Below are positions 1-64,000 of a stretch of DNA of 64,000 nt, in pieces (within the stretch, counting starts at the first letter, position 1; every line of letters starts with the position of its first letter). The notes beneath the pieces were generated by a model. That model was not told the DNA's origin. It saw only the letters and a program-made list of their open reading frames with translations, and made no database searches. A program made the position numbers and the translations under genes. Source of the DNA: Aeromicrobium senzhongii (lineage in GTDB: Bacteria; Actinomycetota; Actinomycetes; Propionibacteriales; Nocardioidaceae); assembly GCF_014334735.1 (NCBI RefSeq), contig NZ_CP060587.1:1798001-1862000 (forward strand), in the 5' to 3' direction.

Positions 1-1169
1 TGCAACAACGCCGTCGAGAGGGGCCCCACCTCCCGACCGACGAGCAACGTGACGGTGGCCGGGGCGATCGCGAACGGGGCGATCACCAGCAGCGCCCCGA
101 CCGGAGACGCCCACCGCGGGTGCGTGTAGCCCAGCACCGCCGGCAGGATGCCCTCGCGGGCGAACGAGAAGACGACCCGCGCCAGCGCATTCCAGGCACA
201 CAGGGTCAACGCCAGGAACGAGACCGCCAGCAACGAGCTGAGGACCGCGTCCGCGTGGTGGGCGTCGACCGTGTCGGGGAACCACCGCTGCGCCGGCCCG
301 CGGGGATGGCCCGGAGCCGGGACCAGGGTGCTGGCGGCCAGGAAGCTGACCACGTACAGCGCCGCGGCGACGAGCACCGATCCCGTCATCGCCCGCGGCA
401 CGCTCCAGAACGGGCGCTCTGCCTCGCTCGCGAGCGCCGCCGAGGCCTCGAACCCGACCGTGATCCCCAGGACGATCGTGGCGCCCAGGACGATGCGCCA
501 CGGGTCGGCACCCTCGAGGGAGAGGACCGCCGGCGAGGGCAGGCCCTCACGCCCGATCGTGAGGACGACGAGGCACGACAACCCCACCACGAGCGCCGAC
601 TCGACCACGAGGGCCAGCCGGGTCGCGACGCGAACCCCGCGGATGGAGACGACGAGGCAGAACACGAGCACGGCGACGCCGATCCACCATTGCGGCCACG
701 GCCCGGCAGCGGTCTGGCCCGGGGACGTCGGCGAGACGGCCTCGGTCGATCTGCGGATCGTCTGGGAGACCCCGAACGCGACGAGGATCCCGTAGCCCAG
801 CAGCATCGACGTACCGACGAGGAGCCCCGGGAACGGTCCCAGCGACCGGGTGACCCACGTGTACATCGAGCCCGCCGCGGCGATCCGGGTGGCGAACTGG
901 GAGAAGACGCCCGCGAGCAGCAGGGCCAGGCCGAAGCCCAGCACCGCGCTGAGCCAGGCGCCGGGGCCGACCACCCGCATGAGGACGAACGGGACGCTCA
1001 GAGCACTCGCCGCCGGAGCGATGACAGCCACCGACAGACCGAGCAGGTCACCGGGCAGCACCGAGCGCCGGTCCAGTCCCGCGAGGTCCGATTCCGCCCG
1101 CACCTGGGGCACCGCCGGCGGATGGGCGATCGCCTCCTCGAGTGCGGGCACACCGGATGGTCGGTTCAT
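1..1169 (-). CDS. APC-superfamily amino acid permease (3' end outside window)
   Basis: This reading frame runs from an ATG at 1169 off the left edge, giving 389 visible residues without a stop. It has about nine long hydrophobic segments. The first follows a polar N-terminus and includes a run reading LLGLSVAVIAPAASAL, the glycine/alanine-rich first helix typical of APC amino acid/polyamine permeases. A second segment carries the conserved 'GSMYTWV' stretch found after helix 2 in this family. It would be an inner-membrane secondary transporter, probably for an amino acid or amine; the substrate cannot be read from the sequence. It is divergent from dinB, and a TAGGGT -10-like box lies 9 nt before the ATG, so the mRNA probably has almost no leader. 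Family is secure, substrate unknown. Confidence 0.85.
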   Translation of the reverse strand, partial: MNRPSGVPALEEAIAHPPAVPQVRAESDLAGLDRRSVLPGDLLGLSVAVIAPAASALSVPFVLMRVVGPGAWLSAVLGFGLALLLAGVFSQFATRIAAAGSMYTWVTRSLGPFPGLLVGTSMLLGYGILVAFGVSQTIRRSTEAVSPTSPGQTAAGPWPQWWIGVAVLVFCLVVSIRGVRVATRLALVVESALVVGLSCLVVLTIGREGLPSPAVLSLEGADPWRIVLGATIVLGITVGFEASAALASEAERPFWSVPRAMTGSVLVAAALYVVSFLAASTLVPAPGHPRGPAQRWFPDTVDAHHADAVLSSLLAVSFLALTLCAWNALARVVFSFAREGILPAVLGYTHPRWASPVGALLVIAPFAIAPATVTLLVGREVGPLSTALL

Positions 1170-1178
1170 GGCGTCGCC

Positions 1179-1184
1179 ACCCTA
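1179..1184 (-). promoter_or_regulatory. -10 box of the permease gene
   Basis: TAGGGT on the minus strand fits the actinobacterial TANNNT -10 pattern. It lies 9 nt before the permease ATG and no clear Shine-Dalgarno lies between, so the transcript would start within a few bases of the ATG. No good -35 is visible. Confidence 0.4.
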
Positions 1185-1268
1185 GGAAGGCGGCGTGTCG
1201 TGCCTGTTACGCCGCGGTGTCACCGGGCGAACAGCATCAGCGTGGGCCCGACCGGCGACAATGGCCCC

Positions 1269-2606
1269 ATGCGTCCGACCGCCTCGATCCTGCACCTGGA
1301 TCTGGACGCGTTCTTCGCCTCGGTCGAGCAGCGTGACAAGCCGTCGTTGCGCGGCAAGCCCGTGATCGTCGGCGGCATCGGCCAGCGCGGGGTGGTCTCG
1401 ACGGCCTCCTACGAGGCACGCCGCTACGGTGTCCGCTCCGCCATGAGCATGGCCGAGGCGCGCTCGCGGTGTCCCCATGCGGCGTTCCTGTCCGGTCGCT
1501 TCGACGCCTACCGGGCCGCGTCGGCCGTGGTGATGGAGCGACTGCGCAGCCTCTCCCCCGCCGTCGAGCCGCTGTCGTTGGACGAGGCGTTCGTCGATCT
1601 CGCCGCGGACCCGGAGTTCGACCCCGACACCGTGCCCGAGCTGGTGGACCGGCTGCGACGCGACGTCGCCGAGCTCACGGGTGGACTGACGGCGTCCGTC
1701 GGGGTCGCCACGTCCAAGCTCATGGCCAAGATCGCCACCGAGATCGACAAGCCGGACGGCTCGTTCATCGTCGCGCCCGGCACCGAGCGCGACCTGCTGG
1801 AGCCGATGCCCGTGACCGTCATCGCCGGGGTCGGTCCGGCCACGGCGGCGCGACTGCACCATGTCGGTGTGACCCGCGTGGGCGACGTCTGGCGCCATTC
1901 CGAGGCGGAGCTGATCGACCTGCTCGGCCAGGCCGCGGGGGCGTCGCTGCACCGGCTGTCGCGGGGCATCGACGACCGTGCCGTCAGCTCGCACCGCGAG
2001 AACAAGTCCGTCAGCACCGAGGACACCTTCGAGACGGACATCGTCGACCGCGCAGAGCTGGGACTGATCTGCGACGCCCTGGCCCGGCGCACGGCGGAGC
2101 GGCTGCGCAAGGCCGGACTGTCGGGCCGGACCGTCACGCTCAAGGTCCGCTACCACGACTTCACGACGCACACGCGGTCCACGACGCTGCCCGGACCGAC
2201 CGACCAGAGTCGCCTGATCGTCGCCACCGCCCGGCGTCTCCTCGACGCGACGGACACCGGTGGTGGGCTGCGCCTGCTCGGCGTGGGGGTCAGCGGCCTG
2301 GCCGACTGGGTGCAGGACGACCTGTTCGCCGAGGAGGCCGACGACGCGCCCGAGCCGCTCGAGCAGGAGCCCCGCCTCCCGGCCGACCCGCCGCGCGCGC
2401 ACGAGTGGTCCCCCGGCATGGACGTCCATCACGACGAGTACGGCGACGGGTGGGTCTGGGGACGCGGGCTCGGCCTGGTCACGGTGCGGTTCGAGACGCG
2501 TCACACACCCGTCGGCCCCGTGCGCACGCTGCGCGCGGACGACCCCGCCCTGACACCCGGGCATCGTGAGTCGCCGTCGCCCGTGGCCGGTACGGTCGAG
2601 GAATGA
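1269..2606 (+). CDS. dinB: DNA polymerase IV (Y-family translesion polymerase)
   Basis: The 445-residue product is an error-prone Y-family polymerase that copies past damaged bases. Catalytic acidic residues are present: D11 in HLDLDAFFASVE, and D105-E106 in SLDEAFVDL. F16 is at the steric-gate position. The little-finger domain follows to about residue 350. A further ~90 residues form a C-terminal extension with a WSPGMDVHHDEYGDGWV-type module, which I recall from actinobacterial DinB proteins and not from the E. coli enzyme; no clear clamp-binding motif stands out in it. The ATG at 1269 is chosen because homology starts there, although the frame is open far upstream. A GACAAT box sits 6 nt before the ATG, suggesting a leaderless or near-leaderless transcript. 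The stop overlaps the next gene's start by 4 bp (ATGA), so the two are probably co-translated. Confidence 0.95.
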   Translation: MRPTASILHLDLDAFFASVEQRDKPSLRGKPVIVGGIGQRGVVSTASYEARRYGVRSAMSMAEARSRCPHAAFLSGRFDAYRAASAVVMERLRSLSPAVEPLSLDEAFVDLAADPEFDPDTVPELVDRLRRDVAELTGGLTASVGVATSKLMAKIATEIDKPDGSFIVAPGTERDLLEPMPVTVIAGVGPATAARLHHVGVTRVGDVWRHSEAELIDLLGQAAGASLHRLSRGIDDRAVSSHRENKSVSTEDTFETDIVDRAELGLICDALARRTAERLRKAGLSGRTVTLKVRYHDFTTHTRSTTLPGPTDQSRLIVATARRLLDATDTGGGLRLLGVGVSGLADWVQDDLFAEEADDAPEPLEQEPRLPADPPRAHEWSPGMDVHHDEYGDGWVWGRGLGLVTVRFETRHTPVGPVRTLRADDPALTPGHRESPSPVAGTVEE

Positions 2607-4729
2607 CCGACGTCCCCCGCGCCCCACGCCGTCCCCGCGAGCGCACGCACCACGGCGACACCGTGATCGACCCGTACGACTGGCTGCGCGACAAGGACGA
2701 CCCCGAGACGATCGCGTACCTCGAGGCCGAGAACGCCTGGGCCGAGGACACGACGTCGCACCTCGCGGGCCTGCGCGAGCAGATCTTCACCGAGATCAAG
2801 GACCGGACGCTCGAGAGCGACATGTCCGTCCCCGTTCGGCACGACCGCTGGTGGTACTACTCGCGCACCGTCGAGGGCCGCCAGTACGCGATCCGCTGCC
2901 GCGTCCCGATCTCCGGCCCCGACGACTGGGAGCCCCCGCTCGTCGAGCCCGGCCAGACGCTGCCGGGCGAGGAGGTGCTGCTGGACTCCAACGACGAGGC
3001 GGAGGGGCACGAGTTCTACTCCCTCGGCACGTTCAGCCTGTCCGACGACGGCGACCTGCTGGCCTGGTCCGTCGACACGACCGGCGACGAGCGGTACACG
3101 ATCCGCGTGCGCCGGCTCTCGACCGGCGAGGTCCTGTCCGACGTCGTCGAGGGCGCCGCACCGGGCGCCACCTGGTCGGCCGACGGTCGCTACCTGTTCT
3201 ACGTCACCGTCGACGAGGCGTGGCGTCCCCACCGCGTCTGGCGCCACGAGCTCGGCTCGACCGAGGACGACGTCCTGGTCTTCGAGGAGCCGGACGAGCG
3301 CTTCTTCGTCGGTGTCGGCCGCAGCAGCTCCGACCGCTTCCTGGTCATCGGCGTCGGGTCGAAGATCACCAGCGAGGTCCGGCTGCTCGACGCCACCGAC
3401 CCCACCGGCGAGTTCCGCGTCGTGTGGCCGCGCCGCGAGGGTGTGGACTACGCGGTCGAGCACGTCATCGTCGGTGGCAGCGACCAGTTGGCCATCCTGC
3501 ACAACGACGGCGCCGTCAACTTCGAGCTGGTCCTGGCTCCTCTCGAGGACCCCACCGCCACCACGGTCCTCGTGCCGGGCTCGGACGACGTGCGGCTCGA
3601 GGCCGTCGACGCCTTCGCCCGCCATCTCGTGCTCTCGTACCGGCGTGACGCCACGACGCGGCTGGCCCTCATGGAAGTCGGCCCGGACGGCATCGGCGCG
3701 CCCACCGAGCTCGACTTCGACACCGAGCTGTTCACCTGCGGCCTGGGCGGGAACGCCGAGTGGGACCCGAAGTACCTGCGCATCGGCTACACCTCCTACG
3801 TCGAGCCGGCCACGATCTGGGACCTCGACCCGGCCACCGGCGAGCGGATCCTGCGCCGTCGGGCCCCCGTCCTGGGCGACTTCGACCCCGCCGACTACGA
3901 GCAGCACCGGGCGTGGGTCCGCGCCGAGGACGGCACCATGGTTCCGCTGTCGATCGTCTGCCGGCGCGACACGCCGCGCGACGGATCGGCCCCCGGGTTG
4001 ATCTACGGGTACGGGTCGTACGAGATCAGCCTCGACCCCGACTTCTCGATCTCGCGGCTGAGCCTGCTCGACCGGGGCTTCGTCTACGCCGTGGCGCACG
4101 TGCGCGGCGGCGGCGAGCTCGGGCGCCGCTGGTACGACGAGGGCAAGCAGCTCGCCAAGATGAACACGTTCACCGACTTCATCGCGTGCGCGCGCCATCT
4201 GGCCGACGAGTCGTGGACCTCCCCGGACCGTCTCGTGGCCGAGGGCGGCAGCGCCGGCGGCCTGCTGATGGGCGCCGTCGCGAACCTGGCGCCCGACGCC
4301 TTCACGGGGATCTTCGCGGACGTGCCGTTCGTCGATCCGCTGACCACGATCCTCGACCCGTCGCTGCCGCTGACCGTCATCGAGTGGGACGAGTGGGGCG
4401 ACCCGCTGCACGACCCCGAGGTCTACGCGTACATGAAGGGCTACACACCGTACGAGAACGTGACGGACGTGCAGTACCCGTCGATCCTGGCCGGGACGTC
4501 GCTCAACGACACCCGGGTGCTCTACGTCGAGCCGGCGAAGTGGGTCGCGCGGCTGCGCGAGGTCACCGGAGCCGAGCGGTCGGTCCTGTTGCGCACCGAG
4601 ATGTCCGCCGGGCACGGGGGCGTCAGCGGCCGCTATGCCGCGTGGCACCAGCGAGCCTGGGAGCTGGCCTGGATCATCGACACGGCGACCGCGACCGCCG
4701 GTACCAGACCCAACCAAAGAAACTCCTGA
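2603..4729 (+). CDS. ptrB: S9 family serine peptidase, oligopeptidase B-like
   Basis: The 708-residue protein matches the length and layout of oligopeptidase B (protease II). An N-terminal seven-bladed propeller-type domain spans roughly residues 70-420 and a C-terminal alpha/beta-hydrolase domain follows. The catalytic triad can be read: Ser550 in GGSAGG, Asp636 in SLNDTRV and His671 in SAGHGG. Such enzymes cut short peptides, usually after basic residues, in the cytoplasm; there is no signal peptide. The start overlaps the dinB stop (ATGA). The linkage of a peptidase to dinB has no obvious functional meaning. The other candidate is a prolyl oligopeptidase, but the YVEPAKWVARLR region after the Asp and the overall pattern favour the oligopeptidase B branch. 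Confidence 0.9.
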   Translation: MTDVPRAPRRPRERTHHGDTVIDPYDWLRDKDDPETIAYLEAENAWAEDTTSHLAGLREQIFTEIKDRTLESDMSVPVRHDRWWYYSRTVEGRQYAIRCRVPISGPDDWEPPLVEPGQTLPGEEVLLDSNDEAEGHEFYSLGTFSLSDDGDLLAWSVDTTGDERYTIRVRRLSTGEVLSDVVEGAAPGATWSADGRYLFYVTVDEAWRPHRVWRHELGSTEDDVLVFEEPDERFFVGVGRSSSDRFLVIGVGSKITSEVRLLDATDPTGEFRVVWPRREGVDYAVEHVIVGGSDQLAILHNDGAVNFELVLAPLEDPTATTVLVPGSDDVRLEAVDAFARHLVLSYRRDATTRLALMEVGPDGIGAPTELDFDTELFTCGLGGNAEWDPKYLRIGYTSYVEPATIWDLDPATGERILRRRAPVLGDFDPADYEQHRAWVRAEDGTMVPLSIVCRRDTPRDGSAPGLIYGYGSYEISLDPDFSISRLSLLDRGFVYAVAHVRGGGELGRRWYDEGKQLAKMNTFTDFIACARHLADESWTSPDRLVAEGGSAGGLLMGAVANLAPDAFTGIFADVPFVDPLTTILDPSLPLTVIEWDEWGDPLHDPEVYAYMKGYTPYENVTDVQYPSILAGTSLNDTRVLYVEPAKWVARLREVTGAERSVLLRTEMSAGHGGVSGRYAAWHQRAWELAWIIDTATATAGTRPNQRNS

Positions 4730-4733
4730 GAAC

Positions 4734-4759
4734 GGAATCCCCGGGCCCCGCTCGTCGTT
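4734..4759 (+). promoter_or_regulatory. SigR/SigH/SigE-type ECF promoter upstream of the sigma-factor gene
   Basis: GGAAT (4734-4738), an 18-nt spacer and GTT (4757-4759) exactly match the GGAAT-N18-GTT pattern described for SigR/SigH promoters of actinobacteria. The site is 33 nt before the GTG start, so the leader would be short but still holds the AGGAGG ribosome-binding site. It starts 4 bp after the peptidase stop. It implies that the sigma gene is induced by an ECF factor sensing oxidative or envelope stress, as mycobacterial sigB is. Confidence 0.65.
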
Positions 4760-4792
4760 GTACCCGGTGAAGCCACCGTCAGGAGGATCACC

Positions 4793-5728
4793 GTGGAAGA
4801 CCGTGAATTCGAGGGCAAGGACAGCGTCGGCATGTACCTGTCCGAGATCGCGCGCACCCCGCTGCTCGACGCCGAGCGCGAGGTCGAACTGAGCCGCACG
4901 ATCGAGGCTGGGCTGTTCGCCCGCCATCTGCTCGAGGCCGGCCGCGTCGGCCGGGCCAAGGGCGGAGCCCCGAAGCGCGCGACCCGTGAGGAACTGGAGT
5001 GGATCGCCGAGGAGGGCGACCGCGCCGTGCAGGAGTTCGTGCAGGCGAACCTGCGTCTCGTCGTGTCGATCGCGCGCAAGTACGGCCGCGCCCAGATGCC
5101 GATGCTCGACCTCATCCAGGAGGGCAACACCGGCCTGATCCGTGCGGTCGAGAAGTTCGACTACGCCAAGGGCTTCAAGTTCTCGACGTACGCCACGTGG
5201 TGGGTCCGTCAGGCCATCACCCGTGGTGTCGCACAGCAGGCCCGCGTCGTGCGCCTGCCCGTGCACGTCGTCGAGGAGCTGAACCAGGTCTCCGGCGCTC
5301 GTCGCAACCTCGAGCGTCAGCTGGGCTACGACCCGGATCCGGCCGAGATCGCCGCCGAGCTCGACATGGAGGTCGAGCGGGTCATCGACCTGCTCGCGTG
5401 GGGTCGCGACCACGTCAGCCTCGACTCCCCCGTGGACGAGGACGGCGACACCAGCCTGGGCGACCTGATCGCCCGTGACAGCTCGCCGGGCCCCGACCTG
5501 GCGATGCTCGACCACGACGCCCGTGACCAGCTGTTGGCCCTCGTCGATCGTCTCGACGACCGCGAGGCCGACATCGTCAAGGCCCGCTACGGCCTGCTGG
5601 ACGGCCGTCAGCAGAAGCTGGCCGACATCGGCAAGCGCCACGGCATCTCCGCCGAGCGCGTGCGTCAGGTGGAGCGCCAGGCGATCGCGCGACTGCGAGA
5701 GATCGCCGATCCCGAACTGGCCGCCTAG
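4793..5728 (+). CDS. sigB: RNA polymerase sigma-70 family factor, SigB-like (group 2)
   Basis: This 311-residue sigma factor lacks the long N-terminal region of a primary sigma factor. Region 1.2 starts near residue 11 (SVGMYLSEIA). Regions 2.1-2.4 span about 80-150 and include the core-binding DLIQEGNTGLIRAVEKFDY and the -10 recognition segment FSTYATWWVRQAI. Region 3 spans about 159-235. Region 4 spans about 248-305, with the helix-turn-helix KLADIGKRHGISAERVRQVE. The size and intact region 3 point to a group 2, SigB/HrdD-type factor that redirects RNA polymerase in stress or stationary phase. The GTG start is fixed by an ideal AGGAGG at 4781-4786, 6 nt upstream. An ECF-type promoter lies just before it. 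The gene is convergent with coaE, 39 bp away. Confidence 0.92.
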   Translation: MEDREFEGKDSVGMYLSEIARTPLLDAEREVELSRTIEAGLFARHLLEAGRVGRAKGGAPKRATREELEWIAEEGDRAVQEFVQANLRLVVSIARKYGRAQMPMLDLIQEGNTGLIRAVEKFDYAKGFKFSTYATWWVRQAITRGVAQQARVVRLPVHVVEELNQVSGARRNLERQLGYDPDPAEIAAELDMEVERVIDLLAWGRDHVSLDSPVDEDGDTSLGDLIARDSSPGPDLAMLDHDARDQLLALVDRLDDREADIVKARYGLLDGRQQKLADIGKRHGISAERVRQVERQAIARLREIADPELAA

Positions 5729-5767
5729 GCGGCCGTCCCGGCCGGTCGCTATGCAGCGGCGTCCGGC

Positions 5768-6382
5768 TCAGCGAGCGCTCGGCTCGACCAGGTCCTTCCA
5801 GACCTCGTCGATCCGGGCGCTCAGTTGTTCCAGGGTGCCGGTGTTCTCGATGACGACGTCGGCGACGGCCAGGCGCTCCTCGCGCGACGCCTGGGCGGCG
5901 ATGCGCGCCCGGGCGTCCTGCTCGGTCATCTGACGGTCGCGGACCATGCGGTCGATCTGGAGCTGCTCGGGGACGTCGACGACGATCACGACGTCGCAGG
6001 CAGCGGCGGCGCCCATCTCGACCAGCAATGGGTTGTCGTGGACGACGATCGCGTCGGGCCCGGCCCCCTGCTCACGGGCGGCGGCCAGGTCGCGGATCGC
6101 CGGGTGGGTGATGGCCTCGAGGTCCTTCAGCGCCGACGGGTCGGCGAACACGATCGCGCCGAGCGCCGGGCGCACGAGGGTGCCGTCTGGCGCGATCACG
6201 TCAGCGCCGAACCGGGCGGCGATCTGGTCCAGGGCGGGGCTGCCGGGCTCGACGACGTCGCGCGCGAGGCGGTCGTAGTCGATGACGACGGCTCCGAGCT
6301 CGGCCAACCGAGCACTGACGGTGCTCTTGCCCGACGCGATGCCGCCGGTCAGCCCGACGCGCCGTGCTCTCGGCACGCTCAC
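5768..6382 (-). CDS. coaE: Dephospho-CoA kinase
   Basis: The 204-residue protein catalyses the last step of coenzyme A synthesis, ATP-dependent phosphorylation of the 3'-OH of dephospho-CoA. A P-loop GLTGGIASGKST occupies residues 10-21, followed by the DYDRLAR substrate-site segment and a typical HPAIRDL motif. Length is normal for bacterial CoaE; the extra DUF domain fused to mycobacterial CoaE is absent. The GTG start at 6382 overlaps the stop of the upstream cell-wall protein gene by 4 bp (GTGA), so translation is coupled. In mycobacteria coaE is next to rpsA; here about 3.6 kb separates them. Confidence 0.95.
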   Translation of the reverse strand: MSVPRARRVGLTGGIASGKSTVSARLAELGAVVIDYDRLARDVVEPGSPALDQIAARFGADVIAPDGTLVRPALGAIVFADPSALKDLEAITHPAIRDLAAAREQGAGPDAIVVHDNPLLVEMGAAAACDVVIVVDVPEQLQIDRMVRDRQMTEQDARARIAAQASREERLAVADVVIENTGTLEQLSARIDEVWKDLVEPSAR

Positions 6383-7284
6383 AGGGATCCGGCGTTGCCG
6401 AACGTCGTCACGTGGACGTGGTCGTAGTGGTTGGCGGTGGCGCCGCCACGATCACTCATGCCGCGCCATCCCTCGCCGCCACGCTGGACGGTCCAGATCC
6501 GCTGCTCGTAGATGAGGTAGCTGACACCCAGCTCGACGCGGTTCGCCTGCAAGAAGGCGGCGATGTCCCAGCCGAGCTGGCCGCCGACCATGATGTCGAG
6601 CGAGTGGCCGGTGGCGTGCTCGCCCCGGCCGGCCAGACCGCCGTAGCTGGTGATCTGCGGGAAGCGGGCGCAGACGGCGCGGTAGACGCGCACCGTGTCG
6701 GCCTGCAGGCCGGACTCGACGCCGGAGCCGATGCCGCACGGGGCGGTCGACAGCGTGCCCTCCTCGGGGGCCAGCTTCGGCTCTTCCTCGTCGACGAGCT
6801 TCGTGGCGACCCAGCGCGGGAGATCGTTGTGGACGACCTGCGTCCACCCGCCGCGGGTCTCGCCGGTGACCTGGAGCGTCTTGCCCTTGGCGACCGTCGC
6901 CAGCACGGGCGAGTCCTCGGAGGCGTCGGCACGGACCGGCACGGTCTTCTGGGCGTACAGCGAGCCCTCGATCATGGCCTCGGCCTCGACGGCCGAGGGC
7001 AGCGGCGCGCGTTCGGCGCTGCTGCGGCTCGTGCGCACGGGAGCGGCTCCGTCGAGCGCCTCGGTGACGATGTCACCGGAACCGGCGGGAGCGGACTCGG
7101 AGGTCGTGTGCGACACGTGCGTCGCATCCGCGACGGTCACCGAGGAGGTGCCGAGCGAGGCGACCGCCGCGACGCCGAGCGAGGCGACACCGGTCGCGAT
7201 CGCCGTGTGCTTGCGCGCACGGACGTACCAAGGGTCGCGGACCACGGGCTTGCGCCGGCGTCCGGGCTTGGAGGTCTGGGTCAT
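6379..7284 (-). CDS. Membrane-anchored SH3 protein with M15/VanY-like C-terminal domain
   Basis: The 301-residue protein has a basic N-terminus, one hydrophobic segment (about 27-50) acting as signal or anchor, a low-complexity linker, a bacterial SH3 domain (about 109-165) and a C-terminal domain resembling the ARB_07466/D-Ala-D-Ala carboxypeptidase group. That domain shows EHATGHSLDIM with H223 and D230, and NHYDHVHVT with D288 and H291, which fit an M15-type zinc site. It probably binds or trims peptidoglycan outside the membrane. The true substrate is not known and some members of the group may be non-catalytic. It is co-transcribed with coaE, overlapping it by 4 bp, and is divergent from the acyl-CoA-ligase-like gene. 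The 103-bp intergenic space holds a run of eight G (7302-7309). Confidence 0.82.
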   Translation of the reverse strand: MTQTSKPGRRRKPVVRDPWYVRARKHTAIATGVASLGVAAVASLGTSSVTVADATHVSHTTSESAPAGSGDIVTEALDGAAPVRTSRSSAERAPLPSAVEAEAMIEGSLYAQKTVPVRADASEDSPVLATVAKGKTLQVTGETRGGWTQVVHNDLPRWVATKLVDEEEPKLAPEEGTLSTAPCGIGSGVESGLQADTVRVYRAVCARFPQITSYGGLAGRGEHATGHSLDIMVGGQLGWDIAAFLQANRVELGVSYLIYEQRIWTVQRGGEGWRGMSDRGGATANHYDHVHVTTFGNAGSL

Positions 7285-7387
7285 CGATACCTATGCAGGT
7301 CGGGGGGGGTACTGCCGCTGGCCAGTCAACCATACTGACGTCCCAGATCCCAGTGAGACCGGCAGGGTCAGGCGAGAGGAATGGGCG

Positions 7388-8716
7388 ATGTCACACGATG
7401 AGGGCACCGTGCGGGCCACCACGGCCGCCGAGCTGCGCGACCTGGCGTCCCGCGTGGCCGCCGGTCTGCGCGGCCTCGGGGCCGGCGAGGGCGACCGTGT
7501 CGTGGTCAGCCTCCCGAACGGCATCGAGCTGCTGGCGGCGGTGTGGGCGTGCGTCGCGACGGGCCGCGTGCCCGTGCCCCTCGACCCCCGCCTGACGCCC
7601 CACGAGCGCGGTCCGATCATCGAGGACGTCTCCCCCGCCGTCGTCCTGGACTCCCTCGTCGGCTTCGCCGCTCTGGTCGGCGGCGAGCGCGAGGAGCTCG
7701 ACCCGGAGCCGCGCTGCCGACCGATGCACTTCACCTCCGGGACCACCGGGCGGCCGAAGGGCGTGTGGTCCGGATTCTGGGACCCGGCCGACGCCCGGTC
7801 CGCCGTCCTGGAGGAGCGCGACCTGTGGGGGTTCGCCGCGACGGACGTGAACCTCGTGCTCTCGCCGCTGTACCACTCCGCTCCCCTGCGCTTCGCGCTC
7901 GGGACGGCGCTGGCCGGTGGCGCCGTCGCGGTCCTGCCGGCCTTCACGCCCGAAGGATTCTGCGAGGCCGTCGAGCGGCTGCGCCCCACCACGATGTTCT
8001 GCGTGCCGGCCCATCTGCAGCGGCTGCTGGCGCACCTGCAGGAGGCTCCGACGCCGGACCTCTCGAGCTTCCGCCTCGTGGCCCATGCCGGCGCGCCGTG
8101 CCCCGAGCCCATCCGGCGCGGCGCCCACGAGCTGTTCGGCACCGACGTCGTGTGGGAGTTCTACGGCTCGACCGAGGGCCAGTTCACGGCGTGCTCGGCC
8201 CAGGAGTGGATCGACCACCCCGGAACGGTCGGGCGGGCCCGACCGGGCCGCGTCATCACGGTCGACGCCGAGGACGAGCTGTGGTGCGCGGTGCCGCCGT
8301 GGGGGCGCTTCTCCTACTGGAACTACCCCGGGCGGACGGCGCAGGCCTGGCGCGACACCCCTGACGGGCCGGCCTTCACGGTGGGTGACCTCGGCCGTGT
8401 GGACGATGCCGGCTACGTGTACCTCGACTCCCGCCGCACCGACCTGATCATCAGCGGTGGCGTCAACGTCTATCCGGCCGAGGTCGAGGCGGCCCTGGTC
8501 GAGGTGCCGGGCGTCGTCGAGGTCGCCGTGTTCGGGCGACCCGACGAGCGCTGGGGCCAACGGGTGGCCGCGGCGTACGTCGGCGACGCCAGCGAGAGCG
8601 AGCTGCGCGACGCCGCGGCCCAGCGCCTCGCTCCGCCCAAACGGCCGAAGGAGTACGAGCAGGTCTCGGCGCTGCCCCGAACCGCGACCGGCAAGGTGCG
8701 CCGCACCGAGCTGTGA
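7388..8716 (+). CDS. AMP-dependent acid-CoA ligase (ANL superfamily), short form
   Basis: The 442-residue enzyme activates a carboxylic acid as acyl-adenylate and then forms a thioester, usually with CoA. Core motifs are present: the phosphate loop FTSGTTGRPKG (115-125), the EFYGSTE motif, GDLGRVDDAGY (Asp334) before the hinge, the ISGGVNVYPAEVE segment and the terminal catalytic Lys436 in TATGKVRR. It is shorter than most acyl-CoA synthetases (500-550) because the N-terminal region is reduced: the first motif appears at residue 115. Substrate, fatty or aromatic acid, cannot be told. The ATG at 7388 has a GAGAGGAA ribosome-binding site. It stands alone, convergent with a GlxA-type regulator only 4 bp away. 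Confidence 0.88.
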   Translation: MSHDEGTVRATTAAELRDLASRVAAGLRGLGAGEGDRVVVSLPNGIELLAAVWACVATGRVPVPLDPRLTPHERGPIIEDVSPAVVLDSLVGFAALVGGEREELDPEPRCRPMHFTSGTTGRPKGVWSGFWDPADARSAVLEERDLWGFAATDVNLVLSPLYHSAPLRFALGTALAGGAVAVLPAFTPEGFCEAVERLRPTTMFCVPAHLQRLLAHLQEAPTPDLSSFRLVAHAGAPCPEPIRRGAHELFGTDVVWEFYGSTEGQFTACSAQEWIDHPGTVGRARPGRVITVDAEDELWCAVPPWGRFSYWNYPGRTAQAWRDTPDGPAFTVGDLGRVDDAGYVYLDSRRTDLIISGGVNVYPAEVEAALVEVPGVVEVAVFGRPDERWGQRVAAAYVGDASESELRDAAAQRLAPPKRPKEYEQVSALPRTATGKVRRTEL

Positions 8717-8720
8717 CCCC

Positions 8721-9677
8721 TCAGGCGGACTCGACGCAGGTGAACGACCGACGGTAGGCCTGCGGACTGGTGCCGCGCACCGCCCCGAAGTGGTGCCGCA
8801 GCGTCGCCGCGTTCCCGAACCCCACCCGCTGGGCGATCTGCTCGATCGCGAGGGTGGAGGTCTCGAGCAGCTCCTCGGCCATCGCGACCCGGCGCCCCAG
8901 CAGCCACTGCCACGGGGTCGTGCCGGTCTCGTCGCGGAAGCGGCGCGCGAACGTGCGCTCGGACATGTGCGCCCGGCGGGCGAGGGTGGCCACCGTCAGC
9001 GGCTCGGCGAGGTGCTCCTCGGCCCAGGCCAGCACCGGCGCGAGGGTCTCGGCCTCGACGACCGGCATCGGCGCCCGCACGAACTGCGCCTGTCCCCCGT
9101 CGCGATGCGGCGGGACGACGATCCGGCGGGCCGTCGTGGCCGACACCCGAGCGCCGTACCACCGCCGCATCAGGTGCAGGTTCGCGTCGATCCCGGCCGC
9201 CGATCCGGCGCCGGTGACGATGGGGCCGTCCTCGACGTAGAGCACATCGGTGTCGACCTCGGCCTCGGGGAAGTCGGCGGCCAACTCGGCGCCGTAGCGC
9301 CAGTGCGTGGTGCACCGCCGCCCGTCGAGCAGGCCGGCGTGGCCGACCTGGAAGGTGGCCGTGCACGAGGCCATGATGGTCGCGCCACGCGCGTGGGCCG
9401 CGCGCAGGACCTCGCTGACCCGCGGGTCCTCGGCGCGGTAGTCGCGCTTGGCCGCCAGCGCCACGAGGTCGGCATCGGCCGCCGCGTCCAGCCCGCTCCC
9501 GATGACGAAGTCGAAGCCGCTGGCGCCCCGGACCACGCCGGGCTCGGGAGTGCAGGCGACGAAGTCGAAGACCGGGGTGTCGTCATCGGGGTGGTACTGG
9601 TCGCCCCAGACCTCGGCGAGGACACCCATCCCGAACGGCTCGGCCCGGTCGGACACGATCATCGCGATCTTCGTCAT
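8721..9677 (-). CDS. GlxA family transcriptional regulator (DJ-1/PfpI-like domain plus AraC HTH)
   Basis: The 318-residue protein begins with a class I glutamine amidotransferase-like (DJ-1/PfpI) domain (about 1-190), with the elbow cysteine region SCTATFQVGHAGLLDG. It ends with an AraC-type double helix-turn-helix (about 220-315): LTVATLARRAHMSERTFARR and then the GFGNAATLRHHF signature. Such regulators sense an unknown small molecule and usually control catabolic genes. An excellent AAGGAGGAT ribosome-binding site fixes the ATG at 9677. A 9-bp inverted repeat with a third half-site lies directly upstream, so autoregulation is likely. Likely targets are itself and perhaps the neighbouring ligase gene or the small membrane protein. 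Confidence 0.9.
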   Translation of the reverse strand: MTKIAMIVSDRAEPFGMGVLAEVWGDQYHPDDDTPVFDFVACTPEPGVVRGASGFDFVIGSGLDAAADADLVALAAKRDYRAEDPRVSEVLRAAHARGATIMASCTATFQVGHAGLLDGRRCTTHWRYGAELAADFPEAEVDTDVLYVEDGPIVTGAGSAAGIDANLHLMRRWYGARVSATTARRIVVPPHRDGGQAQFVRAPMPVVEAETLAPVLAWAEEHLAEPLTVATLARRAHMSERTFARRFRDETGTTPWQWLLGRRVAMAEELLETSTLAIEQIAQRVGFGNAATLRHHFGAVRGTSPQAYRRSFTCVESA

Positions 9678-9688
9678 GCGATCCTCCT

Positions 9689-9736
9689 TGGCGGGAAAAC
9701 GACGAGAGCTGTCATTCCCGCCACTTTTGGCAGGAT
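9689..9736. promoter_or_regulatory. Candidate operator for the GlxA-type regulator
   Basis: TGGCGGGAA (9689-9697) and TTCCCGCCA (9715-9723) are perfect inverted 9-mers with a 17-nt spacer. A third related half-site, TGGCAGGAT, lies at 9728-9736 and overlaps a TATCCT -10 box of the minus strand (9732-9737). The inner arm abuts the regulator's ribosome-binding site, so binding would block its own transcription or elongation. The same region is upstream of the small membrane protein on the plus strand. Confidence 0.5.
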
Positions 9737-9760
9737 AGCACCGAGCGCAGGATTGATGCC

Positions 9761-9910
9761 ATGATGATCTTCCTGCTCCTCCTGCTGGCCACGGTCGCCG
9801 CTGCCTCAGCGGTGAGCCTGTGGTCGACCATCGCCCACGACGGACTCGGCGTCCGCCCCGCGCCCCGCAGCCACCGCACCGACCGGTTCGGCACGCCGCA
9901 GGACTCATGA
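9761..9910 (+). CDS. Small single-pass membrane protein, 49 aa
   Basis: A 49-residue frame begins with a hydrophobic helix MMIFLLLLLATVAAASAVSL and ends with a polar, arginine-rich cytoplasmic or exported tail that includes VRPAPRSHRTDRFGTP. Small proteins with one N-terminal helix and a 'DG.G.RP.PRSH' tail are, to my recollection, common and uncharacterised in Nocardioidaceae. The stop is 16 bp before a strong terminator hairpin shared with rpsA. It is divergent from the GlxA-type regulator and could be in its regulon. No recognisable Shine-Dalgarno stands out before the ATG; a second in-frame ATG follows directly. Confidence 0.6.
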   Translation: MMIFLLLLLATVAAASAVSLWSTIAHDGLGVRPAPRSHRTDRFGTPQDS

Positions 9911-9926
9911 CCCCCCACGACAGAAC

Positions 9927-9954
9927 GAGGCCCCGACCAACAGGTCGGGGCCTC
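9927..9954. terminator. Bidirectional hairpin terminator between the small membrane protein and rpsA
   Basis: GAGGCCCCGACC (9927-9938) and GGTCGGGGCCTC (9943-9954) form a perfect 12-bp stem with a 4-nt loop. No T-run follows on either strand, which is usual for actinobacterial terminators. It closes both convergent genes. Confidence 0.75.
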
Positions 9955-9974
9955 ATTCGATTCAGCTCAGCGAA

Positions 9975-11432
9975 TCACTCGCCGCCGGTCAGCTTCTCAC
10001 GCAGCGCCTGCAGCGCCTCGTCGGAAGCCAGCGAACCGCCGGTCTGCTCCTGCTCGGCCGGAGCGGACGTGTACTCGCCCACCTCGCCAGCCTCGAGGTT
10101 GGCCTTCTCGGCCTCGGCGACCTGCTTCTTGTGGGCTTCCCAGCGCTCGTGCGCCTCGGCGTACTGACGCTCCCACGTGGCGCGGGCCTCTTCGAAGCCC
10201 TCCTGCCATTCGCCCGTCTCGGGATCGAACCCGTCCGGGTAGATGTAGTTGCCCTGCTCGTCGTAGGACGAGGCCATGCCGTACAGCGTCGGATCGAAGC
10301 TGTCGTCGGTGGCGACCTCGGTCTCGTTGGCCTGCTTCAGCGACAGCGAGATGCGACGACGCTCGAGGTCGATGTCGATGATCTTGACCATGACCTGGTC
10401 GCCGATCTGGACGACCTGCTCGGGGATCTCGACGTGACGCTCGGCGAGCTCGGAGATGTGCACCAGGCCCTCGATGCCCTCCTCGACGCGAACGAACGCA
10501 CCGAACGGGACGAGCTTGGTGACCTTGCCCGGGACGATCTGACCGATCTGGTGGGTCCGGGCGAAGTGCTGCCACGGATCCTCCTGGGTCGCCTTGAGCG
10601 ACAGCGACACGCGCTCGCGCTCCAGGTCGACCTCGAGCACCTCGACGGTGACCTCGTCGCCGACCTGAACGACCTCGTTCGGGTGGTCGATGTGCTTCCA
10701 GGACAGCTCCGAGACGTGCACCAGGCCGTCGACGCCGCCGAGATCGACGAAGGCGCCGAAGTTGACGATCGAGCTGATGACGCCCTTGCGGACCTGGCCC
10801 TTCTTGAGCTCGTTGAGGAAGTTCTGGCGCACGGCGGACTGCGTCTGCTCGAGCCAGGCACGGCGCGACAGGACCACGTTGTTGCGGTTCTTGTCGAGCT
10901 CGATGATCTTCGCCTCGAGCTTCTGGCCGATGTACGGGTCCAGGTCGCGCACGCGGCGCATCTCGACCAGCGACGCGGGCAGGAAGCCACGCAGGCCGAT
11001 GTCCATGATCAGGCCGCCCTTGACGACCTCGATGACGGTGCCCTCGACGACGCCGTCCTCTTCCTTGATCTTCTCGATGTCGCCCCAGGCGCGCTCGTAC
11101 TGAGCACGCTTCTTGCTCAGGATCAGACGGCCTTCCTTGTCCTCCTTCTGGAGGACGAGGGCCTCGACCAAGTCGCCCACCTGGACGACCTCGTTCGGAT
11201 CGACGTCGTGCTTGATGGACAGCTCACGCGAGGGGATGACGCCCTCGGTCTTGTAGCCGATGTCGAGCAGGACCTCGTCGCGGTCCACCTTGACGATGGT
11301 GCCGTCGACGATGTCGCCGTCGTTGAAGTACTTGATGGTCTTGTCGATCGCGGCGAGGAAGTCTTCTTCGCTGCCGATGTCGTTGACCGCAACCTGCGGG
11401 GCCGCAGAAGGAGTTGCGAGGCCAGAAGTCAT
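9975..11432 (-). CDS. rpsA: 30S ribosomal protein S1
   Basis: The 485-residue protein has four S1 RNA-binding domains at about 38-108, 126-191, 212-280 and 297-366, followed by a long acidic, Glu/Ala-rich tail, the usual actinobacterial S1 architecture. Repeats such as GAFVDLGGVDGLVHVSELS and GAFVRVEEGIEGLVHISELA mark domains 3 and 4, the best-conserved ones. The protein brings mRNA to the small subunit, especially transcripts with structured leaders or weak Shine-Dalgarno sites. The ATG at 11432 has a GGAG 9 nt upstream. A TTTACG-N17-TAGACT promoter predicts an 83-nt leader with a hairpin. In mycobacteria rpsA directly follows polA; here polA is 32 kb away. Confidence 0.97.
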   Translation of the reverse strand: MTSGLATPSAAPQVAVNDIGSEEDFLAAIDKTIKYFNDGDIVDGTIVKVDRDEVLLDIGYKTEGVIPSRELSIKHDVDPNEVVQVGDLVEALVLQKEDKEGRLILSKKRAQYERAWGDIEKIKEEDGVVEGTVIEVVKGGLIMDIGLRGFLPASLVEMRRVRDLDPYIGQKLEAKIIELDKNRNNVVLSRRAWLEQTQSAVRQNFLNELKKGQVRKGVISSIVNFGAFVDLGGVDGLVHVSELSWKHIDHPNEVVQVGDEVTVEVLEVDLERERVSLSLKATQEDPWQHFARTHQIGQIVPGKVTKLVPFGAFVRVEEGIEGLVHISELAERHVEIPEQVVQIGDQVMVKIIDIDLERRRISLSLKQANETEVATDDSFDPTLYGMASSYDEQGNYIYPDGFDPETGEWQEGFEEARATWERQYAEAHERWEAHKKQVAEAEKANLEAGEVGEYTSAPAEQEQTGGSLASDEALQALREKLTGGE

Positions 11433-11488
11433 GTAGAGGGGCTCCGATGGATGGATGGAATTGAAGTGCGGACAGGATTCGCGCCCGA

Positions 11489-11505
11489 GACCGGACACAC
11501 CGGTC
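11489..11505 (-). other. Hairpin in the rpsA leader
   Basis: GACCGG and CCGGTC pair around a 5-nt loop within the predicted 83-nt rpsA leader. E. coli S1 represses its own translation through leader structure, so this could be a site for similar control. That is inference; only the inverted repeat is seen. Confidence 0.3.
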
Positions 11506-11521
11506 CCACAGCGCATCTCTC

Positions 11522-11550
11522 AGTCTAGGGCACATAGCCCACGGCGTAAA
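11522..11550 (-). promoter_or_regulatory. rpsA promoter
   Basis: On the minus strand TTTACG (-35, 11545-11550), a 17-nt spacer and TAGACT (-10, 11522-11527) match 4 of 6 positions each of the housekeeping consensus. The transcript would start near 11515, leaving a leader of about 83 nt before the rpsA ATG. Confidence 0.55.
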
Positions 11551-11601
11551 ACCCGAGGCTCAACCTCCGGAGGCCCGAGCCGGGAGCGTTGGCGAACCGG
11601 A

Positions 11602-11715
11602 TCAGGGCGGTCCACACGTCGTACTCCTGGTCCTGAGGGTGCGCCACTTCGCACCGGTGCGGTACTGCAGCAGCACCAAGGTGCGCGACGCGCTGACGGT
11701 CGCCTTCGTGCGGGC
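11602..11715 (-). pseudogene. Possible remnant of an Ig-like surface-protein repeat
   Basis: The 290 bases between rpsA and apeB hold the rpsA promoter and no complete gene. Directly after the apeB stop a 38-codon frame without a start codon reads TVSASRTLVLLQYRTGAKWR followed by TLRT, then stops. This pattern (VLLQYR.G..WRTLRT) is the core strand motif of actinobacterial Ig-like repeat proteins. It looks like a leftover piece, but it is short and could be chance. Palindromic CCTCCGGAGG nearby (11565-11574) might help end the apeB transcript. Confidence 0.3.
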
Positions 11716-11722
11716 CTGTGCC

Positions 11723-12973
11723 TCAGTCCGAGGTCAGGAACGCGCGCAGGGCGGCGCCGTACGCATCGACGTCGGCGGCCGCCATCACCTCGCGGGCCGA
11801 GTGCATCGCCAACTGCGGGGCACCCACGTCGACTGTCAAGATGCCGGTCCGAGCGGCGCTGATGGGGCCGATCGTCGAACCACACGGGAGGTCCGCCCGG
11901 TGCACGTAGCGCTGCAGCGGCACCCCGGCGGACTCGCACGCCGAGGCGAACAGCGCGGCACCCACGCCATCGGTGGCGTAGCGCAGGTTCTGGTTGACCT
12001 TGAGCACCGGACCGCCGCCCAGGGCGATGCGGTGCAGGGGCTCGTGCTTGTCCGGCTGGTTCGGGTGCGTCGCGTGGGCCATGTCGCCCGAGACGCAGAC
12101 CGAGGCCGCAACCGCCCGGAAGACGTCGTCGCGCGAGCCGCCGGCCGCCAGCACGATCCGCTCGAGCACGGACGAGAGCAGCGGGGAGTCCGCCCCACGC
12201 TCGGACGTGCTGCCGACCTCCTCGTGGTCGAACAGCACCATGACCTGCCGGGCCGCCGGGTCGGCCGCCTCGACCGCGCCGAGCAAGGCGTCGACCGCCG
12301 CGGAGCAGGTCGCCTGGTTGTCGAGCCGCGGCGCCGCGACGAGCTCGCCGGCGGCCCCGGTGCGCGCGGCGGGCCGCAGGTCGAAGGTCATGAGGTCGAA
12401 CCCGGTGACGTCCGACGCGGCGAATCCCGCGCGCTCCCCCACCACCTCGAGGAAGGGCTGCGGCGTCAACCCGCTGATGGCGTCGAGGTGCCGCTGCCGG
12501 TCGACCTTGGAGCCGTCGCGGTCCAGGTGGATGGCCAGGCGCGGCACGCGCAGCAACGGCTCGTCGATCCGGACCAGGCGGGTGGTGCCGTCGCGCAGGA
12601 CGACCCGGCCCGCGATCCCCAGGTCGAGGTCGAGCCACGACTCCAGCAACGGGCCGCCGTACGGCTCCAGCGCGACCGTCGCCTGCTCGCTGCGCCAACC
12701 GTCGTGATGCTGCTTCAGCCGCAGGTTCGGACTGTCGGTGTGGGCCCCGACGATGCGGAACCCCGCCGCGGCCGGCGCGTCGGGGCCGACCGACCAGGCG
12801 ACGAGCGTGCCCCCGGTGACGATGAAGTGACGCCCGGCCTCGGTCGGCCAGGGGTCCCGCGGGTCCACCTCGCTGAAGCCCGCCGACCGCAGCCGTTCGG
12901 CTGCCGTCGCGCAGGCATGGAAGGGCGTCGGTGACGCGTCGACGAAGGAGATCAGGCGGTCCGCAGCGTCCAT
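11723..12973 (-). CDS. apeB: M18 family aminopeptidase (aspartyl aminopeptidase-like)
   Basis: The 416-residue cytoplasmic metallopeptidase removes N-terminal residues, typically acidic ones, from peptides and normally forms large homo-oligomers. Metal-site motifs of M18 are visible: AHTDSPN (77-83), the RLDNQATC stretch, FDHEEVGS with the catalytic and metal glutamates, [11 protein letters not shown] and the terminal AMHSAREV histidine. Length is normal. The ATG at 12973 lies 6 nt after a TAGGGT box, which overlaps the TAG stop of the upstream epimerase gene, so it may be transcribed on its own as a leaderless message or read through from the epimerase gene. It is housekeeping and probably marks the edge of the envelope-glycan region. 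Confidence 0.93.
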
Positions 12974-12979
12974 GGCGTC

Positions 12980-12985
12980 ACCCTA
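12980..12985 (-). promoter_or_regulatory. TAGGGT -10 box 6 nt before apeB
   Basis: TAGGGT is followed by 6 nt and the ATG, the spacing expected for a leaderless transcript. Its TAG is also the stop codon of the upstream gene, so part of the match is forced by coding; the same TAGGGT-N6-start arrangement recurs before polA and pyk. Confidence 0.35.
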
Positions 12986-13915
12986 ACGACGATTGCGGAA
13001 GTCCTCGATGGTGGCCTTCAGACCGATCTCGGCGGTGGTCGACGGGGACCAGCCGAGCAGCTCGGCGGCGAGGGTGATGTCGGGACGGCGGATCTGGGGG
13101 TCGTCGATCGGGCGCGGTACGTGGACGATCTGCGAGTCGGACTCGGCCAGGTCGCGGATCCACGTGGCCAGGTCGAGCATCGAGATCTCTTCGGGGTTGC
13201 CGAGGTTGACCGGGCCGCTGGCGCCGGACTCCATCATCGCGACGAGTCCGGACACGAGGTCGTCGACGTAACAGATGGAGCGGGTCTGGTGGCCGTCGCC
13301 GGCGACCGTGATCTCGCGTCCCATCAGGGCCTGGTGCACGAAGTTCGGGATGGCGCGGCCGTCCTCGACCCGCATCCGCGGGCCGAAGGTGTTGAAGATG
13401 CGCACGATCTTGGTGTCGACGCCGAACTCGCGGCGGTACGCCGCGGTCATCGCCTCACCGAAGCGCTTGGCCTCGTCGTAGACCGACCGCGGACCGACCG
13501 GGTTGACGTGCCCCAGGTAGGTCTCGGGCTGCGGGTGCACCTGCGGGTCGCCGTAGACCTCCGAGGTGGAGGCCAGCAGGTAGCGCGCGCCGTGGGCGTG
13601 GGCCAGGTCGAGGGTGTGCTTGACGCCCGTCGAGCCCGTCATCAGGGTGTGGATCGGCAACCGGTGGTAGTCGACCGGGGAGGCGGGAGAGGCGAGGTTG
13701 AAGACCTGGTCGAAGGGACCTTCGATCGCTTCCATCGCGGAGGCGTCGGTGATGTTCACCTCGAGGATCGTGACCTCGTGCGCCACGGCGGCGAGGTTCT
13801 CGCGCCGTCCCGTGCTGAAGTCGTCGACCACGACCACGTCGTGTCCCATCGCGACGAGCCGCTCCACCAGGTGCGATCCGACGAAACCGGCGCCGCCGGC
13901 CACCAACGCGCGCAT
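12983..13915 (-). CDS. UDP-glucuronate decarboxylase-like NAD-dependent sugar-nucleotide enzyme
   Basis: The 310-residue protein is an extended short-chain dehydrogenase. GGAGFVGSHL (7-16) binds NAD, ASTSEVYGDP (115-124) provides the catalytic Ser/Thr, and Y146xxxK150 (YDEAK) is the catalytic pair. The segments NLASPASPVDY and RIFNTFGPRM closely resemble UDP-glucuronic acid decarboxylase (UXS), which makes UDP-xylose. A dTDP-glucose dehydratase or UDP-galactose epimerase is less likely from these motifs. It would supply a pentose donor to the neighbouring glycan genes. It is 61 bp downstream of the methyltransferase pair, on the same strand, and probably ends their operon. An AAGGGAT ribosome-binding site precedes the ATG. 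Confidence 0.82.
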   Translation of the reverse strand: MRALVAGGAGFVGSHLVERLVAMGHDVVVVDDFSTGRRENLAAVAHEVTILEVNITDASAMEAIEGPFDQVFNLASPASPVDYHRLPIHTLMTGSTGVKHTLDLAHAHGARYLLASTSEVYGDPQVHPQPETYLGHVNPVGPRSVYDEAKRFGEAMTAAYRREFGVDTKIVRIFNTFGPRMRVEDGRAIPNFVHQALMGREITVAGDGHQTRSICYVDDLVSGLVAMMESGASGPVNLGNPEEISMLDLATWIRDLAESDSQIVHVPRPIDDPQIRRPDITLAAELLGWSPSTTAEIGLKATIEDFRNRR

Positions 13916-13976
13916 CAGTGCATCCCTTCGTCTGAGTCCGCCAATGTCTACTGGCGAGTAGGACTCACGTCACACC

Positions 13977-14723
13977 CTACCTCGGTGTTCGCGCCGATCG
14001 GGAGGACTTGGCGTCTTCGCGGCGCAACAGCAGCAGCAGGTTCCACGAGAGCACCTCGCGCACGACGGGCACCCGCACGAGCGGAGCGGCCCAGCGCGGC
14101 AGGTAGCGCGGGCGGGCGGCGAGGACGCGCACGTCGTCGCGGCGGCCGGACCACCGCATCCCCCACGCGACCGAGATCTTGAACAGGGTCTCGCCGACGC
14201 GGTTCTTGGGCGGGTGGCCCTCGCGACGGGTGTACCGCTCGATGGCCCGCCGGCCACCCAGCCAGTGCCACGGCGACGTCTCGTGACCGCCCCAGGGCGA
14301 CCACCAGTTCGTGTACGACAAGAAGACCAGTCCCCCGGGCCGGGCGACCCGGACCAGCTCGGCGGCGACGACCTCGGGATCGCGGACGTGCTCGAGCAGG
14401 TTGGACGAGAACACCAGGTCGGCCGAGCCGGTCGCGAAGGGCAGCAGCGCGGCATCGGCGGCGACACCACCGTCGGCCAGCGCGGAGACCTCCGGGTCGA
14501 GGTCGACCGCGACGTACCGGGCGCCCCGGCCGCGGAACTCCTGCGCGAATTGCACCGGGCCGGCGCCGACGTCGATCACGAGCTTGCCGTCGAGCGGCAT
14601 CTGCTGCTCGACCAGGTCGGCCGAGTCGCGCGCGAGCGTGCCGTAGAAGTGGTCGGGGTCGGTCTGCTCGACCAGGAAGGAACGGAACAGCCGGACCGAG
14701 CGCGCGAGTCCGTCAGGGTTCAC
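13977..14723 (-). CDS. Class I SAM-dependent methyltransferase
   Basis: The 248-residue protein carries a Rossmann SAM-binding motif, VIDVGAGPVQFAQEF (about residues 48-62), an acidic VAVDLD at the end of strand 2, and FSSNLLEHVRDPEVV of the Methyltransf_11 group. The C-terminal ~100 residues are basic and partly hydrophobic (SWNLLLLLRRED at the end), suggesting membrane contact. It probably methylates a sugar or lipid-linked glycan. The GTG start overlaps the preceding methyltransferase stop by 4 bp (GTGA), so the two are coupled and may act on the same glycan. Confidence 0.85.
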   Translation of the reverse strand: MNPDGLARSVRLFRSFLVEQTDPDHFYGTLARDSADLVEQQMPLDGKLVIDVGAGPVQFAQEFRGRGARYVAVDLDPEVSALADGGVAADAALLPFATGSADLVFSSNLLEHVRDPEVVAAELVRVARPGGLVFLSYTNWWSPWGGHETSPWHWLGGRRAIERYTRREGHPPKNRVGETLFKISVAWGMRWSGRRDDVRVLAARPRYLPRWAAPLVRVPVVREVLSWNLLLLLRREDAKSSRSARTPR

Positions 14724-15577
14724 GACGCGCCCCTGGTCGCGGTCACGACGAGCGTGGGCCGCCAGCGCGGACGGAGCAGTCGCAGCAGCGCGGCGGCCGG
14801 CGCCAGCGCCATCGCCAGCCAGCGGACCCGGCGCGAGGCCAGCACGCCGGCGGGGCGATCCTGCGGGCGCAGCCGGCGGACGAGGCTGGCCCCCTCCATC
14901 GTCAGGTTGTCGGTGAGCGAACGCGTGACGCGCACGTCGACGAAGCCGGCATCGCGCAACAGCCGCGTGATGGACTCTGCCGAGAAGAACCGCACGTGGG
15001 TGGGGTCCTCCAGCAGCCACCAGGCGTCCGAGAACGACCGCAGCGACGAGCTGTCGGCCGCCGGCGTGAGGAACAGGACCCGGCCGCCGGGTCGGAGCAA
15101 CCGGTGCGCGGCGGCCGACAGGGCGTGGACGTCCTGGACGTGCTCGACGACGTGGACCCCGTAGACCAGGTCGGCGGGCTCGGTGGACGCCGGGACCTCC
15201 TCGATGCCGCAGGCGTGCAGCTCGGCGCGCGCGAGCACCTGCGGGTCGACCTCGACGTGGAGCTGGTCGGGGTCGCAGCCGGCGACGCGATGGCCGCGGT
15301 CGAGGAAGCCGCGCAGCATGGCTCCGGCGCCGAAACCGATCTCGAACACCCGCGATCCGGGCGCCAACGGCGCCGCACGGCCGAGCGTGCGGGTGGTCAG
15401 GGCCAGCCGCACACGGTCGAGCCCCGGATCGCCGCCGTAGGCGACGTCGCGATGATGTGCCGGAGCCGCCTTGGGATCCCGCTCGATGTGAGAGCATTTC
15501 GGACAGGTCCCGAGCACCGAACGCCCGTCCCGCAAGGTCACGGACGTCGTCGGTGTGGAACACACCTCACAGGACAT
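14720..15577 (-). CDS. Zinc-ribbon class I SAM-dependent methyltransferase
   Basis: The 285-residue protein starts with a four-cysteine zinc ribbon (C3, C6, C25, C28), then a SAM-binding fold with VFEIGFGAGAML as motif I and a VYGVHVVEHVQD segment. The layout matches the sugar C-methyltransferase/Methyltransf_23 type enzymes of surface-glycan clusters, where an N-terminal zinc module is common. The C-terminal ~60 residues are basic and hydrophobic, so it may sit on the membrane. Start ATG at 15577 with GAGGGGG upstream. It is divergent from the GT4 glycosyltransferase gene with only 42 bp between them, and it overlaps the next methyltransferase gene by 4 bp. Confidence 0.85.
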   Translation of the reverse strand: MSCEVCSTPTTSVTLRDGRSVLGTCPKCSHIERDPKAAPAHHRDVAYGGDPGLDRVRLALTTRTLGRAAPLAPGSRVFEIGFGAGAMLRGFLDRGHRVAGCDPDQLHVEVDPQVLARAELHACGIEEVPASTEPADLVYGVHVVEHVQDVHALSAAAHRLLRPGGRVLFLTPAADSSSLRSFSDAWWLLEDPTHVRFFSAESITRLLRDAGFVDVRVTRSLTDNLTMEGASLVRRLRPQDRPAGVLASRRVRWLAMALAPAAALLRLLRPRWRPTLVVTATRGAS

Positions 15578-15619
15578 CGGGACCCCCTCGGACGGACAGG
15601 AGAGAACGCTATCAGCGGA

Positions 15620-16723
15620 TTGCGCATCGCCATCCTCAGTTGGCGTGACCTGGAGCATCCCGAGGCCGGCGGCGCGGAGGTGTTCGCCGAGCGGACGGCC
15701 GCGACCATGGCCCAGCGGGGCCACGACGTGGTTCTGTTCGCCTCCTCGTTCCCGGGTGGAGCCGCCCACGCGCGGCGGCACGGATTCGCGATCGCCCGCG
15801 CCGGAGGGCGCTTCACCGTCTACCCGCGCGGCCTGTGGCACGTGTGGCGACGCCGCCGGGACTACGACATCGTCCTCGACGTCCAGAACGGCGTGCCGTT
15901 CTGGACTCCCCTGATCTTCCCCCGGCCCGTGCTGGCCGTCGTCCACCACGTGCACCGCGAGCAGTGGTTCACCTTCTTCCCCCGGCCCATCTCCTCGATC
16001 GGCTGGTTCCTCGAGTCGCGGGTCGCGCCGTTCGTGTACCGCCGCCAGCGCTACGTCACCGTCTCCGAGGCCTCGCGACGCGAGCTCGCTGCCGTCGGCG
16101 TCGACCCCACGAGGGTCTCGGTCGTCTACAGCGGCAACGAGGCGCCGCAGCACGTGCTCGACGGCGAGCCCGATCCGGTCCGCGGCACACGGCTCGCGTG
16201 CCTGGGCCGCTTGGTCCCCCACAAGCGGGTCGAGCTGGCGATCGACGCCGTCGCGGCCCTACGCGACACGTTCGAGGACATCGGCCTCGACGTCATCGGC
16301 GGAGGCGACTGGATGGACCCCCTCGTCGAGCACGCACGCGCGCGCGGCGTCAGCGACCGGGTGGTGTTCCACGGCCACGTCTCCGACGAGCAGAAGCACG
16401 CGCTGCTGAGCCGGGCCGCCGTCCTGGCCATGCCCTCGATCAAGGAGGGATGGGGCCTGACCATCCTCGAGGCCGGCTACCACGCCGTGCCGACCGTGGC
16501 GTTCCGTTACGCCGGCGGCACGCAGGAGTCGGTGCAGGACGGTCACACCGGGCTTTTGGTGGACACCGACGAGGAGTTCATCGACGGGCTCCGCCACCTG
16601 CTGCTCAAGACGGACGAGCGGGCCAAGCTCGGAGCCGCCGCGCGCGAGTTCGCGCTCCGCTTCGACTGGCAGCGCACCGGCAACGAGCTGACCGACCTGG
16701 TCGAGCAGGTCGCCCGCCCCTGA
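15620..16723 (+). CDS. GT4 family glycosyltransferase with unusual start
   Basis: The protein (367 residues from TTG) is a GT-B fold glycosyltransferase. The N-terminus RIAILSWRDLEHPEAGGAEV carries the acceptor-side loop of GT4 enzymes, VVYSGNE precedes the interdomain hinge, and EGWGLTILEAGYH is the donor-phosphate E-x7-E motif. It would transfer a sugar to a lipid-linked acceptor at the cytoplasmic face. No ATG or GTG exists near the conserved N-terminus. The only standard start is TTG at 15620, 17 nt from the AGGAG (15598-15602). A non-standard ATC at 15611 is in frame at the ideal 8-nt spacing and would give MSGLRIAIL-like sequence. A strong terminator follows the stop. Confidence 0.87.
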   Translation: MRIAILSWRDLEHPEAGGAEVFAERTAATMAQRGHDVVLFASSFPGGAAHARRHGFAIARAGGRFTVYPRGLWHVWRRRRDYDIVLDVQNGVPFWTPLIFPRPVLAVVHHVHREQWFTFFPRPISSIGWFLESRVAPFVYRRQRYVTVSEASRRELAAVGVDPTRVSVVYSGNEAPQHVLDGEPDPVRGTRLACLGRLVPHKRVELAIDAVAALRDTFEDIGLDVIGGGDWMDPLVEHARARGVSDRVVFHGHVSDEQKHALLSRAAVLAMPSIKEGWGLTILEAGYHAVPTVAFRYAGGTQESVQDGHTGLLVDTDEEFIDGLRHLLLKTDERAKLGAAAREFALRFDWQRTGNELTDLVEQVARP

Positions 16724-16744
16724 CCCGGTCGAACCGGACACGAG

Positions 16745-16778
16745 AGAGCCGCCGCCCCCCGAAGGGGACGGCGGCTCT
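16745..16778. terminator. Bidirectional hairpin terminator
   Basis: AGAGCCGCCGCCCCC (16745-16759) pairs with GGGGACGGCGGCTCT (16764-16778) across a CGAA loop with one mismatch, followed by TTGTTCT on the plus strand. It separates the convergent GT4 and DUF3068 genes. Confidence 0.8.
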
Positions 16779-16799
16779 TGTTCTCGGTGCGGTGGTCCG

Positions 16800-17795
16800 T
16801 CAGGCGTTCGCGTACGCGTCGTCGTCGGCGTCGGCGCCGTGACGACTCTTGAACCGGATGGCCAGAGCAGCACCGGCCAGCAGCGACAGGATCCCCAGGC
16901 CGCCGATGGCGAACGGGAGCCAGGTGCGCACGGCCTTGAGGGTCGTGGACTTGGAGCCGTACTCGTCGATGTTGGCCTGGATCGTCTCGGGCGAGGACGC
17001 GCTGACCGTGTCCATCGCGACGACGTCGTCGGCGCCGGGCTCATCGAGCTTCAGCCACTGCTTCTGGGCCTCTTCGATCTTGACCATGACGCCGGTCTCG
17101 GGCTCGACCCAGATGGTGCGGTCGTTCGCGTAGGTGCGGGTGGCCTCGACCGAGCCGGTGTCGGCCAGGCCGAACACGCCACGGGGAACCTCGCGGATGC
17201 CGAACTCGGTCTCGTCGATCGAGCCGCTGAAGCGGTAGGTGTTGATCGAGCCGTCGGTGCCCTCGACCTCTTCGGTGCCCTCGAACTCCATCTTCATCGG
17301 AGCCTTGACCGTCGCGTCCCAGTAGTCGTAGCTCTTCTTCTGGGTGTTGAACGGGAACTTGATCAGCTGACCCTCGAACTCGATCGGCTCGCCGTTCTGC
17401 GAGGCGCCGGACCACGGCACGGCCGCACCGGTGTACCGGTCGATCGCGAAGGTCTGCTCGAGGAAGTCGACCGGCGGGGCCTGGTCGTTGTTGTCGGTGC
17501 TCTGACCCTTGGTGAACACGGCGATGTCGCCGCCGTCGTTCTCGTCGGCGGCCTCCTTGGCCAGGTCGGGATCGCCGATGACGGTCGCGATGGTGGTGAT
17601 CGGACCCGAACCCGGCGCCACGTTGTCGGCGTCGAAGAAGTTCGCGTTGTCGTCACTGAGGATCTGCTGGGTGTTCTGGTCCTTGGGGACCACAGCCAGG
17701 CGGTCGTACGCGTATACCTTCATCGCGACGCCCAGGGTGAGCAGGAACGCTCCGAGCGTCAGGAACGCCACGGCGCCACGAGAGAACTTCCGCAC
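16800..17795 (-). CDS. DUF3068 (PorA-family) membrane protein
   Basis: The 331-residue protein has an N-terminal transmembrane segment (about 9-29), a large extracytoplasmic beta-rich domain, and a second segment near 295-315 followed by an acidic cytoplasmic tail. The pattern, with the MKVYAYDRLAVVPKDQN start of the outer domain, matches DUF3068, annotated in some databases as 'PorA family' although no pore function is shown. The family is restricted to actinobacteria and usually sits near envelope-polysaccharide genes. GTG start with GGAGG upstream. A TACGAT -10 and a perfect palindrome CTCTCGCGAGAG lie upstream, so the gene is probably transcribed alone and regulated. Function unknown. Confidence 0.88.
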   Translation of the reverse strand: MRKFSRGAVAFLTLGAFLLTLGVAMKVYAYDRLAVVPKDQNTQQILSDDNANFFDADNVAPGSGPITTIATVIGDPDLAKEAADENDGGDIAVFTKGQSTDNNDQAPPVDFLEQTFAIDRYTGAAVPWSGASQNGEPIEFEGQLIKFPFNTQKKSYDYWDATVKAPMKMEFEGTEEVEGTDGSINTYRFSGSIDETEFGIREVPRGVFGLADTGSVEATRTYANDRTIWVEPETGVMVKIEEAQKQWLKLDEPGADDVVAMDTVSASSPETIQANIDEYGSKSTTLKAVRTWLPFAIGGLGILSLLAGAALAIRFKSRHGADADDDAYANA

Positions 17796-17821
17796 AAGTG
17801 CCTCCGAACTAGGGTCTTGCC

Positions 17822-17851
17822 ATCGTATTTGTGAGTTACCTCTCGCGAGAG
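17822..17851 (-). promoter_or_regulatory. Promoter and palindromic operator candidate of the DUF3068 gene
   Basis: TACGAT (17822-17827 on the minus strand) is a TANNNT -10 box about 27 nt before the GTG. The 12-bp perfect palindrome CTCTCGCGAGAG (17840-17851) covers the place where the -35 would be, a position typical of a repressor or activator site. Confidence 0.4.
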
Positions 17852-17865
17852 CGTAGCACCACGGA

Positions 17866-18435
17866 TCATGTCAGGTGCGAAACCCTACCGATGAGTACGT
17901 CGGCGATCCGCGAGGGCTCCAGACCGGTCCGGCCGACATCCAACCAGGCGACTCCGGCGGCCCGCGCCGCCGCCTCGTCGCTGGGCTGGTCGCCGACCAT
18001 CACGACCCGTTCAGGGCGGGCCCACGGCGCCCGCGTCATCGCGTGCAGCAGCATCCCGGGCAGCGGCTTGCGACAGTCGCACGTGCCGGTCTCGTGCGGG
18101 CAGACCTCGATGCCGTCCAGCCGCCCACCGGCGCGGCCCAGCCGCGACACGAGCGCGCGGTGCACCTGCACCAGCTGCTCGCGCGTGAGCCGGCCCGTGG
18201 CCAGACCTCGCTGGTTCGTCACCAGGACCGTCCGGATCCCGGCACCCGTCAGGTCCGCCACCGCGCGGGCCACACCGGGCCGCAACCGCAGCTCGGCCGC
18301 GGACGCGATGTACCCGGGGCGATGGACGTTGAGCGTCCCGTCACGGTCGAGCAGGACGAGGTCCCACGGGACGGGGCCCGAGGGAGGCGGGATCGGCGTG
18401 TCGTCGAGTCCCAGCAGCGCCTCGTCGGTCCACAT
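17866..18435 (-). CDS. gmhB: D-glycero-D-manno-heptose 1,7-bisphosphate 7-phosphatase
   Basis: The 189-residue HAD phosphatase removes the 7-phosphate of heptose bisphosphate, giving heptose 1-phosphate. HAD motifs are clear: D30-x-D32 in LLDRDGT, T73 in VTNQ, K123, and D149/D153 in GDQPSD. The zinc loop CPHETGTCDC (C112, H114, C119, C121) is the hallmark of GmhB against histidinol phosphatase. About 25 extra residues precede the catalytic domain. It starts 2 bp after the gmhA stop, forming the end of a compact hddA-gmhA-gmhB operon for nucleotide-activated heptose. Confidence 0.9.
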   Translation of the reverse strand: MWTDEALLGLDDTPIPPPSGPVPWDLVLLDRDGTLNVHRPGYIASAAELRLRPGVARAVADLTGAGIRTVLVTNQRGLATGRLTREQLVQVHRALVSRLGRAGGRLDGIEVCPHETGTCDCRKPLPGMLLHAMTRAPWARPERVVMVGDQPSDEAAARAAGVAWLDVGRTGLEPSRIADVLIGRVSHLT

Positions 18436-18437
18436 CG

Positions 18438-19091
18438 TCAGGCGGAGCCGTTGGGCTGCGACAGGACGTCGACCGCCTCGCACCACGCGTGGGCCCACAG
18501 CATGTGGACCTCCTGGATCCGCGGCGTGAAGTCCGACGGCACGTGCAGCACGTGGTCCGCCCGGCCCGGCAGGTCGCCACCGGCCGCACCGGTGAGCGCG
18601 ACGGTGCCGAGGCCGCGCTCGCGCGCGGCGTCGAGTGCGCGCAGGATGCTCTCGCTGCGGCCGCTGGTGGACATCGCGATCAGCAGGTCGCCGGGACGCC
18701 CGAGCGACTGGACGCCCCGGACGAACACGTCGTCGAACCCGTAGTCGTTGCCCACGGCGGTGATCGAGGTCAGCGAGTCCGCGAGGCAGACCGCCGGCAG
18801 CGGCGAGCGGTCGAGGATGCACTTGCCGACGAACTCGGCGGCGATGTGGCTGGCGATCGCGGCACTGCCGCCGTTGCCGGCGACCAGGATGGTGCCGCCC
18901 GCGCGCAGGGTGTCGACGACCGCACGACCGGCCGCGTCGACGGCCGCGACGAGCGCCGGCTCCTCGAGCGCACGGACCAGCGACGCCCAGGCCTCGATGC
19001 CGAGCGTCTGGCGTTGGGCGACGACCTGCTCGATCGCGTCATCGGACACGGCGTGCACCGGGTGCTCGAACGTCAACTCTGTCCCCTCCAC
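18438..19091 (-). CDS. gmhA: Sedoheptulose 7-phosphate isomerase (SIS domain)
   Basis: The 217-residue SIS-domain enzyme converts sedoheptulose 7-phosphate to D-glycero-D-manno-heptose 7-phosphate, the entry step to bacterial heptose donors. VAGNGGSAAIASHIAAEF (70-87) and AMSTSGRSESIL are the two phosphosugar loops. H82/E86 and the C-terminal EVHMLWAHAWCE, with its active-site histidine, fit GmhA better than other SIS proteins. The GTG at 19091 overlaps hddA by 19 bp. A TTG at 19078, whose codon ends inside a TTGA overlap with the hddA stop, is an alternative start that would drop five residues. It is coupled to hddA and gmhB. Confidence 0.9.
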   Translation of the reverse strand: MEGTELTFEHPVHAVSDDAIEQVVAQRQTLGIEAWASLVRALEEPALVAAVDAAGRAVVDTLRAGGTILVAGNGGSAAIASHIAAEFVGKCILDRSPLPAVCLADSLTSITAVGNDYGFDDVFVRGVQSLGRPGDLLIAMSTSGRSESILRALDAARERGLGTVALTGAAGGDLPGRADHVLHVPSDFTPRIQEVHMLWAHAWCEAVDVLSQPNGSA

Positions 19092-20155
19092 GTGACCAGC
19101 CCTTCCCTCGAGAACGTGAACTCCGAGACACCCAACCCCATCCGGGTCAGCTCCTCGGCCACGACGTGACGACGCTCGAACTCGCAGATGAAGACCAGGT
19201 GGCCGCCACCACCGGCGCCGGTGACCTTGCCGCCGAGCGCGCCCAGCGACAGGGCCTTGGTGATGGCCTCGTCGATGAGCGGCGTCGCGATGCGGTCCGA
19301 CATCTTGCGCTTCTCGTCCCAGGCCTGGCCCAGCAGGCGCCCGAGCGTGTCGACCTCGCCGCGGACGAGCGCCAGTTTCATCTCGGCGGCGAGCTCCTTT
19401 TGGGCGCGTAGGCCCTCGAGTGCCGTTTCCTCACCGCGCTCGTACCGCGAGACCTGGTCGTCGATGATGTGGTCGCTGACCCGGGTGTTGCCCGTGTAGG
19501 CCAGCAGCATGTTGTGCTCGAGCTCGTGGATCGTCGCATCGCGGATGCGCAGCGGGTTGACGACGACCTGGTCGGCGAACTCGATGTAGTTGAAGCCGCC
19601 GAACGACGCGGCGTACTGGTCCTGGGCGCCACCGGGGATCTGCAGGTCCTCGCGCTCGAGCCGGTACGCCAGCTCGGCGACCTCGTACTCGGTGAGGTCC
19701 AGTCCCAGGTGCTGGGCCACGACCCCGATGACGGCCACCATGACCGCGCTCGACGAACCGAGGCCGGAACCGGGCGGGGCGTTGGTGTGGATGAACAGGT
19801 CGAAGCCCGTGGCCGCCTGGGCGCCGGGGTACTGCCGCAGCCGCGCGATCGTGGCCTTCGGCAGGTCGAGCTGTCCGTCGAGCTCGAGGTCGTCCTCGAC
19901 GTTGAAGCCGACCGAGTAGCCGTAGTCGAGGGACTTGATCGTGACCTGGCCGTCCGAGCGCGGGCGCAGGGTGCAGTAGGAGTAGGCCGAGATGGTGGCC
20001 GACAGGACGGCGCCGCCCTCGCGCTCGGGGAACGGCGCGACGTCCGTGCCGCCTCCGGCGAACGAGATGCGCAACGGCGCGCGGGCCCTCAACACGGGCC
20101 GGCGGACGTCGGCCGTGACCGGTTCGGGTGACACCAGATGGGACTGCTGTGTCAT
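19073..20155 (-). CDS. hddA: D-glycero-alpha-D-manno-heptose 7-phosphate kinase (GHMP kinase)
   Basis: The 360-residue GHMP kinase phosphorylates heptose 7-phosphate at O-1. RAPLRISFAGGGTDVAPF (24-41) is the N-terminal substrate motif of the HddA/FKP-like branch. PPGSGLGSSSA (127-137) is the ATP-binding GHMP loop, and GKVTGAGGGGHLVFI is the C-terminal motif. The GHMP kinase type, rather than bifunctional HldE, points to the alpha-anomer GDP-heptose route and not the ADP-heptose route of lipopolysaccharide. TGGAGG lies 11 nt before the ATG. It is first in its operon and divergent from a membrane acyltransferase gene; the 87-bp gap holds a 7-bp inverted repeat. Confidence 0.92.
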   Translation of the reverse strand: MTQQSHLVSPEPVTADVRRPVLRARAPLRISFAGGGTDVAPFPEREGGAVLSATISAYSYCTLRPRSDGQVTIKSLDYGYSVGFNVEDDLELDGQLDLPKATIARLRQYPGAQAATGFDLFIHTNAPPGSGLGSSSAVMVAVIGVVAQHLGLDLTEYEVAELAYRLEREDLQIPGGAQDQYAASFGGFNYIEFADQVVVNPLRIRDATIHELEHNMLLAYTGNTRVSDHIIDDQVSRYERGEETALEGLRAQKELAAEMKLALVRGEVDTLGRLLGQAWDEKRKMSDRIATPLIDEAITKALSLGALGGKVTGAGGGGHLVFICEFERRHVVAEELTRMGLGVSEFTFSREGLVTWRGQS

Positions 20156-20181
20156 CCGTACTAGCCTCCAGACGTGATGCG

Positions 20182-20197
20182 GCGCCCGAACGGGCGC
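20182..20197. repeat. Inverted repeat in the hddA/acyltransferase divergent promoter region
   Basis: GCGCCCG (20182-20188) and CGGGCGC (20191-20197) are perfect inverted 7-mers with an AA between. A TAGGTT -10-like box for hddA is at 20209-20214 on the minus strand, so the repeat lies in the early hddA leader. It could be an operator or a leader hairpin. Confidence 0.35.
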
Positions 20198-20242
20198 AAT
20201 GCGACGACAACCTACCCGATTCTCACTGAACCCGGAGGCTTC

Positions 20243-21433
20243 ATGGGTCACCTGCGCCTCGTGGACGGACTGCGTGCCGTCGCGGCCGGACTCGTGCTGG
20301 CCTCGCACGTCGGGTTCTGGAGCGGCGCCTCCCAGATCGACCTCGTCGGAGGACTCGTGGCGCGCGGCGACGCCGGGGTCGCGGTGTTCTTCGCGATCTC
20401 GGCGTTCCTGCTGCTCCGGCCCGCGATCAGCCGAGGTCTCGACGGCGCGCAGACCCCCCGCAGCTCGACCGGTGTGTACGCCGCCCACCGGGCCGCACGC
20501 ATCCTGCCCGCCTACTGGCTCGCCCTCGTCGGCGTGCTCGCTGCGGCGGCACTGATCCCCTCGGCGGGCGGTCTCGGCGGTGGCGAGCGGGTGCTGGCCC
20601 ACGTCCTGCTGCTGCAGGGCTACACCGGCGAGTACTACCAGTCGTTCACCCAGACCTGGAGCCTGACGACCGAGGTCACCTTCTACGTGCTGGTCCCGGT
20701 CCTGGGTGCGGTCCTGGCGCGCGTCCTGTCGCGCCGGGGTGGCGCGCGGGGGATCCGGTCGCTGCTCACCGCGACGATCGCCATCGGCCTGCTCGGGTTG
20801 GTCGTCCAGGCGGCCGCCACCGCATGGACCCGCGCCGGCTCCGACGGTGGCGCCGGGATCCTGGCCACGAGCGTCCTGGGCCACCTCGCCTGGTTCGGCG
20901 TCGGCGTGGTCGTCGCCCTGTTGACCGAGGCCCGCCGCCGTGGCCTCGGTCCGCTGGTCACCCGGCCCGCCCTCGTGGCCGTCTGGTCCTCGCGGCCCAC
21001 GCTCGTCCTGTTGGCGGTCGTGACGTTCGTCGTGGCCTCCTCCCCCGTGGCCGGCCCGCGAGACCTGGCCGCGCCGACGGTCGCCCAGGCCGTCGCGAAG
21101 GAGGGGCTGTACGCCCTGTTCGCCCTGTTCCTGCTGGCGGCGGCCGTCCAGGAGCCGGCCGCGGACACGCCCGCCGGAGCGATCGCGCGCGCGGGCGTCA
21201 CCCGGTGGCTCGGCGACATCTCCTACGGCGTCTTCCTGTGGCACGTGCTGGTGCTGCAGGTGCTGTTCGCCCTCACCGGCGCCACGCTCTTCGCCGCGGA
21301 CTTCTGGTGGGTGCTCTACGCCACCGTCGGGTTCAGCGTGGCGCTGGCGTCGGCATCGTGGTGGCTGGTCGAGCGTCCGATCCTGACGGCAGTGCGCGCT
21401 CGAACGGCGCGCGACACACCAGCGCGAGCGTGA
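20243..21433 (+). CDS. Membrane acyltransferase (acyltransferase-3/OafA type), no SGNH domain
   Basis: The 396-residue protein has about ten transmembrane helices and the acyltransferase-3 pattern: LVDGLRAVAAGLVLASHVG in helix 1 with the conserved histidine, the arginine-rich loop AAHRAARILPAYW, and SYGVFLWHVLVLQVLF and WWLVERPI near the end. Such enzymes move an acyl group, usually acetyl, across the membrane to a glycan. The ATG has an ideal GGAGG (20234-20238). Its last 101 bp overlap, on the opposite strand, the 3' end of the AftD-like gene. It is divergent from hddA and likely decorates the same glycan. Confidence 0.9.
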   Translation: MGHLRLVDGLRAVAAGLVLASHVGFWSGASQIDLVGGLVARGDAGVAVFFAISAFLLLRPAISRGLDGAQTPRSSTGVYAAHRAARILPAYWLALVGVLAAAALIPSAGGLGGGERVLAHVLLLQGYTGEYYQSFTQTWSLTTEVTFYVLVPVLGAVLARVLSRRGGARGIRSLLTATIAIGLLGLVVQAAATAWTRAGSDGGAGILATSVLGHLAWFGVGVVVALLTEARRRGLGPLVTRPALVAVWSSRPTLVLLAVVTFVVASSPVAGPRDLAAPTVAQAVAKEGLYALFALFLLAAAVQEPAADTPAGAIARAGVTRWLGDISYGVFLWHVLVLQVLFALTGATLFAADFWWVLYATVGFSVALASASWWLVERPILTAVRARTARDTPARA

Positions 21434-24400
21434 ACAGCCCCGCCGCCTGACCCAGGATCGCCCCGGCCGAGGTGCGCTCGACGACCCCGAGGGCCGCCAT
21501 CGCGACGCCACCGAACGTCATCGCGATGAGAGCCGCAGGCACGAGGAACCGGCGCGGCACACACCAGGCGACGACGGCCGCCGCCAGCCCGGCCGGACCG
21601 CCGCACAGGATCCCGACGACACCTGACAGTGCCCATCCGAGCCGCCGGTCCGGGCGCGACGCGGGGGCGGGCCACCGGTCCCACGGCAGCCGCGAGCGGC
21701 GCGTGACGAGTAGGACGGCGAGCAGCAGCAGGAGCGCGACCGGGCCGATTGCGAGTCCCCAGCGGTGCGCGTTCGTGGGCGCGAAGTCGATGACGACCTC
21801 GCCCGAGACCGCGGCGGGAAGCCGGAATCCCTGACGCCAGCCGTCGACGACGACGGGGTCGAGCTCGCGACCATCGGCTGTCGCTCTCCATCCGTCGTTG
21901 GCGCCCTGGGTGGTCAGGAGGACGGCGTCCTCCCCCGGGCCGACCTCGGCGACGATGCGGCCGGGCGCCGTCTCGCGCGACTCGACGGTCCGGCCCGACG
22001 CGGGCGTCGGGCCGAACGTGCCCAGGACGATGCGCTCGACCTCGAACGGGGCCGGCAGGTCGGCGCGCACATCCACGACACCGGCGTCGACCCGGGCCCG
22101 GGACGGGCCGCACGGCGACAGCTCCACTGGAGCGCCGGCGGCGACGTCCGCGCGATCGACGGTGCCGCCGAATCTCAGGACGGAGTCCCCCACCGAGATC
22201 GGTGAGCAGGGCACCTCGAGGGACTCCGACGGCTCGATCGCCGAGAAGTCCACCTCCGGAACCGCCCACTCCCCCTCGCCCGGCGCGCGGACGAAGGTGA
22301 GGGTGATCCGGTCCCCCGAGCGCTCGATCGACCCTCCGGTGGCCGGGAGCGTCGACACGCGGCCGCCGGCTGACGCCCGGATGGCCGCGAGTCCGGTGCC
22401 GGTCGACTCGAGGCGTCCGAACGACGTCCCTTCCGGCAACTGGACCTCCACCTCGGCGGCGTCACGGTCGGCCGGCACGCGCCAGGAGGTCGCGGGGTCG
22501 CCGTCGAACGCGGCTCCGGGGCGGTGAGCGGGATCGTCCCCCGTGCGGTCTTCCGAGGTGAACACGGTGGGCGCGTCCAGCAGGGTCTCCAGCGCGGACC
22601 CTCGCCGCGCGCGGGCAGTCACCGAGACCGGGACCGAAGCGGCGCCGGTGGATCGGATCGCCCAGCGTGGAGCGGCCGCGTCCTCGTCCAGCGGGCTGAG
22701 CACCACGCTGGTGTCGGCCAGGTCCACCGTGCCCGGCACGGCGATGCGCGAACCCCACGCGTGCGCGTCGCTGCTGACCTCGGCGATGCCGCGGACGACC
22801 GGTCGCGGCGACGTCGGCAGGACCACGTCGAGCCGGTCGAACCGCTCGGCGCCCAGATCCGCTGAGCCACTCCCCCCGTCGAGCGTGACGCGAACGCGGC
22901 GCGACGTGCCGTCCGGCCGGTGGGCGACCAGCGTGACGGCGTCGACAGCCGGGGTGGTCTCCGCGGCCCGCACCGTGACCGTGCCCAGCCGGGTCGGGCC
23001 CGGGAGCGTCAGGGTGAGAAGCCCGGCCGTCTCCTCGTCGGTGAGCCAAGCGGTGCCGGAGTCGCCGTCGAGCGCAGCGGCAGGACCGGTTCGGGTGCCC
23101 GACCACGATGACGCGAACGGGTCCGCCCCGCTGCTGCTGGCATGGACGTCCCGCAGGCCGACCCACTCTCGGACCGGCTGCGTGGCGGGGTCGCCCGCCG
23201 GTGGCAGGTCGCGAGCCCCGATGACGGTCGGCGCGTCGTCCTCGGCCGTGAGGGTCGGGCCGTGGGCCAGCTGTGCCGGCCGGCCGCTGTTGAACTGACG
23301 CCACCGCACGGAGTCGGTGACGACGTCGGGGTCCGCGGCACCGGGCTCGATCGTGGTCCACGTGCCCGGTGGCAGGCCGTGGGCGGTGAGGTCGACGAGA
23401 GCCTCAGGACCACCGGCGACGCGCACCCCGGCGTCGGCGTGGACCGCCTCGACGAGGTCACCGGACGCGCCGTCGACCGTCCAGACGGACAGGTCGCCGA
23501 AGCGACCCTGCTGCGTGAAGCCGGGCGAGGCGGCGAGCGTCTGCTCGACCCGGTCGGCCGATACCGCCTGGACGAGCGGCAGGACGCCGTGCCGGACGAC
23601 GACGCGCGTGACACCCATGCGGGCCAGCACCTGGGCCAGACCCGGCCGGGCGGTGCCCGAGGACACCGCTTCGTCGATCCGGTCCAACAGCCGGGTCGCT
23701 CCGGGATGTCCCAGCGGCGCCGAGGCGCGGACGATGATCGGCGAATCCGCCAAGGCCACGAGCGGCTCGTCCGACGTCTTGCCCCAGGTGAACTCGGCCG
23801 TGCGTGCCGCCGGGAGGACGAGGGTGGATCCGCCGTCCTGCTCGGCGAGCGCGTCGATCTCCTCGGCGGCCTGCGACCAGGCGGCCGGGATCTCGGCGTA
23901 GGAGTTGGCGTCCCCACCGCGCCCCGACCACAGGGCCGTCGGCGAGACCATCGCGGCGACCACCACGGCCACGGTGACCGCCCGCGGGAGGCGACGCGAC
24001 CGTCCGAGACCGCGTGCCACCAGCACGCCGACACCGAGAGCGAGAGGCAGGCGCACCAGCGGATCGGCCTTGTGGACGTTGCGCAGGGCGGCGCCGACTC
24101 CGTCGAGGAAGTCGCGCACGGGCCCGGCGACCGGCGAACCCAGCGCACCGGCATGACCGATCGCCATCGCCACGACGCCGACGAGGGCGGAGCCCACGAG
24201 GAAGCGCACGGCATGGCTGCGCTCACGATCGCGACCGAGCAACAGGAGCCCGGCCACGCCGGCACCCGCCACGACCATGCCGCTGACGATCGCCACCAGA
24301 CCCTGCGCCTGGACCCAGCCGGACTGCCAGACGGGGTGCGACTCGGCATCCAGGATGTAGGCGATCCAGTGGTCGGCCCCGCGCAGGATGTTCGGGACCG

Positions 24401-25208
24401 ACGTGACGGCCGTGGTGATCCGGGCGGTCTCGATGAAGTCCAGGAAGGGATAGCCGTACCGGCCCAGCACCAGCAGCGGCACGAGCCACCAGGCCGCGCC
24501 CACCACCACGCCGGTCCCCCACGCCAGCAGGGCCCGGCCGCGCCGCGCGGCCCGCGGCGCGGTGAGGATCACCAGGAGGGGCATCGCCAGGACGACGGCC
24601 GACGCCGTGGCGTTGACGCCGCCGAGGGCGAACGTGAGCAGTCCGGTCCAGGCCGCGGCGCGCACCAGCTGGCGGGTGGTCGTCCCCGGTCGGACCATCG
24701 TCCACGCCACGAGGACGAGCCACGGGGCCACGGCACCGGGCCAGGCCTCGATCGAGATCTCGGGAAGGACCGTGACGACCCGCGGGGCCAGCGTGTAGAG
24801 CGCCGCCGCGACCAGCGCCAGATCGGTGCTGAGCCCGACGATGCGGCGGGCGACCAGATGCGTGCCGAGGAACCCCACGACCAGCAGCAGGCTCCACCAG
24901 ATCCGCTGCGCGGCCCAGTCGGGGAGCCCGGCCGCCTCGGACAGGCCCATGACGGGGCCGAGGGGGAAGAGATAGCCGTAGGCCTGGTTCTGCAGCTCAC
25001 CGAGGCCGGCGTGCGAGTTCCACGCGTACAGGGCGCGGGAGAGGTAGTCCCACGGGGCGACCGTGAGATCGAGCTTGGTGTCGGGCTGGATCCGCCCGGG
25101 CGCGACGACCCACGGAAGAATCGCCACCAGCAAAGTGCTGGCGGCGATTCTGACCCGCTGGGCGACGTCTGGCGTCGCGCCGGGTTCGTCGGTGGTGGGG
25201 TGTCTCAC
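21333..25208 (-). CDS. AftD-like alpha-(1->3)-arabinofuranosyltransferase family protein (DUF3367), copy 1
   Basis: This 1291-residue protein matches the AftD family in size and layout. An N-terminal GT-C module has about 11-12 transmembrane helices (to about residue 430), with the first outer loop reading PDTKLDLTVAP (candidate catalytic Asp near residue 43). A large extracytoplasmic part follows with two discoidin-like carbohydrate-binding modules (motifs ALDGDSGTAWLTDE and AFDGDPATSWRVPAD). The C-terminal beta domain contains DGWRATADG, and three more helices end the protein. Family members use decaprenyl-phosphate sugars to extend cell-wall arabinan. Here the acceptor is unknown. GTG start with a weak ribosome-binding site. 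It directly follows a DUF2613 gene, as in mycobacteria. Its 3' end overlaps the convergent acyltransferase gene by 101 bp. Confidence 0.88.
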   Translation of the reverse strand: MRHPTTDEPGATPDVAQRVRIAASTLLVAILPWVVAPGRIQPDTKLDLTVAPWDYLSRALYAWNSHAGLGELQNQAYGYLFPLGPVMGLSEAAGLPDWAAQRIWWSLLLVVGFLGTHLVARRIVGLSTDLALVAAALYTLAPRVVTVLPEISIEAWPGAVAPWLVLVAWTMVRPGTTTRQLVRAAAWTGLLTFALGGVNATASAVVLAMPLLVILTAPRAARRGRALLAWGTGVVVGAAWWLVPLLVLGRYGYPFLDFIETARITTAVTSVPNILRGADHWIAYILDAESHPVWQSGWVQAQGLVAIVSGMVVAGAGVAGLLLLGRDRERSHAVRFLVGSALVGVVAMAIGHAGALGSPVAGPVRDFLDGVGAALRNVHKADPLVRLPLALGVGVLVARGLGRSRRLPRAVTVAVVVAAMVSPTALWSGRGGDANSYAEIPAAWSQAAEEIDALAEQDGGSTLVLPAARTAEFTWGKTSDEPLVALADSPIIVRASAPLGHPGATRLLDRIDEAVSSGTARPGLAQVLARMGVTRVVVRHGVLPLVQAVSADRVEQTLAASPGFTQQGRFGDLSVWTVDGASGDLVEAVHADAGVRVAGGPEALVDLTAHGLPPGTWTTIEPGAADPDVVTDSVRWRQFNSGRPAQLAHGPTLTAEDDAPTVIGARDLPPAGDPATQPVREWVGLRDVHASSSGADPFASSWSGTRTGPAAALDGDSGTAWLTDEETAGLLTLTLPGPTRLGTVTVRAAETTPAVDAVTLVAHRPDGTSRRVRVTLDGGSGSADLGAERFDRLDVVLPTSPRPVVRGIAEVSSDAHAWGSRIAVPGTVDLADTSVVLSPLDEDAAAPRWAIRSTGAASVPVSVTARARRGSALETLLDAPTVFTSEDRTGDDPAHRPGAAFDGDPATSWRVPADRDAAEVEVQLPEGTSFGRLESTGTGLAAIRASAGGRVSTLPATGGSIERSGDRITLTFVRAPGEGEWAVPEVDFSAIEPSESLEVPCSPISVGDSVLRFGGTVDRADVAAGAPVELSPCGPSRARVDAGVVDVRADLPAPFEVERIVLGTFGPTPASGRTVESRETAPGRIVAEVGPGEDAVLLTTQGANDGWRATADGRELDPVVVDGWRQGFRLPAAVSGEVVIDFAPTNAHRWGLAIGPVALLLLLAVLLVTRRSRLPWDRWPAPASRPDRRLGWALSGVVGILCGGPAGLAAAVVAWCVPRRFLVPAALIAMTFGGVAMAALGVVERTSAGAILGQAAGLFTLALVCRAPFERALPSGSDARPATTMPTPAPR

Positions 25209-25218
25209 CCCGGTTCGA

Positions 25219-25365
25219 TCAGGACTCGTCGTACGCGATGACGGAGGAGTGCGTCTGATCCTGCTTGACGGCGGTCTGGCTCGCGACGAGACCGGTGACC
25301 GCGAGAACGCCGAGGACGCTGCCCGCGATGGTTCCGCCGATGATCATAACCAAGCTCTCGCTCAT
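25219..25365 (-). CDS. DUF2613-type small membrane protein, 48 aa
   Basis: A 48-residue protein: short polar start, one glycine/alanine-rich hydrophobic helix (LVMIIGGTIAGSVLGVLAVT, about residues 5-24), then a polar tail ending SSVIAYDES. Size, helix and position immediately before aftD match the DUF2613 family. The mycobacterial member Rv0236A is likewise beside aftD (Rv0236c). It is likely a partner or assembly factor of the AftD-like enzyme; no function is established. A GGGG lies 5 nt before the ATG. The gap to the AftD-like gene is 10 bp. Confidence 0.72.
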   Translation of the reverse strand: MSESLVMIIGGTIAGSVLGVLAVTGLVASQTAVKQDQTHSSVIAYDES

Positions 25366-25464
25366 GTGCCCCAATTTTCCGTAGTCGTGGCGATACTGCT
25401 CAGCAGCCTAGCAGGGCTTCAGTGCCCTGTCCCGCACTCATCTCGGTTGCCAATACGGTGTCTG

Positions 25465-27183
25465 CTAGGCGCGGCGACGGCGCACGGCACCCGCCAGCGC
25501 GCCCCCGACAGCCAGGACCAGCCCGACCCCCGCGAGCACGAGCCCGGCGTGGTCCGCCGGTGCGGCGCTCGGCACGTCGGCCAGTCCTTCGTCGCCCAGA
25601 TCCCACCACTGCAGGTTCTCGGTGCGCACGCGCAGCTCCGCACCCGCCAGCTGCAGCTCGTTGAGGGTCGGGCCGGGCTGGTCCGTCTGGATCAGGACGT
25701 GGCGGACCCCGGCCGCTCGCAGCGCCGCGAGCACGTCGCCGTCCGGCGCGCCCAGCGCACGGGTGACCTCGGCGGCCCGAGGATCCTCGCCGGCCACCCA
25801 CGTGTCCTTGAGCGGCAACGCGTCGTTCACGCGCACGTCGCGGCTGAGCAGGCGTTGCCAGGGATCCAGCACGACGCGGTCGTCGTTCCAGTCGTAGCGC
25901 CGGTACTGCGTCCACGGCAGCACGGCGACGGCACCGGGCTCGGCCTCCTCGAGACGCTCGGCCACGAAGGTGAAGTCGACCGGGTAGTCGACCGAGCCCC
26001 ACCGGCCGTTCGCGCCGAAGGCCAACCCCGGAAGCGTCACGACGGTCACCAGCCCGCAGGCCACGGCCACGGCTCCGGTGAACAGGCGGCCCGCGTGGCG
26101 GCGCGCGACAGCGGCACCCAGCCGCGCCACGGACAGCCCGACCGCGAGGGAGACCGCGACCATCCACAGCGCCGCGAACTTCTGCCCATCGCGCACCAGG
26201 CCCCCACCGGGCACCTGGAGCACGAGGAACGACACGAGCTCACGGCCCCCGGGCAACCCGGCGAGGATCGCGCCGACGAGACCGAGGACGCCGGCGACCG
26301 CGGCTCCCAGGTACTCGGGACGCGAGCGCACCCGGGCATCGGACCACGCGGCGACGACAGCAGCCAGCACACCGACCAGCGCCACCCCGGACAACACGAG
26401 GTTCTGCCGCTCGGCGAACCAACTGGCCTGGTTCCAGATGCCACCGCCGGTCAGCACCGAGCCGACCATCCCCCACGGCGTGTCGGCCCGGGCGGCGAAG
26501 GCGTCCACGCCGGCGGAGTCCGCCGCGGACGAGGCCTCGGAGCGCAGGTACGGGAACCACCACGACGCCGCCACCAGCACGGACACGAGCATCGCCCAAC
26601 CCCACACACGCCAGGCGCGCGGCCACGCCGAACCGGCCAGCAGCACCGCCGTCGCGGTGACCACGGCCAGCACCGCGCCCGTCGAGCCCGACAGGCCGGC
26701 CAGCGCCATCACGATGCCCAGGGCCCCGGCCCCACCCTCGCCGCGACGGGCGCGACCCGCGGTGCGGATCACCCAGAACAGTGCCGCGTACCCGAGCAGA
26801 TAGCCCCAGTGCCCGATCGCCAGCCGTTCGGCCACCCACGGGTTCCAGCACGCGACGAGGGCGCCGGCCACGGCGGCCCCGCGCCCGGGCAGCAGCGCGC
26901 CGGCCCCGGCACCCGCGGCGACGAACACCGTGAGCAGCAGGATCTTCTGCACCAGCCAGCCCGGGAGAACCGTCGACAGGGCGGCGACCACGAGGTCGTT
27001 GGGCACCGCGCGCGGCACCGCGCCGTCGACGCCGAGCGTGCGCTCGCCGAACCCGAGGTCGGGGACGAACACGAGGTCGTAGTTCAGCTGGAGCCCTGGC
27101 AACAGCGCCGGACCCAGGATCACGACGCCGGCCAGCAGGCCGACGAGTCCACCGACAGCGGTCGGCGTCGCGAACCGCCTCAC
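25465..27183 (-). CDS. GT-C-like polytopic membrane protein of unknown function
   Basis: The 572-residue protein has about 12 transmembrane helices up to residue ~440, then a soluble outer domain with WTQYRRYDWNDDRVVLDPWQ, and a final helix before a basic tail. The first outer loop (LQLNYDLVFVPD) holds acidic residues where GT-C glycosyltransferases carry their catalytic Asp. The later 'LRAAGVRHVLIQTDQPG' segment resembles the 'ARMGVTRVVVRHG' region of the AftD-like protein downstream, which supports a distant relationship. It lacks the carbohydrate-binding modules. I infer a polyprenyl-phosphate-sugar-dependent transferase. The GTG overlaps the upstream glycosyltransferase stop (GTGA). Confidence is high for a membrane protein, modest for the function. 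Confidence 0.7.
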   Translation of the reverse strand: MRRFATPTAVGGLVGLLAGVVILGPALLPGLQLNYDLVFVPDLGFGERTLGVDGAVPRAVPNDLVVAALSTVLPGWLVQKILLLTVFVAAGAGAGALLPGRGAAVAGALVACWNPWVAERLAIGHWGYLLGYAALFWVIRTAGRARRGEGGAGALGIVMALAGLSGSTGAVLAVVTATAVLLAGSAWPRAWRVWGWAMLVSVLVAASWWFPYLRSEASSAADSAGVDAFAARADTPWGMVGSVLTGGGIWNQASWFAERQNLVLSGVALVGVLAAVVAAWSDARVRSRPEYLGAAVAGVLGLVGAILAGLPGGRELVSFLVLQVPGGGLVRDGQKFAALWMVAVSLAVGLSVARLGAAVARRHAGRLFTGAVAVACGLVTVVTLPGLAFGANGRWGSVDYPVDFTFVAERLEEAEPGAVAVLPWTQYRRYDWNDDRVVLDPWQRLLSRDVRVNDALPLKDTWVAGEDPRAAEVTRALGAPDGDVLAALRAAGVRHVLIQTDQPGPTLNELQLAGAELRVRTENLQWWDLGDEGLADVPSAAPADHAGLVLAGVGLVLAVGGALAGAVRRRRA

Positions 27184-28289
27184 CGGCGCACCCCGTGCAG
27201 CCGTTCCATCTCGGTGAACGCGTCGCCCATCCGCAGGCACTGCGTCCGCAGGTCGTGGTGCTCGGTGACCCAGGCGCGGTTCACGGCTCCCTGCCGGGCC
27301 CGACGCTGCGGGTCGGTCAGCCATGCGACGAGGTGCGCCGCGAGCGCCTCGACCTGGTCGGCTCCCTCGACGTCGAGCAGGTCGTTGCCCGGCGCCAGGG
27401 CCTCGTGGTTGCTGCCGCAGCGCGTCGTGACGACGGGCAGCCCGCACGCCTGCGCCTCGACGTAGGCGAGCCCGAACTGCTCCTCCCACTTCCAGGTGGG
27501 GCGCGGCGCGGTCGTGAACACCGCGGCACCCCGCAGCAGATCGGCGACGCCGGCGGCATCGAGCCCTCCGACCAGCGTCACGCCGCTCGTCGGGTCGTCG
27601 GCCGCCGCGCGCACGAGCGGCTCGAGCGGGCCACGCCCCGCGACGACCAGCTCGGCCTCGGGAACCTGCCGGCGCACCAGCGTCATCGCCTCGAGGAGCC
27701 GGTCGATGCCCTTGTTCTCGGCCAGCGGGCTGACGAAGGCGACGACGGGCCGCTCGACGGGCGCCGGCGCGGGCGTGAAGATCGCCGTGTCGACCCCGGG
27801 CTTGACGACCCGGATGACCGCGTCGTCGAAGCGGTTCGCGAGCAGGTGGTCGCGCGCCGCGTCGACCATGCAGAGCAGCAGCTCGGCGTCACGACACGAC
27901 TCCAGCGCCTGGCGGTACGGCGGCACCTTGTAGATGGGCTGACGCGCGAGGTTCTCCCACGTGACGACGGCCTGCAGCGGCCGACGGCCGGTGGCGCGGC
28001 GCCGCCACCGGGACGCCTGACCCGTCACGAGCGAGCACAGCTCGAGCGAGGCCACCCAGTCGAACTCGGCCGGGTCCTGGTCGCGCAGCTCGTTGACCCA
28101 GGCCAGCGCGCCGGCCTCGATGAAGCGCTTGATCGGGCGCCGGTAGGTGCTGGGCACCCAGGTCAGATCGCCGACCGGCTCGTCGCGGGCGAGCGCCGTG
28201 ACCTGCGTGTCACCCATGAGCGACATGTAGAAGAGCTCGCGGCGCGGCCGCTGGTCGGGCAGGGACACCCACAGCAGTTCTCGCGTCAC
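27180..28289 (-). CDS. GT4 family glycosyltransferase
   Basis: The 369-residue GT-B glycosyltransferase has the N-terminal acceptor domain to about residue 170, then PGVDTAIFTP at the hinge, VAFVSPLAENKGIDRLLEA and AELVVAGRGPLEPLV of the donor domain, and EEQFGLAYVEAQACGLPVV as the E-x7-E donor motif. It would add a sugar to a lipid-linked glycan at the cytoplasmic face. It sits in a five-gene minus-strand run: AftD-like copy 2, GT2, this gene, GT-C-like protein, then DUF2613 and AftD-like copy 1. It starts 10 bp after the GT2 stop and ends inside the next start codon. Confidence 0.9.
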   Translation of the reverse strand: MTRELLWVSLPDQRPRRELFYMSLMGDTQVTALARDEPVGDLTWVPSTYRRPIKRFIEAGALAWVNELRDQDPAEFDWVASLELCSLVTGQASRWRRRATGRRPLQAVVTWENLARQPIYKVPPYRQALESCRDAELLLCMVDAARDHLLANRFDDAVIRVVKPGVDTAIFTPAPAPVERPVVAFVSPLAENKGIDRLLEAMTLVRRQVPEAELVVAGRGPLEPLVRAAADDPTSGVTLVGGLDAAGVADLLRGAAVFTTAPRPTWKWEEQFGLAYVEAQACGLPVVTTRCGSNHEALAPGNDLLDVEGADQVEALAAHLVAWLTDPQRRARQGAVNRAWVTEHHDLRTQCLRMGDAFTEMERLHGVRR

Positions 28290-28299
28290 TCCACGATCC

Positions 28300-29115
28300 T
28301 CACACCTGCACCTGACGGCGCCCCGCGCGAGCCCCCCACAGATAGCCCGCGGCCTCCATCGCGCGCATGCCGGCCATGCCGAGCGCGTGCCCGGGCCGCC
28401 CGAGCAGCCGGCGCCAGTTCCGGGCGTACGCCCGCAGCACCCCCGCGCCCTGGTCGGCCATCGCGCCGTCGTGCTGCTCGACGAGGGTGGGCAGGCTCAG
28501 GCCGTAGTAATAGCGCTTCTGCCAGATGTCGCGCAGGGTCAGCCGGCCCTCGTCGTGGTCGACGATGACGGGCGCCAGCTCGACCGTGCCGCCGGCCTGG
28601 CGGATCCGGAAGCGCAGGTCGGCGTCCTCGGGCCCGGACATCGACTCGTGGAAGCCGTCGGCCACCATGTCGGACCGGCGCAGCAGCCGCGGGTTGTGCA
28701 GCCACGGCGCGTCGAGGTAGCACTCGCGCTCGAGCGCACGGCACGCCGTCCAGAACCCCTGTCCGATCGTGCGCTCGGGCAGAGCGACACCCGTGGCACC
28801 GGTCGTCGCCGCCGTGCGCACGGCGGCGCTGACCGCGTCGGGCGGCAGGTACATGTCGCTGTCGAGCCACAGGATCCACACGCCCTCGGCGGCGCGGATG
28901 CCGCGATTGCGCTGGGCGCTGCGCTCGGGACCACCCGTGATCACCACGTCGGCGAGAGCGCGGGCGATCTCGTCGGTGCCGTCGGTGCTGTGGTTGTCGA
29001 CCACGATCAACTCGACGTGCGGGTGGTCCTGGGCCTTGACCGAGCGCAGGCACGCCTCGATCGTGCGGCGGTTGTTGCGGGTCGGCACGATCACCGACAC
29101 CAGGGGCTCAGTCAT
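28300..29115 (-). CDS. GT2 family glycosyltransferase
   Basis: The 271-residue GT-A glycosyltransferase begins VSVIVPTRNNRRTIEACL, carries VVDNHSTDGT for nucleotide binding, the metal-binding D85-S-D87 (LWLDSDMY), and a GPEDADLRFRIRQ acceptor motif. The C-terminus is basic and amphipathic, suggesting membrane association. It would transfer a sugar from a nucleotide donor, possibly to polyprenyl phosphate for the neighbouring GT-C enzymes. The ATG overlaps the end of AftD-like copy 2 by 8 bp, so it is part of the same operon. Confidence 0.9.
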   Translation of the reverse strand: MTEPLVSVIVPTRNNRRTIEACLRSVKAQDHPHVELIVVDNHSTDGTDEIARALADVVITGGPERSAQRNRGIRAAEGVWILWLDSDMYLPPDAVSAAVRTAATTGATGVALPERTIGQGFWTACRALERECYLDAPWLHNPRLLRRSDMVADGFHESMSGPEDADLRFRIRQAGGTVELAPVIVDHDEGRLTLRDIWQKRYYYGLSLPTLVEQHDGAMADQGAGVLRAYARNWRRLLGRPGHALGMAGMRAMEAAGYLWGARAGRRQVQV

Positions 29116-32100
29116 CGTCGTTCCTCCGGGCGAGCAGGATCAGGCTCCCGGCGACAGCCACCACGAGCCCGGCGGCCGCGACATGGTGGGGCACCAGGCT
29201 GGCCGAGATGATGTCGGCGGACAGCTCGCCGAGGGCGCCGCGTCGCCACTGGACGACCAGCAGCGCCAGGACGGAGACGAAGGTGAGCGCAGCACCCGTG
29301 TACACGAGGCGACGCGGGTCCACGGGACGCAGCCACATCAGGAGGGCCACCGCGACGGCACCGGCCAGACCGCCCCAGCCGAGCAGCAGCCCGGCTCCGG
29401 CCACGCCCACGACCGCCAACACCGGTCCTCGGGCCCAGGCCGGACGCAGGCCGGTGGGACCGGCCGGTCCCTCGGGCAGCGCGAACAACCGTCGGCGCAC
29501 CAGGGCGCCGATCACCAGGGCGAACGCGGCGAGCAGCCCGAGGCCGCTGGCACCCAGGGCGACGTTGGACCAGCGCTGCGGGGCGTAACGGATGTCGATC
29601 GTGGCGGCGGCGCCGTCCTCGATGATCCATCCGGAGGAGAACCCGTCGAGAGTCACGGGCGCTCCGAGGTCCTCGCCGTCGGCCGTCGCCCGCCAGTCGG
29701 GGTTGTGGCTCTGGCCCGTGACGACGGCGTAGGGGCCGTCGGCGACCTCGACGTCGAGGGTCATGCGGGTGTCACCGTCGCGGGTGACCTCCGAGATGAT
29801 CGGCGATCCGAAGCGTTCGAGCGACGCACGGGTGTCGGTCAGGCGCAGGGAGTCCAGGATGAACGCCGGATTGGCGTCGATCGTGTGCTCGCCCGAGCCC
29901 AGCCGGGTGCGCTCGCAGCCGACCCACCGCGTGCCCTGCTGGTCGGCGCGCGCCAGCAGTCCCGTGGCCGGACGCATCTCCAGCCCGGTCCCGTCCGCGA
30001 GAGCGACCGGCAGGCAGTGGTCGTCGTCGTCCGCCTCGTCCATGGCGACGCCGGTGTCGATCTCGGTGAAGGTCGAGGGAACACCCGTCGGGTCCCCGGT
30101 GATCCCGTCGATCGTGACGCGGACCGCGGAGCCGCGGACCGGCTCGTCGAGGTCGATGGTCGTCTCGCCCAGTCCGATCTCGGACTCGCCGACGTCCTCA
30201 CCGTCGACGCTGATCGTCACGCGCGTCGCGCGGTGGCGCGACTGGCCCTCCTCGATGTCGGCGGCCCGCTGGACGATCCGCACCTGGTCGATCTCGCGCT
30301 CGTCGCCGCGGATCTCCCACCAGGCGCCGCGCGTCGTGCCTCCGGGCACCCACCCGGTGTCCTCGTCCCCGTCGGCGGCGCGCGAGGCGCGGTTGGCGGG
30401 GTTGTCGAAGTAGAAGCCGCTGGACTCGGACTCGACGTCCGTGCCGCGTCCCTCGACCCGGTCGTACATGACCTCGACCGGGCCGGCGACGCGCACGTTC
30501 GCGCTGGTCTCGAAGGTGCGTCGGTCCGGGAGGGTGACGATCCGGTTCAGGGCCCGCTCGGAGTCGTCGCTGGTGGACGTCGTGTTCTGGACCCGCGTCA
30601 GCAGGACGTCCAGAGGCGTGCGCGAGAAGCGCTCGCGGTTGGCCTCGTCCAGCTCCTCGTACACCTTCGAGAAGGTCAGCGGGGTGCGGGCGGCGACATG
30701 CGCCTGGCGTCCCAGGCCGATCTCGGCGATCCCGACGAAGTTGTAGCCCTCGCCGCGCGTGGAGTCGATCGAGACGGTCACCTTGTCGGCCCGCACTCCC
30801 CCGAGTCGCGCCGTCGCCAACCCGGACTCGGGAAGGGTGATCGTGTCGCTGCGTCCGCCGGCCGACACCGTCACCTCGTCGATCTCGACGTCACCGATGG
30901 GCAGCTGGGCGATCGGCACCTCGTCGAGCTCGACCGGCTCGTCGAAGGTGGCGACGAGACGCTGGCCCACGGCGGTGCCGAAGTCACCGAAGCGCCAGCC
31001 GGTGGTCAGGTCGCCGTCGACGGCGAAGTCGCCCGTGCCGAACGGCAGGTCGAAGAACGTGCCGCCCGACCGCGAGGTCGAGACCTTCACGACCGAGTCG
31101 ACCCGCACGGTCTGGTCCGTCGGGTCGGTGCCGAGCGTACGGGTGGCACCGGGATCCTGGTCCTCGCGCAGCAGCGGCCCCTGCCCGACGGTCAGCCGGT
31201 TGGAGATGACACTGCGGCGAGCGTTCGTGTCGGTCAGCACCAGCCGCCCGGCGGTGTCCAGGGTCCGGGTGAATTCGTCCGTCGAGAGGTTCTGGGCGTA
31301 CCGCACGAGCGGGGACGTGTCGAGCAGGCCGGCATCGGTCAGCGCCGGGAAGGCGAAGCCGTCGCCGGCCACGACGACCTGTCCGTCCAGGGGTACGGCC
31401 CGCAGCGGCTCGCGGGCGTTGCCGACGTCGTACACCTGGACCGGCGGCAGCAGGTGCTCGCCGTGGAAGAAGGGGTCCTCCATCGCCGGGGACAACGTGT
31501 TCTGGCCGGGCACGCCGAAGTTCTGACGGCCGAACAGGCCCGGGTCGGTCGAGATCCGCTGGTTCATCTCCGCCGGGCGGGCTCCACCGGTGTTCTCCCA
31601 CACGACGTCGTTGCGCAGCAGCACCTGACCGGCGCCCAGGTAGCGCGCCATGGTGGAGACGACGGCGCCCGGCGCCGTGCCCGACTGCACCGAGCCGTCC
31701 AGCGCGGCGAGGAAGTTCACGCCCGCCGGCGAGGCGTTGGGGGTGGTCTCGGGCAGCACGGCCCGCCGGTCGAACAGGGCGTTGATGACGTCGTCGGGTC
31801 GTTCCTCGGTCCACCGGTAGAACGGCCGGACCTGGCCCGGGAGCACGAGCACGGAACCCGGCTGGGTGCTCTCGTCGACAGCAGTCGCGGCCTGGCTCCA
31901 GTAGTCGGGGATGTCGATGGGCGAGATGTAGAGGCGACCGGAGAGCGCCGGCAGCGACCACGCCGCGAAGACACTGGCGACCACCACGACGACGACGGCC
32001 CGGGCGGGCGCCCAGCGCCAGACCCGGGGCAGGAGATGCATCAGGGTCACGACCAACGCGATGGTCATCGCCACGACCAGCACGGCGCCGATCTTGTTCG

Positions 32101-33193
32101 TCGTGCGGAACGCCGACAGGGCGGGCACCTGGAGCACCTCGGCCAGCAGTCGGCCGAAGGGTGACGCCGGGCCCTTCTCGGTCGGGAACACACCGACCAT
32201 CACGATGGCGGCACCGAACACGGCCGTCGTGATGAACACGCGGGCCCGCGTGCGCGCCCACGCCAGCGCCGTCAGCCCCAGCGCCGGCCACAGGGCCGTC
32301 AGGACGACGATCAGCGGACTGACGACGTACACGGCGTGCTCGGGCACCCACGGTCCGGCCGAGCTGGAGCCGTAGAGAGGCCACAGGCCCAGGCCGCGCA
32401 GCACCTCGGTGAGCGACGAGACCTTGGCGATGCCGGTCAGTGTCTCGGAGCCCTCGACGATCTGCGAACCGGTGGTCAGGGCGGCGAAGGCCGGGACGAG
32501 CCAGTACAGCGAGAGCACGACGACGAACAGCGCCGACTTCGCCAGGACCTTGACCGCGTCGAGCCAGCGCAGACCGTCGCTCGCGCGGATGGCCAGGACG
32601 ACCGGGATGACGGCCAGCAGCTGCAGCAACGGGACGACCGCGACGTTCATGCCACTCATCGCGAAGAAGGTCAGGCCGAACAGGGCGGGCCACGCCCAGC
32701 TGCGAGGGCGGCGCAGCGCGTGGATCAGGCACAGCAGCTGCCACGGCAGCAGGGCCATCGGCAGGGCGATCGCCAGGGTCGCACCGGCGCTGATCGTGTA
32801 CGGGTTGGCCAGGAACAGGACCGCGGCCAGCAGGCCGCCCCAGCGGCCGACGCGCGGGGCGACCACGCGGGTCAGACGCGCGGCGCCCCAGGCGGCGATC
32901 AGCCACAGGACGAGGTGGAAGACCTTGAACGTGATCTCCGGCGACAGGCCGATCCCCCGCAGCGCCGAGAGCACCAGAAGGACGGGCGCCAGACCGACGT
33001 TGAAGTTCGGCGACCCGAGGTAGGGCGAGGCCGTCCACGACGACATGTACTGGGCGAGCATCTCCCAGGGCCGGACGTACACCTCGGGCTTGATGTCGGT
33101 GTAGAAGGTGCCCCACCCGTTCAACCCGATGACCAGGGCGAGAGCGAGGATCGCCAAGCCCACCACGACGCGGTAGTGGGTGAACAGACGCAC
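29108..33193 (-). CDS. AftD-like arabinofuranosyltransferase family protein (DUF3367), copy 2
   Basis: This 1361-residue protein is a diverged paralogue of the 21333-25208 gene. The GT-C part has about 11 helices to residue ~430, with the first loop TDIKPEVYVRPWEM carrying the candidate catalytic acid. The outer region contains two discoidin-like modules (AVDGDLTTGWRFGD and AADGDEDTGWVPGG), then PDWRATADGEDL matching the WRATADG of copy 1, and four C-terminal helices. Mycobacteria have a single AftD, so two in one cluster suggests two linkages or two acceptors. GTG start; a TATATT -10 box predicts a 45-nt leader. It heads the operon with GT2, GT4 and GT-C-like genes. Confidence 0.87.
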   Translation of the reverse strand: MRLFTHYRVVVGLAILALALVIGLNGWGTFYTDIKPEVYVRPWEMLAQYMSSWTASPYLGSPNFNVGLAPVLLVLSALRGIGLSPEITFKVFHLVLWLIAAWGAARLTRVVAPRVGRWGGLLAAVLFLANPYTISAGATLAIALPMALLPWQLLCLIHALRRPRSWAWPALFGLTFFAMSGMNVAVVPLLQLLAVIPVVLAIRASDGLRWLDAVKVLAKSALFVVVLSLYWLVPAFAALTTGSQIVEGSETLTGIAKVSSLTEVLRGLGLWPLYGSSSAGPWVPEHAVYVVSPLIVVLTALWPALGLTALAWARTRARVFITTAVFGAAIVMVGVFPTEKGPASPFGRLLAEVLQVPALSAFRTTNKIGAVLVVAMTIALVVTLMHLLPRVWRWAPARAVVVVVVASVFAAWSLPALSGRLYISPIDIPDYWSQAATAVDESTQPGSVLVLPGQVRPFYRWTEERPDDVINALFDRRAVLPETTPNASPAGVNFLAALDGSVQSGTAPGAVVSTMARYLGAGQVLLRNDVVWENTGGARPAEMNQRISTDPGLFGRQNFGVPGQNTLSPAMEDPFFHGEHLLPPVQVYDVGNAREPLRAVPLDGQVVVAGDGFAFPALTDAGLLDTSPLVRYAQNLSTDEFTRTLDTAGRLVLTDTNARRSVISNRLTVGQGPLLREDQDPGATRTLGTDPTDQTVRVDSVVKVSTSRSGGTFFDLPFGTGDFAVDGDLTTGWRFGDFGTAVGQRLVATFDEPVELDEVPIAQLPIGDVEIDEVTVSAGGRSDTITLPESGLATARLGGVRADKVTVSIDSTRGEGYNFVGIAEIGLGRQAHVAARTPLTFSKVYEELDEANRERFSRTPLDVLLTRVQNTTSTSDDSERALNRIVTLPDRRTFETSANVRVAGPVEVMYDRVEGRGTDVESESSGFYFDNPANRASRAADGDEDTGWVPGGTTRGAWWEIRGDEREIDQVRIVQRAADIEEGQSRHRATRVTISVDGEDVGESEIGLGETTIDLDEPVRGSAVRVTIDGITGDPTGVPSTFTEIDTGVAMDEADDDDHCLPVALADGTGLEMRPATGLLARADQQGTRWVGCERTRLGSGEHTIDANPAFILDSLRLTDTRASLERFGSPIISEVTRDGDTRMTLDVEVADGPYAVVTGQSHNPDWRATADGEDLGAPVTLDGFSSGWIIEDGAAATIDIRYAPQRWSNVALGASGLGLLAAFALVIGALVRRRLFALPEGPAGPTGLRPAWARGPVLAVVGVAGAGLLLGWGGLAGAVAVALLMWLRPVDPRRLVYTGAALTFVSVLALLVVQWRRGALGELSADIISASLVPHHVAAAGLVVAVAGSLILLARRNDDD

Positions 33194-33244
33194 AGGGGAC
33201 TCCCTCGGGGGTTCGGCCGGGTGGCCGTGGGCACAGCGCCGTCC

Positions 33245-33250
33245 AATATA
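33245..33250 (-). promoter_or_regulatory. -10 box of the AftD-like copy 2 operon
   Basis: TATATT on the minus strand is the best -10 hexamer in the 114-bp divergent region and stands out in GC-rich DNA. The leader would be about 45 nt. The -35 position (GTAACC) is poor. Confidence 0.5.
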
Positions 33251-33292
33251 GCGTCGGTCACACGTTCGGTTACCCGAGAGTCACCAAGCCGA

Positions 33293-33298
33293 TACCCT
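33293..33298 (+). promoter_or_regulatory. -10 box of the flippase gene
   Basis: TACCCT (TANNNT) lies 9 nt before the ATG at 33308. The transcript would be leaderless or carry only a few bases; a GAGG in the same stretch could instead act as a ribosome-binding site. Confidence 0.35.
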
Positions 33299-33307
33299 GA
33301 GGTCGCC

Positions 33308-34495
33308 ATGCCCCTCCCGTCACGCCTCAGCCGGTCCCGTCCGGGTTCGGGAGCCGCGCTCGGCGTCACGATGGCCGTGGCCAACGTCCTGAGCTACGTC
33401 TTCGTCCTGATCCTGTCGCGGGCCCTCGGTCCCTCGGACTTCGGCGGCTTCTCGGCGCTGTCGGCCTACGGCATCGTCCTGTCGGTCCCGGCCGGCGCCC
33501 TGCAGGTCATCGTGGCGCGTCACGTGGCGGGCGCCCCTCCCCACTCGCGGGGCCTGCGCACGGCACTGGTCGTCGGCGTCGCCCTGGCGGCCGCGACGAT
33601 CATCGCCGCTCCCCTGCTCGCCGACGCCTTCCGGCTCGACACGACCTGGTCGGCGGTCTGGCTGGGTCTGACGCTCGTGCCGATGACCCTCACCGGCGCC
33701 TTCCAGGGCATCCTGCTGGGGCGCAACCGTCTGGCCGCACTGTCGGCCGTCTACGTCGCCACCGCCGCGGGCCGCCTGGCCGCCGGCGCCGGCGGGGCCG
33801 CGCTCGGACTGACGGTGGCGCAGGTCTTCCTGCTGCTGCTGCTCGTGGCGGTCGGTGTCGCCGCGCTCGGCGCGGCGCTGTGCCGCAGCGACCTGACCCT
33901 GGACGACGATCGGCGACTGGGCACCGAACTGGTCCGCGCGACGATGTCGCTGGGTGCCTTCATCGCCCTGACCAACGTCGACGTGACCCTGGCGCGTGCC
34001 TACCTCGACGACCACGACTCGGGCGGGTACGCGCTGGCGGCCACCTTCGGCCGCGCCATGGGATGGGGCACCCAGTTCGTCGCGCTGCTGCTCGTCCCCC
34101 GCATGCAGGGGGCCGGAGCCGCCCGGTCGTTCCGCCGCTCCCTGGGCCTGATCCTGGGGTTGGGAGTGGCAGGTGTCGCCGTCATCGCCGTCGCCCCGTC
34201 CTTCTGGATCCGCCTGGCCGGCGGCGCCGAGTACGCCGAGTTCGGGCCGCTGGCCATCGCGTGCGTCGCGCTGGGCGTCCTGTGGGCGCTCGTCCAGGTC
34301 TCGCTGTTCGCCGAGATGGGCCTGGACAGCCCCTGGCTCGGTCGCTTCACGTGGATCGTGCTGGCGCTGCAGTCCGCCGTGATCGTGCTGTGGTTCCACG
34401 ACACCCCGTACGAGCTGGTCACGGTGTGTGCGATCGGCGCCGCCGTCATCGTCGCGGCGGCGCTGGTCCGGTCCCGGAACCTCGGCCGGGCCTGA
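33308..34495 (+). CDS. Polysaccharide flippase (MATE/MOP superfamily, Wzx-like)
   Basis: The 395-residue protein has about 12 transmembrane helices and the start pattern of oligosaccharide flippases: a helix, then ILSRALGPSDFGGFSALSAY, the conserved 'R.LGP.DFG.F' motif between helices 1 and 2. These proteins move lipid-linked oligosaccharides from the inner to the outer face of the membrane. It is divergent from the AftD-like copy 2 operon and 6 bp from the convergent methyltransferase gene. The ATG at 33308 is preferred because homology begins there. Confidence 0.88.
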   Translation: MPLPSRLSRSRPGSGAALGVTMAVANVLSYVFVLILSRALGPSDFGGFSALSAYGIVLSVPAGALQVIVARHVAGAPPHSRGLRTALVVGVALAAATIIAAPLLADAFRLDTTWSAVWLGLTLVPMTLTGAFQGILLGRNRLAALSAVYVATAAGRLAAGAGGAALGLTVAQVFLLLLLVAVGVAALGAALCRSDLTLDDDRRLGTELVRATMSLGAFIALTNVDVTLARAYLDDHDSGGYALAATFGRAMGWGTQFVALLLVPRMQGAGAARSFRRSLGLILGLGVAGVAVIAVAPSFWIRLAGGAEYAEFGPLAIACVALGVLWALVQVSLFAEMGLDSPWLGRFTWIVLALQSAVIVLWFHDTPYELVTVCAIGAAVIVAAALVRSRNLGRA

Positions 34496-34501
34496 CCGGC
34501 C

Positions 34502-35335
34502 TCAGTCCTGCTTCTGCTCGATCGCGCGCGAGCGGCCCATGATGATGCGGGCGCCGAACTTCATGACACCGGGGAACTTGGTGGCGGCCTTCCAGGCGAT
34601 CCGGTTGAGCCGGTTCTGCAGGTGCACCTGATAGCGGCGCAGCCACTCGTCGCGGCCCTTGAGCACGGTCGGGGCCGTGCGGCGGAACGTCAGGGCGTGC
34701 AGCCCGTTCGCCCAGCGCGGATCGTCGTCGGACTTCGCGTCCCACGTCGCGTCGATCGTCCACCCCGGGTGACGCTCGAGGAACAGACGGTGCGCGCGCT
34801 GCACGACGGGCCACGTGGCGTCGTCGACCAGCACGAGCGCCTCGTCGGCCAGCAGCGGCTCGACCACGGCGAGTGCGAGGTAGTGCGCCAGCAACGTGTG
34901 CTCGCCGTCGTAGAAGTACACGCCGACCGGGCGGTCGATGACGTTCGGACGCGCCATCAGGTCGAAGCAGTCACCCTCGAGCAGCCGCACGTCGGCACCG
35001 TGCCCGTACTTGGCGAGGTTCTCCATCAGCTCCGCGCGGGCCTCCTGGCCGGCCATGCCGAACTCCAGGAAGTTCTCCATCGCGTAGAACACCTTGTCGG
35101 CGTTGTCGCGGACCGTGCCGCACATCGAGCGGCCCTTGAACGTGCCGACCTCGAGGTAGGCCTCGTCCGCCGGCATGATCGCCGCGGCGAGGTTGAGCAT
35201 CGCCAGCTCGTTGGAGGACGTGAAGCCCGCGACGTCGGCCTTGACCTGGTCCCAGTAGGGATCGATCGGGTCGGTGTCCTGCGGGTCCCCGGGGAAGAGC
35301 GTGGGGGCGCGGTCGAAGAATGCGGAGGTGTCCAT
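34502..35335 (-). CDS. Class I SAM-dependent methyltransferase (Methyltransf_24 type)
   Basis: The 277-residue protein has YLEVGTFKGRSMCG (60-73) as the SAM motif, LLEGDCFDL and GVYFYDGEHTLLAHY, with an acidic residue pair, typical of the Methyltransf_24 O-methyltransferases of glycan and macrocin-like pathways. The last ~60 residues are very basic, suggesting membrane or polyanion binding. It is the last gene of the hddC-acyltransferase-acyltransferase run, 55 bp after it, with its own GAAAGG ribosome-binding site. It probably O-methylates a sugar of the same polymer. Confidence 0.85.
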   Translation of the reverse strand: MDTSAFFDRAPTLFPGDPQDTDPIDPYWDQVKADVAGFTSSNELAMLNLAAAIMPADEAYLEVGTFKGRSMCGTVRDNADKVFYAMENFLEFGMAGQEARAELMENLAKYGHGADVRLLEGDCFDLMARPNVIDRPVGVYFYDGEHTLLAHYLALAVVEPLLADEALVLVDDATWPVVQRAHRLFLERHPGWTIDATWDAKSDDDPRWANGLHALTFRRTAPTVLKGRDEWLRRYQVHLQNRLNRIAWKAATKFPGVMKFGARIIMGRSRAIEQKQD

Positions 35336-35390
35336 GAGTGCCTTTCGTGCGGCGATCAGCCTAGCTGTCGGTTCGGGTTCCGGGGGCGGG

Positions 35391-37376
35391 TCACGCGAGT
35401 TGGTCCCACGCGTCCCGGATGGCAGGGGCGAGCCACGTCCAGAGCATCGGATTGGCCTCCTCCGAGAAGTGCAGCGCGTCCCGGAACAAGGTGATGCCGT
35501 TGATCTGCTTGCGGAAGCCATCGTCGCACCCGAGTGCGCCGTGCAGGTCCAACAGAGGCGTGTCGGTCCGGTCGGCCCACGAGGCGAACCAACGGTTCGC
35601 CCGGTCGGGCTCGGCCAGGTTGCGCGTGACCTCGGTGTGCTCGCGCATCCAGTCGCGGTCGAAGGGCGGCGACGGGAGCCGCTCGACCGACACGTCGCGG
35701 CACGGCAGGGTGACGAGCTGGACCTGCCGGACCCCGGCGGCATCGGCCGCCGCGCGCAGGTCGTCGAGCTGCTCGCGCACCAGCGGGCCCAGTCGTCGAT
35801 CGTCCGGACCGATGAGGGAGCCGTCGGCCTGCTCGTGCAAGGTCCCCAGGTCCGTGCCGACCATGAGGACCAGGACGTCGATCTCGTTCTTCCTCAGCTC
35901 GTCGGCCATCTGCTCGCGACTGTCCCGGCACTGGGGCTTGACCGGCTCGCGATAGCCCGGCGACCAGAAGGTGGTGAGGGGCAGCAGTCCGCAGCCCTCG
36001 ACGGCGAGATTCGTCAGGTGCAGGTCGGGGTAGCTCTGCGCCGGGAAGCCCTGCGCCAGGTAGTACGGGACGGAGTCGCCGTAGATCGCCACGCGCAGCG
36101 GCGTCTCGCGGGCCTCGTACGGCGCGGTCCCGGGGGTGAGCTCGGGGACGCGACCGGCAGCGATGTCCTCCTGGACCGTGGGCACGGCGCCGACCCGGAA
36201 CGCCGTCACCAGGACCAGGACCGTGGCGCCGACGGCGAGGGCTCGGCCGGCGTTGACGCCGCGGGCCAGCTCGGCCAGTCCGCCGCGCATCACCGGGACC
36301 TCGATCAGGTGGAAGCTGAGCGCGGCGATCGCCAGTGTCGCCGTCGAGCCGATGAGCAGCTCGGCGACCACCGGCAGATCGGCCGCGTACCGGTCGAGCC
36401 ACAGCTTCACGGGCCAGTGCCACAGGTACAGCCCGTACGTCAGGATCCCGAGGTAGACCAGCGGGCCCCACGTGAAGATCCGGCGGTACGGTCCCCGCCC
36501 GACCTGGACGATGCCGGCGATGCCGAGCGCCGTGAGCAGCGACAGGGCCAGCATGCCGCCGCGCTCGAACATCACCGGCGCCATCGGCCGCACCAGGAAG
36601 AACCCTGCGGTGGTGACGAGCGTGGCGGTCCACGCCAGGAGCCCGGCGGTCCGGGCGCTCATCGCGCGCGGCCGACGTCCCACGCGGTCGGGACCGACCG
36701 CGAACGCCATCGCCATGCCCGCGAGCAGCGCCTGGATGCGCGTGTCCGTGCCGTAGTAGGCGTGCGCCTGCGCCTCGGACGTGGCCAGGCCTATCTGGGC
36801 CGTCCAGACCGCCGAGGCGACCGCCACGGCCAGGACGATGGACACCCGCAGGGCCCGCGAGGCGACCAGGCGCACGAGCAGGACCGCGGCGATCGGCGCC
36901 ACGATGTAGAACTGCTCCTCGACCGACAGCGTCCACACGTGCCGGAAGAACGAGGGGTTGCCGAACTCGGCGAAGTACTGGTCGCCCTGCGACACCAGGC
37001 GCCAGTTCATGACGAATCCGACGGTCGCCAGGATGTCGTCCTTCATCGGCCGACGAGTGGCGTTGTCGGCCTCCACGACGGCCCACGTGCCGACCACCAC
37101 GATCAGCACGGCGAGCGCGGGAAGCAGACGCCGGGCGCGGCGCCGGTAGAAGTCCAGGATGCTCACCCGGCCGAACCGGGCGTGCTCCTTCAGCAAGATC
37201 ATCACGATCACGTAGCCGGAGAAGACGAAGAACAGGTTGAGACCGACCCACGCACCCTGCAGGGACTCGACCCCGAAGTGATACGCCATGAGCACCAGCA
37301 CGGCGTAGCCGCGGGCGCCGTCGAGCGCGGCGCTGCGCGCACCCTGGGTGGGTGTCAGCTGCTCGGCGAACCTCAT
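35391..37376 (-). CDS. OafA-type membrane acyltransferase fused to SGNH hydrolase domain (1)
   Basis: The 661-residue protein has an N-terminal acyltransferase-3 module with about ten helices (residues ~20-370; LDGARGYAVLVLMAYHFGV, RRRARRLLPAL, WTLSVEEQFY) and a C-terminal extracytoplasmic SGNH domain with the nucleophile in IYGDSVPYYL, VMVGTD, and the terminal D-x-L-H dyad in FRDALHFSEE. The membrane part passes an acyl group across the membrane and the SGNH part attaches it to a glycan. The ATG overlaps the stop of a sister gene by 4 bp (ATGA). Confidence 0.92.
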   Translation of the reverse strand: MRFAEQLTPTQGARSAALDGARGYAVLVLMAYHFGVESLQGAWVGLNLFFVFSGYVIVMILLKEHARFGRVSILDFYRRRARRLLPALAVLIVVVGTWAVVEADNATRRPMKDDILATVGFVMNWRLVSQGDQYFAEFGNPSFFRHVWTLSVEEQFYIVAPIAAVLLVRLVASRALRVSIVLAVAVASAVWTAQIGLATSEAQAHAYYGTDTRIQALLAGMAMAFAVGPDRVGRRPRAMSARTAGLLAWTATLVTTAGFFLVRPMAPVMFERGGMLALSLLTALGIAGIVQVGRGPYRRIFTWGPLVYLGILTYGLYLWHWPVKLWLDRYAADLPVVAELLIGSTATLAIAALSFHLIEVPVMRGGLAELARGVNAGRALAVGATVLVLVTAFRVGAVPTVQEDIAAGRVPELTPGTAPYEARETPLRVAIYGDSVPYYLAQGFPAQSYPDLHLTNLAVEGCGLLPLTTFWSPGYREPVKPQCRDSREQMADELRKNEIDVLVLMVGTDLGTLHEQADGSLIGPDDRRLGPLVREQLDDLRAAADAAGVRQVQLVTLPCRDVSVERLPSPPFDRDWMREHTEVTRNLAEPDRANRWFASWADRTDTPLLDLHGALGCDDGFRKQINGITLFRDALHFSEEANPMLWTWLAPAIRDAWDQLA

Positions 37377-39337
37377 CGCGTCCCCGCCCTCGAGGCGTGG
37401 TCGCGCACACGGGGCGCGAGCCACGTCCAGACCATCGCGGCGCCCTCGTCGGAGAAGTGCAGCTGATCGCCGTACAGGTTCACCCCGTTGACCTCGGGAC
37501 GGAAGCCCTCCGAGCACTCGAGCACCTCGTAGAGGTCCAGGACCGCGACGTCCCGATCGCGCGCCCAGGCCCGGATCCAGGAGTTGACGACCTTCGGGTC
37601 GGAGGTCGCCTCGGCGACGTCCGGATGGGCCTCGAAGTAGGTGCGCAACGCCGGCGCCTGGCCCTGGCGGCCGTCGATCCGGCACGGCACGGTGGCGATC
37701 TGCGGCGTGACACCGGCACTCTCGGCCTGGGCGACCAGTCCGTCCAGGGCCTCCTCGACGGCTCGGCGGTAGGGCCGGTCCTGAAGCCACCACACCTCAC
37801 CCTCGGGCGAGTAGTGCGGGATCGAGATCAAGGTGCCCAGCACCATCACCACGGTGTCGGCGTCCAGGTCGCGCAGCCGCTCCCCCAGGTTCGTCCAGCT
37901 GCGACGGCACTCGGCGTCCGGCGCACCGCCGAGCTCCTCGTTCCAGGCCGGCTTGAGGTCGACCACGTCGCACCCGGGCACCGCCAGGCCGCTCACGAGC
38001 AGATCGGGATAGTCCGCCGACGGGAAGTACGTGACGAGGTTGTCGGCGACGGAGTCGCCGTAGAACGCGATCCGCGTGGGCTTCTCGCGCGGGTCGTAGG
38101 CCGCGCTGCCCGCGACCAGCGGCGGCACGTCCACCGAGCGGCCACCGACCTGCGAAGCCGTGGCGCCCACCTGGCCCACGGCCAACGCGACCAGGACGAC
38201 GCCGAGCGGCGCGGCGACGGCGACCCGCCCGGGTCGGCGCAGGCGCGGCAGCAGGCCACGGACACCGCGGCGCATGACCGGCTCCTCGATCCACCGGTAG
38301 CTGGCGGCGGCAGCGGCGATCGAGATCGCCAGGACGACCGGTGCCGCGACCCAGACCGGGGCGGTCGGGAAGGCCTGGCCGAACCACACGGTGAGCGGCC
38401 AGTGGAAGAGGTAGAGGCCGTAGCTGCGCACGCCGAGGTAGGCCAAGGGCGCCCAGGAGAGGACCCGACCGGCCGAGCCTCCGACGCCGTGCGCGAGAGG
38501 CAGGATGAGCAGACCGACCACGATCGCCTGCAGCAGCAACCCGCCGCTGAGGAACATGAACGGCTCCATCGGCTCCACGACGACCAACAGGGCCAGCGCC
38601 GTGGCGAGCATCGTCCAGGCCAGCACCGGACCGCAACGGCGCAGCACCGCCGGCGTGCGGTCCCGCCACCCGTCGTCGATGAACGCCACCAGCATGCCGA
38701 TGAGCAGCGACTGCGCTCGCGTGTCGGTGCCGTAGTACGCATGGGCGATGGCCGACGCGTCTCCGAGGCCCACTTGGGCGGTCCACCAGGCCGACCCGAC
38801 GGCGGCCAGGGCCAGGACGACCATCGCGACGCGGCGACGCATCAGCGCGAGGATCGCCAGCAACAGCGGGACGCACAGGTAGAACTGCTCCTCGACCGAG
38901 AGCGTCCAGGCGTGCCGCAACAGTGACGGGGAGCCGAATGTCGAGAAGTACTGATCGGCGTCGAGCACCAGTCGCCAGTTCATGACGAACCCCAGGCTGG
39001 CCAGCATGTCGCCGCGCAGCTGGCGGCGCGCGAACTCGTCCGCGACGAGGAGCCCACACACGCCCAGGGCCAGCAACAACAGGATCAGCGCGGGCATCAG
39101 TCGCCGGGCGCGCCGCCGGTAGAAGCCCGGGACGTCGACACCGCCGAACCGGCGCCGCTCGCGCAGGAGCAGCCGGGTGATGAGGTAGGCCGACAGGACG
39201 AAGAACAGGCTCAGCCCCGTCCACGCTCCGTCCAGCCCCGGCACCCCGAGGTGGTAGAGCATGAACAGCAGCATGAAACCGCCGCGGATCCCGTCCAGGG
39301 CGGTGACCCGGCCGCGCTGCGGCGGGGCGCTGGTCAT
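37373..39337 (-). CDS. OafA-type membrane acyltransferase fused to SGNH hydrolase domain (2)
   Basis: The 654-residue protein has the same two-part design as its downstream neighbour: LDGIRGGFMLLFMLYHLG in helix 1, RRRARRLMPALI, WTLSVEEQFYLCVP, then an SGNH domain with FYGDSVADNL, VMVLGT, and the GDQLHFSDEG dyad. The two are similar through most of their length, which suggests tandem duplication followed by divergence, perhaps to acylate different positions. The ATG at 39337 is chosen because it overlaps the hddC-like stop by 4 bp; a GTG two codons upstream (39343) is possible. Operon with hddC. Confidence 0.92.
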   Translation of the reverse strand: MTSAPPQRGRVTALDGIRGGFMLLFMLYHLGVPGLDGAWTGLSLFFVLSAYLITRLLLRERRRFGGVDVPGFYRRRARRLMPALILLLLALGVCGLLVADEFARRQLRGDMLASLGFVMNWRLVLDADQYFSTFGSPSLLRHAWTLSVEEQFYLCVPLLLAILALMRRRVAMVVLALAAVGSAWWTAQVGLGDASAIAHAYYGTDTRAQSLLIGMLVAFIDDGWRDRTPAVLRRCGPVLAWTMLATALALLVVVEPMEPFMFLSGGLLLQAIVVGLLILPLAHGVGGSAGRVLSWAPLAYLGVRSYGLYLFHWPLTVWFGQAFPTAPVWVAAPVVLAISIAAAAASYRWIEEPVMRRGVRGLLPRLRRPGRVAVAAPLGVVLVALAVGQVGATASQVGGRSVDVPPLVAGSAAYDPREKPTRIAFYGDSVADNLVTYFPSADYPDLLVSGLAVPGCDVVDLKPAWNEELGGAPDAECRRSWTNLGERLRDLDADTVVMVLGTLISIPHYSPEGEVWWLQDRPYRRAVEEALDGLVAQAESAGVTPQIATVPCRIDGRQGQAPALRTYFEAHPDVAEATSDPKVVNSWIRAWARDRDVAVLDLYEVLECSEGFRPEVNGVNLYGDQLHFSDEGAAMVWTWLAPRVRDHASRAGTR

Positions 39338-40038
39338 CGCCACGCCTGACGGGCCCGCTCGAGGGCGTCGGGGGTGCCGACGTCGAGGAAGGGCGCGTCA
39401 TCGCGGTGGGCGCGCACGTCCGAGTCGGCGGCCAGACCGGGGAAGACGTCGACCTCGAGGGAGAGCGGCACCGTGTCGGGCAGGTCCAGCAGGACCGAGC
39501 CGCGCATCACGTACGTGCCGGCGTTCACCAGACCCGGCGCGGCGATCCGCGGCTTCTCGCGGAACCCGCGGATCCGGGTCCCGGAGTCGTCGAGAGAGAC
39601 CACGCCGTAGGGGCGGGCGTCGTCGACCTCGCGGACGTGGATCGAGACATCGGCGCCCGAGCGCTCGAAGGCGTCGATCTGGGCCGCGAGGTCGTGGGCC
39701 GACAGCAGGTCGCCGTTGACGACCACGACCGTGTCGCCGGGGGCGACGGCAGCGCGGGCCGCGAGGGCCAACGCACCGCCCGTGCCGAGCGGCTGCTGCT
39801 CGCGGCTGTAGGTCAGCCGCACGTCCCAGCGCGAGCCGTCGCCGAGCTCGTCCTGCACCTGCTGCGCGCCGAAGCCGGCGGCGATCACGATGTCGGGCAC
39901 ACCGGCAGCGGCCAGCCGTCGGAGTTGATGGGCCACGAGCGGCTCTCCCCCGACGTCGACCAGAGGCTTGGGCAGGTCGCCGACAGCGGGCCTCAGCCGG
40001 GTCCCCAGACCCCCCGCCAGGACGATCGCTCGTCGCAC
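39334..40038 (-). CDS. hddC: Sugar-1-phosphate nucleotidyltransferase, HddC-like (GDP-heptose forming)
   Basis: The 234-residue protein has the nucleotidyltransferase signature AGGLGTRLRP (8-17) with the catalytic Lys24 (LPKPL), a VVNGDLL metal site, and GFREKP and LVNAGTYV further on. Length and motifs place it with HddC/RmlA-like enzymes such as D-glycero-alpha-D-manno-heptose 1-phosphate guanylyltransferase. Because gmhA, hddA and gmhB are present 19 kb away and no other such enzyme is seen, I assign it the final step to GDP-heptose. It could instead make GDP-mannose or dTDP-glucose. GTG start; it heads an operon with two acyltransferases and a methyltransferase. Confidence 0.75.
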   Translation of the reverse strand: MRRAIVLAGGLGTRLRPAVGDLPKPLVDVGGEPLVAHQLRRLAAAGVPDIVIAAGFGAQQVQDELGDGSRWDVRLTYSREQQPLGTGGALALAARAAVAPGDTVVVVNGDLLSAHDLAAQIDAFERSGADVSIHVREVDDARPYGVVSLDDSGTRIRGFREKPRIAAPGLVNAGTYVMRGSVLLDLPDTVPLSLEVDVFPGLAADSDVRAHRDDAPFLDVGTPDALERARQAWR

Positions 40039-40092
40039 AGATCCCTGCCTTAACTCTTGGTTACCCGCGCGTACGCACGGCGCTGGTCATAG

Positions 40093-40098
40093 TAGTAT
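40093..40098 (+). promoter_or_regulatory. -10 box of a leaderless transcript
   Basis: TAGTAT is a strong -10 hexamer and ends 7 nt before the ATG at 40106, with no Shine-Dalgarno between. It selects that ATG over the in-frame ATG at 40097, which would lie inside the box. The -35 is weak. Confidence 0.55.
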
Positions 40099-40105
40099 GC
40101 GTCAC

Positions 40106-40567
40106 ATGCTCGACGACTCCGATGTGCGTTCTCGACCCCTGCCCAACCTGGGGACGAAGGTCGCGATCCTCGCCGCCATCCCCTTCCTGGCGTACGGGAT
40201 CTACCTGCTGCTGACGCCGATCACGGACATCCAGACCAGCTCCGGAGCCATCTTCGAGTGCGGGTCCGCCCTGCAGCCGCCCTCGGACGACTTCCAGGCA
40301 GGCGTCTGCGGCCCGATCAACACGCAGTACCTGTACCGGAGCATCGCGGCGATCGCCGCGGCCGTGGGCATCGCCGGCGTCGGCGCCATGCTGTTCGGCT
40401 TCAGCCACCAGGTCGAGCGTGCCGTCAGCCGTTCCGAGACCGGCGCAGCCGGCACCGGTGACGAGGCGCAGCGTCTGTCCCGCGAGGACGACCAGCGCTT
40501 CTCCCGCGAGGACGACTACTACGCCGACGGCGGCGCCCGCCGGCGACTCCTCGACGACGGTCGCTGA
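40106..40567 (+). CDS. Two-helix membrane protein of unknown function
   Basis: The 153-residue protein has a short basic N-terminus, a helix at about 17-35 (VAILAAIPFLAYGIYLLL), an outer loop of about 40 residues with two cysteines (FECGSAL and GVCGPIN) that could form a disulfide, a second helix at about 76-97, and a charged cytoplasmic tail. The tail contains a near-exact repeat RLSREDD/RFSREDD. I do not recognise the family. It lies between the hddC operon (divergent) and an acyltransferase gene 27 bp downstream, so a role in the same glycan pathway is possible. The start follows from the leaderless-type promoter. Confidence 0.7.
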   Translation: MLDDSDVRSRPLPNLGTKVAILAAIPFLAYGIYLLLTPITDIQTSSGAIFECGSALQPPSDDFQAGVCGPINTQYLYRSIAAIAAAVGIAGVGAMLFGFSHQVERAVSRSETGAAGTGDEAQRLSREDDQRFSREDDYYADGGARRRLLDDGR

Positions 40568-40594
40568 GGACGGCGGTAGCCGCCCGCCCGTTCG

Positions 40595-42535
40595 ATGACG
40601 CACCCCATCGCACCGCCGCGCGCGCGGCTGCCCTACCGCCCGGCCCTCGACGGCCTGCGAGCGGTGGCGATCGCCGGTGTCCTGGTGTTCCACCTGGACG
40701 AGAGCCTGCTGCCCGGCGGCTGGCTCGGGGTCGATCTGTTCTTCGTCCTGTCGGGCTTCCTGATCACCCACCTGCTCATGGCCGAGCAGGACCGCTGGGG
40801 CCGCATCAGCGTCGTGCGGTTCTGGGGCGCCCGCATGCGCCGGCTGCTTCCCTCGCTGCTGACCGTGCTGCTCGCGGTGGCGGCCGCGGCGTGGATCTGG
40901 ACCGTGCCGGGTCGCCGATCCGCGGTCGCGTGGGACATCGTCTCCTCCTTGTTCTATGTGTCGAACTGGCGGTTCATGCTCGGCGACGAGCAGTACTTCG
41001 ACCAGCTCTCGCTGCCCTCCCCGGTGCGGCACACGTGGTCCCTGTCCATCGAGGAGCAGTTCTACATCGTCTTCCCGCTGCTGCTGATCGCCGTGGGCGT
41101 CATCGCCCGGACGCGGTACCGACAGGCCGCGGTGTTCGTCGCCCTGGCCGTCGCCTCGGCCGGTGCCATGGCGTACGGCTACCTCCATGGCGCTGAGATC
41201 ACGGACCTGTACTACAGCACCTTCACCCGCGCCTTCGAGCTGTTGATCGGGGTGTGCGCCGCGCTCGTCCTGGGCCGGTCCGCCTTCGCCGAGCGTCGGG
41301 CCTCCCCCGCACGCGACGTCCTGGCGTGGGGCGCGCTCGCGGCGGTCGTCGCTGCAATGCTCCTGCTCGATTCGAACTCCGGCGTGGTCTTCACCGGGGG
41401 TCTCGTCGTGGTGTGCCTGGCGGCCCTCGTCACGATCCTGGCGGCTGCGGGCGGGCGGCCCGGCACGTTCACGACGGTCCTGGGCAGCCCGGTCCCCCGC
41501 TTCATCGGACTCATCAGCTACCCGTTGTACCTGTGGCACTGGCCGATCATCGTGTTCCTGCGTCCCGGCACGACCGCCCTGGACGGTGTCGCGCTGGACC
41601 TCGTCCGGGTCGGCCTCGCGGTCCTGCTGGCCTGGCTCACCTACCGCTTCATCGAGGCGCCGATCCGCGGCCGCCGTCCGATGATCACGTCGCTGCGCGG
41701 TGTGTCCCGGGTCGTCACGGTCCTCGCCGCGCCGTTGGTGGTGGCCGGTGCGGTCGTCGTCGCCCACTCCGAGCCGCTCGACCGCGGCCTCGTCGCCCAG
41801 CACAGCGACTCCGATGCGCCACCGCTCGTGCTCACGCCCGAGCCCTACACCGCCGAGGCGCGGCGTTCGGCCATGTTGCTGGGCAACTCGATCCCGTTCA
41901 GCCTGTACCGGAACGTCGCGACGCACGAGTTCCGCCAGCTCTCCCTGAGCCAGAGCACGCATCTGGGGTGCGATCCGTTCGAGTTGCAGAAGGTCGTCGA
42001 CGGCAAGCCCACCGAGCCGACCCGCAGCTGCCTGCAGTGGCGTGAGGAATGGCCCGAGACGGTCAAGGCGAACCGACCCGACGTACTGTTGTTCTTCGTG
42101 CCCCAGACCTTCGTTTCGGACCTCGTGCGCGACGGCGATGTCGCCGAGTTCGGCACCGTTGAGCACACCGAGCTGATCCGGGACGGGCTCGACCAGGTGG
42201 CCGCACGCGCGACGGGCGCCCGCAGCCTCGCGTTGTCGACGCTGGCGTGCCATGACATCCCCGCGTTCGACATCGTCGAGATGCAGCAGTTGAACGACGT
42301 CGACCGGGTCAAGCAGGTCAACGCGGTCGTGACGGACTGGGCACGCGAGAACGACGTGCCCGTCGTGGACTCCTTCGGCGCCCTGTGCTCCGACGGCTAC
42401 CGCCCGATGCTGGGCGACGATCCCCTGTACGAGGACGGGCTGCACTTCACCACCGAGTCCGCTCCGCTCGTGTGGGCCTGGATGATGCCCCAGGTCCTGC
42501 GCTTCGCCGACGCGGCCCACGGGGAGGCGCCATGA
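40595..42535 (+). CDS. OafA-type membrane acyltransferase with variant SGNH domain (GNS) (3)
   Basis: The 646-residue protein has the acyltransferase-3 membrane module (LDGLRAVAIAGVLVFHLDES, GWLGVDLFFVLSGFLI, WSLSIEEQFYIVFPLL, YPLYLWHWPIIV) and a C-terminal SGNH-like domain. Unlike the two sister proteins its nucleophile motif reads LLGNSIPFSLY, with Asn replacing the Asp of GDS; the serine and the terminal DGLHF dyad remain. The domain may still work or may bind glycan. It is followed by a flippase gene overlapping by 4 bp, so acylation and export are probably coupled. No strong Shine-Dalgarno is seen before the ATG; it is 27 bp from the previous gene. Confidence 0.92.
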   Translation: MTHPIAPPRARLPYRPALDGLRAVAIAGVLVFHLDESLLPGGWLGVDLFFVLSGFLITHLLMAEQDRWGRISVVRFWGARMRRLLPSLLTVLLAVAAAAWIWTVPGRRSAVAWDIVSSLFYVSNWRFMLGDEQYFDQLSLPSPVRHTWSLSIEEQFYIVFPLLLIAVGVIARTRYRQAAVFVALAVASAGAMAYGYLHGAEITDLYYSTFTRAFELLIGVCAALVLGRSAFAERRASPARDVLAWGALAAVVAAMLLLDSNSGVVFTGGLVVVCLAALVTILAAAGGRPGTFTTVLGSPVPRFIGLISYPLYLWHWPIIVFLRPGTTALDGVALDLVRVGLAVLLAWLTYRFIEAPIRGRRPMITSLRGVSRVVTVLAAPLVVAGAVVVAHSEPLDRGLVAQHSDSDAPPLVLTPEPYTAEARRSAMLLGNSIPFSLYRNVATHEFRQLSLSQSTHLGCDPFELQKVVDGKPTEPTRSCLQWREEWPETVKANRPDVLLFFVPQTFVSDLVRDGDVAEFGTVEHTELIRDGLDQVAARATGARSLALSTLACHDIPAFDIVEMQQLNDVDRVKQVNAVVTDWARENDVPVVDSFGALCSDGYRPMLGDDPLYEDGLHFTTESAPLVWAWMMPQVLRFADAAHGEAP

Positions 42536-43767
42536 ACCGCTCGACCCGCGCCACCGTCTCCAGCGGCTCGATCGTCGCCGTCGCGATGATGGTGATGAAC
42601 GTCGCCACCTACGGCTTCAACCTGCTCGCCGCCCGCCAGCTGGTTCCCGCCGAGTTCGGCGCCCTCACCGCCTTGTTGAGCCTCACCCTCATCGCCAACG
42701 TCGTCGCGCTGGGACTGCAGGCCTCCATCGCCCGCCGGATCTCGGTCCGTCCCGGGCAGACCATCCAGATCGTGCACACCGCGTCGCGGGTCGCCCTGGC
42801 GCTGTCCCTGCTGGTGGGCCTGGCCACCGCCCTGTCCAGCCCGATCCTGACCCCCGCATTCTCGTTCGACTCGGTGTGGGCCGTCATCTGGTGTGGGGCG
42901 ATGCTCGTGCCGCTGACCCTGGCTGGCGCCCAACTGGGCGTCGCGCAGGGCACGGGACGCTGGGGGAAACTGGCCGCGCTCTACCTCGGCAACGGGTTCG
43001 GCCGCCTCTTCGGCGGCTTGGCCGGCCTGGCGATCGAACCGACCGCGACGAACGCGATGATGGGGCTGGCGATCGGATCGTGGCTGCCGGTCATCTTGGG
43101 CATGGGACTGCTCAAGGCCACCGGCGGCGGCGATGCCCACAGCCGCCGGCCGCTCGTCTTCGAGACCGTGACATCGGCGTCGACACTGCTGGCCTACTTC
43201 GCCTTCAGCAACGTCGACGCCCTGATCGCCCGCGGCGGCTTCGACGCCCACGACAGTGGCCTCTACGCGTCGGGCCTGATCCTGACCAAGTCCACGCTCT
43301 TCCTGCCGCAGTTCGTCAGCGTCGTGTTCTTCCCGAGCCTCGCGCGCGACTCCAGCCACCGCACACGCCTGCGCGCCGTGGGTCTCGTGGCCCTGCTGGG
43401 CGTGGCGGTCGTCGCGGGCGCCGCCGTTCTGCCGAAGCTGGCGCTCATCCTGGTCGGCGGCGACCAGTACGCGGAGATCACCGGCGACCTGTGGCTCTTC
43501 GCCGTCTCGGGCACCTTCCTGGCGATCGTCTACCTGCTGGTGTTCGACGCGCTGGCACGGCGCGAGGGCGGCGTGGCCGTGCTGGTGTGGATCGCAACGG
43601 CCACGGTCTTCTGCGTCGCGTACTTCAACCGGATCGGCATCGTCGGCCTGGTGACGACGATGGCCATCACTGCCGCCGCCCTCTCGGCCGTCCTGCTGGT
43701 GTGGCCGCTGATCCGCCGCACTCCCGAGCCGAAGCAGACCGAGGTGACCGAGCCACCCGTCCCCTGA
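42532..43767 (+). CDS. Polysaccharide flippase (MATE/MOP superfamily, Wzx-like), second copy
   Basis: The 411-residue protein has about 12 helices and the flippase start motif, NLLAARQLVPAEFGALTALL. It shares the overall pattern with the 33308-34495 flippase, including 'D.HDSG.YA..' in the middle (AHDSGLYASG against DHDSGGYALA). Two flippases suggest two lipid-linked intermediates. The ATG overlaps the acyltransferase stop by 4 bp (ATGA). It ends 3 bp from the convergent polA and is the right edge of the envelope cluster. Confidence 0.9.
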   Translation: MNRSTRATVSSGSIVAVAMMVMNVATYGFNLLAARQLVPAEFGALTALLSLTLIANVVALGLQASIARRISVRPGQTIQIVHTASRVALALSLLVGLATALSSPILTPAFSFDSVWAVIWCGAMLVPLTLAGAQLGVAQGTGRWGKLAALYLGNGFGRLFGGLAGLAIEPTATNAMMGLAIGSWLPVILGMGLLKATGGGDAHSRRPLVFETVTSASTLLAYFAFSNVDALIARGGFDAHDSGLYASGLILTKSTLFLPQFVSVVFFPSLARDSSHRTRLRAVGLVALLGVAVVAGAAVLPKLALILVGGDQYAEITGDLWLFAVSGTFLAIVYLLVFDALARREGGVAVLVWIATATVFCVAYFNRIGIVGLVTTMAITAAALSAVLLVWPLIRRTPEPKQTEVTEPPVP

Positions 43768-43770
43768 GGA

Positions 43771-46431
43771 CTAGTGGCCGGCCTCGTGCCAGGTCCGCCC
43801 CACGCCGACCGAGACGTCGAGCGGGACCGACAGGTCGGCCGCCGCAGCCATCTCGCGACGGACGAGAGCCGTGAGCTGCTCGAGCTCGCTGTCGGTCGTC
43901 TCGAGCACCAGTTCGTCGTGGACCTGCAGGAGCATCCGCGACGACAGCCCGGCTTCGTCGATGGCCCGCTCGACGTTGAGCATCGCGACCTTGATGATGT
44001 CGGCCGCCGATCCCTGGATCGGGGCGTTCAGGGCCATCCGCTCGGCCATCTCGCGGCGCTGGCGGTTGTCGCTCTGCAGATCCGGCAGGTAGCGGCGCCG
44101 GCCCATGATCGTCTCGGTGAAGCCCGTCTGCCGCGCCTCGTCGACCAGCCCGCGCAGGTAGTCGCGGACGCCGCCGAAACGCTGGAAGTAGTCGTCCATC
44201 AGGCCCTGCGCCTCGCCGGTCGAGATCGACAGCTGCTGGCTGAGCCCGTACGCCGACAAGCCGTAGGCCAGACCGTAGTTCATCGCCTTGATCCGGGCGC
44301 GCAGCTCGGTGTCGATGTCCTCGGGATCGCGTTCGAACACCTTGGCCGCCATCACGGTGTGGAAGTCCTCACCGGAGTTGAACGCCTCGATCAGGTCCGC
44401 GTCCTCGGACAGGTCGGCCATGATCCGCATCTCGATCTGGCTGTAGTCGGCCGTGAGCAGCGTGTCGTACCCCGCGCCGACGACGAACGCCTCGCGGATG
44501 CGCCGGCCCGAGGCCGTGCGGATCGGGATGTTCTGCAGGTTCGGATCGTTCGAGCTGAGCCGTCCGGTGGCCGCGATGGTCTGGGCGTAGGTCGTGTGGA
44601 TCCGGCCGTCGTCGGAGATCGAACGGCGCAGGGTCTCGACCGTCTGACGCAGCTTCGTGACGTCCCGGTGCGCCAGCAGGTGCTCGAGGAACGGGTGCCC
44701 CGTCTTGGCGTACAGCTGCTGCAGCGAGTCGGCGTCGGTCGTGTAACCGGTCTTGGTGCGCTTGGTCTTGGGCATGCCGAGCTCGTCGAACAGCACGACC
44801 TGCAACTGCTTGGGCGAACCGAGGTTGATCTCCTTGCCGCCGATCGACGCGTAGGCCGCATCGGCGGCCTGCTGGGCGCGGGACGCGAACTCCGACTCGA
44901 GGGTGAGCAGTGCATCGTCGTCGACGGCGATCCCCGCCCGCTCCATCCGGGCCAACGTCGAGACCAGGGGCAGCTCGACGTCGGCCAGCAGCTTGGTGCC
45001 GCCGGACTGCTCGACCTCGGTGGCCAGGGCCACGGACAGGTCGAGTGTGGCGCGCGCCCGCAGCATCGCGATCTCGGCGTCGTCGTCGGTGTCGAGGGAG
45101 AGCTGGCCGCTGTCGGCGGCGTCGTCGCGCAGCTCGCGCTTGAGGTACCGGACCGACAGGTCGGCCAGGTCGTACGACCGCTGGTCGGGACGCACGAGAT
45201 ACGCCGAGAGCGCGGTGTCGGCGGCCAGGCCGCGCAGGGTCCACCCGCGATCGGCCAGCGCCAGCATCGGGCCCTTGGCGTCGTGCAGGACCTTGCCGCG
45301 GGTGGGATCGGCGAGCCACTCGCCCAGGGCGGACTCGTCCTGCGGCGTCAGCTCGGCCAGGTCGAGCCAGGCCGCCTCGTCCTGCGTGGCCAGTGCCATC
45401 GCGATCACGTCGCCCCCGCCGCGGCCCCACGATCCCTGGACGTGCAGGCCGATGTCGCCGACGGCGTGCTGCTCGAGCCACGCGGCGACCTCGCCCTGAC
45501 CGAGCACCCGGCCCGCGAGGTCGAAGCCCGCCTCGGGCTCGACCTCGTCGGTGGTGCCCGGGAACGTGGTGAAGAGGCGATCGCGCAGTGCGGTGAACTC
45601 CAGCGAGTCGAAGACCGTGTGCACCTTCTCGCGGTCGAACGCGGTGTCGAGCGTGAGGTCGGCCGGCCCGAGCGGCAGGTCGAGGTCGCGCACGAGGGCG
45701 TTGAGCCGGCGGTTGCGCAGGACCGAGTCGAGGTGGTCGCGCAGCGACTGCCCCGCCTTGCCCGGGACCTCGTCGACGTGGCCGATCAGCGCGTCGAGGC
45801 TGCCGTAGCCGTTGATCCACTTGGCGGCGGTCTTGGGACCGACGCCGGGCACGCCCGGCAGGTTGTCGCTGGTCTCGCCCACGAGCGCGGCGATGTCGGG
45901 GTAGAACTCCGGCAGGACGCCGTACTTCTCCTGCACGGCCGTCGGCGTCATCCGGGCCAGGTCCGACACGCCCTTGCGCGGGTACAGCAGCGTCACCTGG
46001 TCGGTGACGAGCTGGATCGCGTCACGGTCGCCGGAGCAGACCAGGACCTCCATGCCGGCGGCCTCGGCGCGGGTCGCGAGGGTCGCGATGATGTCGTCCG
46101 CCTCGTAGCCGGCCTTGTCGACGTGGCGGATGTCCATCGCGTCGAGCACCTCCTTGACCAGGGCGACCTGGCCGGAGAACTCCTCGGGCGACTTCGACCG
46201 GTTGGCCTTGTACTCGGCGTACTCCTCGGTGCGGAACGACTGACGCGACAGATCGAAGGCGACGCAGACGTGGGTGGGTGCCTCGTCGCGCAGGACGTTG
46301 ATGAGCATCGAGGTGAAGCCGAAGACGGCGTTCGTGCTCTGTCCCGTGGAGGTCGCGAAGTTCTCGACCGGGAGTGCGAAGAAGGCGCGATAGGCCACCG
46401 AATGGCCGTCGATCAGCAGGAGTCGGTCCAC
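43771..46431 (-). CDS. polA: DNA polymerase I (no visible proofreading site)
   Basis: The 886-residue protein has the N-terminal 5'-nuclease/FEN domain (1-290; YEADDIIATLA, CSGDRD, GVPGVGPKTA), a degenerate 3'-5' exonuclease-like domain (about 300-490), and the polymerase domain. Motif A is DYSQIEMRIMADL, motif B is RIKAMNYGLAYG and motif C is VHDELVLE. The proofreading DTE motif of E. coli PolA is absent: the equivalent stretch reads GGGDVIAMALATQ, and the second motif reads VLHDAKGPM. This agrees with other actinobacterial PolA proteins. It fills gaps in replication and excision repair. The GTG start is 6 nt after TAGGGT, so the mRNA is probably leaderless. Confidence 0.97.
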   Translation of the reverse strand: MDRLLLIDGHSVAYRAFFALPVENFATSTGQSTNAVFGFTSMLINVLRDEAPTHVCVAFDLSRQSFRTEEYAEYKANRSKSPEEFSGQVALVKEVLDAMDIRHVDKAGYEADDIIATLATRAEAAGMEVLVCSGDRDAIQLVTDQVTLLYPRKGVSDLARMTPTAVQEKYGVLPEFYPDIAALVGETSDNLPGVPGVGPKTAAKWINGYGSLDALIGHVDEVPGKAGQSLRDHLDSVLRNRRLNALVRDLDLPLGPADLTLDTAFDREKVHTVFDSLEFTALRDRLFTTFPGTTDEVEPEAGFDLAGRVLGQGEVAAWLEQHAVGDIGLHVQGSWGRGGGDVIAMALATQDEAAWLDLAELTPQDESALGEWLADPTRGKVLHDAKGPMLALADRGWTLRGLAADTALSAYLVRPDQRSYDLADLSVRYLKRELRDDAADSGQLSLDTDDDAEIAMLRARATLDLSVALATEVEQSGGTKLLADVELPLVSTLARMERAGIAVDDDALLTLESEFASRAQQAADAAYASIGGKEINLGSPKQLQVVLFDELGMPKTKRTKTGYTTDADSLQQLYAKTGHPFLEHLLAHRDVTKLRQTVETLRRSISDDGRIHTTYAQTIAATGRLSSNDPNLQNIPIRTASGRRIREAFVVGAGYDTLLTADYSQIEMRIMADLSEDADLIEAFNSGEDFHTVMAAKVFERDPEDIDTELRARIKAMNYGLAYGLSAYGLSQQLSISTGEAQGLMDDYFQRFGGVRDYLRGLVDEARQTGFTETIMGRRRYLPDLQSDNRQRREMAERMALNAPIQGSAADIIKVAMLNVERAIDEAGLSSRMLLQVHDELVLETTDSELEQLTALVRREMAAAADLSVPLDVSVGVGRTWHEAGH

Positions 46432-46437
46432 CCCACG

Positions 46438-46443
46438 ACCCTA
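46438..46443 (-). promoter_or_regulatory. -10 box of leaderless polA
   Basis: TAGGGT on the minus strand, then exactly 6 nt to the GTG. It lies in the 31-bp gap after the GNAT gene, so polA can be transcribed independently of it. Confidence 0.5.
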
Positions 46444-46462
46444 GTCGGCCGGTCCGACAGCG

Positions 46463-47062
46463 TCAGCCTCGGACGGCGGCACGCCGCCGCAGCGAGCGAC
46501 GGACGGCGAGCAGACGCCCGGTCTCGCGCGAGCCGGAGGACTTGGTCGCCAGGCGGGCGTTGAGCTTGCCCAGGGGGATCGCCCGCAGCACGGCGATCTG
46601 GTTGAAGCCGAGCTTCGTCAGGTACCGGTTGGGCTCGCGGGCGTGGGCCGCGGAGTTGGCCAGGACCAGCTCGCAGTCCTGCTCCTCCGCGTACGCGGCG
46701 ACCACCGAGAGCAGGCTCGACGCGATGGAGCGCCGGCGATGGCTCGGCTTGACCTGCAGATCGGTGACGATCATGACCTTGCACATCGTGATCGGGTTCA
46801 GTGTCGCGAGGTCGGCCGCCACGGCTCCGACCAGCTCGCCGCCCACGAGGGCCACGATCAGCCGGCGGCGGTGCTCGCGGGCGTTGAACTCGATCGCGGC
46901 ACGGGCCTCGGCCTCGTCGGGGCAGCGCCACAGGGTCTGCTGGGTGTAGGCCTCGGATCCCTCGTCGCTGACCGCCTCGGCGCACGCGACCCAGAGCTCG
47001 ATCAGCGAGGCGGCGTCGTCGAGCTCGACATCGCGGATCTCGATGGGCTGGCGCAATGCCAT
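46463..47062 (-). CDS. GNAT family N-acetyltransferase
   Basis: The 199-residue protein has the GNAT fold: RDVELDDAASLIELWV at the start, VALVGGELVGAVAADLATL in strands 2-4, the acetyl-CoA loop VKPSHRRRSIASSLLSVV (Q/R-x-x-G/A type with an S in place of G), and YLTKLGF in motif B. The C-terminal ~40 residues are very basic and extend beyond the fold. Substrate unknown. The ATG at 47062 has GGAGG 10 nt upstream; a TAGGCT -10 box is at 47101-47106. It is divergent from the liv operon and upstream of polA. Confidence 0.85.
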   Translation of the reverse strand: MALRQPIEIRDVELDDAASLIELWVACAEAVSDEGSEAYTQQTLWRCPDEAEARAAIEFNAREHRRRLIVALVGGELVGAVAADLATLNPITMCKVMIVTDLQVKPSHRRRSIASSLLSVVAAYAEEQDCELVLANSAAHAREPNRYLTKLGFNQIAVLRAIPLGKLNARLATKSSGSRETGRLLAVRRSLRRRAAVRG

Positions 47063-47272
47063 CGACGTGAACCTCCGGGCGGGGGGACGGGGACGTCGAC
47101 AGCCTACGCCCCCACGCCGGTGCCTGGGAATGACCCGGCGCGACCCGAATCGAAACCGAACTGTTACCAAAGGGATCCTCGAGAGCCCGCCGCCGGGACG
47201 TTCACATGGCTATGCTCTTCGGGATCGACTCTGGCGTGCCCGACCGGTGCGCAGACACCGACAGGAGAATGT

Positions 47273-48610
47273 GTGCGACTGCGAACAGCGGCGCTGTTCT
47301 GGGTGATGACGGCCGGGCTCGTGCTTCTTGCGAACCCCGCGTCCGCCGAGACCACGTCCCCCTCCCCCCAGCCCAGTGCCTCGGCACCGGCCTCGGACGC
47401 TCCCGTGTCGGGAGCAGCGATCCGGGTACGGCTGCTCGACCAGAAGGGTGGCAAGGCCGGCGACAACCCGCCCCCGGTACCGAACGTCACGGTCACCGTG
47501 TCGGACGAATCCGACACCGAGATCGGACGGGGCGTCACCAACGACATGGGTGTGGCGGCCATCGCCATCCCCGGCAAGGGCAAGTACGCGGTCTCCATCG
47601 ACGAGTCCACCCTGCCCGCCGAGGTGAAGCTCACCGGCAAGAAGACGCTCGACGTCACGGTCAACCTGGCTTCGGGACAGAACGTCGCGTTCCCGTTGAA
47701 CGGTGAGGTCGTCGAGACCACCCCGTTCGCCGAGCGACTCGTCGACAGTCTCATCTCGGGCGTGAAGTACGGCCTCATCATCGCCCTGGCGGCTCTGGGC
47801 CTCTCGCTGATCTTCGGCACGACGGGCTTGACGAACTTCTCCCACGGTGAGCTGATCACCTTCGGCGGAGTCGCGGCGTACCTCTTCAATGTCACCCTCG
47901 GCCTACCGCTGCTCCTCGCCGGCGTCCTCGCGATACTCGCGGGCGGCGTGTTCGGCTGGGTCCAGGATCGCGGCCTGTGGCGTCCGCTGCGGAACCGCGG
48001 CACCGGCCTGATCGCCATGATGATCGTGTCGATCGGCCTGGGTCTGCTGCTGCGTAACCTCTACCAGTACTTCTTCGGCGCCGGAACGCGCTCCTACACC
48101 GAGTACACGTCGCAGCGGGCCCACGACTTCGGGCTGTTCGACCTGTCGGACAAGGAGATCGCGATCATGGTCATCGCGGCCGTGGCGATCGGCATCGTCA
48201 CGACGATCATGGCGCGCACGCGCCTGGGCAAGGCGATGCGTGCGGTCTCGGACAACCCGGCGCTGTCGGCCTCGTCCGGCATGCGCGTCGACGGCGTCAT
48301 CTCGAACGTCTGGATCCTGGGCACGGCCCTCACGGCCCTGGCCGGAGTCCTGCTCGGCGTCAACAGCCAGGTCAACTTCATGATGGGCTACCAGTTGCTG
48401 CTCATGGTCTTCGCAGCGAGCGTCCTGGGCGGGCTCGGCACCGTGTGGGGTGCCATCCTCGGCTCCCTGATCATCGGCATCATCACCGAGGTCGGGCCGT
48501 TGTTCGGCGTCCCCAGCTCGATCAAGGAGGTGGGCGCGCTCATCGTGCTCATCCTCATCCTGCTCATCAGGCCGCAGGGCATCTTGGGCCGCGCGGAGAG
48601 GATCGGCTGA
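47273..48610 (+). CDS. livH: Branched-chain amino acid-type ABC permease with exported N-terminal domain
   Basis: The 445-residue protein is a LivH permease (residues ~155-445, about eight helices, with GTTGLTNFSHGELITFGG and the cytoplasmic coupling segment RTRLGKAMRAVSDN) preceded by an unusual ~150-residue N-terminal part. That part has a signal sequence ending ANPASA|E at about residue 25, a Ser/Pro-rich linker and a carboxypeptidase regulatory-like beta domain (48-145; PPVPNVTVTVSDES...GVTNDMGVAAIAIPGKGKYAVSID). Ordinary LivH is about 300 residues. The outer domain could help dock the binding lipoprotein. The GTG at 47273 follows AGGAGA. First gene of livHMGF. Confidence 0.9.
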   Translation: MRLRTAALFWVMTAGLVLLANPASAETTSPSPQPSASAPASDAPVSGAAIRVRLLDQKGGKAGDNPPPVPNVTVTVSDESDTEIGRGVTNDMGVAAIAIPGKGKYAVSIDESTLPAEVKLTGKKTLDVTVNLASGQNVAFPLNGEVVETTPFAERLVDSLISGVKYGLIIALAALGLSLIFGTTGLTNFSHGELITFGGVAAYLFNVTLGLPLLLAGVLAILAGGVFGWVQDRGLWRPLRNRGTGLIAMMIVSIGLGLLLRNLYQYFFGAGTRSYTEYTSQRAHDFGLFDLSDKEIAIMVIAAVAIGIVTTIMARTRLGKAMRAVSDNPALSASSGMRVDGVISNVWILGTALTALAGVLLGVNSQVNFMMGYQLLLMVFAASVLGGLGTVWGAILGSLIIGIITEVGPLFGVPSSIKEVGALIVLILILLIRPQGILGRAERIG

Positions 48611-48613
48611 CCC

Positions 48614-49609
48614 ATGGACATCGGCAACATCATCGACGCGGCGTTCTCGAACGCCTTCGGCCCGCAGGCGATCGTGTTCGCACTCGCCGCGATCGGCCTG
48701 AACATCCACTTCGGCTACACCGGCCTGCTGAACTTCGGCCAGGCGGGCTTCATGGCCGTCGGCGCCTACGGCCTGGCCGTGACCATGGTCCAGCTGGACC
48801 TGCCGCTGCCGGTCGGCATCGCGGCGGGCCTGTTCGCGGCACTGTTGCTCGCCCTCGTGCTCGGCGTTCCCACGCTGCGACTGCGAGCGGACTATCTCGC
48901 GATCGTCACGATCGCAGCGGCCGAGATCCTGCGCCTGGTCTTCGGCGCCGTCGAGACCAAGAAGGTCTTCGGTGGCTCCAACGGTCTCAACGGATTCACG
49001 CAGACCTGGAACGACCTCAACCCCTACAGCTCGGGCGTCGATCTGGGCTTCGCCTCCTGGGGACGCAACGACCTGTGGGCGATGACCGCCGGCTGGGTCG
49101 CCGTCGCGCTGTGCTGCCTGCTGACCTGGGCGCTCATGCGCAGCCCCTGGGGACGCGTCCTGCGCTCGATCCGTGAGGACGAGGACGCCGTGCGCTCGCT
49201 GGGCAAGAACGTGTTCCTGTACAAGATGCAGGCGCTCATGCTCGGTGGCGTCATCGGCGGCCTGGGCGGCATCTTCTTCGCCCTGAAGCAGGGCTCGGTC
49301 GTCCCGTCGGACTACAGCACCAACCTGACCTTCTTCGCCTACACGGCGTTGCTGATCGGTGGTGCGGCCCGCGTCCTGGGCCCCGTCGTGGGCTCCATGA
49401 TCTTCTGGTTCCTCATCAGCGGCCTCGGCGAGTTCTTCAGCCAGGCCACGCGCGGCATCGACCCGTTGATCCCGGCCTCGGTCATGACCGACACGCAGGC
49501 CAGCCTCATCCGCTACATCCTCATGGGCCTCGGCCTCATGCTGCTGATGATCTACCGACCTCAGGGGATCTTCGGCGATCGAAGGGAGATCGCGCTCGAT
49601 GACCGTTGA
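48614..49609 (+). CDS. livM: Branched-chain amino acid-type ABC permease
   Basis: The 331-residue permease has about nine helices and the LivM signatures GYTGLLNFGQAGFMAVGAYG and the coupling segment RSPWGRVLRSIREDEDAVRSLGKN. It pairs with LivH to form the membrane channel. It starts 3 bp after the livH stop and overlaps livG by 11 bp. A urea (UrtC) or other amide system is also possible, because family members are hard to tell apart; no urease genes are nearby. Confidence 0.92.
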   Translation: MDIGNIIDAAFSNAFGPQAIVFALAAIGLNIHFGYTGLLNFGQAGFMAVGAYGLAVTMVQLDLPLPVGIAAGLFAALLLALVLGVPTLRLRADYLAIVTIAAAEILRLVFGAVETKKVFGGSNGLNGFTQTWNDLNPYSSGVDLGFASWGRNDLWAMTAGWVAVALCCLLTWALMRSPWGRVLRSIREDEDAVRSLGKNVFLYKMQALMLGGVIGGLGGIFFALKQGSVVPSDYSTNLTFFAYTALLIGGAARVLGPVVGSMIFWFLISGLGEFFSQATRGIDPLIPASVMTDTQASLIRYILMGLGLMLLMIYRPQGIFGDRREIALDDR

Positions 49610-50506
49610 CCTCAACAGTGCCCGCGCGGCACTGGCCGCCCTGCCCAACGATCCGGGAGTGCGCAAGCCCGACCCGATCGTCGTGGGCGACGACATCACC
49701 CGCACGTTCGGTGGCCTCAAGGCCGTCGACGTCCAGCACGTCGAGATCCAGCGTGGCGTCATCACGGCGCTCATCGGACCCAACGGCGCGGGCAAGACGA
49801 CCCTGTTCAACCTGCTCACGGGATTCGACGTCCCCGACAGCGGGTCGTGGGCCTTCAACGATCAGCCCCTCGCCAAGGTGCCGGCCTACAAGGTCGCCCG
49901 ACTGGGCATGGTGCGCACGTTCCAGCTGACCAAGGTGCTGTCCAAGCTCACGGTCATCGAGAACATGCGCCTGGGGGCCACCGGCCAACGCGGCGAGAAG
50001 TTCTTCCCGTCGATCTTCAAGTCGTTCTGGCGCAGCCAGGAGGACGAGATCACCGCTCGCGCGGACGATCTGCTCGCCCGGTTCAAGCTCGACGCCAAGC
50101 GCGAGGACTTCGCCGGATCGCTGTCCGGCGGTCAGCGCAAGCTGCTCGAGATGGCACGCGCCCTCATGGTCGACCCCGAGCTGATCATGCTCGACGAGCC
50201 CATGGCCGGCGTGAACCCGGCCCTCAAGCAGTCGCTGCTGGGGCACGTGAAGTCGTTGCGCGACGAGGGCCGCTCGGTCCTGTTCGTCGAGCACGACATG
50301 GACATGGTGCGCGACATCTCCGACTGGGTCATCGTCATGGCCCAGGGCCAGATCGTCGCCGAGGGCACACCCGAGGCCGTGATGGCCGACCAGCGTGTCA
50401 TCGACGCCTACCTGGGCGCCCACCACGACACCGACCTCAGCGAGGTGGACGAGTCCGTCCTCGAGGCCGAGGTCGAGGCCGAGATCAAGGCCGAGGAGGC
50501 CGATTC

Positions 50507-50510
<4 letters not shown>
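49599..50510 (+). CDS. livG: Branched-chain amino acid-type ABC transporter ATPase
   Basis: The 303-residue ATPase has Walker A GPNGAGKTT (60-68), signature LSGGQRK, Walker B LIMLDEPMAG, and the VFVEHDMDMV switch histidine. The ~30-residue N-terminus and acidic C-terminus (VEAEIKAEEADS) are longer than in E. coli LivG. It overlaps livM by 11 bp and livF by 4 bp (ATGA), so stoichiometry is set by translational coupling. Confidence 0.95.
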
Positions 50511-51301
<791 letters not shown>

Positions 51302-51316
51302 CTCCCCCAGCACCAC

Positions 51317-51352
51317 CGAACGCCCCGTCTCCGTCAGGAGGCGGGGCGTTCG
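51317..51352. terminator. Terminator after livF
   Basis: CGAACGCCCCGTCTCC (51317-51332) pairs with GGAGGCGGGGCGTTCG (51337-51352) across GTCA, a 16-bp stem with one G-T wobble. It begins 16 bp after the livF stop. Confidence 0.8.
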
Positions 51353-51384
51353 TCATGGGTGTCCGTCACGTGGCGGGCAAGACG

Positions 51385-51414
51385 AAGGGCCCGGGGCTGA
51401 TGCCCCGGGCCCTT
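51385..51414. terminator. Second terminator between livF and the binding-protein gene
   Basis: AAGGGCCCGGGGC (51385-51397) and GCCCCGGGCCCTT (51402-51414) form a perfect 13-bp stem with a TGAT loop, 28 bp after the end of the minus-strand binding-protein gene. It most likely ends that transcript; the first hairpin serves livF. Confidence 0.8.
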
Positions 51415-51442
51415 CTGCCTACCTCAACAGTGAGTCATCGAC

Positions 51443-52702
51443 TCAGATGTCACCGGCGATGTACTTGACGGAGTCGTACGTGCCCTTGCCGTTGTACTGG
51501 TAGATGCCGATGGAGGCGGACGTCGGGCTGCCCGTCTCGCCCATCTCGATCGGGCCGGAGACACCGTCGTAGTCGATGTCCTTGCCGTCGGCCAGCAGAT
51601 CAGCGCACTGCTTGAACGTCGTGCACTTCTCGCCACCCTTGGTGACCTCGACCAGCTCCGAGGCAACGGCCTCGCCCGAGTCGTTCTTGGCCGCGATGGC
51701 AGCCAGGGCGGACGTGACGACCGCGTCGTAGGACTCGGCCGCGTAGGAGTAGTCCTTCAGCTTCGGGTCGATGCTCAGCAGGCGCTTCTTGAAGTCGCCG
51801 GCCGCCTCGGCGCCGGGGACCGTGCCCTTGACGCCCTTGAGCTGCGCAGCGAAACCGTCACCCGAGTAGTCGGCCACGTTGCCGTCGACGAAGTACGTCG
51901 CGACGTCCTGCGGGCCGACACCCTTGCCGACGAGCTGCGGGATGATCTTCTTGGTCTCGTCGAACGCGATCAGCACGACGGCGTCGGGCTTGGCCGCGGC
52001 GACATCGTCGACCTGCGCGTCGTACGAGGGGGCCTTCTCGCCGTAGAACGACGTGACGGCGACCTTGGAGCCGGCGGCCTCGAGGCCCTTCTTGACCTCC
52101 TGGGCCAGCGTCTCGCCGTACGAGTCCTGGCGGGCCAGGATCGCGACGTTCTGGCGGTTGTCCTCGACCAGCAGGTTCGCCATGACGGCGCCCTGCAGGA
52201 TGTCGGACGGAGCCGTACGGAAGTACAGGTCGGGCTTGTCGTACTTGCCGGTGTCGAAGTCGGTCGACGTGTTGGCGGGCGAGTACTGCACGACGCCGGC
52301 GCCGAGGATCTTGTCGATGACGGTCATGGAGACGCCGGACGAGGCGGCACCGACGATGACGTCGGAACCGGCCTTGATCAGCTTGTCGGTCTCGGTGGGC
52401 GCGATGCCCGAGTCGGTGTCACCGGAGTCGCCCTTGACGTGGCGGGCGGGCTTGCCCAGCACACCGCCGGCCTCGTTGATCTCCTTGACGGCGAGGTCGA
52501 CGCCGGCGAACTCCGGCGGGCCGAGGAAGGCGAGGCTGCCGGTCTGCGGGAGCAGCGAGCCGACGACGAACTCGCCGTCACCCTTCGCAACTTCCTTGTC
52601 TTTGTCGTCAGAGCTGTCGTCGCCGCCGCCGCAGGCGGCGAGGACGAGCGCGCTGGCGCTGGCCAGGGCGGCCAGACGGAGCGTCGTGGTGGAGCGCTTC
52701 AT
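51443..52702 (-). CDS. livK: Branched-chain amino acid-type ABC substrate-binding lipoprotein
   Basis: The 419-residue precursor has a signal peptide with a lipobox (LAAC, Cys24) and a Gly/Asp/Ser/Lys-rich linker. A periplasmic-binding type I fold follows, starting VVGSLLPQTGSLAFLGPPEF, with ANTSTDFDTGKYDKPDLYFRT and ESYDAVVTSALAAIA as typical LivK-like segments. Cysteines CTTFKQCADLL may form a disulfide. It would be anchored outside the membrane and feed the LivHMGF channel encoded convergently. The ATG at 52702 is preferred over the adjacent TTG because GGAGG is 4 nt (not 1) upstream. Its promoter region contains a CRP/GlxR-like palindrome. The ligand is not certain. Confidence 0.93.
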   Translation of the reverse strand: MKRSTTTLRLAALASASALVLAACGGGDDSSDDKDKEVAKGDGEFVVGSLLPQTGSLAFLGPPEFAGVDLAVKEINEAGGVLGKPARHVKGDSGDTDSGIAPTETDKLIKAGSDVIVGAASSGVSMTVIDKILGAGVVQYSPANTSTDFDTGKYDKPDLYFRTAPSDILQGAVMANLLVEDNRQNVAILARQDSYGETLAQEVKKGLEAAGSKVAVTSFYGEKAPSYDAQVDDVAAAKPDAVVLIAFDETKKIIPQLVGKGVGPQDVATYFVDGNVADYSGDGFAAQLKGVKGTVPGAEAAGDFKKRLLSIDPKLKDYSYAAESYDAVVTSALAAIAAKNDSGEAVASELVEVTKGGEKCTTFKQCADLLADGKDIDYDGVSGPIEMGETGSPTSASIGIYQYNGKGTYDSVKYIAGDI

Positions 52703-52826
52703 CAATCCTCCGTGTTAGTCAATCCGAGCACGGGTCGGTTCGCCCGGCACGATGTGACATGAAACCTAGTGTGCGGAGGTTTCAAAAACTCTCATGTTGA
52801 GTAATTGGAACGTTTCGTAGCCAACT

Positions 52827-52842
52827 TGTAACCGTTGTCACA
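52827..52842. promoter_or_regulatory. CRP/GlxR-type binding site upstream of the binding-protein gene
   Basis: TGTAACCGTTGTCACA matches TGTGA-N6-TCACA, the CRP/GlxR consensus, at 9 of 10 half-site positions. It lies about 125 bp before the binding-protein start and about 60 bp upstream of a TAGGTT -10-like box (52763-52768, minus strand), a plausible activator position. Confidence 0.5.
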
Positions 52843-52850
52843 CTGGGTCG

Positions 52851-53459
52851 TCAACCCTGCAACGACGGCCCATTCTCCATGACGGCCTCGGCCACCTGGC
52901 GCATCGAGAGGCGCACGTCCATGGCGGTCTTCTGGATCCAGCGGAACGCCTGCGCCTCGGTCAGTCCGAGCGTCTCCTGCAGGACCGACTTGGCCTGCTC
53001 CACGACCTTGCGCGTGGCCAGTTGCTCGTGCAGGTCGCCCACCTCGGCCTCGAGCGCCCGCAGCTCGGCGTAGCGGCTGCGCGCCATCTCGATCGCCGGG
53101 ACCAGGTCCGAGGCCGTGAACGGCTTGACCAGGTAGGCCATCGCCCCGGCGTCACTGGCGCGCTCGACCAGCTCGCGCTGGCTGAAGGCGGTCAGCATCA
53201 CGACGGGGGCGATGCGCTCGGCGGCGATCTGGGACGCGGCGGTGATGCCGTCCACGCCGGGCATCTGGATGTCCATCATCACCAACTCGGGGCGGTGCTC
53301 ACGCGCGAGGTCGACGGCGGCCTGCCCGTCGGCGGCCTCGCCCACGACCTCGTAGCCCTGCTCGGCCAGCATCTCGGCGAGGTCCATCCGAATGAGGGCC
53401 TCGTCCTCCGCGATGACGACACGCGGCGTGGGGGGCGTCGACTGCACTGATTCGGTCAC
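52851..53459 (-). CDS. pdtaR: ANTAR-domain response regulator, PdtaR-like
   Basis: The 202-residue protein has a receiver domain (about 12-128) with E18/D19 metal residues, phosphoacceptor D63 in LVMMDIQMPGVDG, T90 and K112 (VKPF), followed by a coiled-coil linker and an ANTAR RNA-binding domain (about 140-195; RKVVEQAKSVLQETLGLTEAQAF). ANTAR regulators act by binding paired RNA hairpins and preventing termination. Length and order match mycobacterial PdtaR (Rv1626). The partner kinase PdtaS is not in the window. The GTG lies 6 nt after TAACCT, so it is probably leaderless. Divergent from tRNA-Leu. Confidence 0.93.
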   Translation of the reverse strand: MTESVQSTPPTPRVVIAEDEALIRMDLAEMLAEQGYEVVGEAADGQAAVDLAREHRPELVMMDIQMPGVDGITAASQIAAERIAPVVMLTAFSQRELVERASDAGAMAYLVKPFTASDLVPAIEMARSRYAELRALEAEVGDLHEQLATRKVVEQAKSVLQETLGLTEAQAFRWIQKTAMDVRLSMRQVAEAVMENGPSLQG

Positions 53460-53465
53460 ACCGTA

Positions 53466-53471
53466 AGGTTA
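53466..53471 (-). promoter_or_regulatory. -10 box of leaderless pdtaR
   Basis: TAACCT (TANNNT) on the minus strand, then 6 nt to the GTG. The space between pdtaR and tRNA-Leu is only 28 bp, so the tRNA promoter must lie within the start of pdtaR. Confidence 0.5.
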
Positions 53472-53487
53472 TCGGGCACGGCGGTGC

Positions 53488-53570
53488 GCCGAGATGGCGG
53501 AATGGTAGACGCGATGGTCTCAAAAACCATTGTCCGAAAGGGCGTGCGGGTTCGAGTCCCGCTCTCGGCA
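53488..53570 (+). tRNA. tRNA-Leu, anticodon CAA
   Basis: GCCGAGA (53488-53494) pairs perfectly with TCTCGGC (53563-53569); the discriminator base is A. The D-arm reads GCGGAATGGTAGACGC, and the anticodon stem ATGGT/ACCAT holds loop CTCAAAA with CAA at 53521-53523 (reads UUG). A long class II variable arm and the T-arm GCGGGTTCGAGTCCCGC complete it. The following bases are CCG, so the 3' CCA is not encoded and must be added. A 7-bp hairpin follows at 53576. Confidence 0.97.
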
Positions 53571-53575
53571 CCGAT

Positions 53576-53592
53576 GGCTCCCCGAGGGAGCC
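53576..53592. terminator. Terminator hairpin after tRNA-Leu
   Basis: GGCTCCC (53576-53582) and GGGAGCC (53586-53592) pair around CGA, 5 bp after the tRNA and followed by GATTCT. It probably ends the tRNA transcript and possibly the convergent pyk message. Confidence 0.6.
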
Positions 53593-53660
53593 GATTCTCC
53601 GAGTTCGCCCCCGCCACCGCGCCTGTCCTGACACGGCGGCGTCCCCCGGATCGCCGAGCG

Positions 53661-55127
53661 TCAGCTGACCGGCGGGGGCAGCTCGTCGGGATCGTAGGCC
53701 GCAACGACGCGGTTGATCGCGTCACCCATCTTGTGCACGCGCAGCGCGTTGGTCGAGCCGGGGATTCCCGGAGGCGCCCCGGCCACGATCACCACGCGAC
53801 GACCCTGCTCGCACCGCTGCTGGCCGAGCAGCTCGCGGTCGACCTGCAGCGCGATCTGGTCGGTGTGGCTGATCTCGGGGGTCAGGAACGTCTCGACGCC
53901 CCACGTGAGCGCCAGCTGGTTGCGCACGAGGACGTGCGGCGTGAACGCCAGGACGGGGATCGACGAGCGGTAGCGCGCCATGCGACGCGCGGAGTCGCCC
54001 GTCGTGGTGAAGGCGATCATCAGCTCGGCCTGGACCGACTCGGCGACCTGCGAGGCCGCCCGGCAGATGATGCCCGTCGTGGTGCGGGGCTCCCACGTGA
54101 ACGAGGCCATGCGCGGCAGGCCGTGGTCCTCGGTGGACGCGACGATCCGCGACATGATCCGCACGGTCTGGATCGGGAAGCGCCCCACACTCGTCTCGCC
54201 CGAGAGCATGACCGCGTCGGCGCCGTCGAGCACGGCGTTGGCGACGTCGCTGGCCTCGGCGCGGGTGGGCCGCGGCGCCGAGATCATCGACTCGAGCATC
54301 TGCGTGGCCACGATCACCGGCTTGGCGTTGCGGCGGGCCTTCTCGATGATGAGCTTCTGGACGATCGGCACGTCCTCGAGCGGGAGCTCGACGCCCAGAT
54401 CGCCGCGGGCGACCATGAAGCCGTCGAACGCGTCGACGATCTCGTCGAGGTTCTCGACCGCCTGGGGCTTCTCGATCTTGGCGATGATCGGGCGGTGGAT
54501 GCCCTCCTCGTCCATGATCGCGCGAACCTCGGCCGCGTCCTCGGCGTTGCGCACGAACGACAGCGCGATGAAGTCGACGTCGGCACGCAGGGCCCAGCGC
54601 AGGTCGTCGATGTCCTTCTCGCTCATGGCGGGGACGCTGACGTTGACGCCGGGCAGGTTGATGCCCTTGTTGTTGCTCACCTCGCCGGGGACCTCGACGG
54701 TCGTCACGACGTCGGTGTCGGTCACCCCGACGGCGCGCAGACGCACCTTGCCGTCGTCGATGAGGATCTCGTCGCCGGCCCGGACGTCACCGGGCAGGCC
54801 CGAGTAGGTCGTGGAGCAGACTTCGCGGTCACCGGGGACATCACGCGTGGTGATGGTGAACTCGTCGCCGAAATTGAGCTCATGGGGTCCATCGGAGAAC
54901 CGGCCGAGCCGGATCTTGGGGCCTTGCAGGTCGGCCAGCACCGCGATGGCCTTGCCGGTCGCCTCAGCGGCCTGGCGAACCCGGGTGAGCCGCTTGAGCT
55001 GCTCACTCTGCTCGCCATGGCTCATGTTGAGTCGGGCGACATCCATGCCGGCAATCGCCAGCTCGAGGATGCGTTCGGCGGTGTCGGTCGCAGGACCGAG
55101 GGTGCAGACGATCTTGGCTCTACGCAC
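53661..55127 (-). CDS. pyk: Pyruvate kinase
   Basis: The 488-residue enzyme makes pyruvate and ATP from phosphoenolpyruvate and ADP. KIVCTLGPATDTAERI starts the barrel, ARLNMSHG binds substrate, IIAKIEKPQAVENLDEI holds the catalytic Lys, VMVARGDLGVEL the metal acids, and TQMLESM closes the barrel. The C-terminal allosteric domain is complete. The GTG start lies 6 nt after TAGGGT, another leaderless-type start; the GTGAGAAG upstream is a poor ribosome-binding site. It is followed by the convergent tRNA region and preceded by gltBD. Confidence 0.97.
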   Translation of the reverse strand: MRRAKIVCTLGPATDTAERILELAIAGMDVARLNMSHGEQSEQLKRLTRVRQAAEATGKAIAVLADLQGPKIRLGRFSDGPHELNFGDEFTITTRDVPGDREVCSTTYSGLPGDVRAGDEILIDDGKVRLRAVGVTDTDVVTTVEVPGEVSNNKGINLPGVNVSVPAMSEKDIDDLRWALRADVDFIALSFVRNAEDAAEVRAIMDEEGIHRPIIAKIEKPQAVENLDEIVDAFDGFMVARGDLGVELPLEDVPIVQKLIIEKARRNAKPVIVATQMLESMISAPRPTRAEASDVANAVLDGADAVMLSGETSVGRFPIQTVRIMSRIVASTEDHGLPRMASFTWEPRTTTGIICRAASQVAESVQAELMIAFTTTGDSARRMARYRSSIPVLAFTPHVLVRNQLALTWGVETFLTPEISHTDQIALQVDRELLGQQRCEQGRRVVIVAGAPPGIPGSTNALRVHKMGDAINRVVAAYDPDELPPPVS

Positions 55128-55133
55128 CTTCTC

Positions 55134-55139
55134 ACCCTA
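55134..55139 (-). promoter_or_regulatory. -10 box of leaderless pyk
   Basis: TAGGGT on the minus strand, exactly 6 nt before the GTG, just downstream of the gltBD terminator hairpin. Confidence 0.55.
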
Positions 55140-55151
55140 TCCCTGCCTCGA

Positions 55152-55185
55152 ACCGAACCGCGAGTCACAGGACCCGCGGTTCGGT
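55152..55185 (-). terminator. Terminator after gltD
   Basis: ACCGAACCGCG (55152-55162) and CGCGGTTCGGT (55175-55185) form a perfect 11-bp stem with a 12-nt loop, 4 bp after the gltD stop in the direction of transcription. Confidence 0.7.
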
Positions 55186-55189
55186 CCGG

Positions 55190-56653
55190 TCACACCGTCA
55201 GAGGACGTGCGGTCGGCGGAATCGGCGTGGGAAGCGTGGTCGAACCGGTCAGCCACGCGTCGACGCCGGCGGCGGCTCCACGGCCCTCGGCGATCGCCCA
55301 CACGATGAGAGACTGGCCGCGACCGGCGTCACCGGCGACGAACACCCCCTCGACACTGGACATGTAGTTCAGGTCGCGCTTGATGTTGCCCCGCTCGTCG
55401 AGGTCGACGCCGAGCTGCTCGACGACGCCCTCGCGCTGCGGGCCGGTGAAGCCCATCGCGAACAGCACCAACTGCGCCGGGATCACCCGCTCGGTGCCGG
55501 CGACCTCCTCGAAGCGACCGTCCACCAGCTCGACCTCGGTGATCCGCAGACCGCTCACGTGGCCGTCGTCGCCCACGAACTCCTTCGTGTTGACGGCGTA
55601 GACCCGCTCGCCGCCCTCCTCGTGGGCCGAGGCGACGCGGTAGACCATCGGGTACGTCGGCCAGGGGTGGGCGTCCGCCCGCTCCTCGCTCGGACGCGGC
55701 ATGATCTCCAGGCTGGTGACCGAGCGGGCACCCTGACGGATGGCCGTGCCCAGGCAGTCCGCGCCGGTGTCGCCGCCGCCGATGATGACGACGTCCTTGC
55801 CGGTCGCGAGGATCTGGTCCTCGACCGTCTCGCCGACCGCGACGCGGTTGGCCTGGGGCAGGTAGTCCATCGCCTGGTGGATGCCCTCGAACTCGCGCCC
55901 GGGCGCCGGCAGGTCACGACGCACGGTCGAGCCGATCGCCAGGACGACCGCGTCGTACCGCTCACGCAGCTGCTGACCGGTGATGGCCTCGCCGACGGCG
56001 ACGCCGGTGCGGAAGACGGTGCCCTCGCGCTGCATCTGGTTGATGCGACGGTCGACGTGCGACTTCTCCATCTTGAACTCGGGGATGCCGTACCGCAGCA
56101 GTCCCCCGGCCTTGTCGTCACGCTCGTACACCGCGACCGTGTGGCCGGCGCGCGTGAGCTGCTGCGCGACCGCCAGTCCGGCCGGGCCGGAGCCGACGAC
56201 CGCGATCGTCTTGCCGGTCAGCCACTCGGGCGTCTCGGGCTTGACGGCGTGCATGTCCCACGCCTTGTCGGCGATCGAGACCTCGACGTTCTTGATCGTC
56301 ACCGGGTCGCGGTTGATGCCCACGACGCAGGCGGTCTCGCACGGCGCGGGGCACAGCCGCCCGGTGAACTCCGGGAAGTTGTTCGTCGCGTGCAGGCGAT
56401 CGATCGCGTCCTCCCAGTCGTCGCGCCAGACCAGGTCGTTCCACTCGGGGATCAGGTTGCCCAACGGGCAGCCCTGGTGGCAGAACGGGATGCCGCAGTC
56501 CATGCAGCGCCCGGCCTGCTCCGAGATGATCGGCAGCAGGGCTCGCCCGGCACCGCCGGGATAGACCTCGTTCCAGTCCTTCACCCGCTCCTCGACGGGG
56601 CGGCGCTCGGCCACCTTGCGGGGCGTGGTCATGAAACCTCGGGGATCAGCCAC
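55190..56653 (-). CDS. gltD: Glutamate synthase, small (beta) subunit
   Basis: The 487-residue flavoprotein passes electrons from NADPH to the large subunit for glutamate synthesis. Two cysteine clusters ([14 protein letters not shown] and CPAPCETAC) bind iron-sulfur centres. [16 protein letters not shown] binds FAD, and [13 protein letters not shown] binds [23 protein letters not shown] is the C-terminal FAD motif. The GTG start overlaps gltB by 8 bp; an ATG seven codons further (ATGACCACG) is an alternative. Operon gltB-gltD, ended by a hairpin. Confidence 0.96.
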
Positions 56654-59600
56654 GTGCGGCCACCTCCATCATCCGTGCAGTCGTCTCGTCCTCGGAGAGT
56701 CCCTCGGACTCCGCGGACGCCTTGGCTTCGAGAACGCGCCGGTAGTTGACCGGCATGATCTCGGTGATGCGGGCCAGGCTGGCCGGCCAGTCCCGGAGGA
56801 GCTGCTCGGCGACCGCCGAGCCCGTCTCCTCCAGGTGGCGGCGCACGATGGCCTCCAACTCGACTCCCGTGGTCTCCGGGACCGGTCGCAGCTCGACCAT
56901 CTCGGGGTTGACCACGTCGGGGTCGAGATCCAGCACGTACGCCGAGCCACCGCTCATGCCGGCGGCGACGTTGCGCCCCGTCGGCCCGAGGATGACCACG
57001 CGGCCGCCGGTCATGTACTCGAGCGCGTGGTCGCCCACGCCTTCGACGACCGCGGTGGCACCCGAGTTGCGCACGCAGAACCGCTCGCCGACCTTGCCGC
57101 GCAGGAAGATCTCACCGCCGGTGGCACCGAAGCCGATGACGTTGCCGGCGACGATCTGCGCCTCGGCGGCGAACTGCGACTCGCGTGGCGGCCGCACGAT
57201 GATGCGGCCCCCCGAGAGTCCCTTGCCGACGTAGTCGTTGCCGTCGCCCTCGAGGCGCAGCGTGATGCCGCGCGGGACGAACGCACCGAACGACTGGCCG
57301 GCCGACCCCAGGAACGTGATGTCGATGGTGTCGTCCGGCAGCCCTTCACCGCGGTATCGCTTGGTCACCTCGTGACCGAGCATCGTGCCGACGGTGCGGT
57401 TGACGTTGCGGATCTCGAGCTGCGCGCGGACCGGCTCGGCCTTCTCCAGCGCGTCGCCGGCCAGGGCGATCAGCTCGACGTCGAGGGCGCGGTCCAGGCC
57501 GTGCTCCTGCTTCGTCGTGCAGCGCAACGAGGCGCCCTCGGGCAGCTCGGGCACGTACAGGACGCGGGTCAGGTCCAGCGAGCTGGCCTTCCAGTGGTCG
57601 ACGGCCTCGCGGACGTCGAGCACCTCGGCGTGGCCGACCGCCTCGTCGATGCTGCGGAAGCCCAGCTCGGCCAGGATCTCGCGCACCTCCTGGGCGATGA
57701 ACTCGAAGAAGTTCACGACGTACTCGGCCTTGCCCGAGTACTTCTCGCGCAGCGACCGGTTCTGGGTCGCGACGCCGACAGGGCACGTGTCGAGGTGGCA
57801 GACGCGCATCATGATGCAGCCCGACACGACCAGCGGCGCGGTCGCGAAGCCGAACTCCTCGCCGCCGAGCAGCGCGGCGATGACGACGTCGCGGCCCGTC
57901 TTGAGCTGACCGTCGACCTGAACCACGATGCGGTCACGCAGGCCGTTCAGCAACAGCGTCTGCTGGGTCTCGGCCAGGCCGAGCTCCCAGGGACCGCCCG
58001 CGTGCTTGAGGCTCGTGAGCGGCGACGCGCCGGTTCCACCGTCGTGGCCGGAGATCAGCACGACGTCGGCCTTGGCCTTCGAGACGCCGGCCGCGACCGT
58101 GCCCACGCCGACCTCGGAGACGAGCTTGACGTGGACGCGGGCCGAGGGGTTCGCGTTCTTCAGGTCGTGGATCAGCTGCTTGAGATCCTCGATCGAGTAG
58201 ATGTCGTGGTGCGGCGGCGGGCTGATCAGACCGACACCCGGCGTCGAGTGCCGCGTCTTGGCCACCCACGGGTAGACCTTCGGTCCGGGCAGCTGGCCGC
58301 CCTCGCCGGGCTTGGCACCCTGGGCCATCTTGATCTGGATGTCGTCCGCGTTCGTCAGGTACTCGCTGGTGACGCCGAAGCGACCGGAGGCGACCTGCTT
58401 GATCGCCGAGCGGCGCTCGGGATCGTAGAGGCGCTCGGGATCCTCGCCGCCCTCACCGGTGTTCGACTTGCCGCCGAGGCGGTTCATCGCGATCGCGAGG
58501 GTCTCGTGGGCCTCCTGGCTGATGGACCCGTAGGACATCGCGCCGGTCGAGAACCGCTTGACGATCTCGCTGACCGGCTCGACCTCGTCGATCGAGATCG
58601 GCTGGCGGTCGGAGTTGAACTTCATCAGTCCGCGCAGGGTCATGAGACGGCTGGACTGGTCGTCGATCCGCTGCGTGTACTGCTTGAAGACGTCGTACCG
58701 GCCCGTGCGCGTGGAGTGCTGCAGACGGAAGACGGTCTCCGGGTCGAACAGGTGCTCCGGGCCGAAGCGGCGCCACTGGTACTCGCCGCCGACCTCGAGG
58801 CGGCGACGCGGGCTGGCGATGCCCTTGGTCGGGTACGCCTTCAGGTGCCGCGCGTGGACCTCCTGGGCGATGACGTCCAGGCCGACGCCGCCGAGCTTGC
58901 TGGAGGTGCCCGTGAAGTACCGGTCGACGACCTCGTGGGACAGGCCGATGCACTCGAAGATCTGCGCGCCGGTGTACGACGAGACCGTCGAGACGCCGAT
59001 CTTGCTCATGACCTTGAGAACGCCCTTGCCCAGGCCGTAGGCCACGTTGCGCGCAGCCTTCGTGGGGTCGACGCCCTCGACGTAGACGCCCTCGCGAGCG
59101 AGGTCCTCCGCCGTCTCGAGCGCCAGGTACGGGTTGACCGCGGTCGCGCCGAAGCCGATCAGCAGCGCGACGTGGTGCACCTCGCGCACGTCGCCGGCCT
59201 CGACCAGCAGGCCGGCCTGCGTGCGCAGCTTCTCGCGGACCATGTGGTGGTGGACCGCACCGGTCAGCAGCAGCGACGGGATCGGGGCCAGGTCGACGTT
59301 GGAGTGACGGTCCGACAGCACGATGATGCGCGCGCCGCGGTTGACGATCGCGTCCGACACCTCGGCGCAGATCTCGTCGAGGCGCTGGGCCAGGGCCTCT
59401 CCCCCACCCAGGACGTCGTACAGGCCGCGGACGACGTGCACGCTGAAGCCGGGCATGTCGCCGTCACGGTTCATGTGGCGGATCTTGGCCAGCTCGTCGC
59501 TGTCGATCACCGGGAACGGCAGCTGCAGCATCCGGCACGAGGCCGGCGTGGGGTCGAGCAGGTTGCGCTCGGGGCCGATCGTGCCGGCCAGCGACGTCAC

Positions 59601-61184
59601 GACCTCCTCGCGGATGGCGTCCAGCGGCGGGTTCGTCACCTGGGCGAACAGCTGGCTGAAGTAGTCGAACAACAGGCGCGGACGGTCCGAGAGGGCCGCG
59701 ATCGGGGTGTCGGTGCCCATCGAGCCGATCGTCTCGGCGCCGGTGCGCGCGATCGGCGCGACCAGCTTGCGCACCTCCTCGTCGGTGTAGCCGAAGACCT
59801 GCTGGCGACGCGCGACCGAGGCGTGGTTGTGCACGATGTGCTCGAGGTCGGGCAGGTCCTCGAAGCGCACGAGGCCCGAGTAGAGCCACTCCTCGTAGGG
59901 GTGCTCGTTCGCGAGCGACGCCTTGATCTCGTGGTCCTCGACGACGCGGTGCTCCTCGAGGTCGAGCAGGAACATCTTGCCCGGCTCGACCCGGCCCTTG
60001 CGGACGATCGTCTTCGGGTCGATGTCCAGGACGCCGGCCTCGGACGCGAGCACGACGAAGCCGTCCTCGGTGATGACGAAACGGCCCGGGCGCAGTCCGT
60101 TGCGGTCCAGGACCGCGCCGATCTGGGTGCCGTCGGTGAAGCACACCGCGGCCGGGCCGTCCCAGGCCTCCATGACCGTGGAGTGGAACTCGTAGAAGGC
60201 GCGGCGGGCCGGATCCATCTCGGCGTTGTTCTCCCACGCCTCGGGGATCATCATCATCACCGCGTGCGGCAGCGAGCGACCACCCAGGTGCAGCAGCTCG
60301 AGCACCTCGTCCAAGGACGCGGTGTCGGAGCCGTCGGGGCTGCAGATCGGGAACAGTCGCGAGAGGTCGCCGGGGATCAGGTCGCTCTCGAGCAGCGCCT
60401 CACGGGCGCGCATCCAGTTGCGGTTGCCGCGGGCGGTGTTGATCTCGCCGTTGTGCGCGACGTAGCGGAACGGGTGCGCCAGCGGCCAGCTCGGGAACGT
60501 GTTGGTCGAGAAGCGGCTGTGCACGATCGCCAGCGCCGACTCCATGCGCTCGTCGAGCAGGTCGGGGAAGAACACGTCGAGCTGCTCGGTGGTGAGCATG
60601 CCCTTGTAGACGAGCGTGCGCGACGACAGCGACGGGAAGTACACGCCGGCCTCGTGGTGCGAGCGCTTGTTGACGGCGTAGGTCAGCCGGTCCAGGCCGA
60701 TCCCGGACACCTCGCGGTCGGCGGTGGTCACGAAGAACAGCTCGAAGGCCGGCATCGCGGCGTACGCCATCGAGCCGAGGATGTGCGGGACGACGGGCAC
60801 CTCACGCCAGCCGAGGACCTCGAGGCCCTCCTCGACGGCGATGGCCTCGACCTGGGCCTTGGCCTCGTCGGCACGGTCGCGCGGCAGGAACGCCATGCCG
60901 GCGGCGTAGTGGCCGGACTCGGGCAGCTCGGTCGGGGCGACGCCGCGCAGGAAGCGGTCGGGCACCTGCATGAGGATGCCGGCACCGTCACCGGTGTTCG
61001 GCTCGCCGCCGACGGCGCCGCGGTGGTCGAGGTTGCGCAGCGCGGTCAGACCGTGCTGGACGATCTCGTTGCTGGGCACACCCGTGAGCGTCGCCACGAA
61101 GGCGACACCGCAGTTGTCGTGCTCGTTGGCGGGGTCGTAGAGGCCTTGCGCCTGGGGCGCGGCGGAGAAGAGCGGACGGTCCAT
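56646..61184 (-). CDS. gltB: Glutamate synthase, large (alpha) subunit
   Basis: The 1512-residue enzyme converts glutamine and 2-oxoglutarate to two glutamates. The glutaminase domain begins [10 protein letters not shown], with the nucleophile Cys25, so a ~24-residue propeptide is expected to be removed. A central domain, the FMN-binding synthase domain and a 3Fe-4S cluster ([15 protein letters not shown]) follow, and the C-terminal beta-helix domain ([11 protein letters not shown]...) ends it. The ATG at 61184 ([10 protein letters not shown]) is chosen because most GltB proteins start there. A GTG at 61220 would add 12 residues and has no better ribosome-binding site. A TAATCT -10 box is at 61256-61261. 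Confidence 0.96.
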
Positions 61185-61359
61185 GAAACAACCTGTCGTC
61201 GATGCCAAGGGGAAAGTCACTGGGCGAGGACGACATTGGCCTCATCAGCAGATTCAGATTACCTCAAGGTTTCGCGCGGAGCGGGTGAGGCACCCCTCAT
61301 ACGCGCGCTTCTCGCCGCTTCCGCCTCGTCGACGCGAGGTTCTCGGTGGGACGACGGGG

Positions 61360-62844
61360 TCAGGCGGGGGCGCAGGCCGGCGCGGGCGGCAGCGGCGCGG
61401 GCACGCCGATCGACGGCATGCCCAGTCCGACGGAGCCGGGCGTCACGGAGGTGCGTCCCTGGCGGGACTCCCATGCGTCGCCCGCGCGGGTGCGGCGCAC
61501 CTCGAGGGGCTCGTCGTCGGCGACCAGGTGGTGCGGGGACGCCTTCGTGACGCGCGTGACGACGAGGTCGCCCGGGCGGACCTCGTGGTCGCCGGGGACG
61601 AAGTGCACGAGCCGGTTGTCGCGCGCGCGCCCGCTCATCCGGTGGGTCTCGGCGTCCTTGCGGCCGCCGGCGTGGGCCTGGTCGGCGACGAGCAGCTCGA
61701 CGACCTGGCCCTCCAGTCGCTGGTTCTCGGACCACGAGATCTCGGACACGAGGGCCGAGAGTCGCTCGTAGCGCTCCTGCACGACGGCCTTCGGCAACTG
61801 GTCGGGCAGTTCCGCGGCCGGCGTGCCGGGGCGCTGGGAGTACTGGAACGTGAAGGCGCTGGAGAACCGCGCCTGGCGCACGACGTCCATCGTCTCGAGG
61901 AAGTCCTCCTCGGTCTCGCCGGGGAAGCCCACGATGATGTCGGTCGTGATCGACGCCTCGGGCATCGCCGCACGCACCCGGTCGAGGATCCCCAGGAAGC
62001 GATCACGGCGGTAGGAGCGGCGCATCGCCTTGAGGATGCGGTCCGAGCCCGACTGCAGCGGCATGTGCAGCTGGGGCATGACGTTGGGCGTCTCGGCCAT
62101 CGCGGCGATGACGTCGTCGGAGAAGGCGGCCGGGTGCGGCGAGGTGAACCGCACGCGCTCGAGGCCCTCGATCTGCCCGCAGGCGCGCAGCAGCTTGGAG
62201 AACGCCTCGCGGTCGCCGAACTCGACGCCGTAGCTGTTGACGTTCTGGCCCAGCAGGGTCACCTCGACGACGCCCTCGGCCACGAGTGCCTCGATCTCGG
62301 CGAGGATGTCGCCGGGCCGGCGGTCGCGCTCCTTGCCGCGCAGGGCGGGCACGATGCAGAACGTGCAGGTGTTGTTGCAGCCGACGCTGATCGAGACCCA
62401 CGCGGCGAAGACCGAGTCGCGCTTCGCGGGCAGGGTCGACGGGAAGACCTCGAGCGACTCGAGGATCTCGACCTGGGACTCCTCCGCGATCCTCGCGCGC
62501 TCCAGCAGGACCGGCAGCGAGCCGATGTTGTGGGTGCCGAAGACGACGTCCACCCACGGCGCCTTCCGGGTGATCGTGTCCTTGTCCTTCTGCGCGAGGC
62601 AGCCGCCCACGGCGACCTGCATGCCGGGGTTCTTGGCCTTGATGCTCGCGACGTGCCCGAGGTTGCCGTACAGCTTGTTGTCGGCGTTCTCGCGCACGGC
62701 GCAGGTGTTGAAGACGACGAGGTCCGGCGTCTGCCCCTGCTCGGCCGCCGCATAGCCCGCGGTCTCGAGCAGTCCCGACAGTCGTTCGCTGTCGTGCACG
62801 TTCATCTGGCAGCCGTAGGTACGGACTTCATAGGTCTTCGTCAT
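61360..62844 (-). CDS. miaB: tRNA-2-methylthio-N6-dimethylallyladenosine synthase
   Basis: The 494-residue radical-SAM methylthiotransferase modifies A37 of tRNAs that read UNN codons. The N-terminal UPF0004 domain has cluster ligands C12, C48 and C82 (TYGCQMN, NTCAVRE, GGCLAQ). The radical-SAM triad is C157, C161 and C164 (CNNTCTFC), and a TRAM domain lies near 380-445. About 50 residues follow, ending in a Pro/Ala-rich tail ([14 protein letters not shown]) that is not part of the known fold. The ATG at 62844 has TACGAT 9 nt upstream. The 175 bp before gltB hold no gene that I can see. Confidence 0.95.
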
Positions 62845-62853
62845 GACCGTCCC

Positions 62854-62859
62854 ATCGTA
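62854..62859 (-). promoter_or_regulatory. -10 box of miaB
   Basis: TACGAT (TANNNT) on the minus strand ends 9 nt before the miaB ATG. A GGGACGG between them may serve weakly in ribosome binding. Confidence 0.35.
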
Positions 62860-62907
62860 CGTGGGCACCGACGCCGGCCCGGACCGAACCGGCGGGCCGC
62901 TGAGCGG

Positions 62908-62937
62908 CCGGGTCCGCCACCGCGATGGCGGACCCGG
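62908..62937. terminator. Terminator after the DUF305 gene
   Basis: CCGGGTCCGCCA (62908-62919) and TGGCGGACCCGG (62926-62937) form a perfect 12-bp stem with a 6-nt loop, 4 bp after the DUF305 stop and before the miaB promoter. Confidence 0.75.
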
Positions 62938-62941
62938 GCCG

Positions 62942-63580
62942 TCAGAGGGTCTTCTGGATCTGGCGCAGTCGCTCGATCTCGGCGGTCTGGGTCGCCGACA
63001 CGTCGGCGGCGAAGGCACGGTTGATCGCCTCGGTGCCGTCGCTGAGCGCCCGGTCGGCCATCGCCACGGCTCCCTGGTGGTGGGCGATCATGCGCTCGAC
63101 GAAGAGCTTGTCGAACGCCGTGCCCTTCACCGCGGCCAGCTCGTCGAGCTGTTCGGGCGTGAGCATGCCGTCCATGTGCGTGGCGTGCTCGCCGCTTGGC
63201 GTGAGCGGTGCCGTCGGCAGATCGCGGGCCTCGAGCCATGCCTGGAGCACGTCGATCTCGGCCTTCTGCGTGTCGCCGATCCGCTGCGCGAACCCGGCGA
63301 CCTGCTCGTCCTTCGCCCGCGTCTTCGCCAGCTCGGCCATGAGGACCGCCTGGTGGTGGTGCGGGACCATCATCTCGACGAACTCACGGTCGATGTCGTT
63401 GAACTCGTCGGCGGGCGTCTCGACCTCGTCGGGGTCGACGCGCTTGTTGCCCTCCCCCGCCTCACCGGGCTGCAGGACGACCGGGCCGTCCTGACGGGGG
63501 GTGTCTTCCGAGCAGCCCGCCGCCGCGGTGAGCGCCAGAACGACGCTCACCGCGGCAGCAGCTCGACGAACCAAGGTCAC
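62942..63580 (-). CDS. DUF305 lipoprotein
   Basis: The 212-residue precursor has a signal peptide with a lipobox (AAAGC, Cys23), an acidic linker, and a DUF305 ferritin-like four-helix domain in two repeats. Each repeat carries a histidine motif: [17 protein letters not shown] and [17 protein letters not shown]. These motifs probably bind metal; many DUF305 genes sit beside copper genes, but none are seen here. It is anchored outside the membrane. The GTG overlaps the stop of the Ig-like protein gene by 4 bp (GTGA), so the two are co-translated. Function unknown. Confidence 0.88.
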
Positions 63581-64000
63581 TTGGTGACCCGGATCGTCGT
63601 CTTGGTGCTCTTGCCCGCCACCTTCGCGCTGCCCGCGTAGGTGACCTTGACCGTGTGCTTGCCGGCCTTGAGCTTCGGCAGGGTCACGGTGACCTTGCCC
63701 TTCTTCAGCGTGCCCTTGACGGACGTGCCGTTGACCTTCACGGTCACCTTGCCGGTCGGCGTGGTGCCCTTGGCGCTGACGGTCACCGTGACCTTGGCGC
63801 GAGCCGAGGCCTTGACCTTCTTGGCGGAGACCTTCACCTTCGCGGTCGCCTTGACGACCTTGAGGGTGACCGCCGAGGACGTCGAGCCCGTCGTCGCGGT
63901 GGACGACGGCACGAACTCGGCACGGATCGCGTACGTCTTGACCGCGAGGGTCTTCGGCAGCGTCAGCGTGGCCTTGCCGCCCTTGACCGGCACGCCGGCC
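63577..64000 (-). CDS. Ig-like repeat surface protein, C-terminal part (5' end outside window)
   Basis: The visible 140 residues hold the end of one repeat (GGKATLTLPKTLAVKTYAIR) and one complete Ig-like domain (SAKKVKASARAKVTVTVSAK, then TPTGKVTVKVNG, KGKVTVTLPKLKAGKHTVKV), the bacterial Ig-like (Big_3_5) pattern. Composition is extremely Lys/Thr/Val-rich. Such proteins are secreted and often bind the wall or substrates. The frame continues past the right edge with no start seen. It is translationally coupled to the DUF305 lipoprotein. Confidence 0.8.
   Translation of the reverse strand, partial: AGVPVKGGKATLTLPKTLAVKTYAIRAEFVPSSTATTGSTSSAVTLKVVKATAKVKVSAKKVKASARAKVTVTVSAKGTTPTGKVTVKVNGTSVKGTLKKGKVTVTLPKLKAGKHTVKVTYAGSAKVAGKSTKTTIRVTK

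What the first reader, a model, noticed from the sequence alone, without database searches (positions are those of the whole stretch)
12983..43767. A 31-kb envelope-glycan cluster lies between rpsA and polA and may make an undescribed heptose polymer
Within this stretch nearly every gene fits one pathway: UXS-like enzyme, four heptose genes, three methyltransferases, three glycosyltransferases, three GT-C type proteins, four membrane acyltransferases, two flippases. In M. tuberculosis polA (Rv1629) and rpsA (Rv1630) are adjacent. Here the flanking order pyk, pdtaR, polA ... rpsA, coaE is kept but opened by this block. I know of no described actinobacterial polymer made by this combination. The insertion could be ancient in the family.
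Basis: partly seen in the sequence, partly recalled or inferred. Interest (0 to 1): 0.75.

Follow-up and report, generated by a model that had tools for sequence, protein, structure and literature searches.

The report
Swappable actinobacterial envelope-sugar locus
Between two housekeeping genes of a soil actinobacterium lies a cell-surface sugar locus whose core matches machinery so far described mainly from the tuberculosis and diphtheria group, and in this lineage most of it seems to have been exchanged by horizontal transfer for a version with genes for a rare seven-carbon sugar.

Summary
Its reading as a new insertion does not. The core (PgfA/LmcA, TmaT-like acyltransferase, AftD, MtrP-like methyltransferase, GT4, MmpA, Wzx-like flippase) is the locus known from mycobacteria and corynebacteria. 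It lies between rpsA and polA in 25 of 25 fetched genomes with both flanks in view (9 family codes; all picked for having MmpA). Of 92 MmpA genomes in a 246-genome class sample, 71 lack the Emb arabinan polymerase. In the window, 12983-42535 is a divergent allele nearest to Dermacoccus/Janibacter-type loci, while flipB, polA, M18 and rpsA are native: horizontal cassette replacement. Among 34 Aeromicrobium-group genomes with AftD, 9 carry hddA (exactly the 9 with a second AftD over cut-off), 10 carry DprE1, none both. So the locus seems to swap sugar supply, arabinose-type or heptose-type, on shared machinery. Most likely product: a methylated, acylated envelope glycan with heptose and xylose, built on lipid carriers and finished outside by GT-C enzymes. 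The polymer is inferred, not shown.

The parts
9975..11432 (-). rpsA, conserved flank (native)
   Evidence: 91% to a same-genus copy, 78% to the Janibacter-type copy
11723..12973 (-). M18 aminopeptidase, native flank
   Evidence: Pfam M18; 69% to same-genus G003, no hit in the fetched Dermatophilaceae-type loci, most of which do not reach this far
12983..13915 (-). UDP-glucuronate decarboxylase (UXS)-like SDR, UDP-xylose supply
   Evidence: 325 bits to 4gll and 2b69, UDP-glucuronate decarboxylase 1
13977..14723 (-). MtrP-like methyltransferase (core)
   Evidence: Methyltransf_11; in 32 of 41 MmpA-centred regions
14720..15412 (-). second methyltransferase (cassette)
   Evidence: Methyltransf_23
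15620..16723 (+). GT4 glycosyltransferase (core; same neighbour of MmpA and the MtrP-like gene in Mycobacteriaceae-type genomes G269 and G220)
   Evidence: in 39 of 41 regions
16800..17795 (-). PgfA/LmcA, periplasmic lipid-binding protein (core)
   Evidence: NF053601 229 bits over cut-off 160; solved LmcA 7n3v E 2.5e-10
17866..18435 (-). GmhB-like heptose-bisphosphate phosphatase
   Evidence: NF006506 124 bits, below its cut-off 178; HAD motif DRDGT invariant in 10 rows
18438..19091 (-). GmhA-like sedoheptulose-7-phosphate isomerase
   Evidence: TIGR00441 162 bits, below its cut-off 209
19073..20155 (-). HddA, heptose-7-phosphate kinase (start inferred from the translation)
   Evidence: NF049969 279 bits, below its cut-off 600; solved HddA-type kinases 3k85 E 1e-80 and 4n3o
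20174..21433 (+). TmaT-like membrane acyltransferase (core), ORF extent
   Evidence: Acyl_transf_3 1e-21; in 34 of 41 regions
21333..25208 (-). AftD (core), GT-C with CBM
   Evidence: PF11847 545 bits; mycobacterial AftD 6wbx E 2e-98
25465..27183 (-). MmpA (core), GT-C fold
27180..28289 (-). GT4 glycosyltransferase (cassette)
   Evidence: 72% to a Janibacter locus
28300..29115 (-). GT2 glycosyltransferase (cassette); candidate for loading the lipid carrier
   Evidence: donor role inferred only
29108..33193 (-). AftD2, divergent second AftD-family GT-C with F5/8C module (cassette)
   Evidence: PF11847 186 bits; no PDB sequence match; 25 loci with relatives
33371..34495 (+). flipA, flippase of the same family as flipB (cassette); start uncertain
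   Evidence: flipB profile also matches the flipA genes of related loci; no Pfam
34502..35335 (-). Methyltransf_24 methyltransferase (cassette)
35391..37376 (-). acyltransferase-SGNH (cassette)
   Evidence: weak SucT similarity, 85 bits with cut-off 1275
37373..39343 (-). acyltransferase-SGNH (cassette)
39334..40038 (-). HddC/GMPP-like nucleotidyltransferase
   Evidence: mannose-1-phosphate guanylyltransferase 8yre E 3e-40 and 6-deoxy-D-manno-heptose pathway protein 6jq8 E 2e-28; NF049965 98 bits, below its cut-off 300
40106..40567 (+). small protein of unknown function (cassette)
   Evidence: no family; weak matches in related loci
40595..42535 (+). acyltransferase-SGNH, last gene of the exchanged cassette
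   Evidence: SucT-like N-terminal half 147 bits with cut-off 1275
42532..43767 (+). flipB, Wzx-type flippase (core, native)
   Evidence: model pLDDT 94, WzxE 9g9p E 3e-8 TM 0.77; 54% to same-genus G003, 32% to the best Dermatophilaceae-type match
43771..46431 (-). polA, conserved flank (native)
   Evidence: polA tree

Best explanation
The block is a heptose-type allele of a class-wide actinobacterial envelope-glycan locus that sits between rpsA and polA. SHOWN by sequence: (1) a conserved core of PgfA, TmaT-like acyltransferase, AftD, MtrP-like methyltransferase, GT4, MmpA and Wzx-like flippase, homologous to the corynebacterial/mycobacterial locus, in lineages without Emb; (2) a cassette of about 29.5 kb (12983-42535) in which every gene is nearer to Dermacoccaceae/Dermatophilaceae-type loci than to three same-genus genomes without the cassette, between native flanks, so it was exchanged horizontally at the same site (direction not tested); (3) within the genus the locus carries either the heptose genes plus a second AftD, or in some genomes DprE1, never both in the genomes searched. 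[quoted passage not shown] cytoplasmic GT4/GT2 enzymes build a lipid-linked oligosaccharide; methyl groups are added; Wzx-type flippases turn it over; outside, the GT-C enzymes (AftD, AftD2, perhaps MmpA) extend or decorate it from polyprenyl-phosphate sugars, PgfA handles the lipid-bound intermediate, and the acyltransferases esterify it. The sugar supply differs between alleles: arabinofuranose where UbiA-like DPPR synthase and DprE1/E2 lie in the locus, heptose (and xylose) here.
For: Core and position: (both flanks seen in 25 of 41 regions, each with 4-7 of the 7 core genes between rpsA and polA). Distribution in one 246-genome class sample: MmpA 92, AftD 120, PgfA 118 over cut-off, Emb 21, all 21 in one family code. 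That family is Mycobacteriaceae-like: the AftD of one member, G269, scores 1900 bits to the solved mycobacterial AftD. Horizontal exchange: per-gene identities; polA keeps the genus together (support 94, not starred), while MmpA rejects it (dlnL 198, p-AU 4e-57), as do AftD (2e-7), PgfA (0.003) and GT4 (0.008) under a simpler model. Sugar swap: hddA in 9 of 49, DprE1 in 10 of 49, AftD in 34 of 49, second AftD over cut-off in the same 9 as hddA. DPPR synthase, DprE1 and DprE2 homologues lie in the MmpA-centred region of G021, G061, G067, G144, G254, G262 and G335. No DprE1, Emb or MptB match in the own genome. Folds: MmpA GT-C, flipB WzxE. Propionibacteriales and Intrasporangiaceae descriptions state that mycolic acids are absent (PMC6113628, passages). 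DprE1/E2 homologues mark Araf in three-component systems (PMC11127046, passages).
Against: No chemistry: no heptose, xylose or arabinose has been measured. hddA/DprE1 exclusion is weak as statistics (0 of 34 shared, P 0.025 without correcting for relatedness), and 15 of the 34 AftD genomes have neither. DprE1 homologues are common in the class (87 of 246 at E 1e-20, many in families without MmpA), so DprE1 is not a mark of this locus alone. G138 has a heptose locus and a DprE1 homologue elsewhere on the same contig. PgfA does not put the heptose loci in one clade (p 9e-20, 7 rows), so the locus is mosaic. GmhA, GmhB, HddA and HddC all score below the curated NCBIfam cut-offs. G064 (same genus) lacks AftD and PgfA matches and its MmpA match is in two pieces, and G038 (same family) has no match to any of the three, so the core is dispensable; 15 of 49 genomes of the genus have no AftD match. 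The 41 regions were chosen because they hold MmpA.
Confidence: 0.66

Rival explanations
1. The cassette makes a conventional Wzx-dependent capsular or wall polysaccharide containing heptose, and AftD, MmpA and PgfA only sit beside it, serving a separate lipoglycan.
For: Two Wzx-type flippases, several GT4/GT2 enzymes, acyltransferases; in C. glutamicum genes of this locus serve two different pathways (PMC8698533, passages).
Against: AftD, MmpA and GT4 of the heptose loci group together apart from the same-genus copies, and a second AftD comes with hddA in 9 of 9 genomes of the genus. No Wzy polymerase family turned up among the block proteins searched against Pfam.
Confidence: 0.2
2. The AftD enzymes still add arabinofuranose and heptose is a minor decoration.
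For: AftD1 is a clear AftD with the PDTKLDL motif shared with the solved AftD.
Against: No DprE1 match in the own genome at E 1e-20 in two searches and no Emb; DPA-pathway homologues were found in the locus only in other alleles.
Confidence: 0.1
3. The locus is a recent insertion that split an adjacent polA-rpsA pair.
For: In the 3 Mycobacteriaceae-type and 6 f18 genomes fetched, neither rpsA nor polA is within view of the core.
Against: Core genes lie between rpsA and polA in 25 of 25 genomes with both flanks in view, 9 family codes.
Confidence: 0.04

Closest known systems
tmaT/mtrP/mmpA/lmcA(pgfA)/aftD locus of Corynebacterineae (PMC8698533, PMC9678360, PMC6034362, PMC8972800; passages seen)
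   Same: Same protein families, PgfA and MmpA above curated cut-offs, AftD E 2e-98; in Mycobacteriaceae-type genomes G269 and G220 the order MTase-GT4-MmpA-PgfA-AT3-AftD is seen.
   Different: Here in an order described as lacking mycolic acids, between rpsA and polA, with a Wzx-type flippase and no Emb. PMC8698533 states that MmpA has no homologues outside corynebacteria/mycobacteria, which these data contradict; that the PgfA family (DUF3068) occurs in actinobacteria at large was already in print (PMC9678360).
[quoted passage not shown] tuberculosis GmhA/HddA/GmhB/HddC scheme in PMC7705670, passages)
   Same: All four enzyme types are present.
   Different: Placed inside an AftD/MmpA locus with UXS and a second AftD; scores below equivalog cut-offs, so a divergent branch.
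Three-component pentofuranose systems (PMC11127046, passages)
   Same: Lipid-phosphate sugar donor and GT-C enzyme with CBM; DprE1/E2 plus DPPR synthase occur in sister alleles.
   Different: In the heptose allele no DprE1, DprE2 or DPPR synthase homologue was found in the locus.
O-antigen/capsule loci with swappable central genes between conserved flanks (recalled, no call)
   Same: Conserved flanks, exchanged cassette, changed sugar supply.
   Different: Core GT-C and lipid-handling genes are exchanged together with the sugar genes, and the host belongs to the Actinomycetes.

Membership tests
tmaT/mmpA/pgfA/aftD envelope locus | PgfA, MmpA, AftD, TmaT-like AT3 and MtrP-like MTase together | tested here: met
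   TmaT and MtrP by family, profile match in Mycobacteriaceae-type genomes and position only, no comparison with the named proteins
tmaT/mmpA/pgfA/aftD envelope locus | Role in trehalose-mycolate acetylation and transport | not testable with these tools
   Order described as lacking mycolic acids (PMC6113628); Emb absent in own genome; Pks13 and FadD32 not searched genome-wide
AftD arabinofuranosyltransferase | GT-C domain with Asp after the first helix, and CBM | tested here: met
   AftD1: D30 and D34 in 98% and 96% of 55 rows, CBM_AftD hit
AftD arabinofuranosyltransferase | Decaprenyl-phosphoryl-arabinose donor available (DprE1) | tested here: not met
   no DprE1 match at E 1e-20 in G000; so fold and family are AftD, arabinose transfer is doubted
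GDP-heptose pathway | GmhA, HddA, GmhB, HddC all encoded | tested here: met
   each below its NCBIfam cut-off, so met by homology, not by curated threshold
GDP-heptose pathway | Enzyme activity and product | not testable with these tools
   needs biochemistry
GT-C fold (MmpA) | GT-C transmembrane fold with a conserved acid after the first helix | tested here: met
Mycobacterial LM/LAM synthesis | MptB mannosyltransferase | tested here: not met
   NF038066: 0 of 1 in own genome, C. glutamicum control positive

The most novel reading that the evidence does not exclude
The rpsA-polA locus is an ancestral, serotype-like envelope-glycan locus of Actinomycetes from which the mycolate-export helpers TmaT, MmpA and PgfA were recruited later; in its heptose alleles the AftD-family GT-C enzymes have changed donor and transfer heptose from a polyprenyl-phosphate carrier, and MmpA is itself a glycosyltransferase rather than a transport helper.
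Probability: 0.28. Interest if true: 0.88.

Novelty: new variant of a known kind. Interest (0 to 1): 0.72.

Why it matters
MmpA, PgfA and AftD are studied as parts of the mycobacterial and corynebacterial envelope, MmpA and PgfA chiefly for trehalose-mycolate transport. Finding the same set in many actinobacteria without Emb, among them an order described as lacking mycolic acids, suggests that their original task was something else, and gives harmless organisms in which to find it. The arabinose-type and heptose-type alleles at one site would be a natural swap experiment on donor choice by AftD-family enzymes, and would show how closely related soil bacteria can change surface sugars by exchanging one cassette.

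Tried and rejected
Rejected: a lone insertion between polA and rpsA; Emb-type arabinan synthesis in the own genome; canonical LM/LAM through MptB. MMPL proteins: 9 matched stretches in the own genome, but no MmpL3 assignment was made. Pfam for the two flippases, and for the 608-aa extra protein of the G003 locus, gave no family over its cut-off. A sequence match of AftD2 to solved structures gave nothing. Composition shows only somewhat higher GC in parts of the block and was not used.

Papers (listings only unless passages are named elsewhere): PgfA, 43 papers, 20 listed; AftD, 38, 20 listed; heptose with actinobacterial wall terms, 123, 20 listed; heptose with Janibacter, none; arabinofuranosyltransferase with Nocardioides, 1, a metagenome paper; lipoglycan distribution terms, 349, 12 listed; Aeromicrobium with cell-wall sugars, 1 taxonomic paper; LmcA, 3; DprE1/AftD/Aeromicrobium terms, 119, 12 listed. 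These cover only the held open library, so prior notice of this locus outside the mycolate group cannot be excluded.

All genus and family readings of G codes are inferences: own genus = Aeromicrobium, because G345 contig 17 and an A. flavum record have the same length (75282); G260 = Janibacter melonis (1298592); G219 = Dermacoccus abyssi (307416). That 4gll/2b69 are human proteins is recalled and not claimed.

In trees, short rows were dropped (MmpA under 300 or 350, polA under 600, GT4a under 280, PgfA under 220, AftD1 under 900 residues, AftD1 then cut to its first 650), and of the 25 named loci I offered 12 by name to the trees and 10 to those (a locus entered only where the gene was found). 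The per-gene comparison used three same-genus and two same-family genomes and 21 Dermatophilaceae/Dermacoccaceae-type loci, most of which do not reach rpsA.

Full report
WHAT IS THERE. The block runs from a UXS-like SDR (12983) to a flippase (43767). It holds four heptose genes, three methyltransferases, two GT4 and one GT2 enzyme, three GT-C-type membrane proteins, four Acyl_transf_3 proteins and two flippases. One of the three GT-C proteins is MmpA (25465-27183), 366 bits against a cut-off of 210.

THE CORE IS A KNOWN LOCUS. PgfA, MmpA, AftD, an AT3 acyltransferase and an MtrP-position methyltransferase next to a GT4 make up the locus described in corynebacteria and mycobacteria. There TmaT, MtrP and MmpA act in trehalose-corynomycolate acetylation and transport, LmcA/PgfA in lipoglycan synthesis or mycolate transport, and AftD in arabinan synthesis (PMC8698533, PMC9678360, PMC6034362, PMC8972800; passages). 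AftD1 matches the solved mycobacterial AftD at E 2e-98 and PgfA matches solved LmcA at E 2.5e-10. TmaT and MtrP are assigned by family, profile and position, not by a direct comparison with the named proteins.

IT IS CLASS-WIDE. In 117 genomes of the order, 55 have MmpA over cut-off. In a sample of 246 genomes of the class, MmpA is over cut-off in 92, AftD in 120, PgfA in 118, and the Emb arabinan polymerase in 21. All 21 Emb genomes belong to one family code, one member of which (G269) has a mycobacterial AftD (1900 bits to 6wbx), and all 21 also have MmpA over cut-off; so 71 of 92 MmpA genomes lack Emb. PMC8698533 says that MmpA has no homologues outside corynebacteria and mycobacteria (passage); these counts contradict that. 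That the PgfA family occurs in actinobacteria at large was already printed (PMC9678360, passage). The order of the window's genome and the family of Janibacter are described as lacking mycolic acids (PMC6113628, passages).

POSITION. I fetched about 40 kb around MmpA from 41 genomes (some contigs shorter) and searched them with profiles of the window's proteins. Present: GT4 39, PgfA 38, AftD 37, AT3 34, flippase 33, MtrP-like 32 of 41. Both rpsA and polA are in view in 25; in all 25, four to seven of the seven core genes lie between them, over 9 family codes. In the Mycobacteriaceae-like (3) and f18 (6) genomes neither flank is in view. The sample was chosen for MmpA, so it says nothing about genomes without it. 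G064 (same genus), G038 (same family) and the 15 of 49 genomes of the genus without an AftD match show that the locus can decay or be absent.

THE HEPTOSE CASSETTE WAS EXCHANGED. A scan of named genomes with an AftD2 alignment found 25 loci: Aeromicrobium flavum (89%) and otherwise Janibacter, Flexivirga, Luteipulveratus, Allobranchiibius, Dermacoccus, Metallococcus, Leekyejoonella, Knoellia, Phycicoccus and MAGs. polA is in view in 15 of the 25. Gene by gene, everything from the SDR to AT3c (12983-42535) is nearer to those loci than to three same-genus genomes without the cassette, many genes having no match there at all, while flipB, polA, M18 and rpsA are nearer to the same-genus genomes; the margin for PgfA is small against a same-family genome (207 to 196 bits). 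The polA tree keeps the genus together (support 94, not starred). The MmpA tree puts the window's clade among the Dermacoccaceae/Dermatophilaceae-type loci (15 rows, 100), and the genus as one clade is rejected (dlnL 198, p-AU 4e-57). AftD1 (2e-7), PgfA (0.003) and GT4a (0.008) agree on that rejection under a simpler model. Against a simple single-block history, PgfA does not unite the heptose loci (p 9e-20), whereas GT4a does (16 rows, 99) and AftD1 does without strong support (88). The direction of transfer was not tested.

TWO SUGAR SUPPLIES. In 49 genomes of the genus AftD is found in 34, hddA (E 1e-40) in 9 and DprE1 (E 1e-20) in 10. The hddA genomes are exactly the 9 with a second AftD over cut-off (G364 has a further match below cut-off). 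No genome has both hddA and DprE1; 15 AftD genomes have neither. The chance of no overlap is 0.025 without correcting for relatedness, so this is suggestive only. In three non-heptose genomes of the genus (G021, G061, G067) and in G144, G254, G262 and G335, homologues of DPPR synthase, DprE1 and DprE2 lie in the MmpA-centred region; 15 of the 78 regions searched carry hddA (two of them one record, L111 and G345) and none of these carries DprE1 (many of the 78 are partial). G155 has only a weak DprE1 match (26%), G082 and G085 only the DPPR synthase, and G138 has a DprE1 homologue elsewhere on its heptose-locus contig. DprE1 homologues are also widespread outside this locus (87 of 246). DprE1/E2 homologues mark arabinofuranose in comparable systems (PMC11127046, passages). 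The own genome has no DprE1, Emb or MptB match.

VERDICT. The reading as an undescribed insertion is replaced by: a heptose-type allele, horizontally exchanged, of a class-wide envelope-glycan locus so far described in mycolate-bearing bacteria.

Noticed in passing
38095-38186 (-): ARAGORN calls a tRNA-Ala (cgc) inside the reading frame of an acyltransferase gene; probably a false call.
   Followed up: no
47405-52705: A run of five genes between polA and pdtaR; the last, 51443-52705, which I labelled a branched-chain amino-acid binding protein by guess (no family search), has matches near polA in many of the relatives.
   Followed up: no
G064 C1:1362365-1363906 (same genus): MmpA matches in two pieces in one frame and no AftD or PgfA match in the genome: perhaps a decaying copy of the locus.
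   Followed up: no
L011:9842-11665: A 608-aa protein between PgfA and AftD in the G003 locus, with similar-looking unassigned genes at that place in G021 (three) and G109 (one), without any Pfam match; possibly another GT-C.
   Followed up: partly
G138 C93: Heptose locus and a DprE1 homologue about 100 kb apart on one contig.
   Followed up: no
f18 genomes G254, G309, G324: Two PgfA copies near MmpA and AftD, with neither rpsA nor polA in view; in G254 also with DPPR synthase-DprE1-DprE2 homologues.
   Followed up: no
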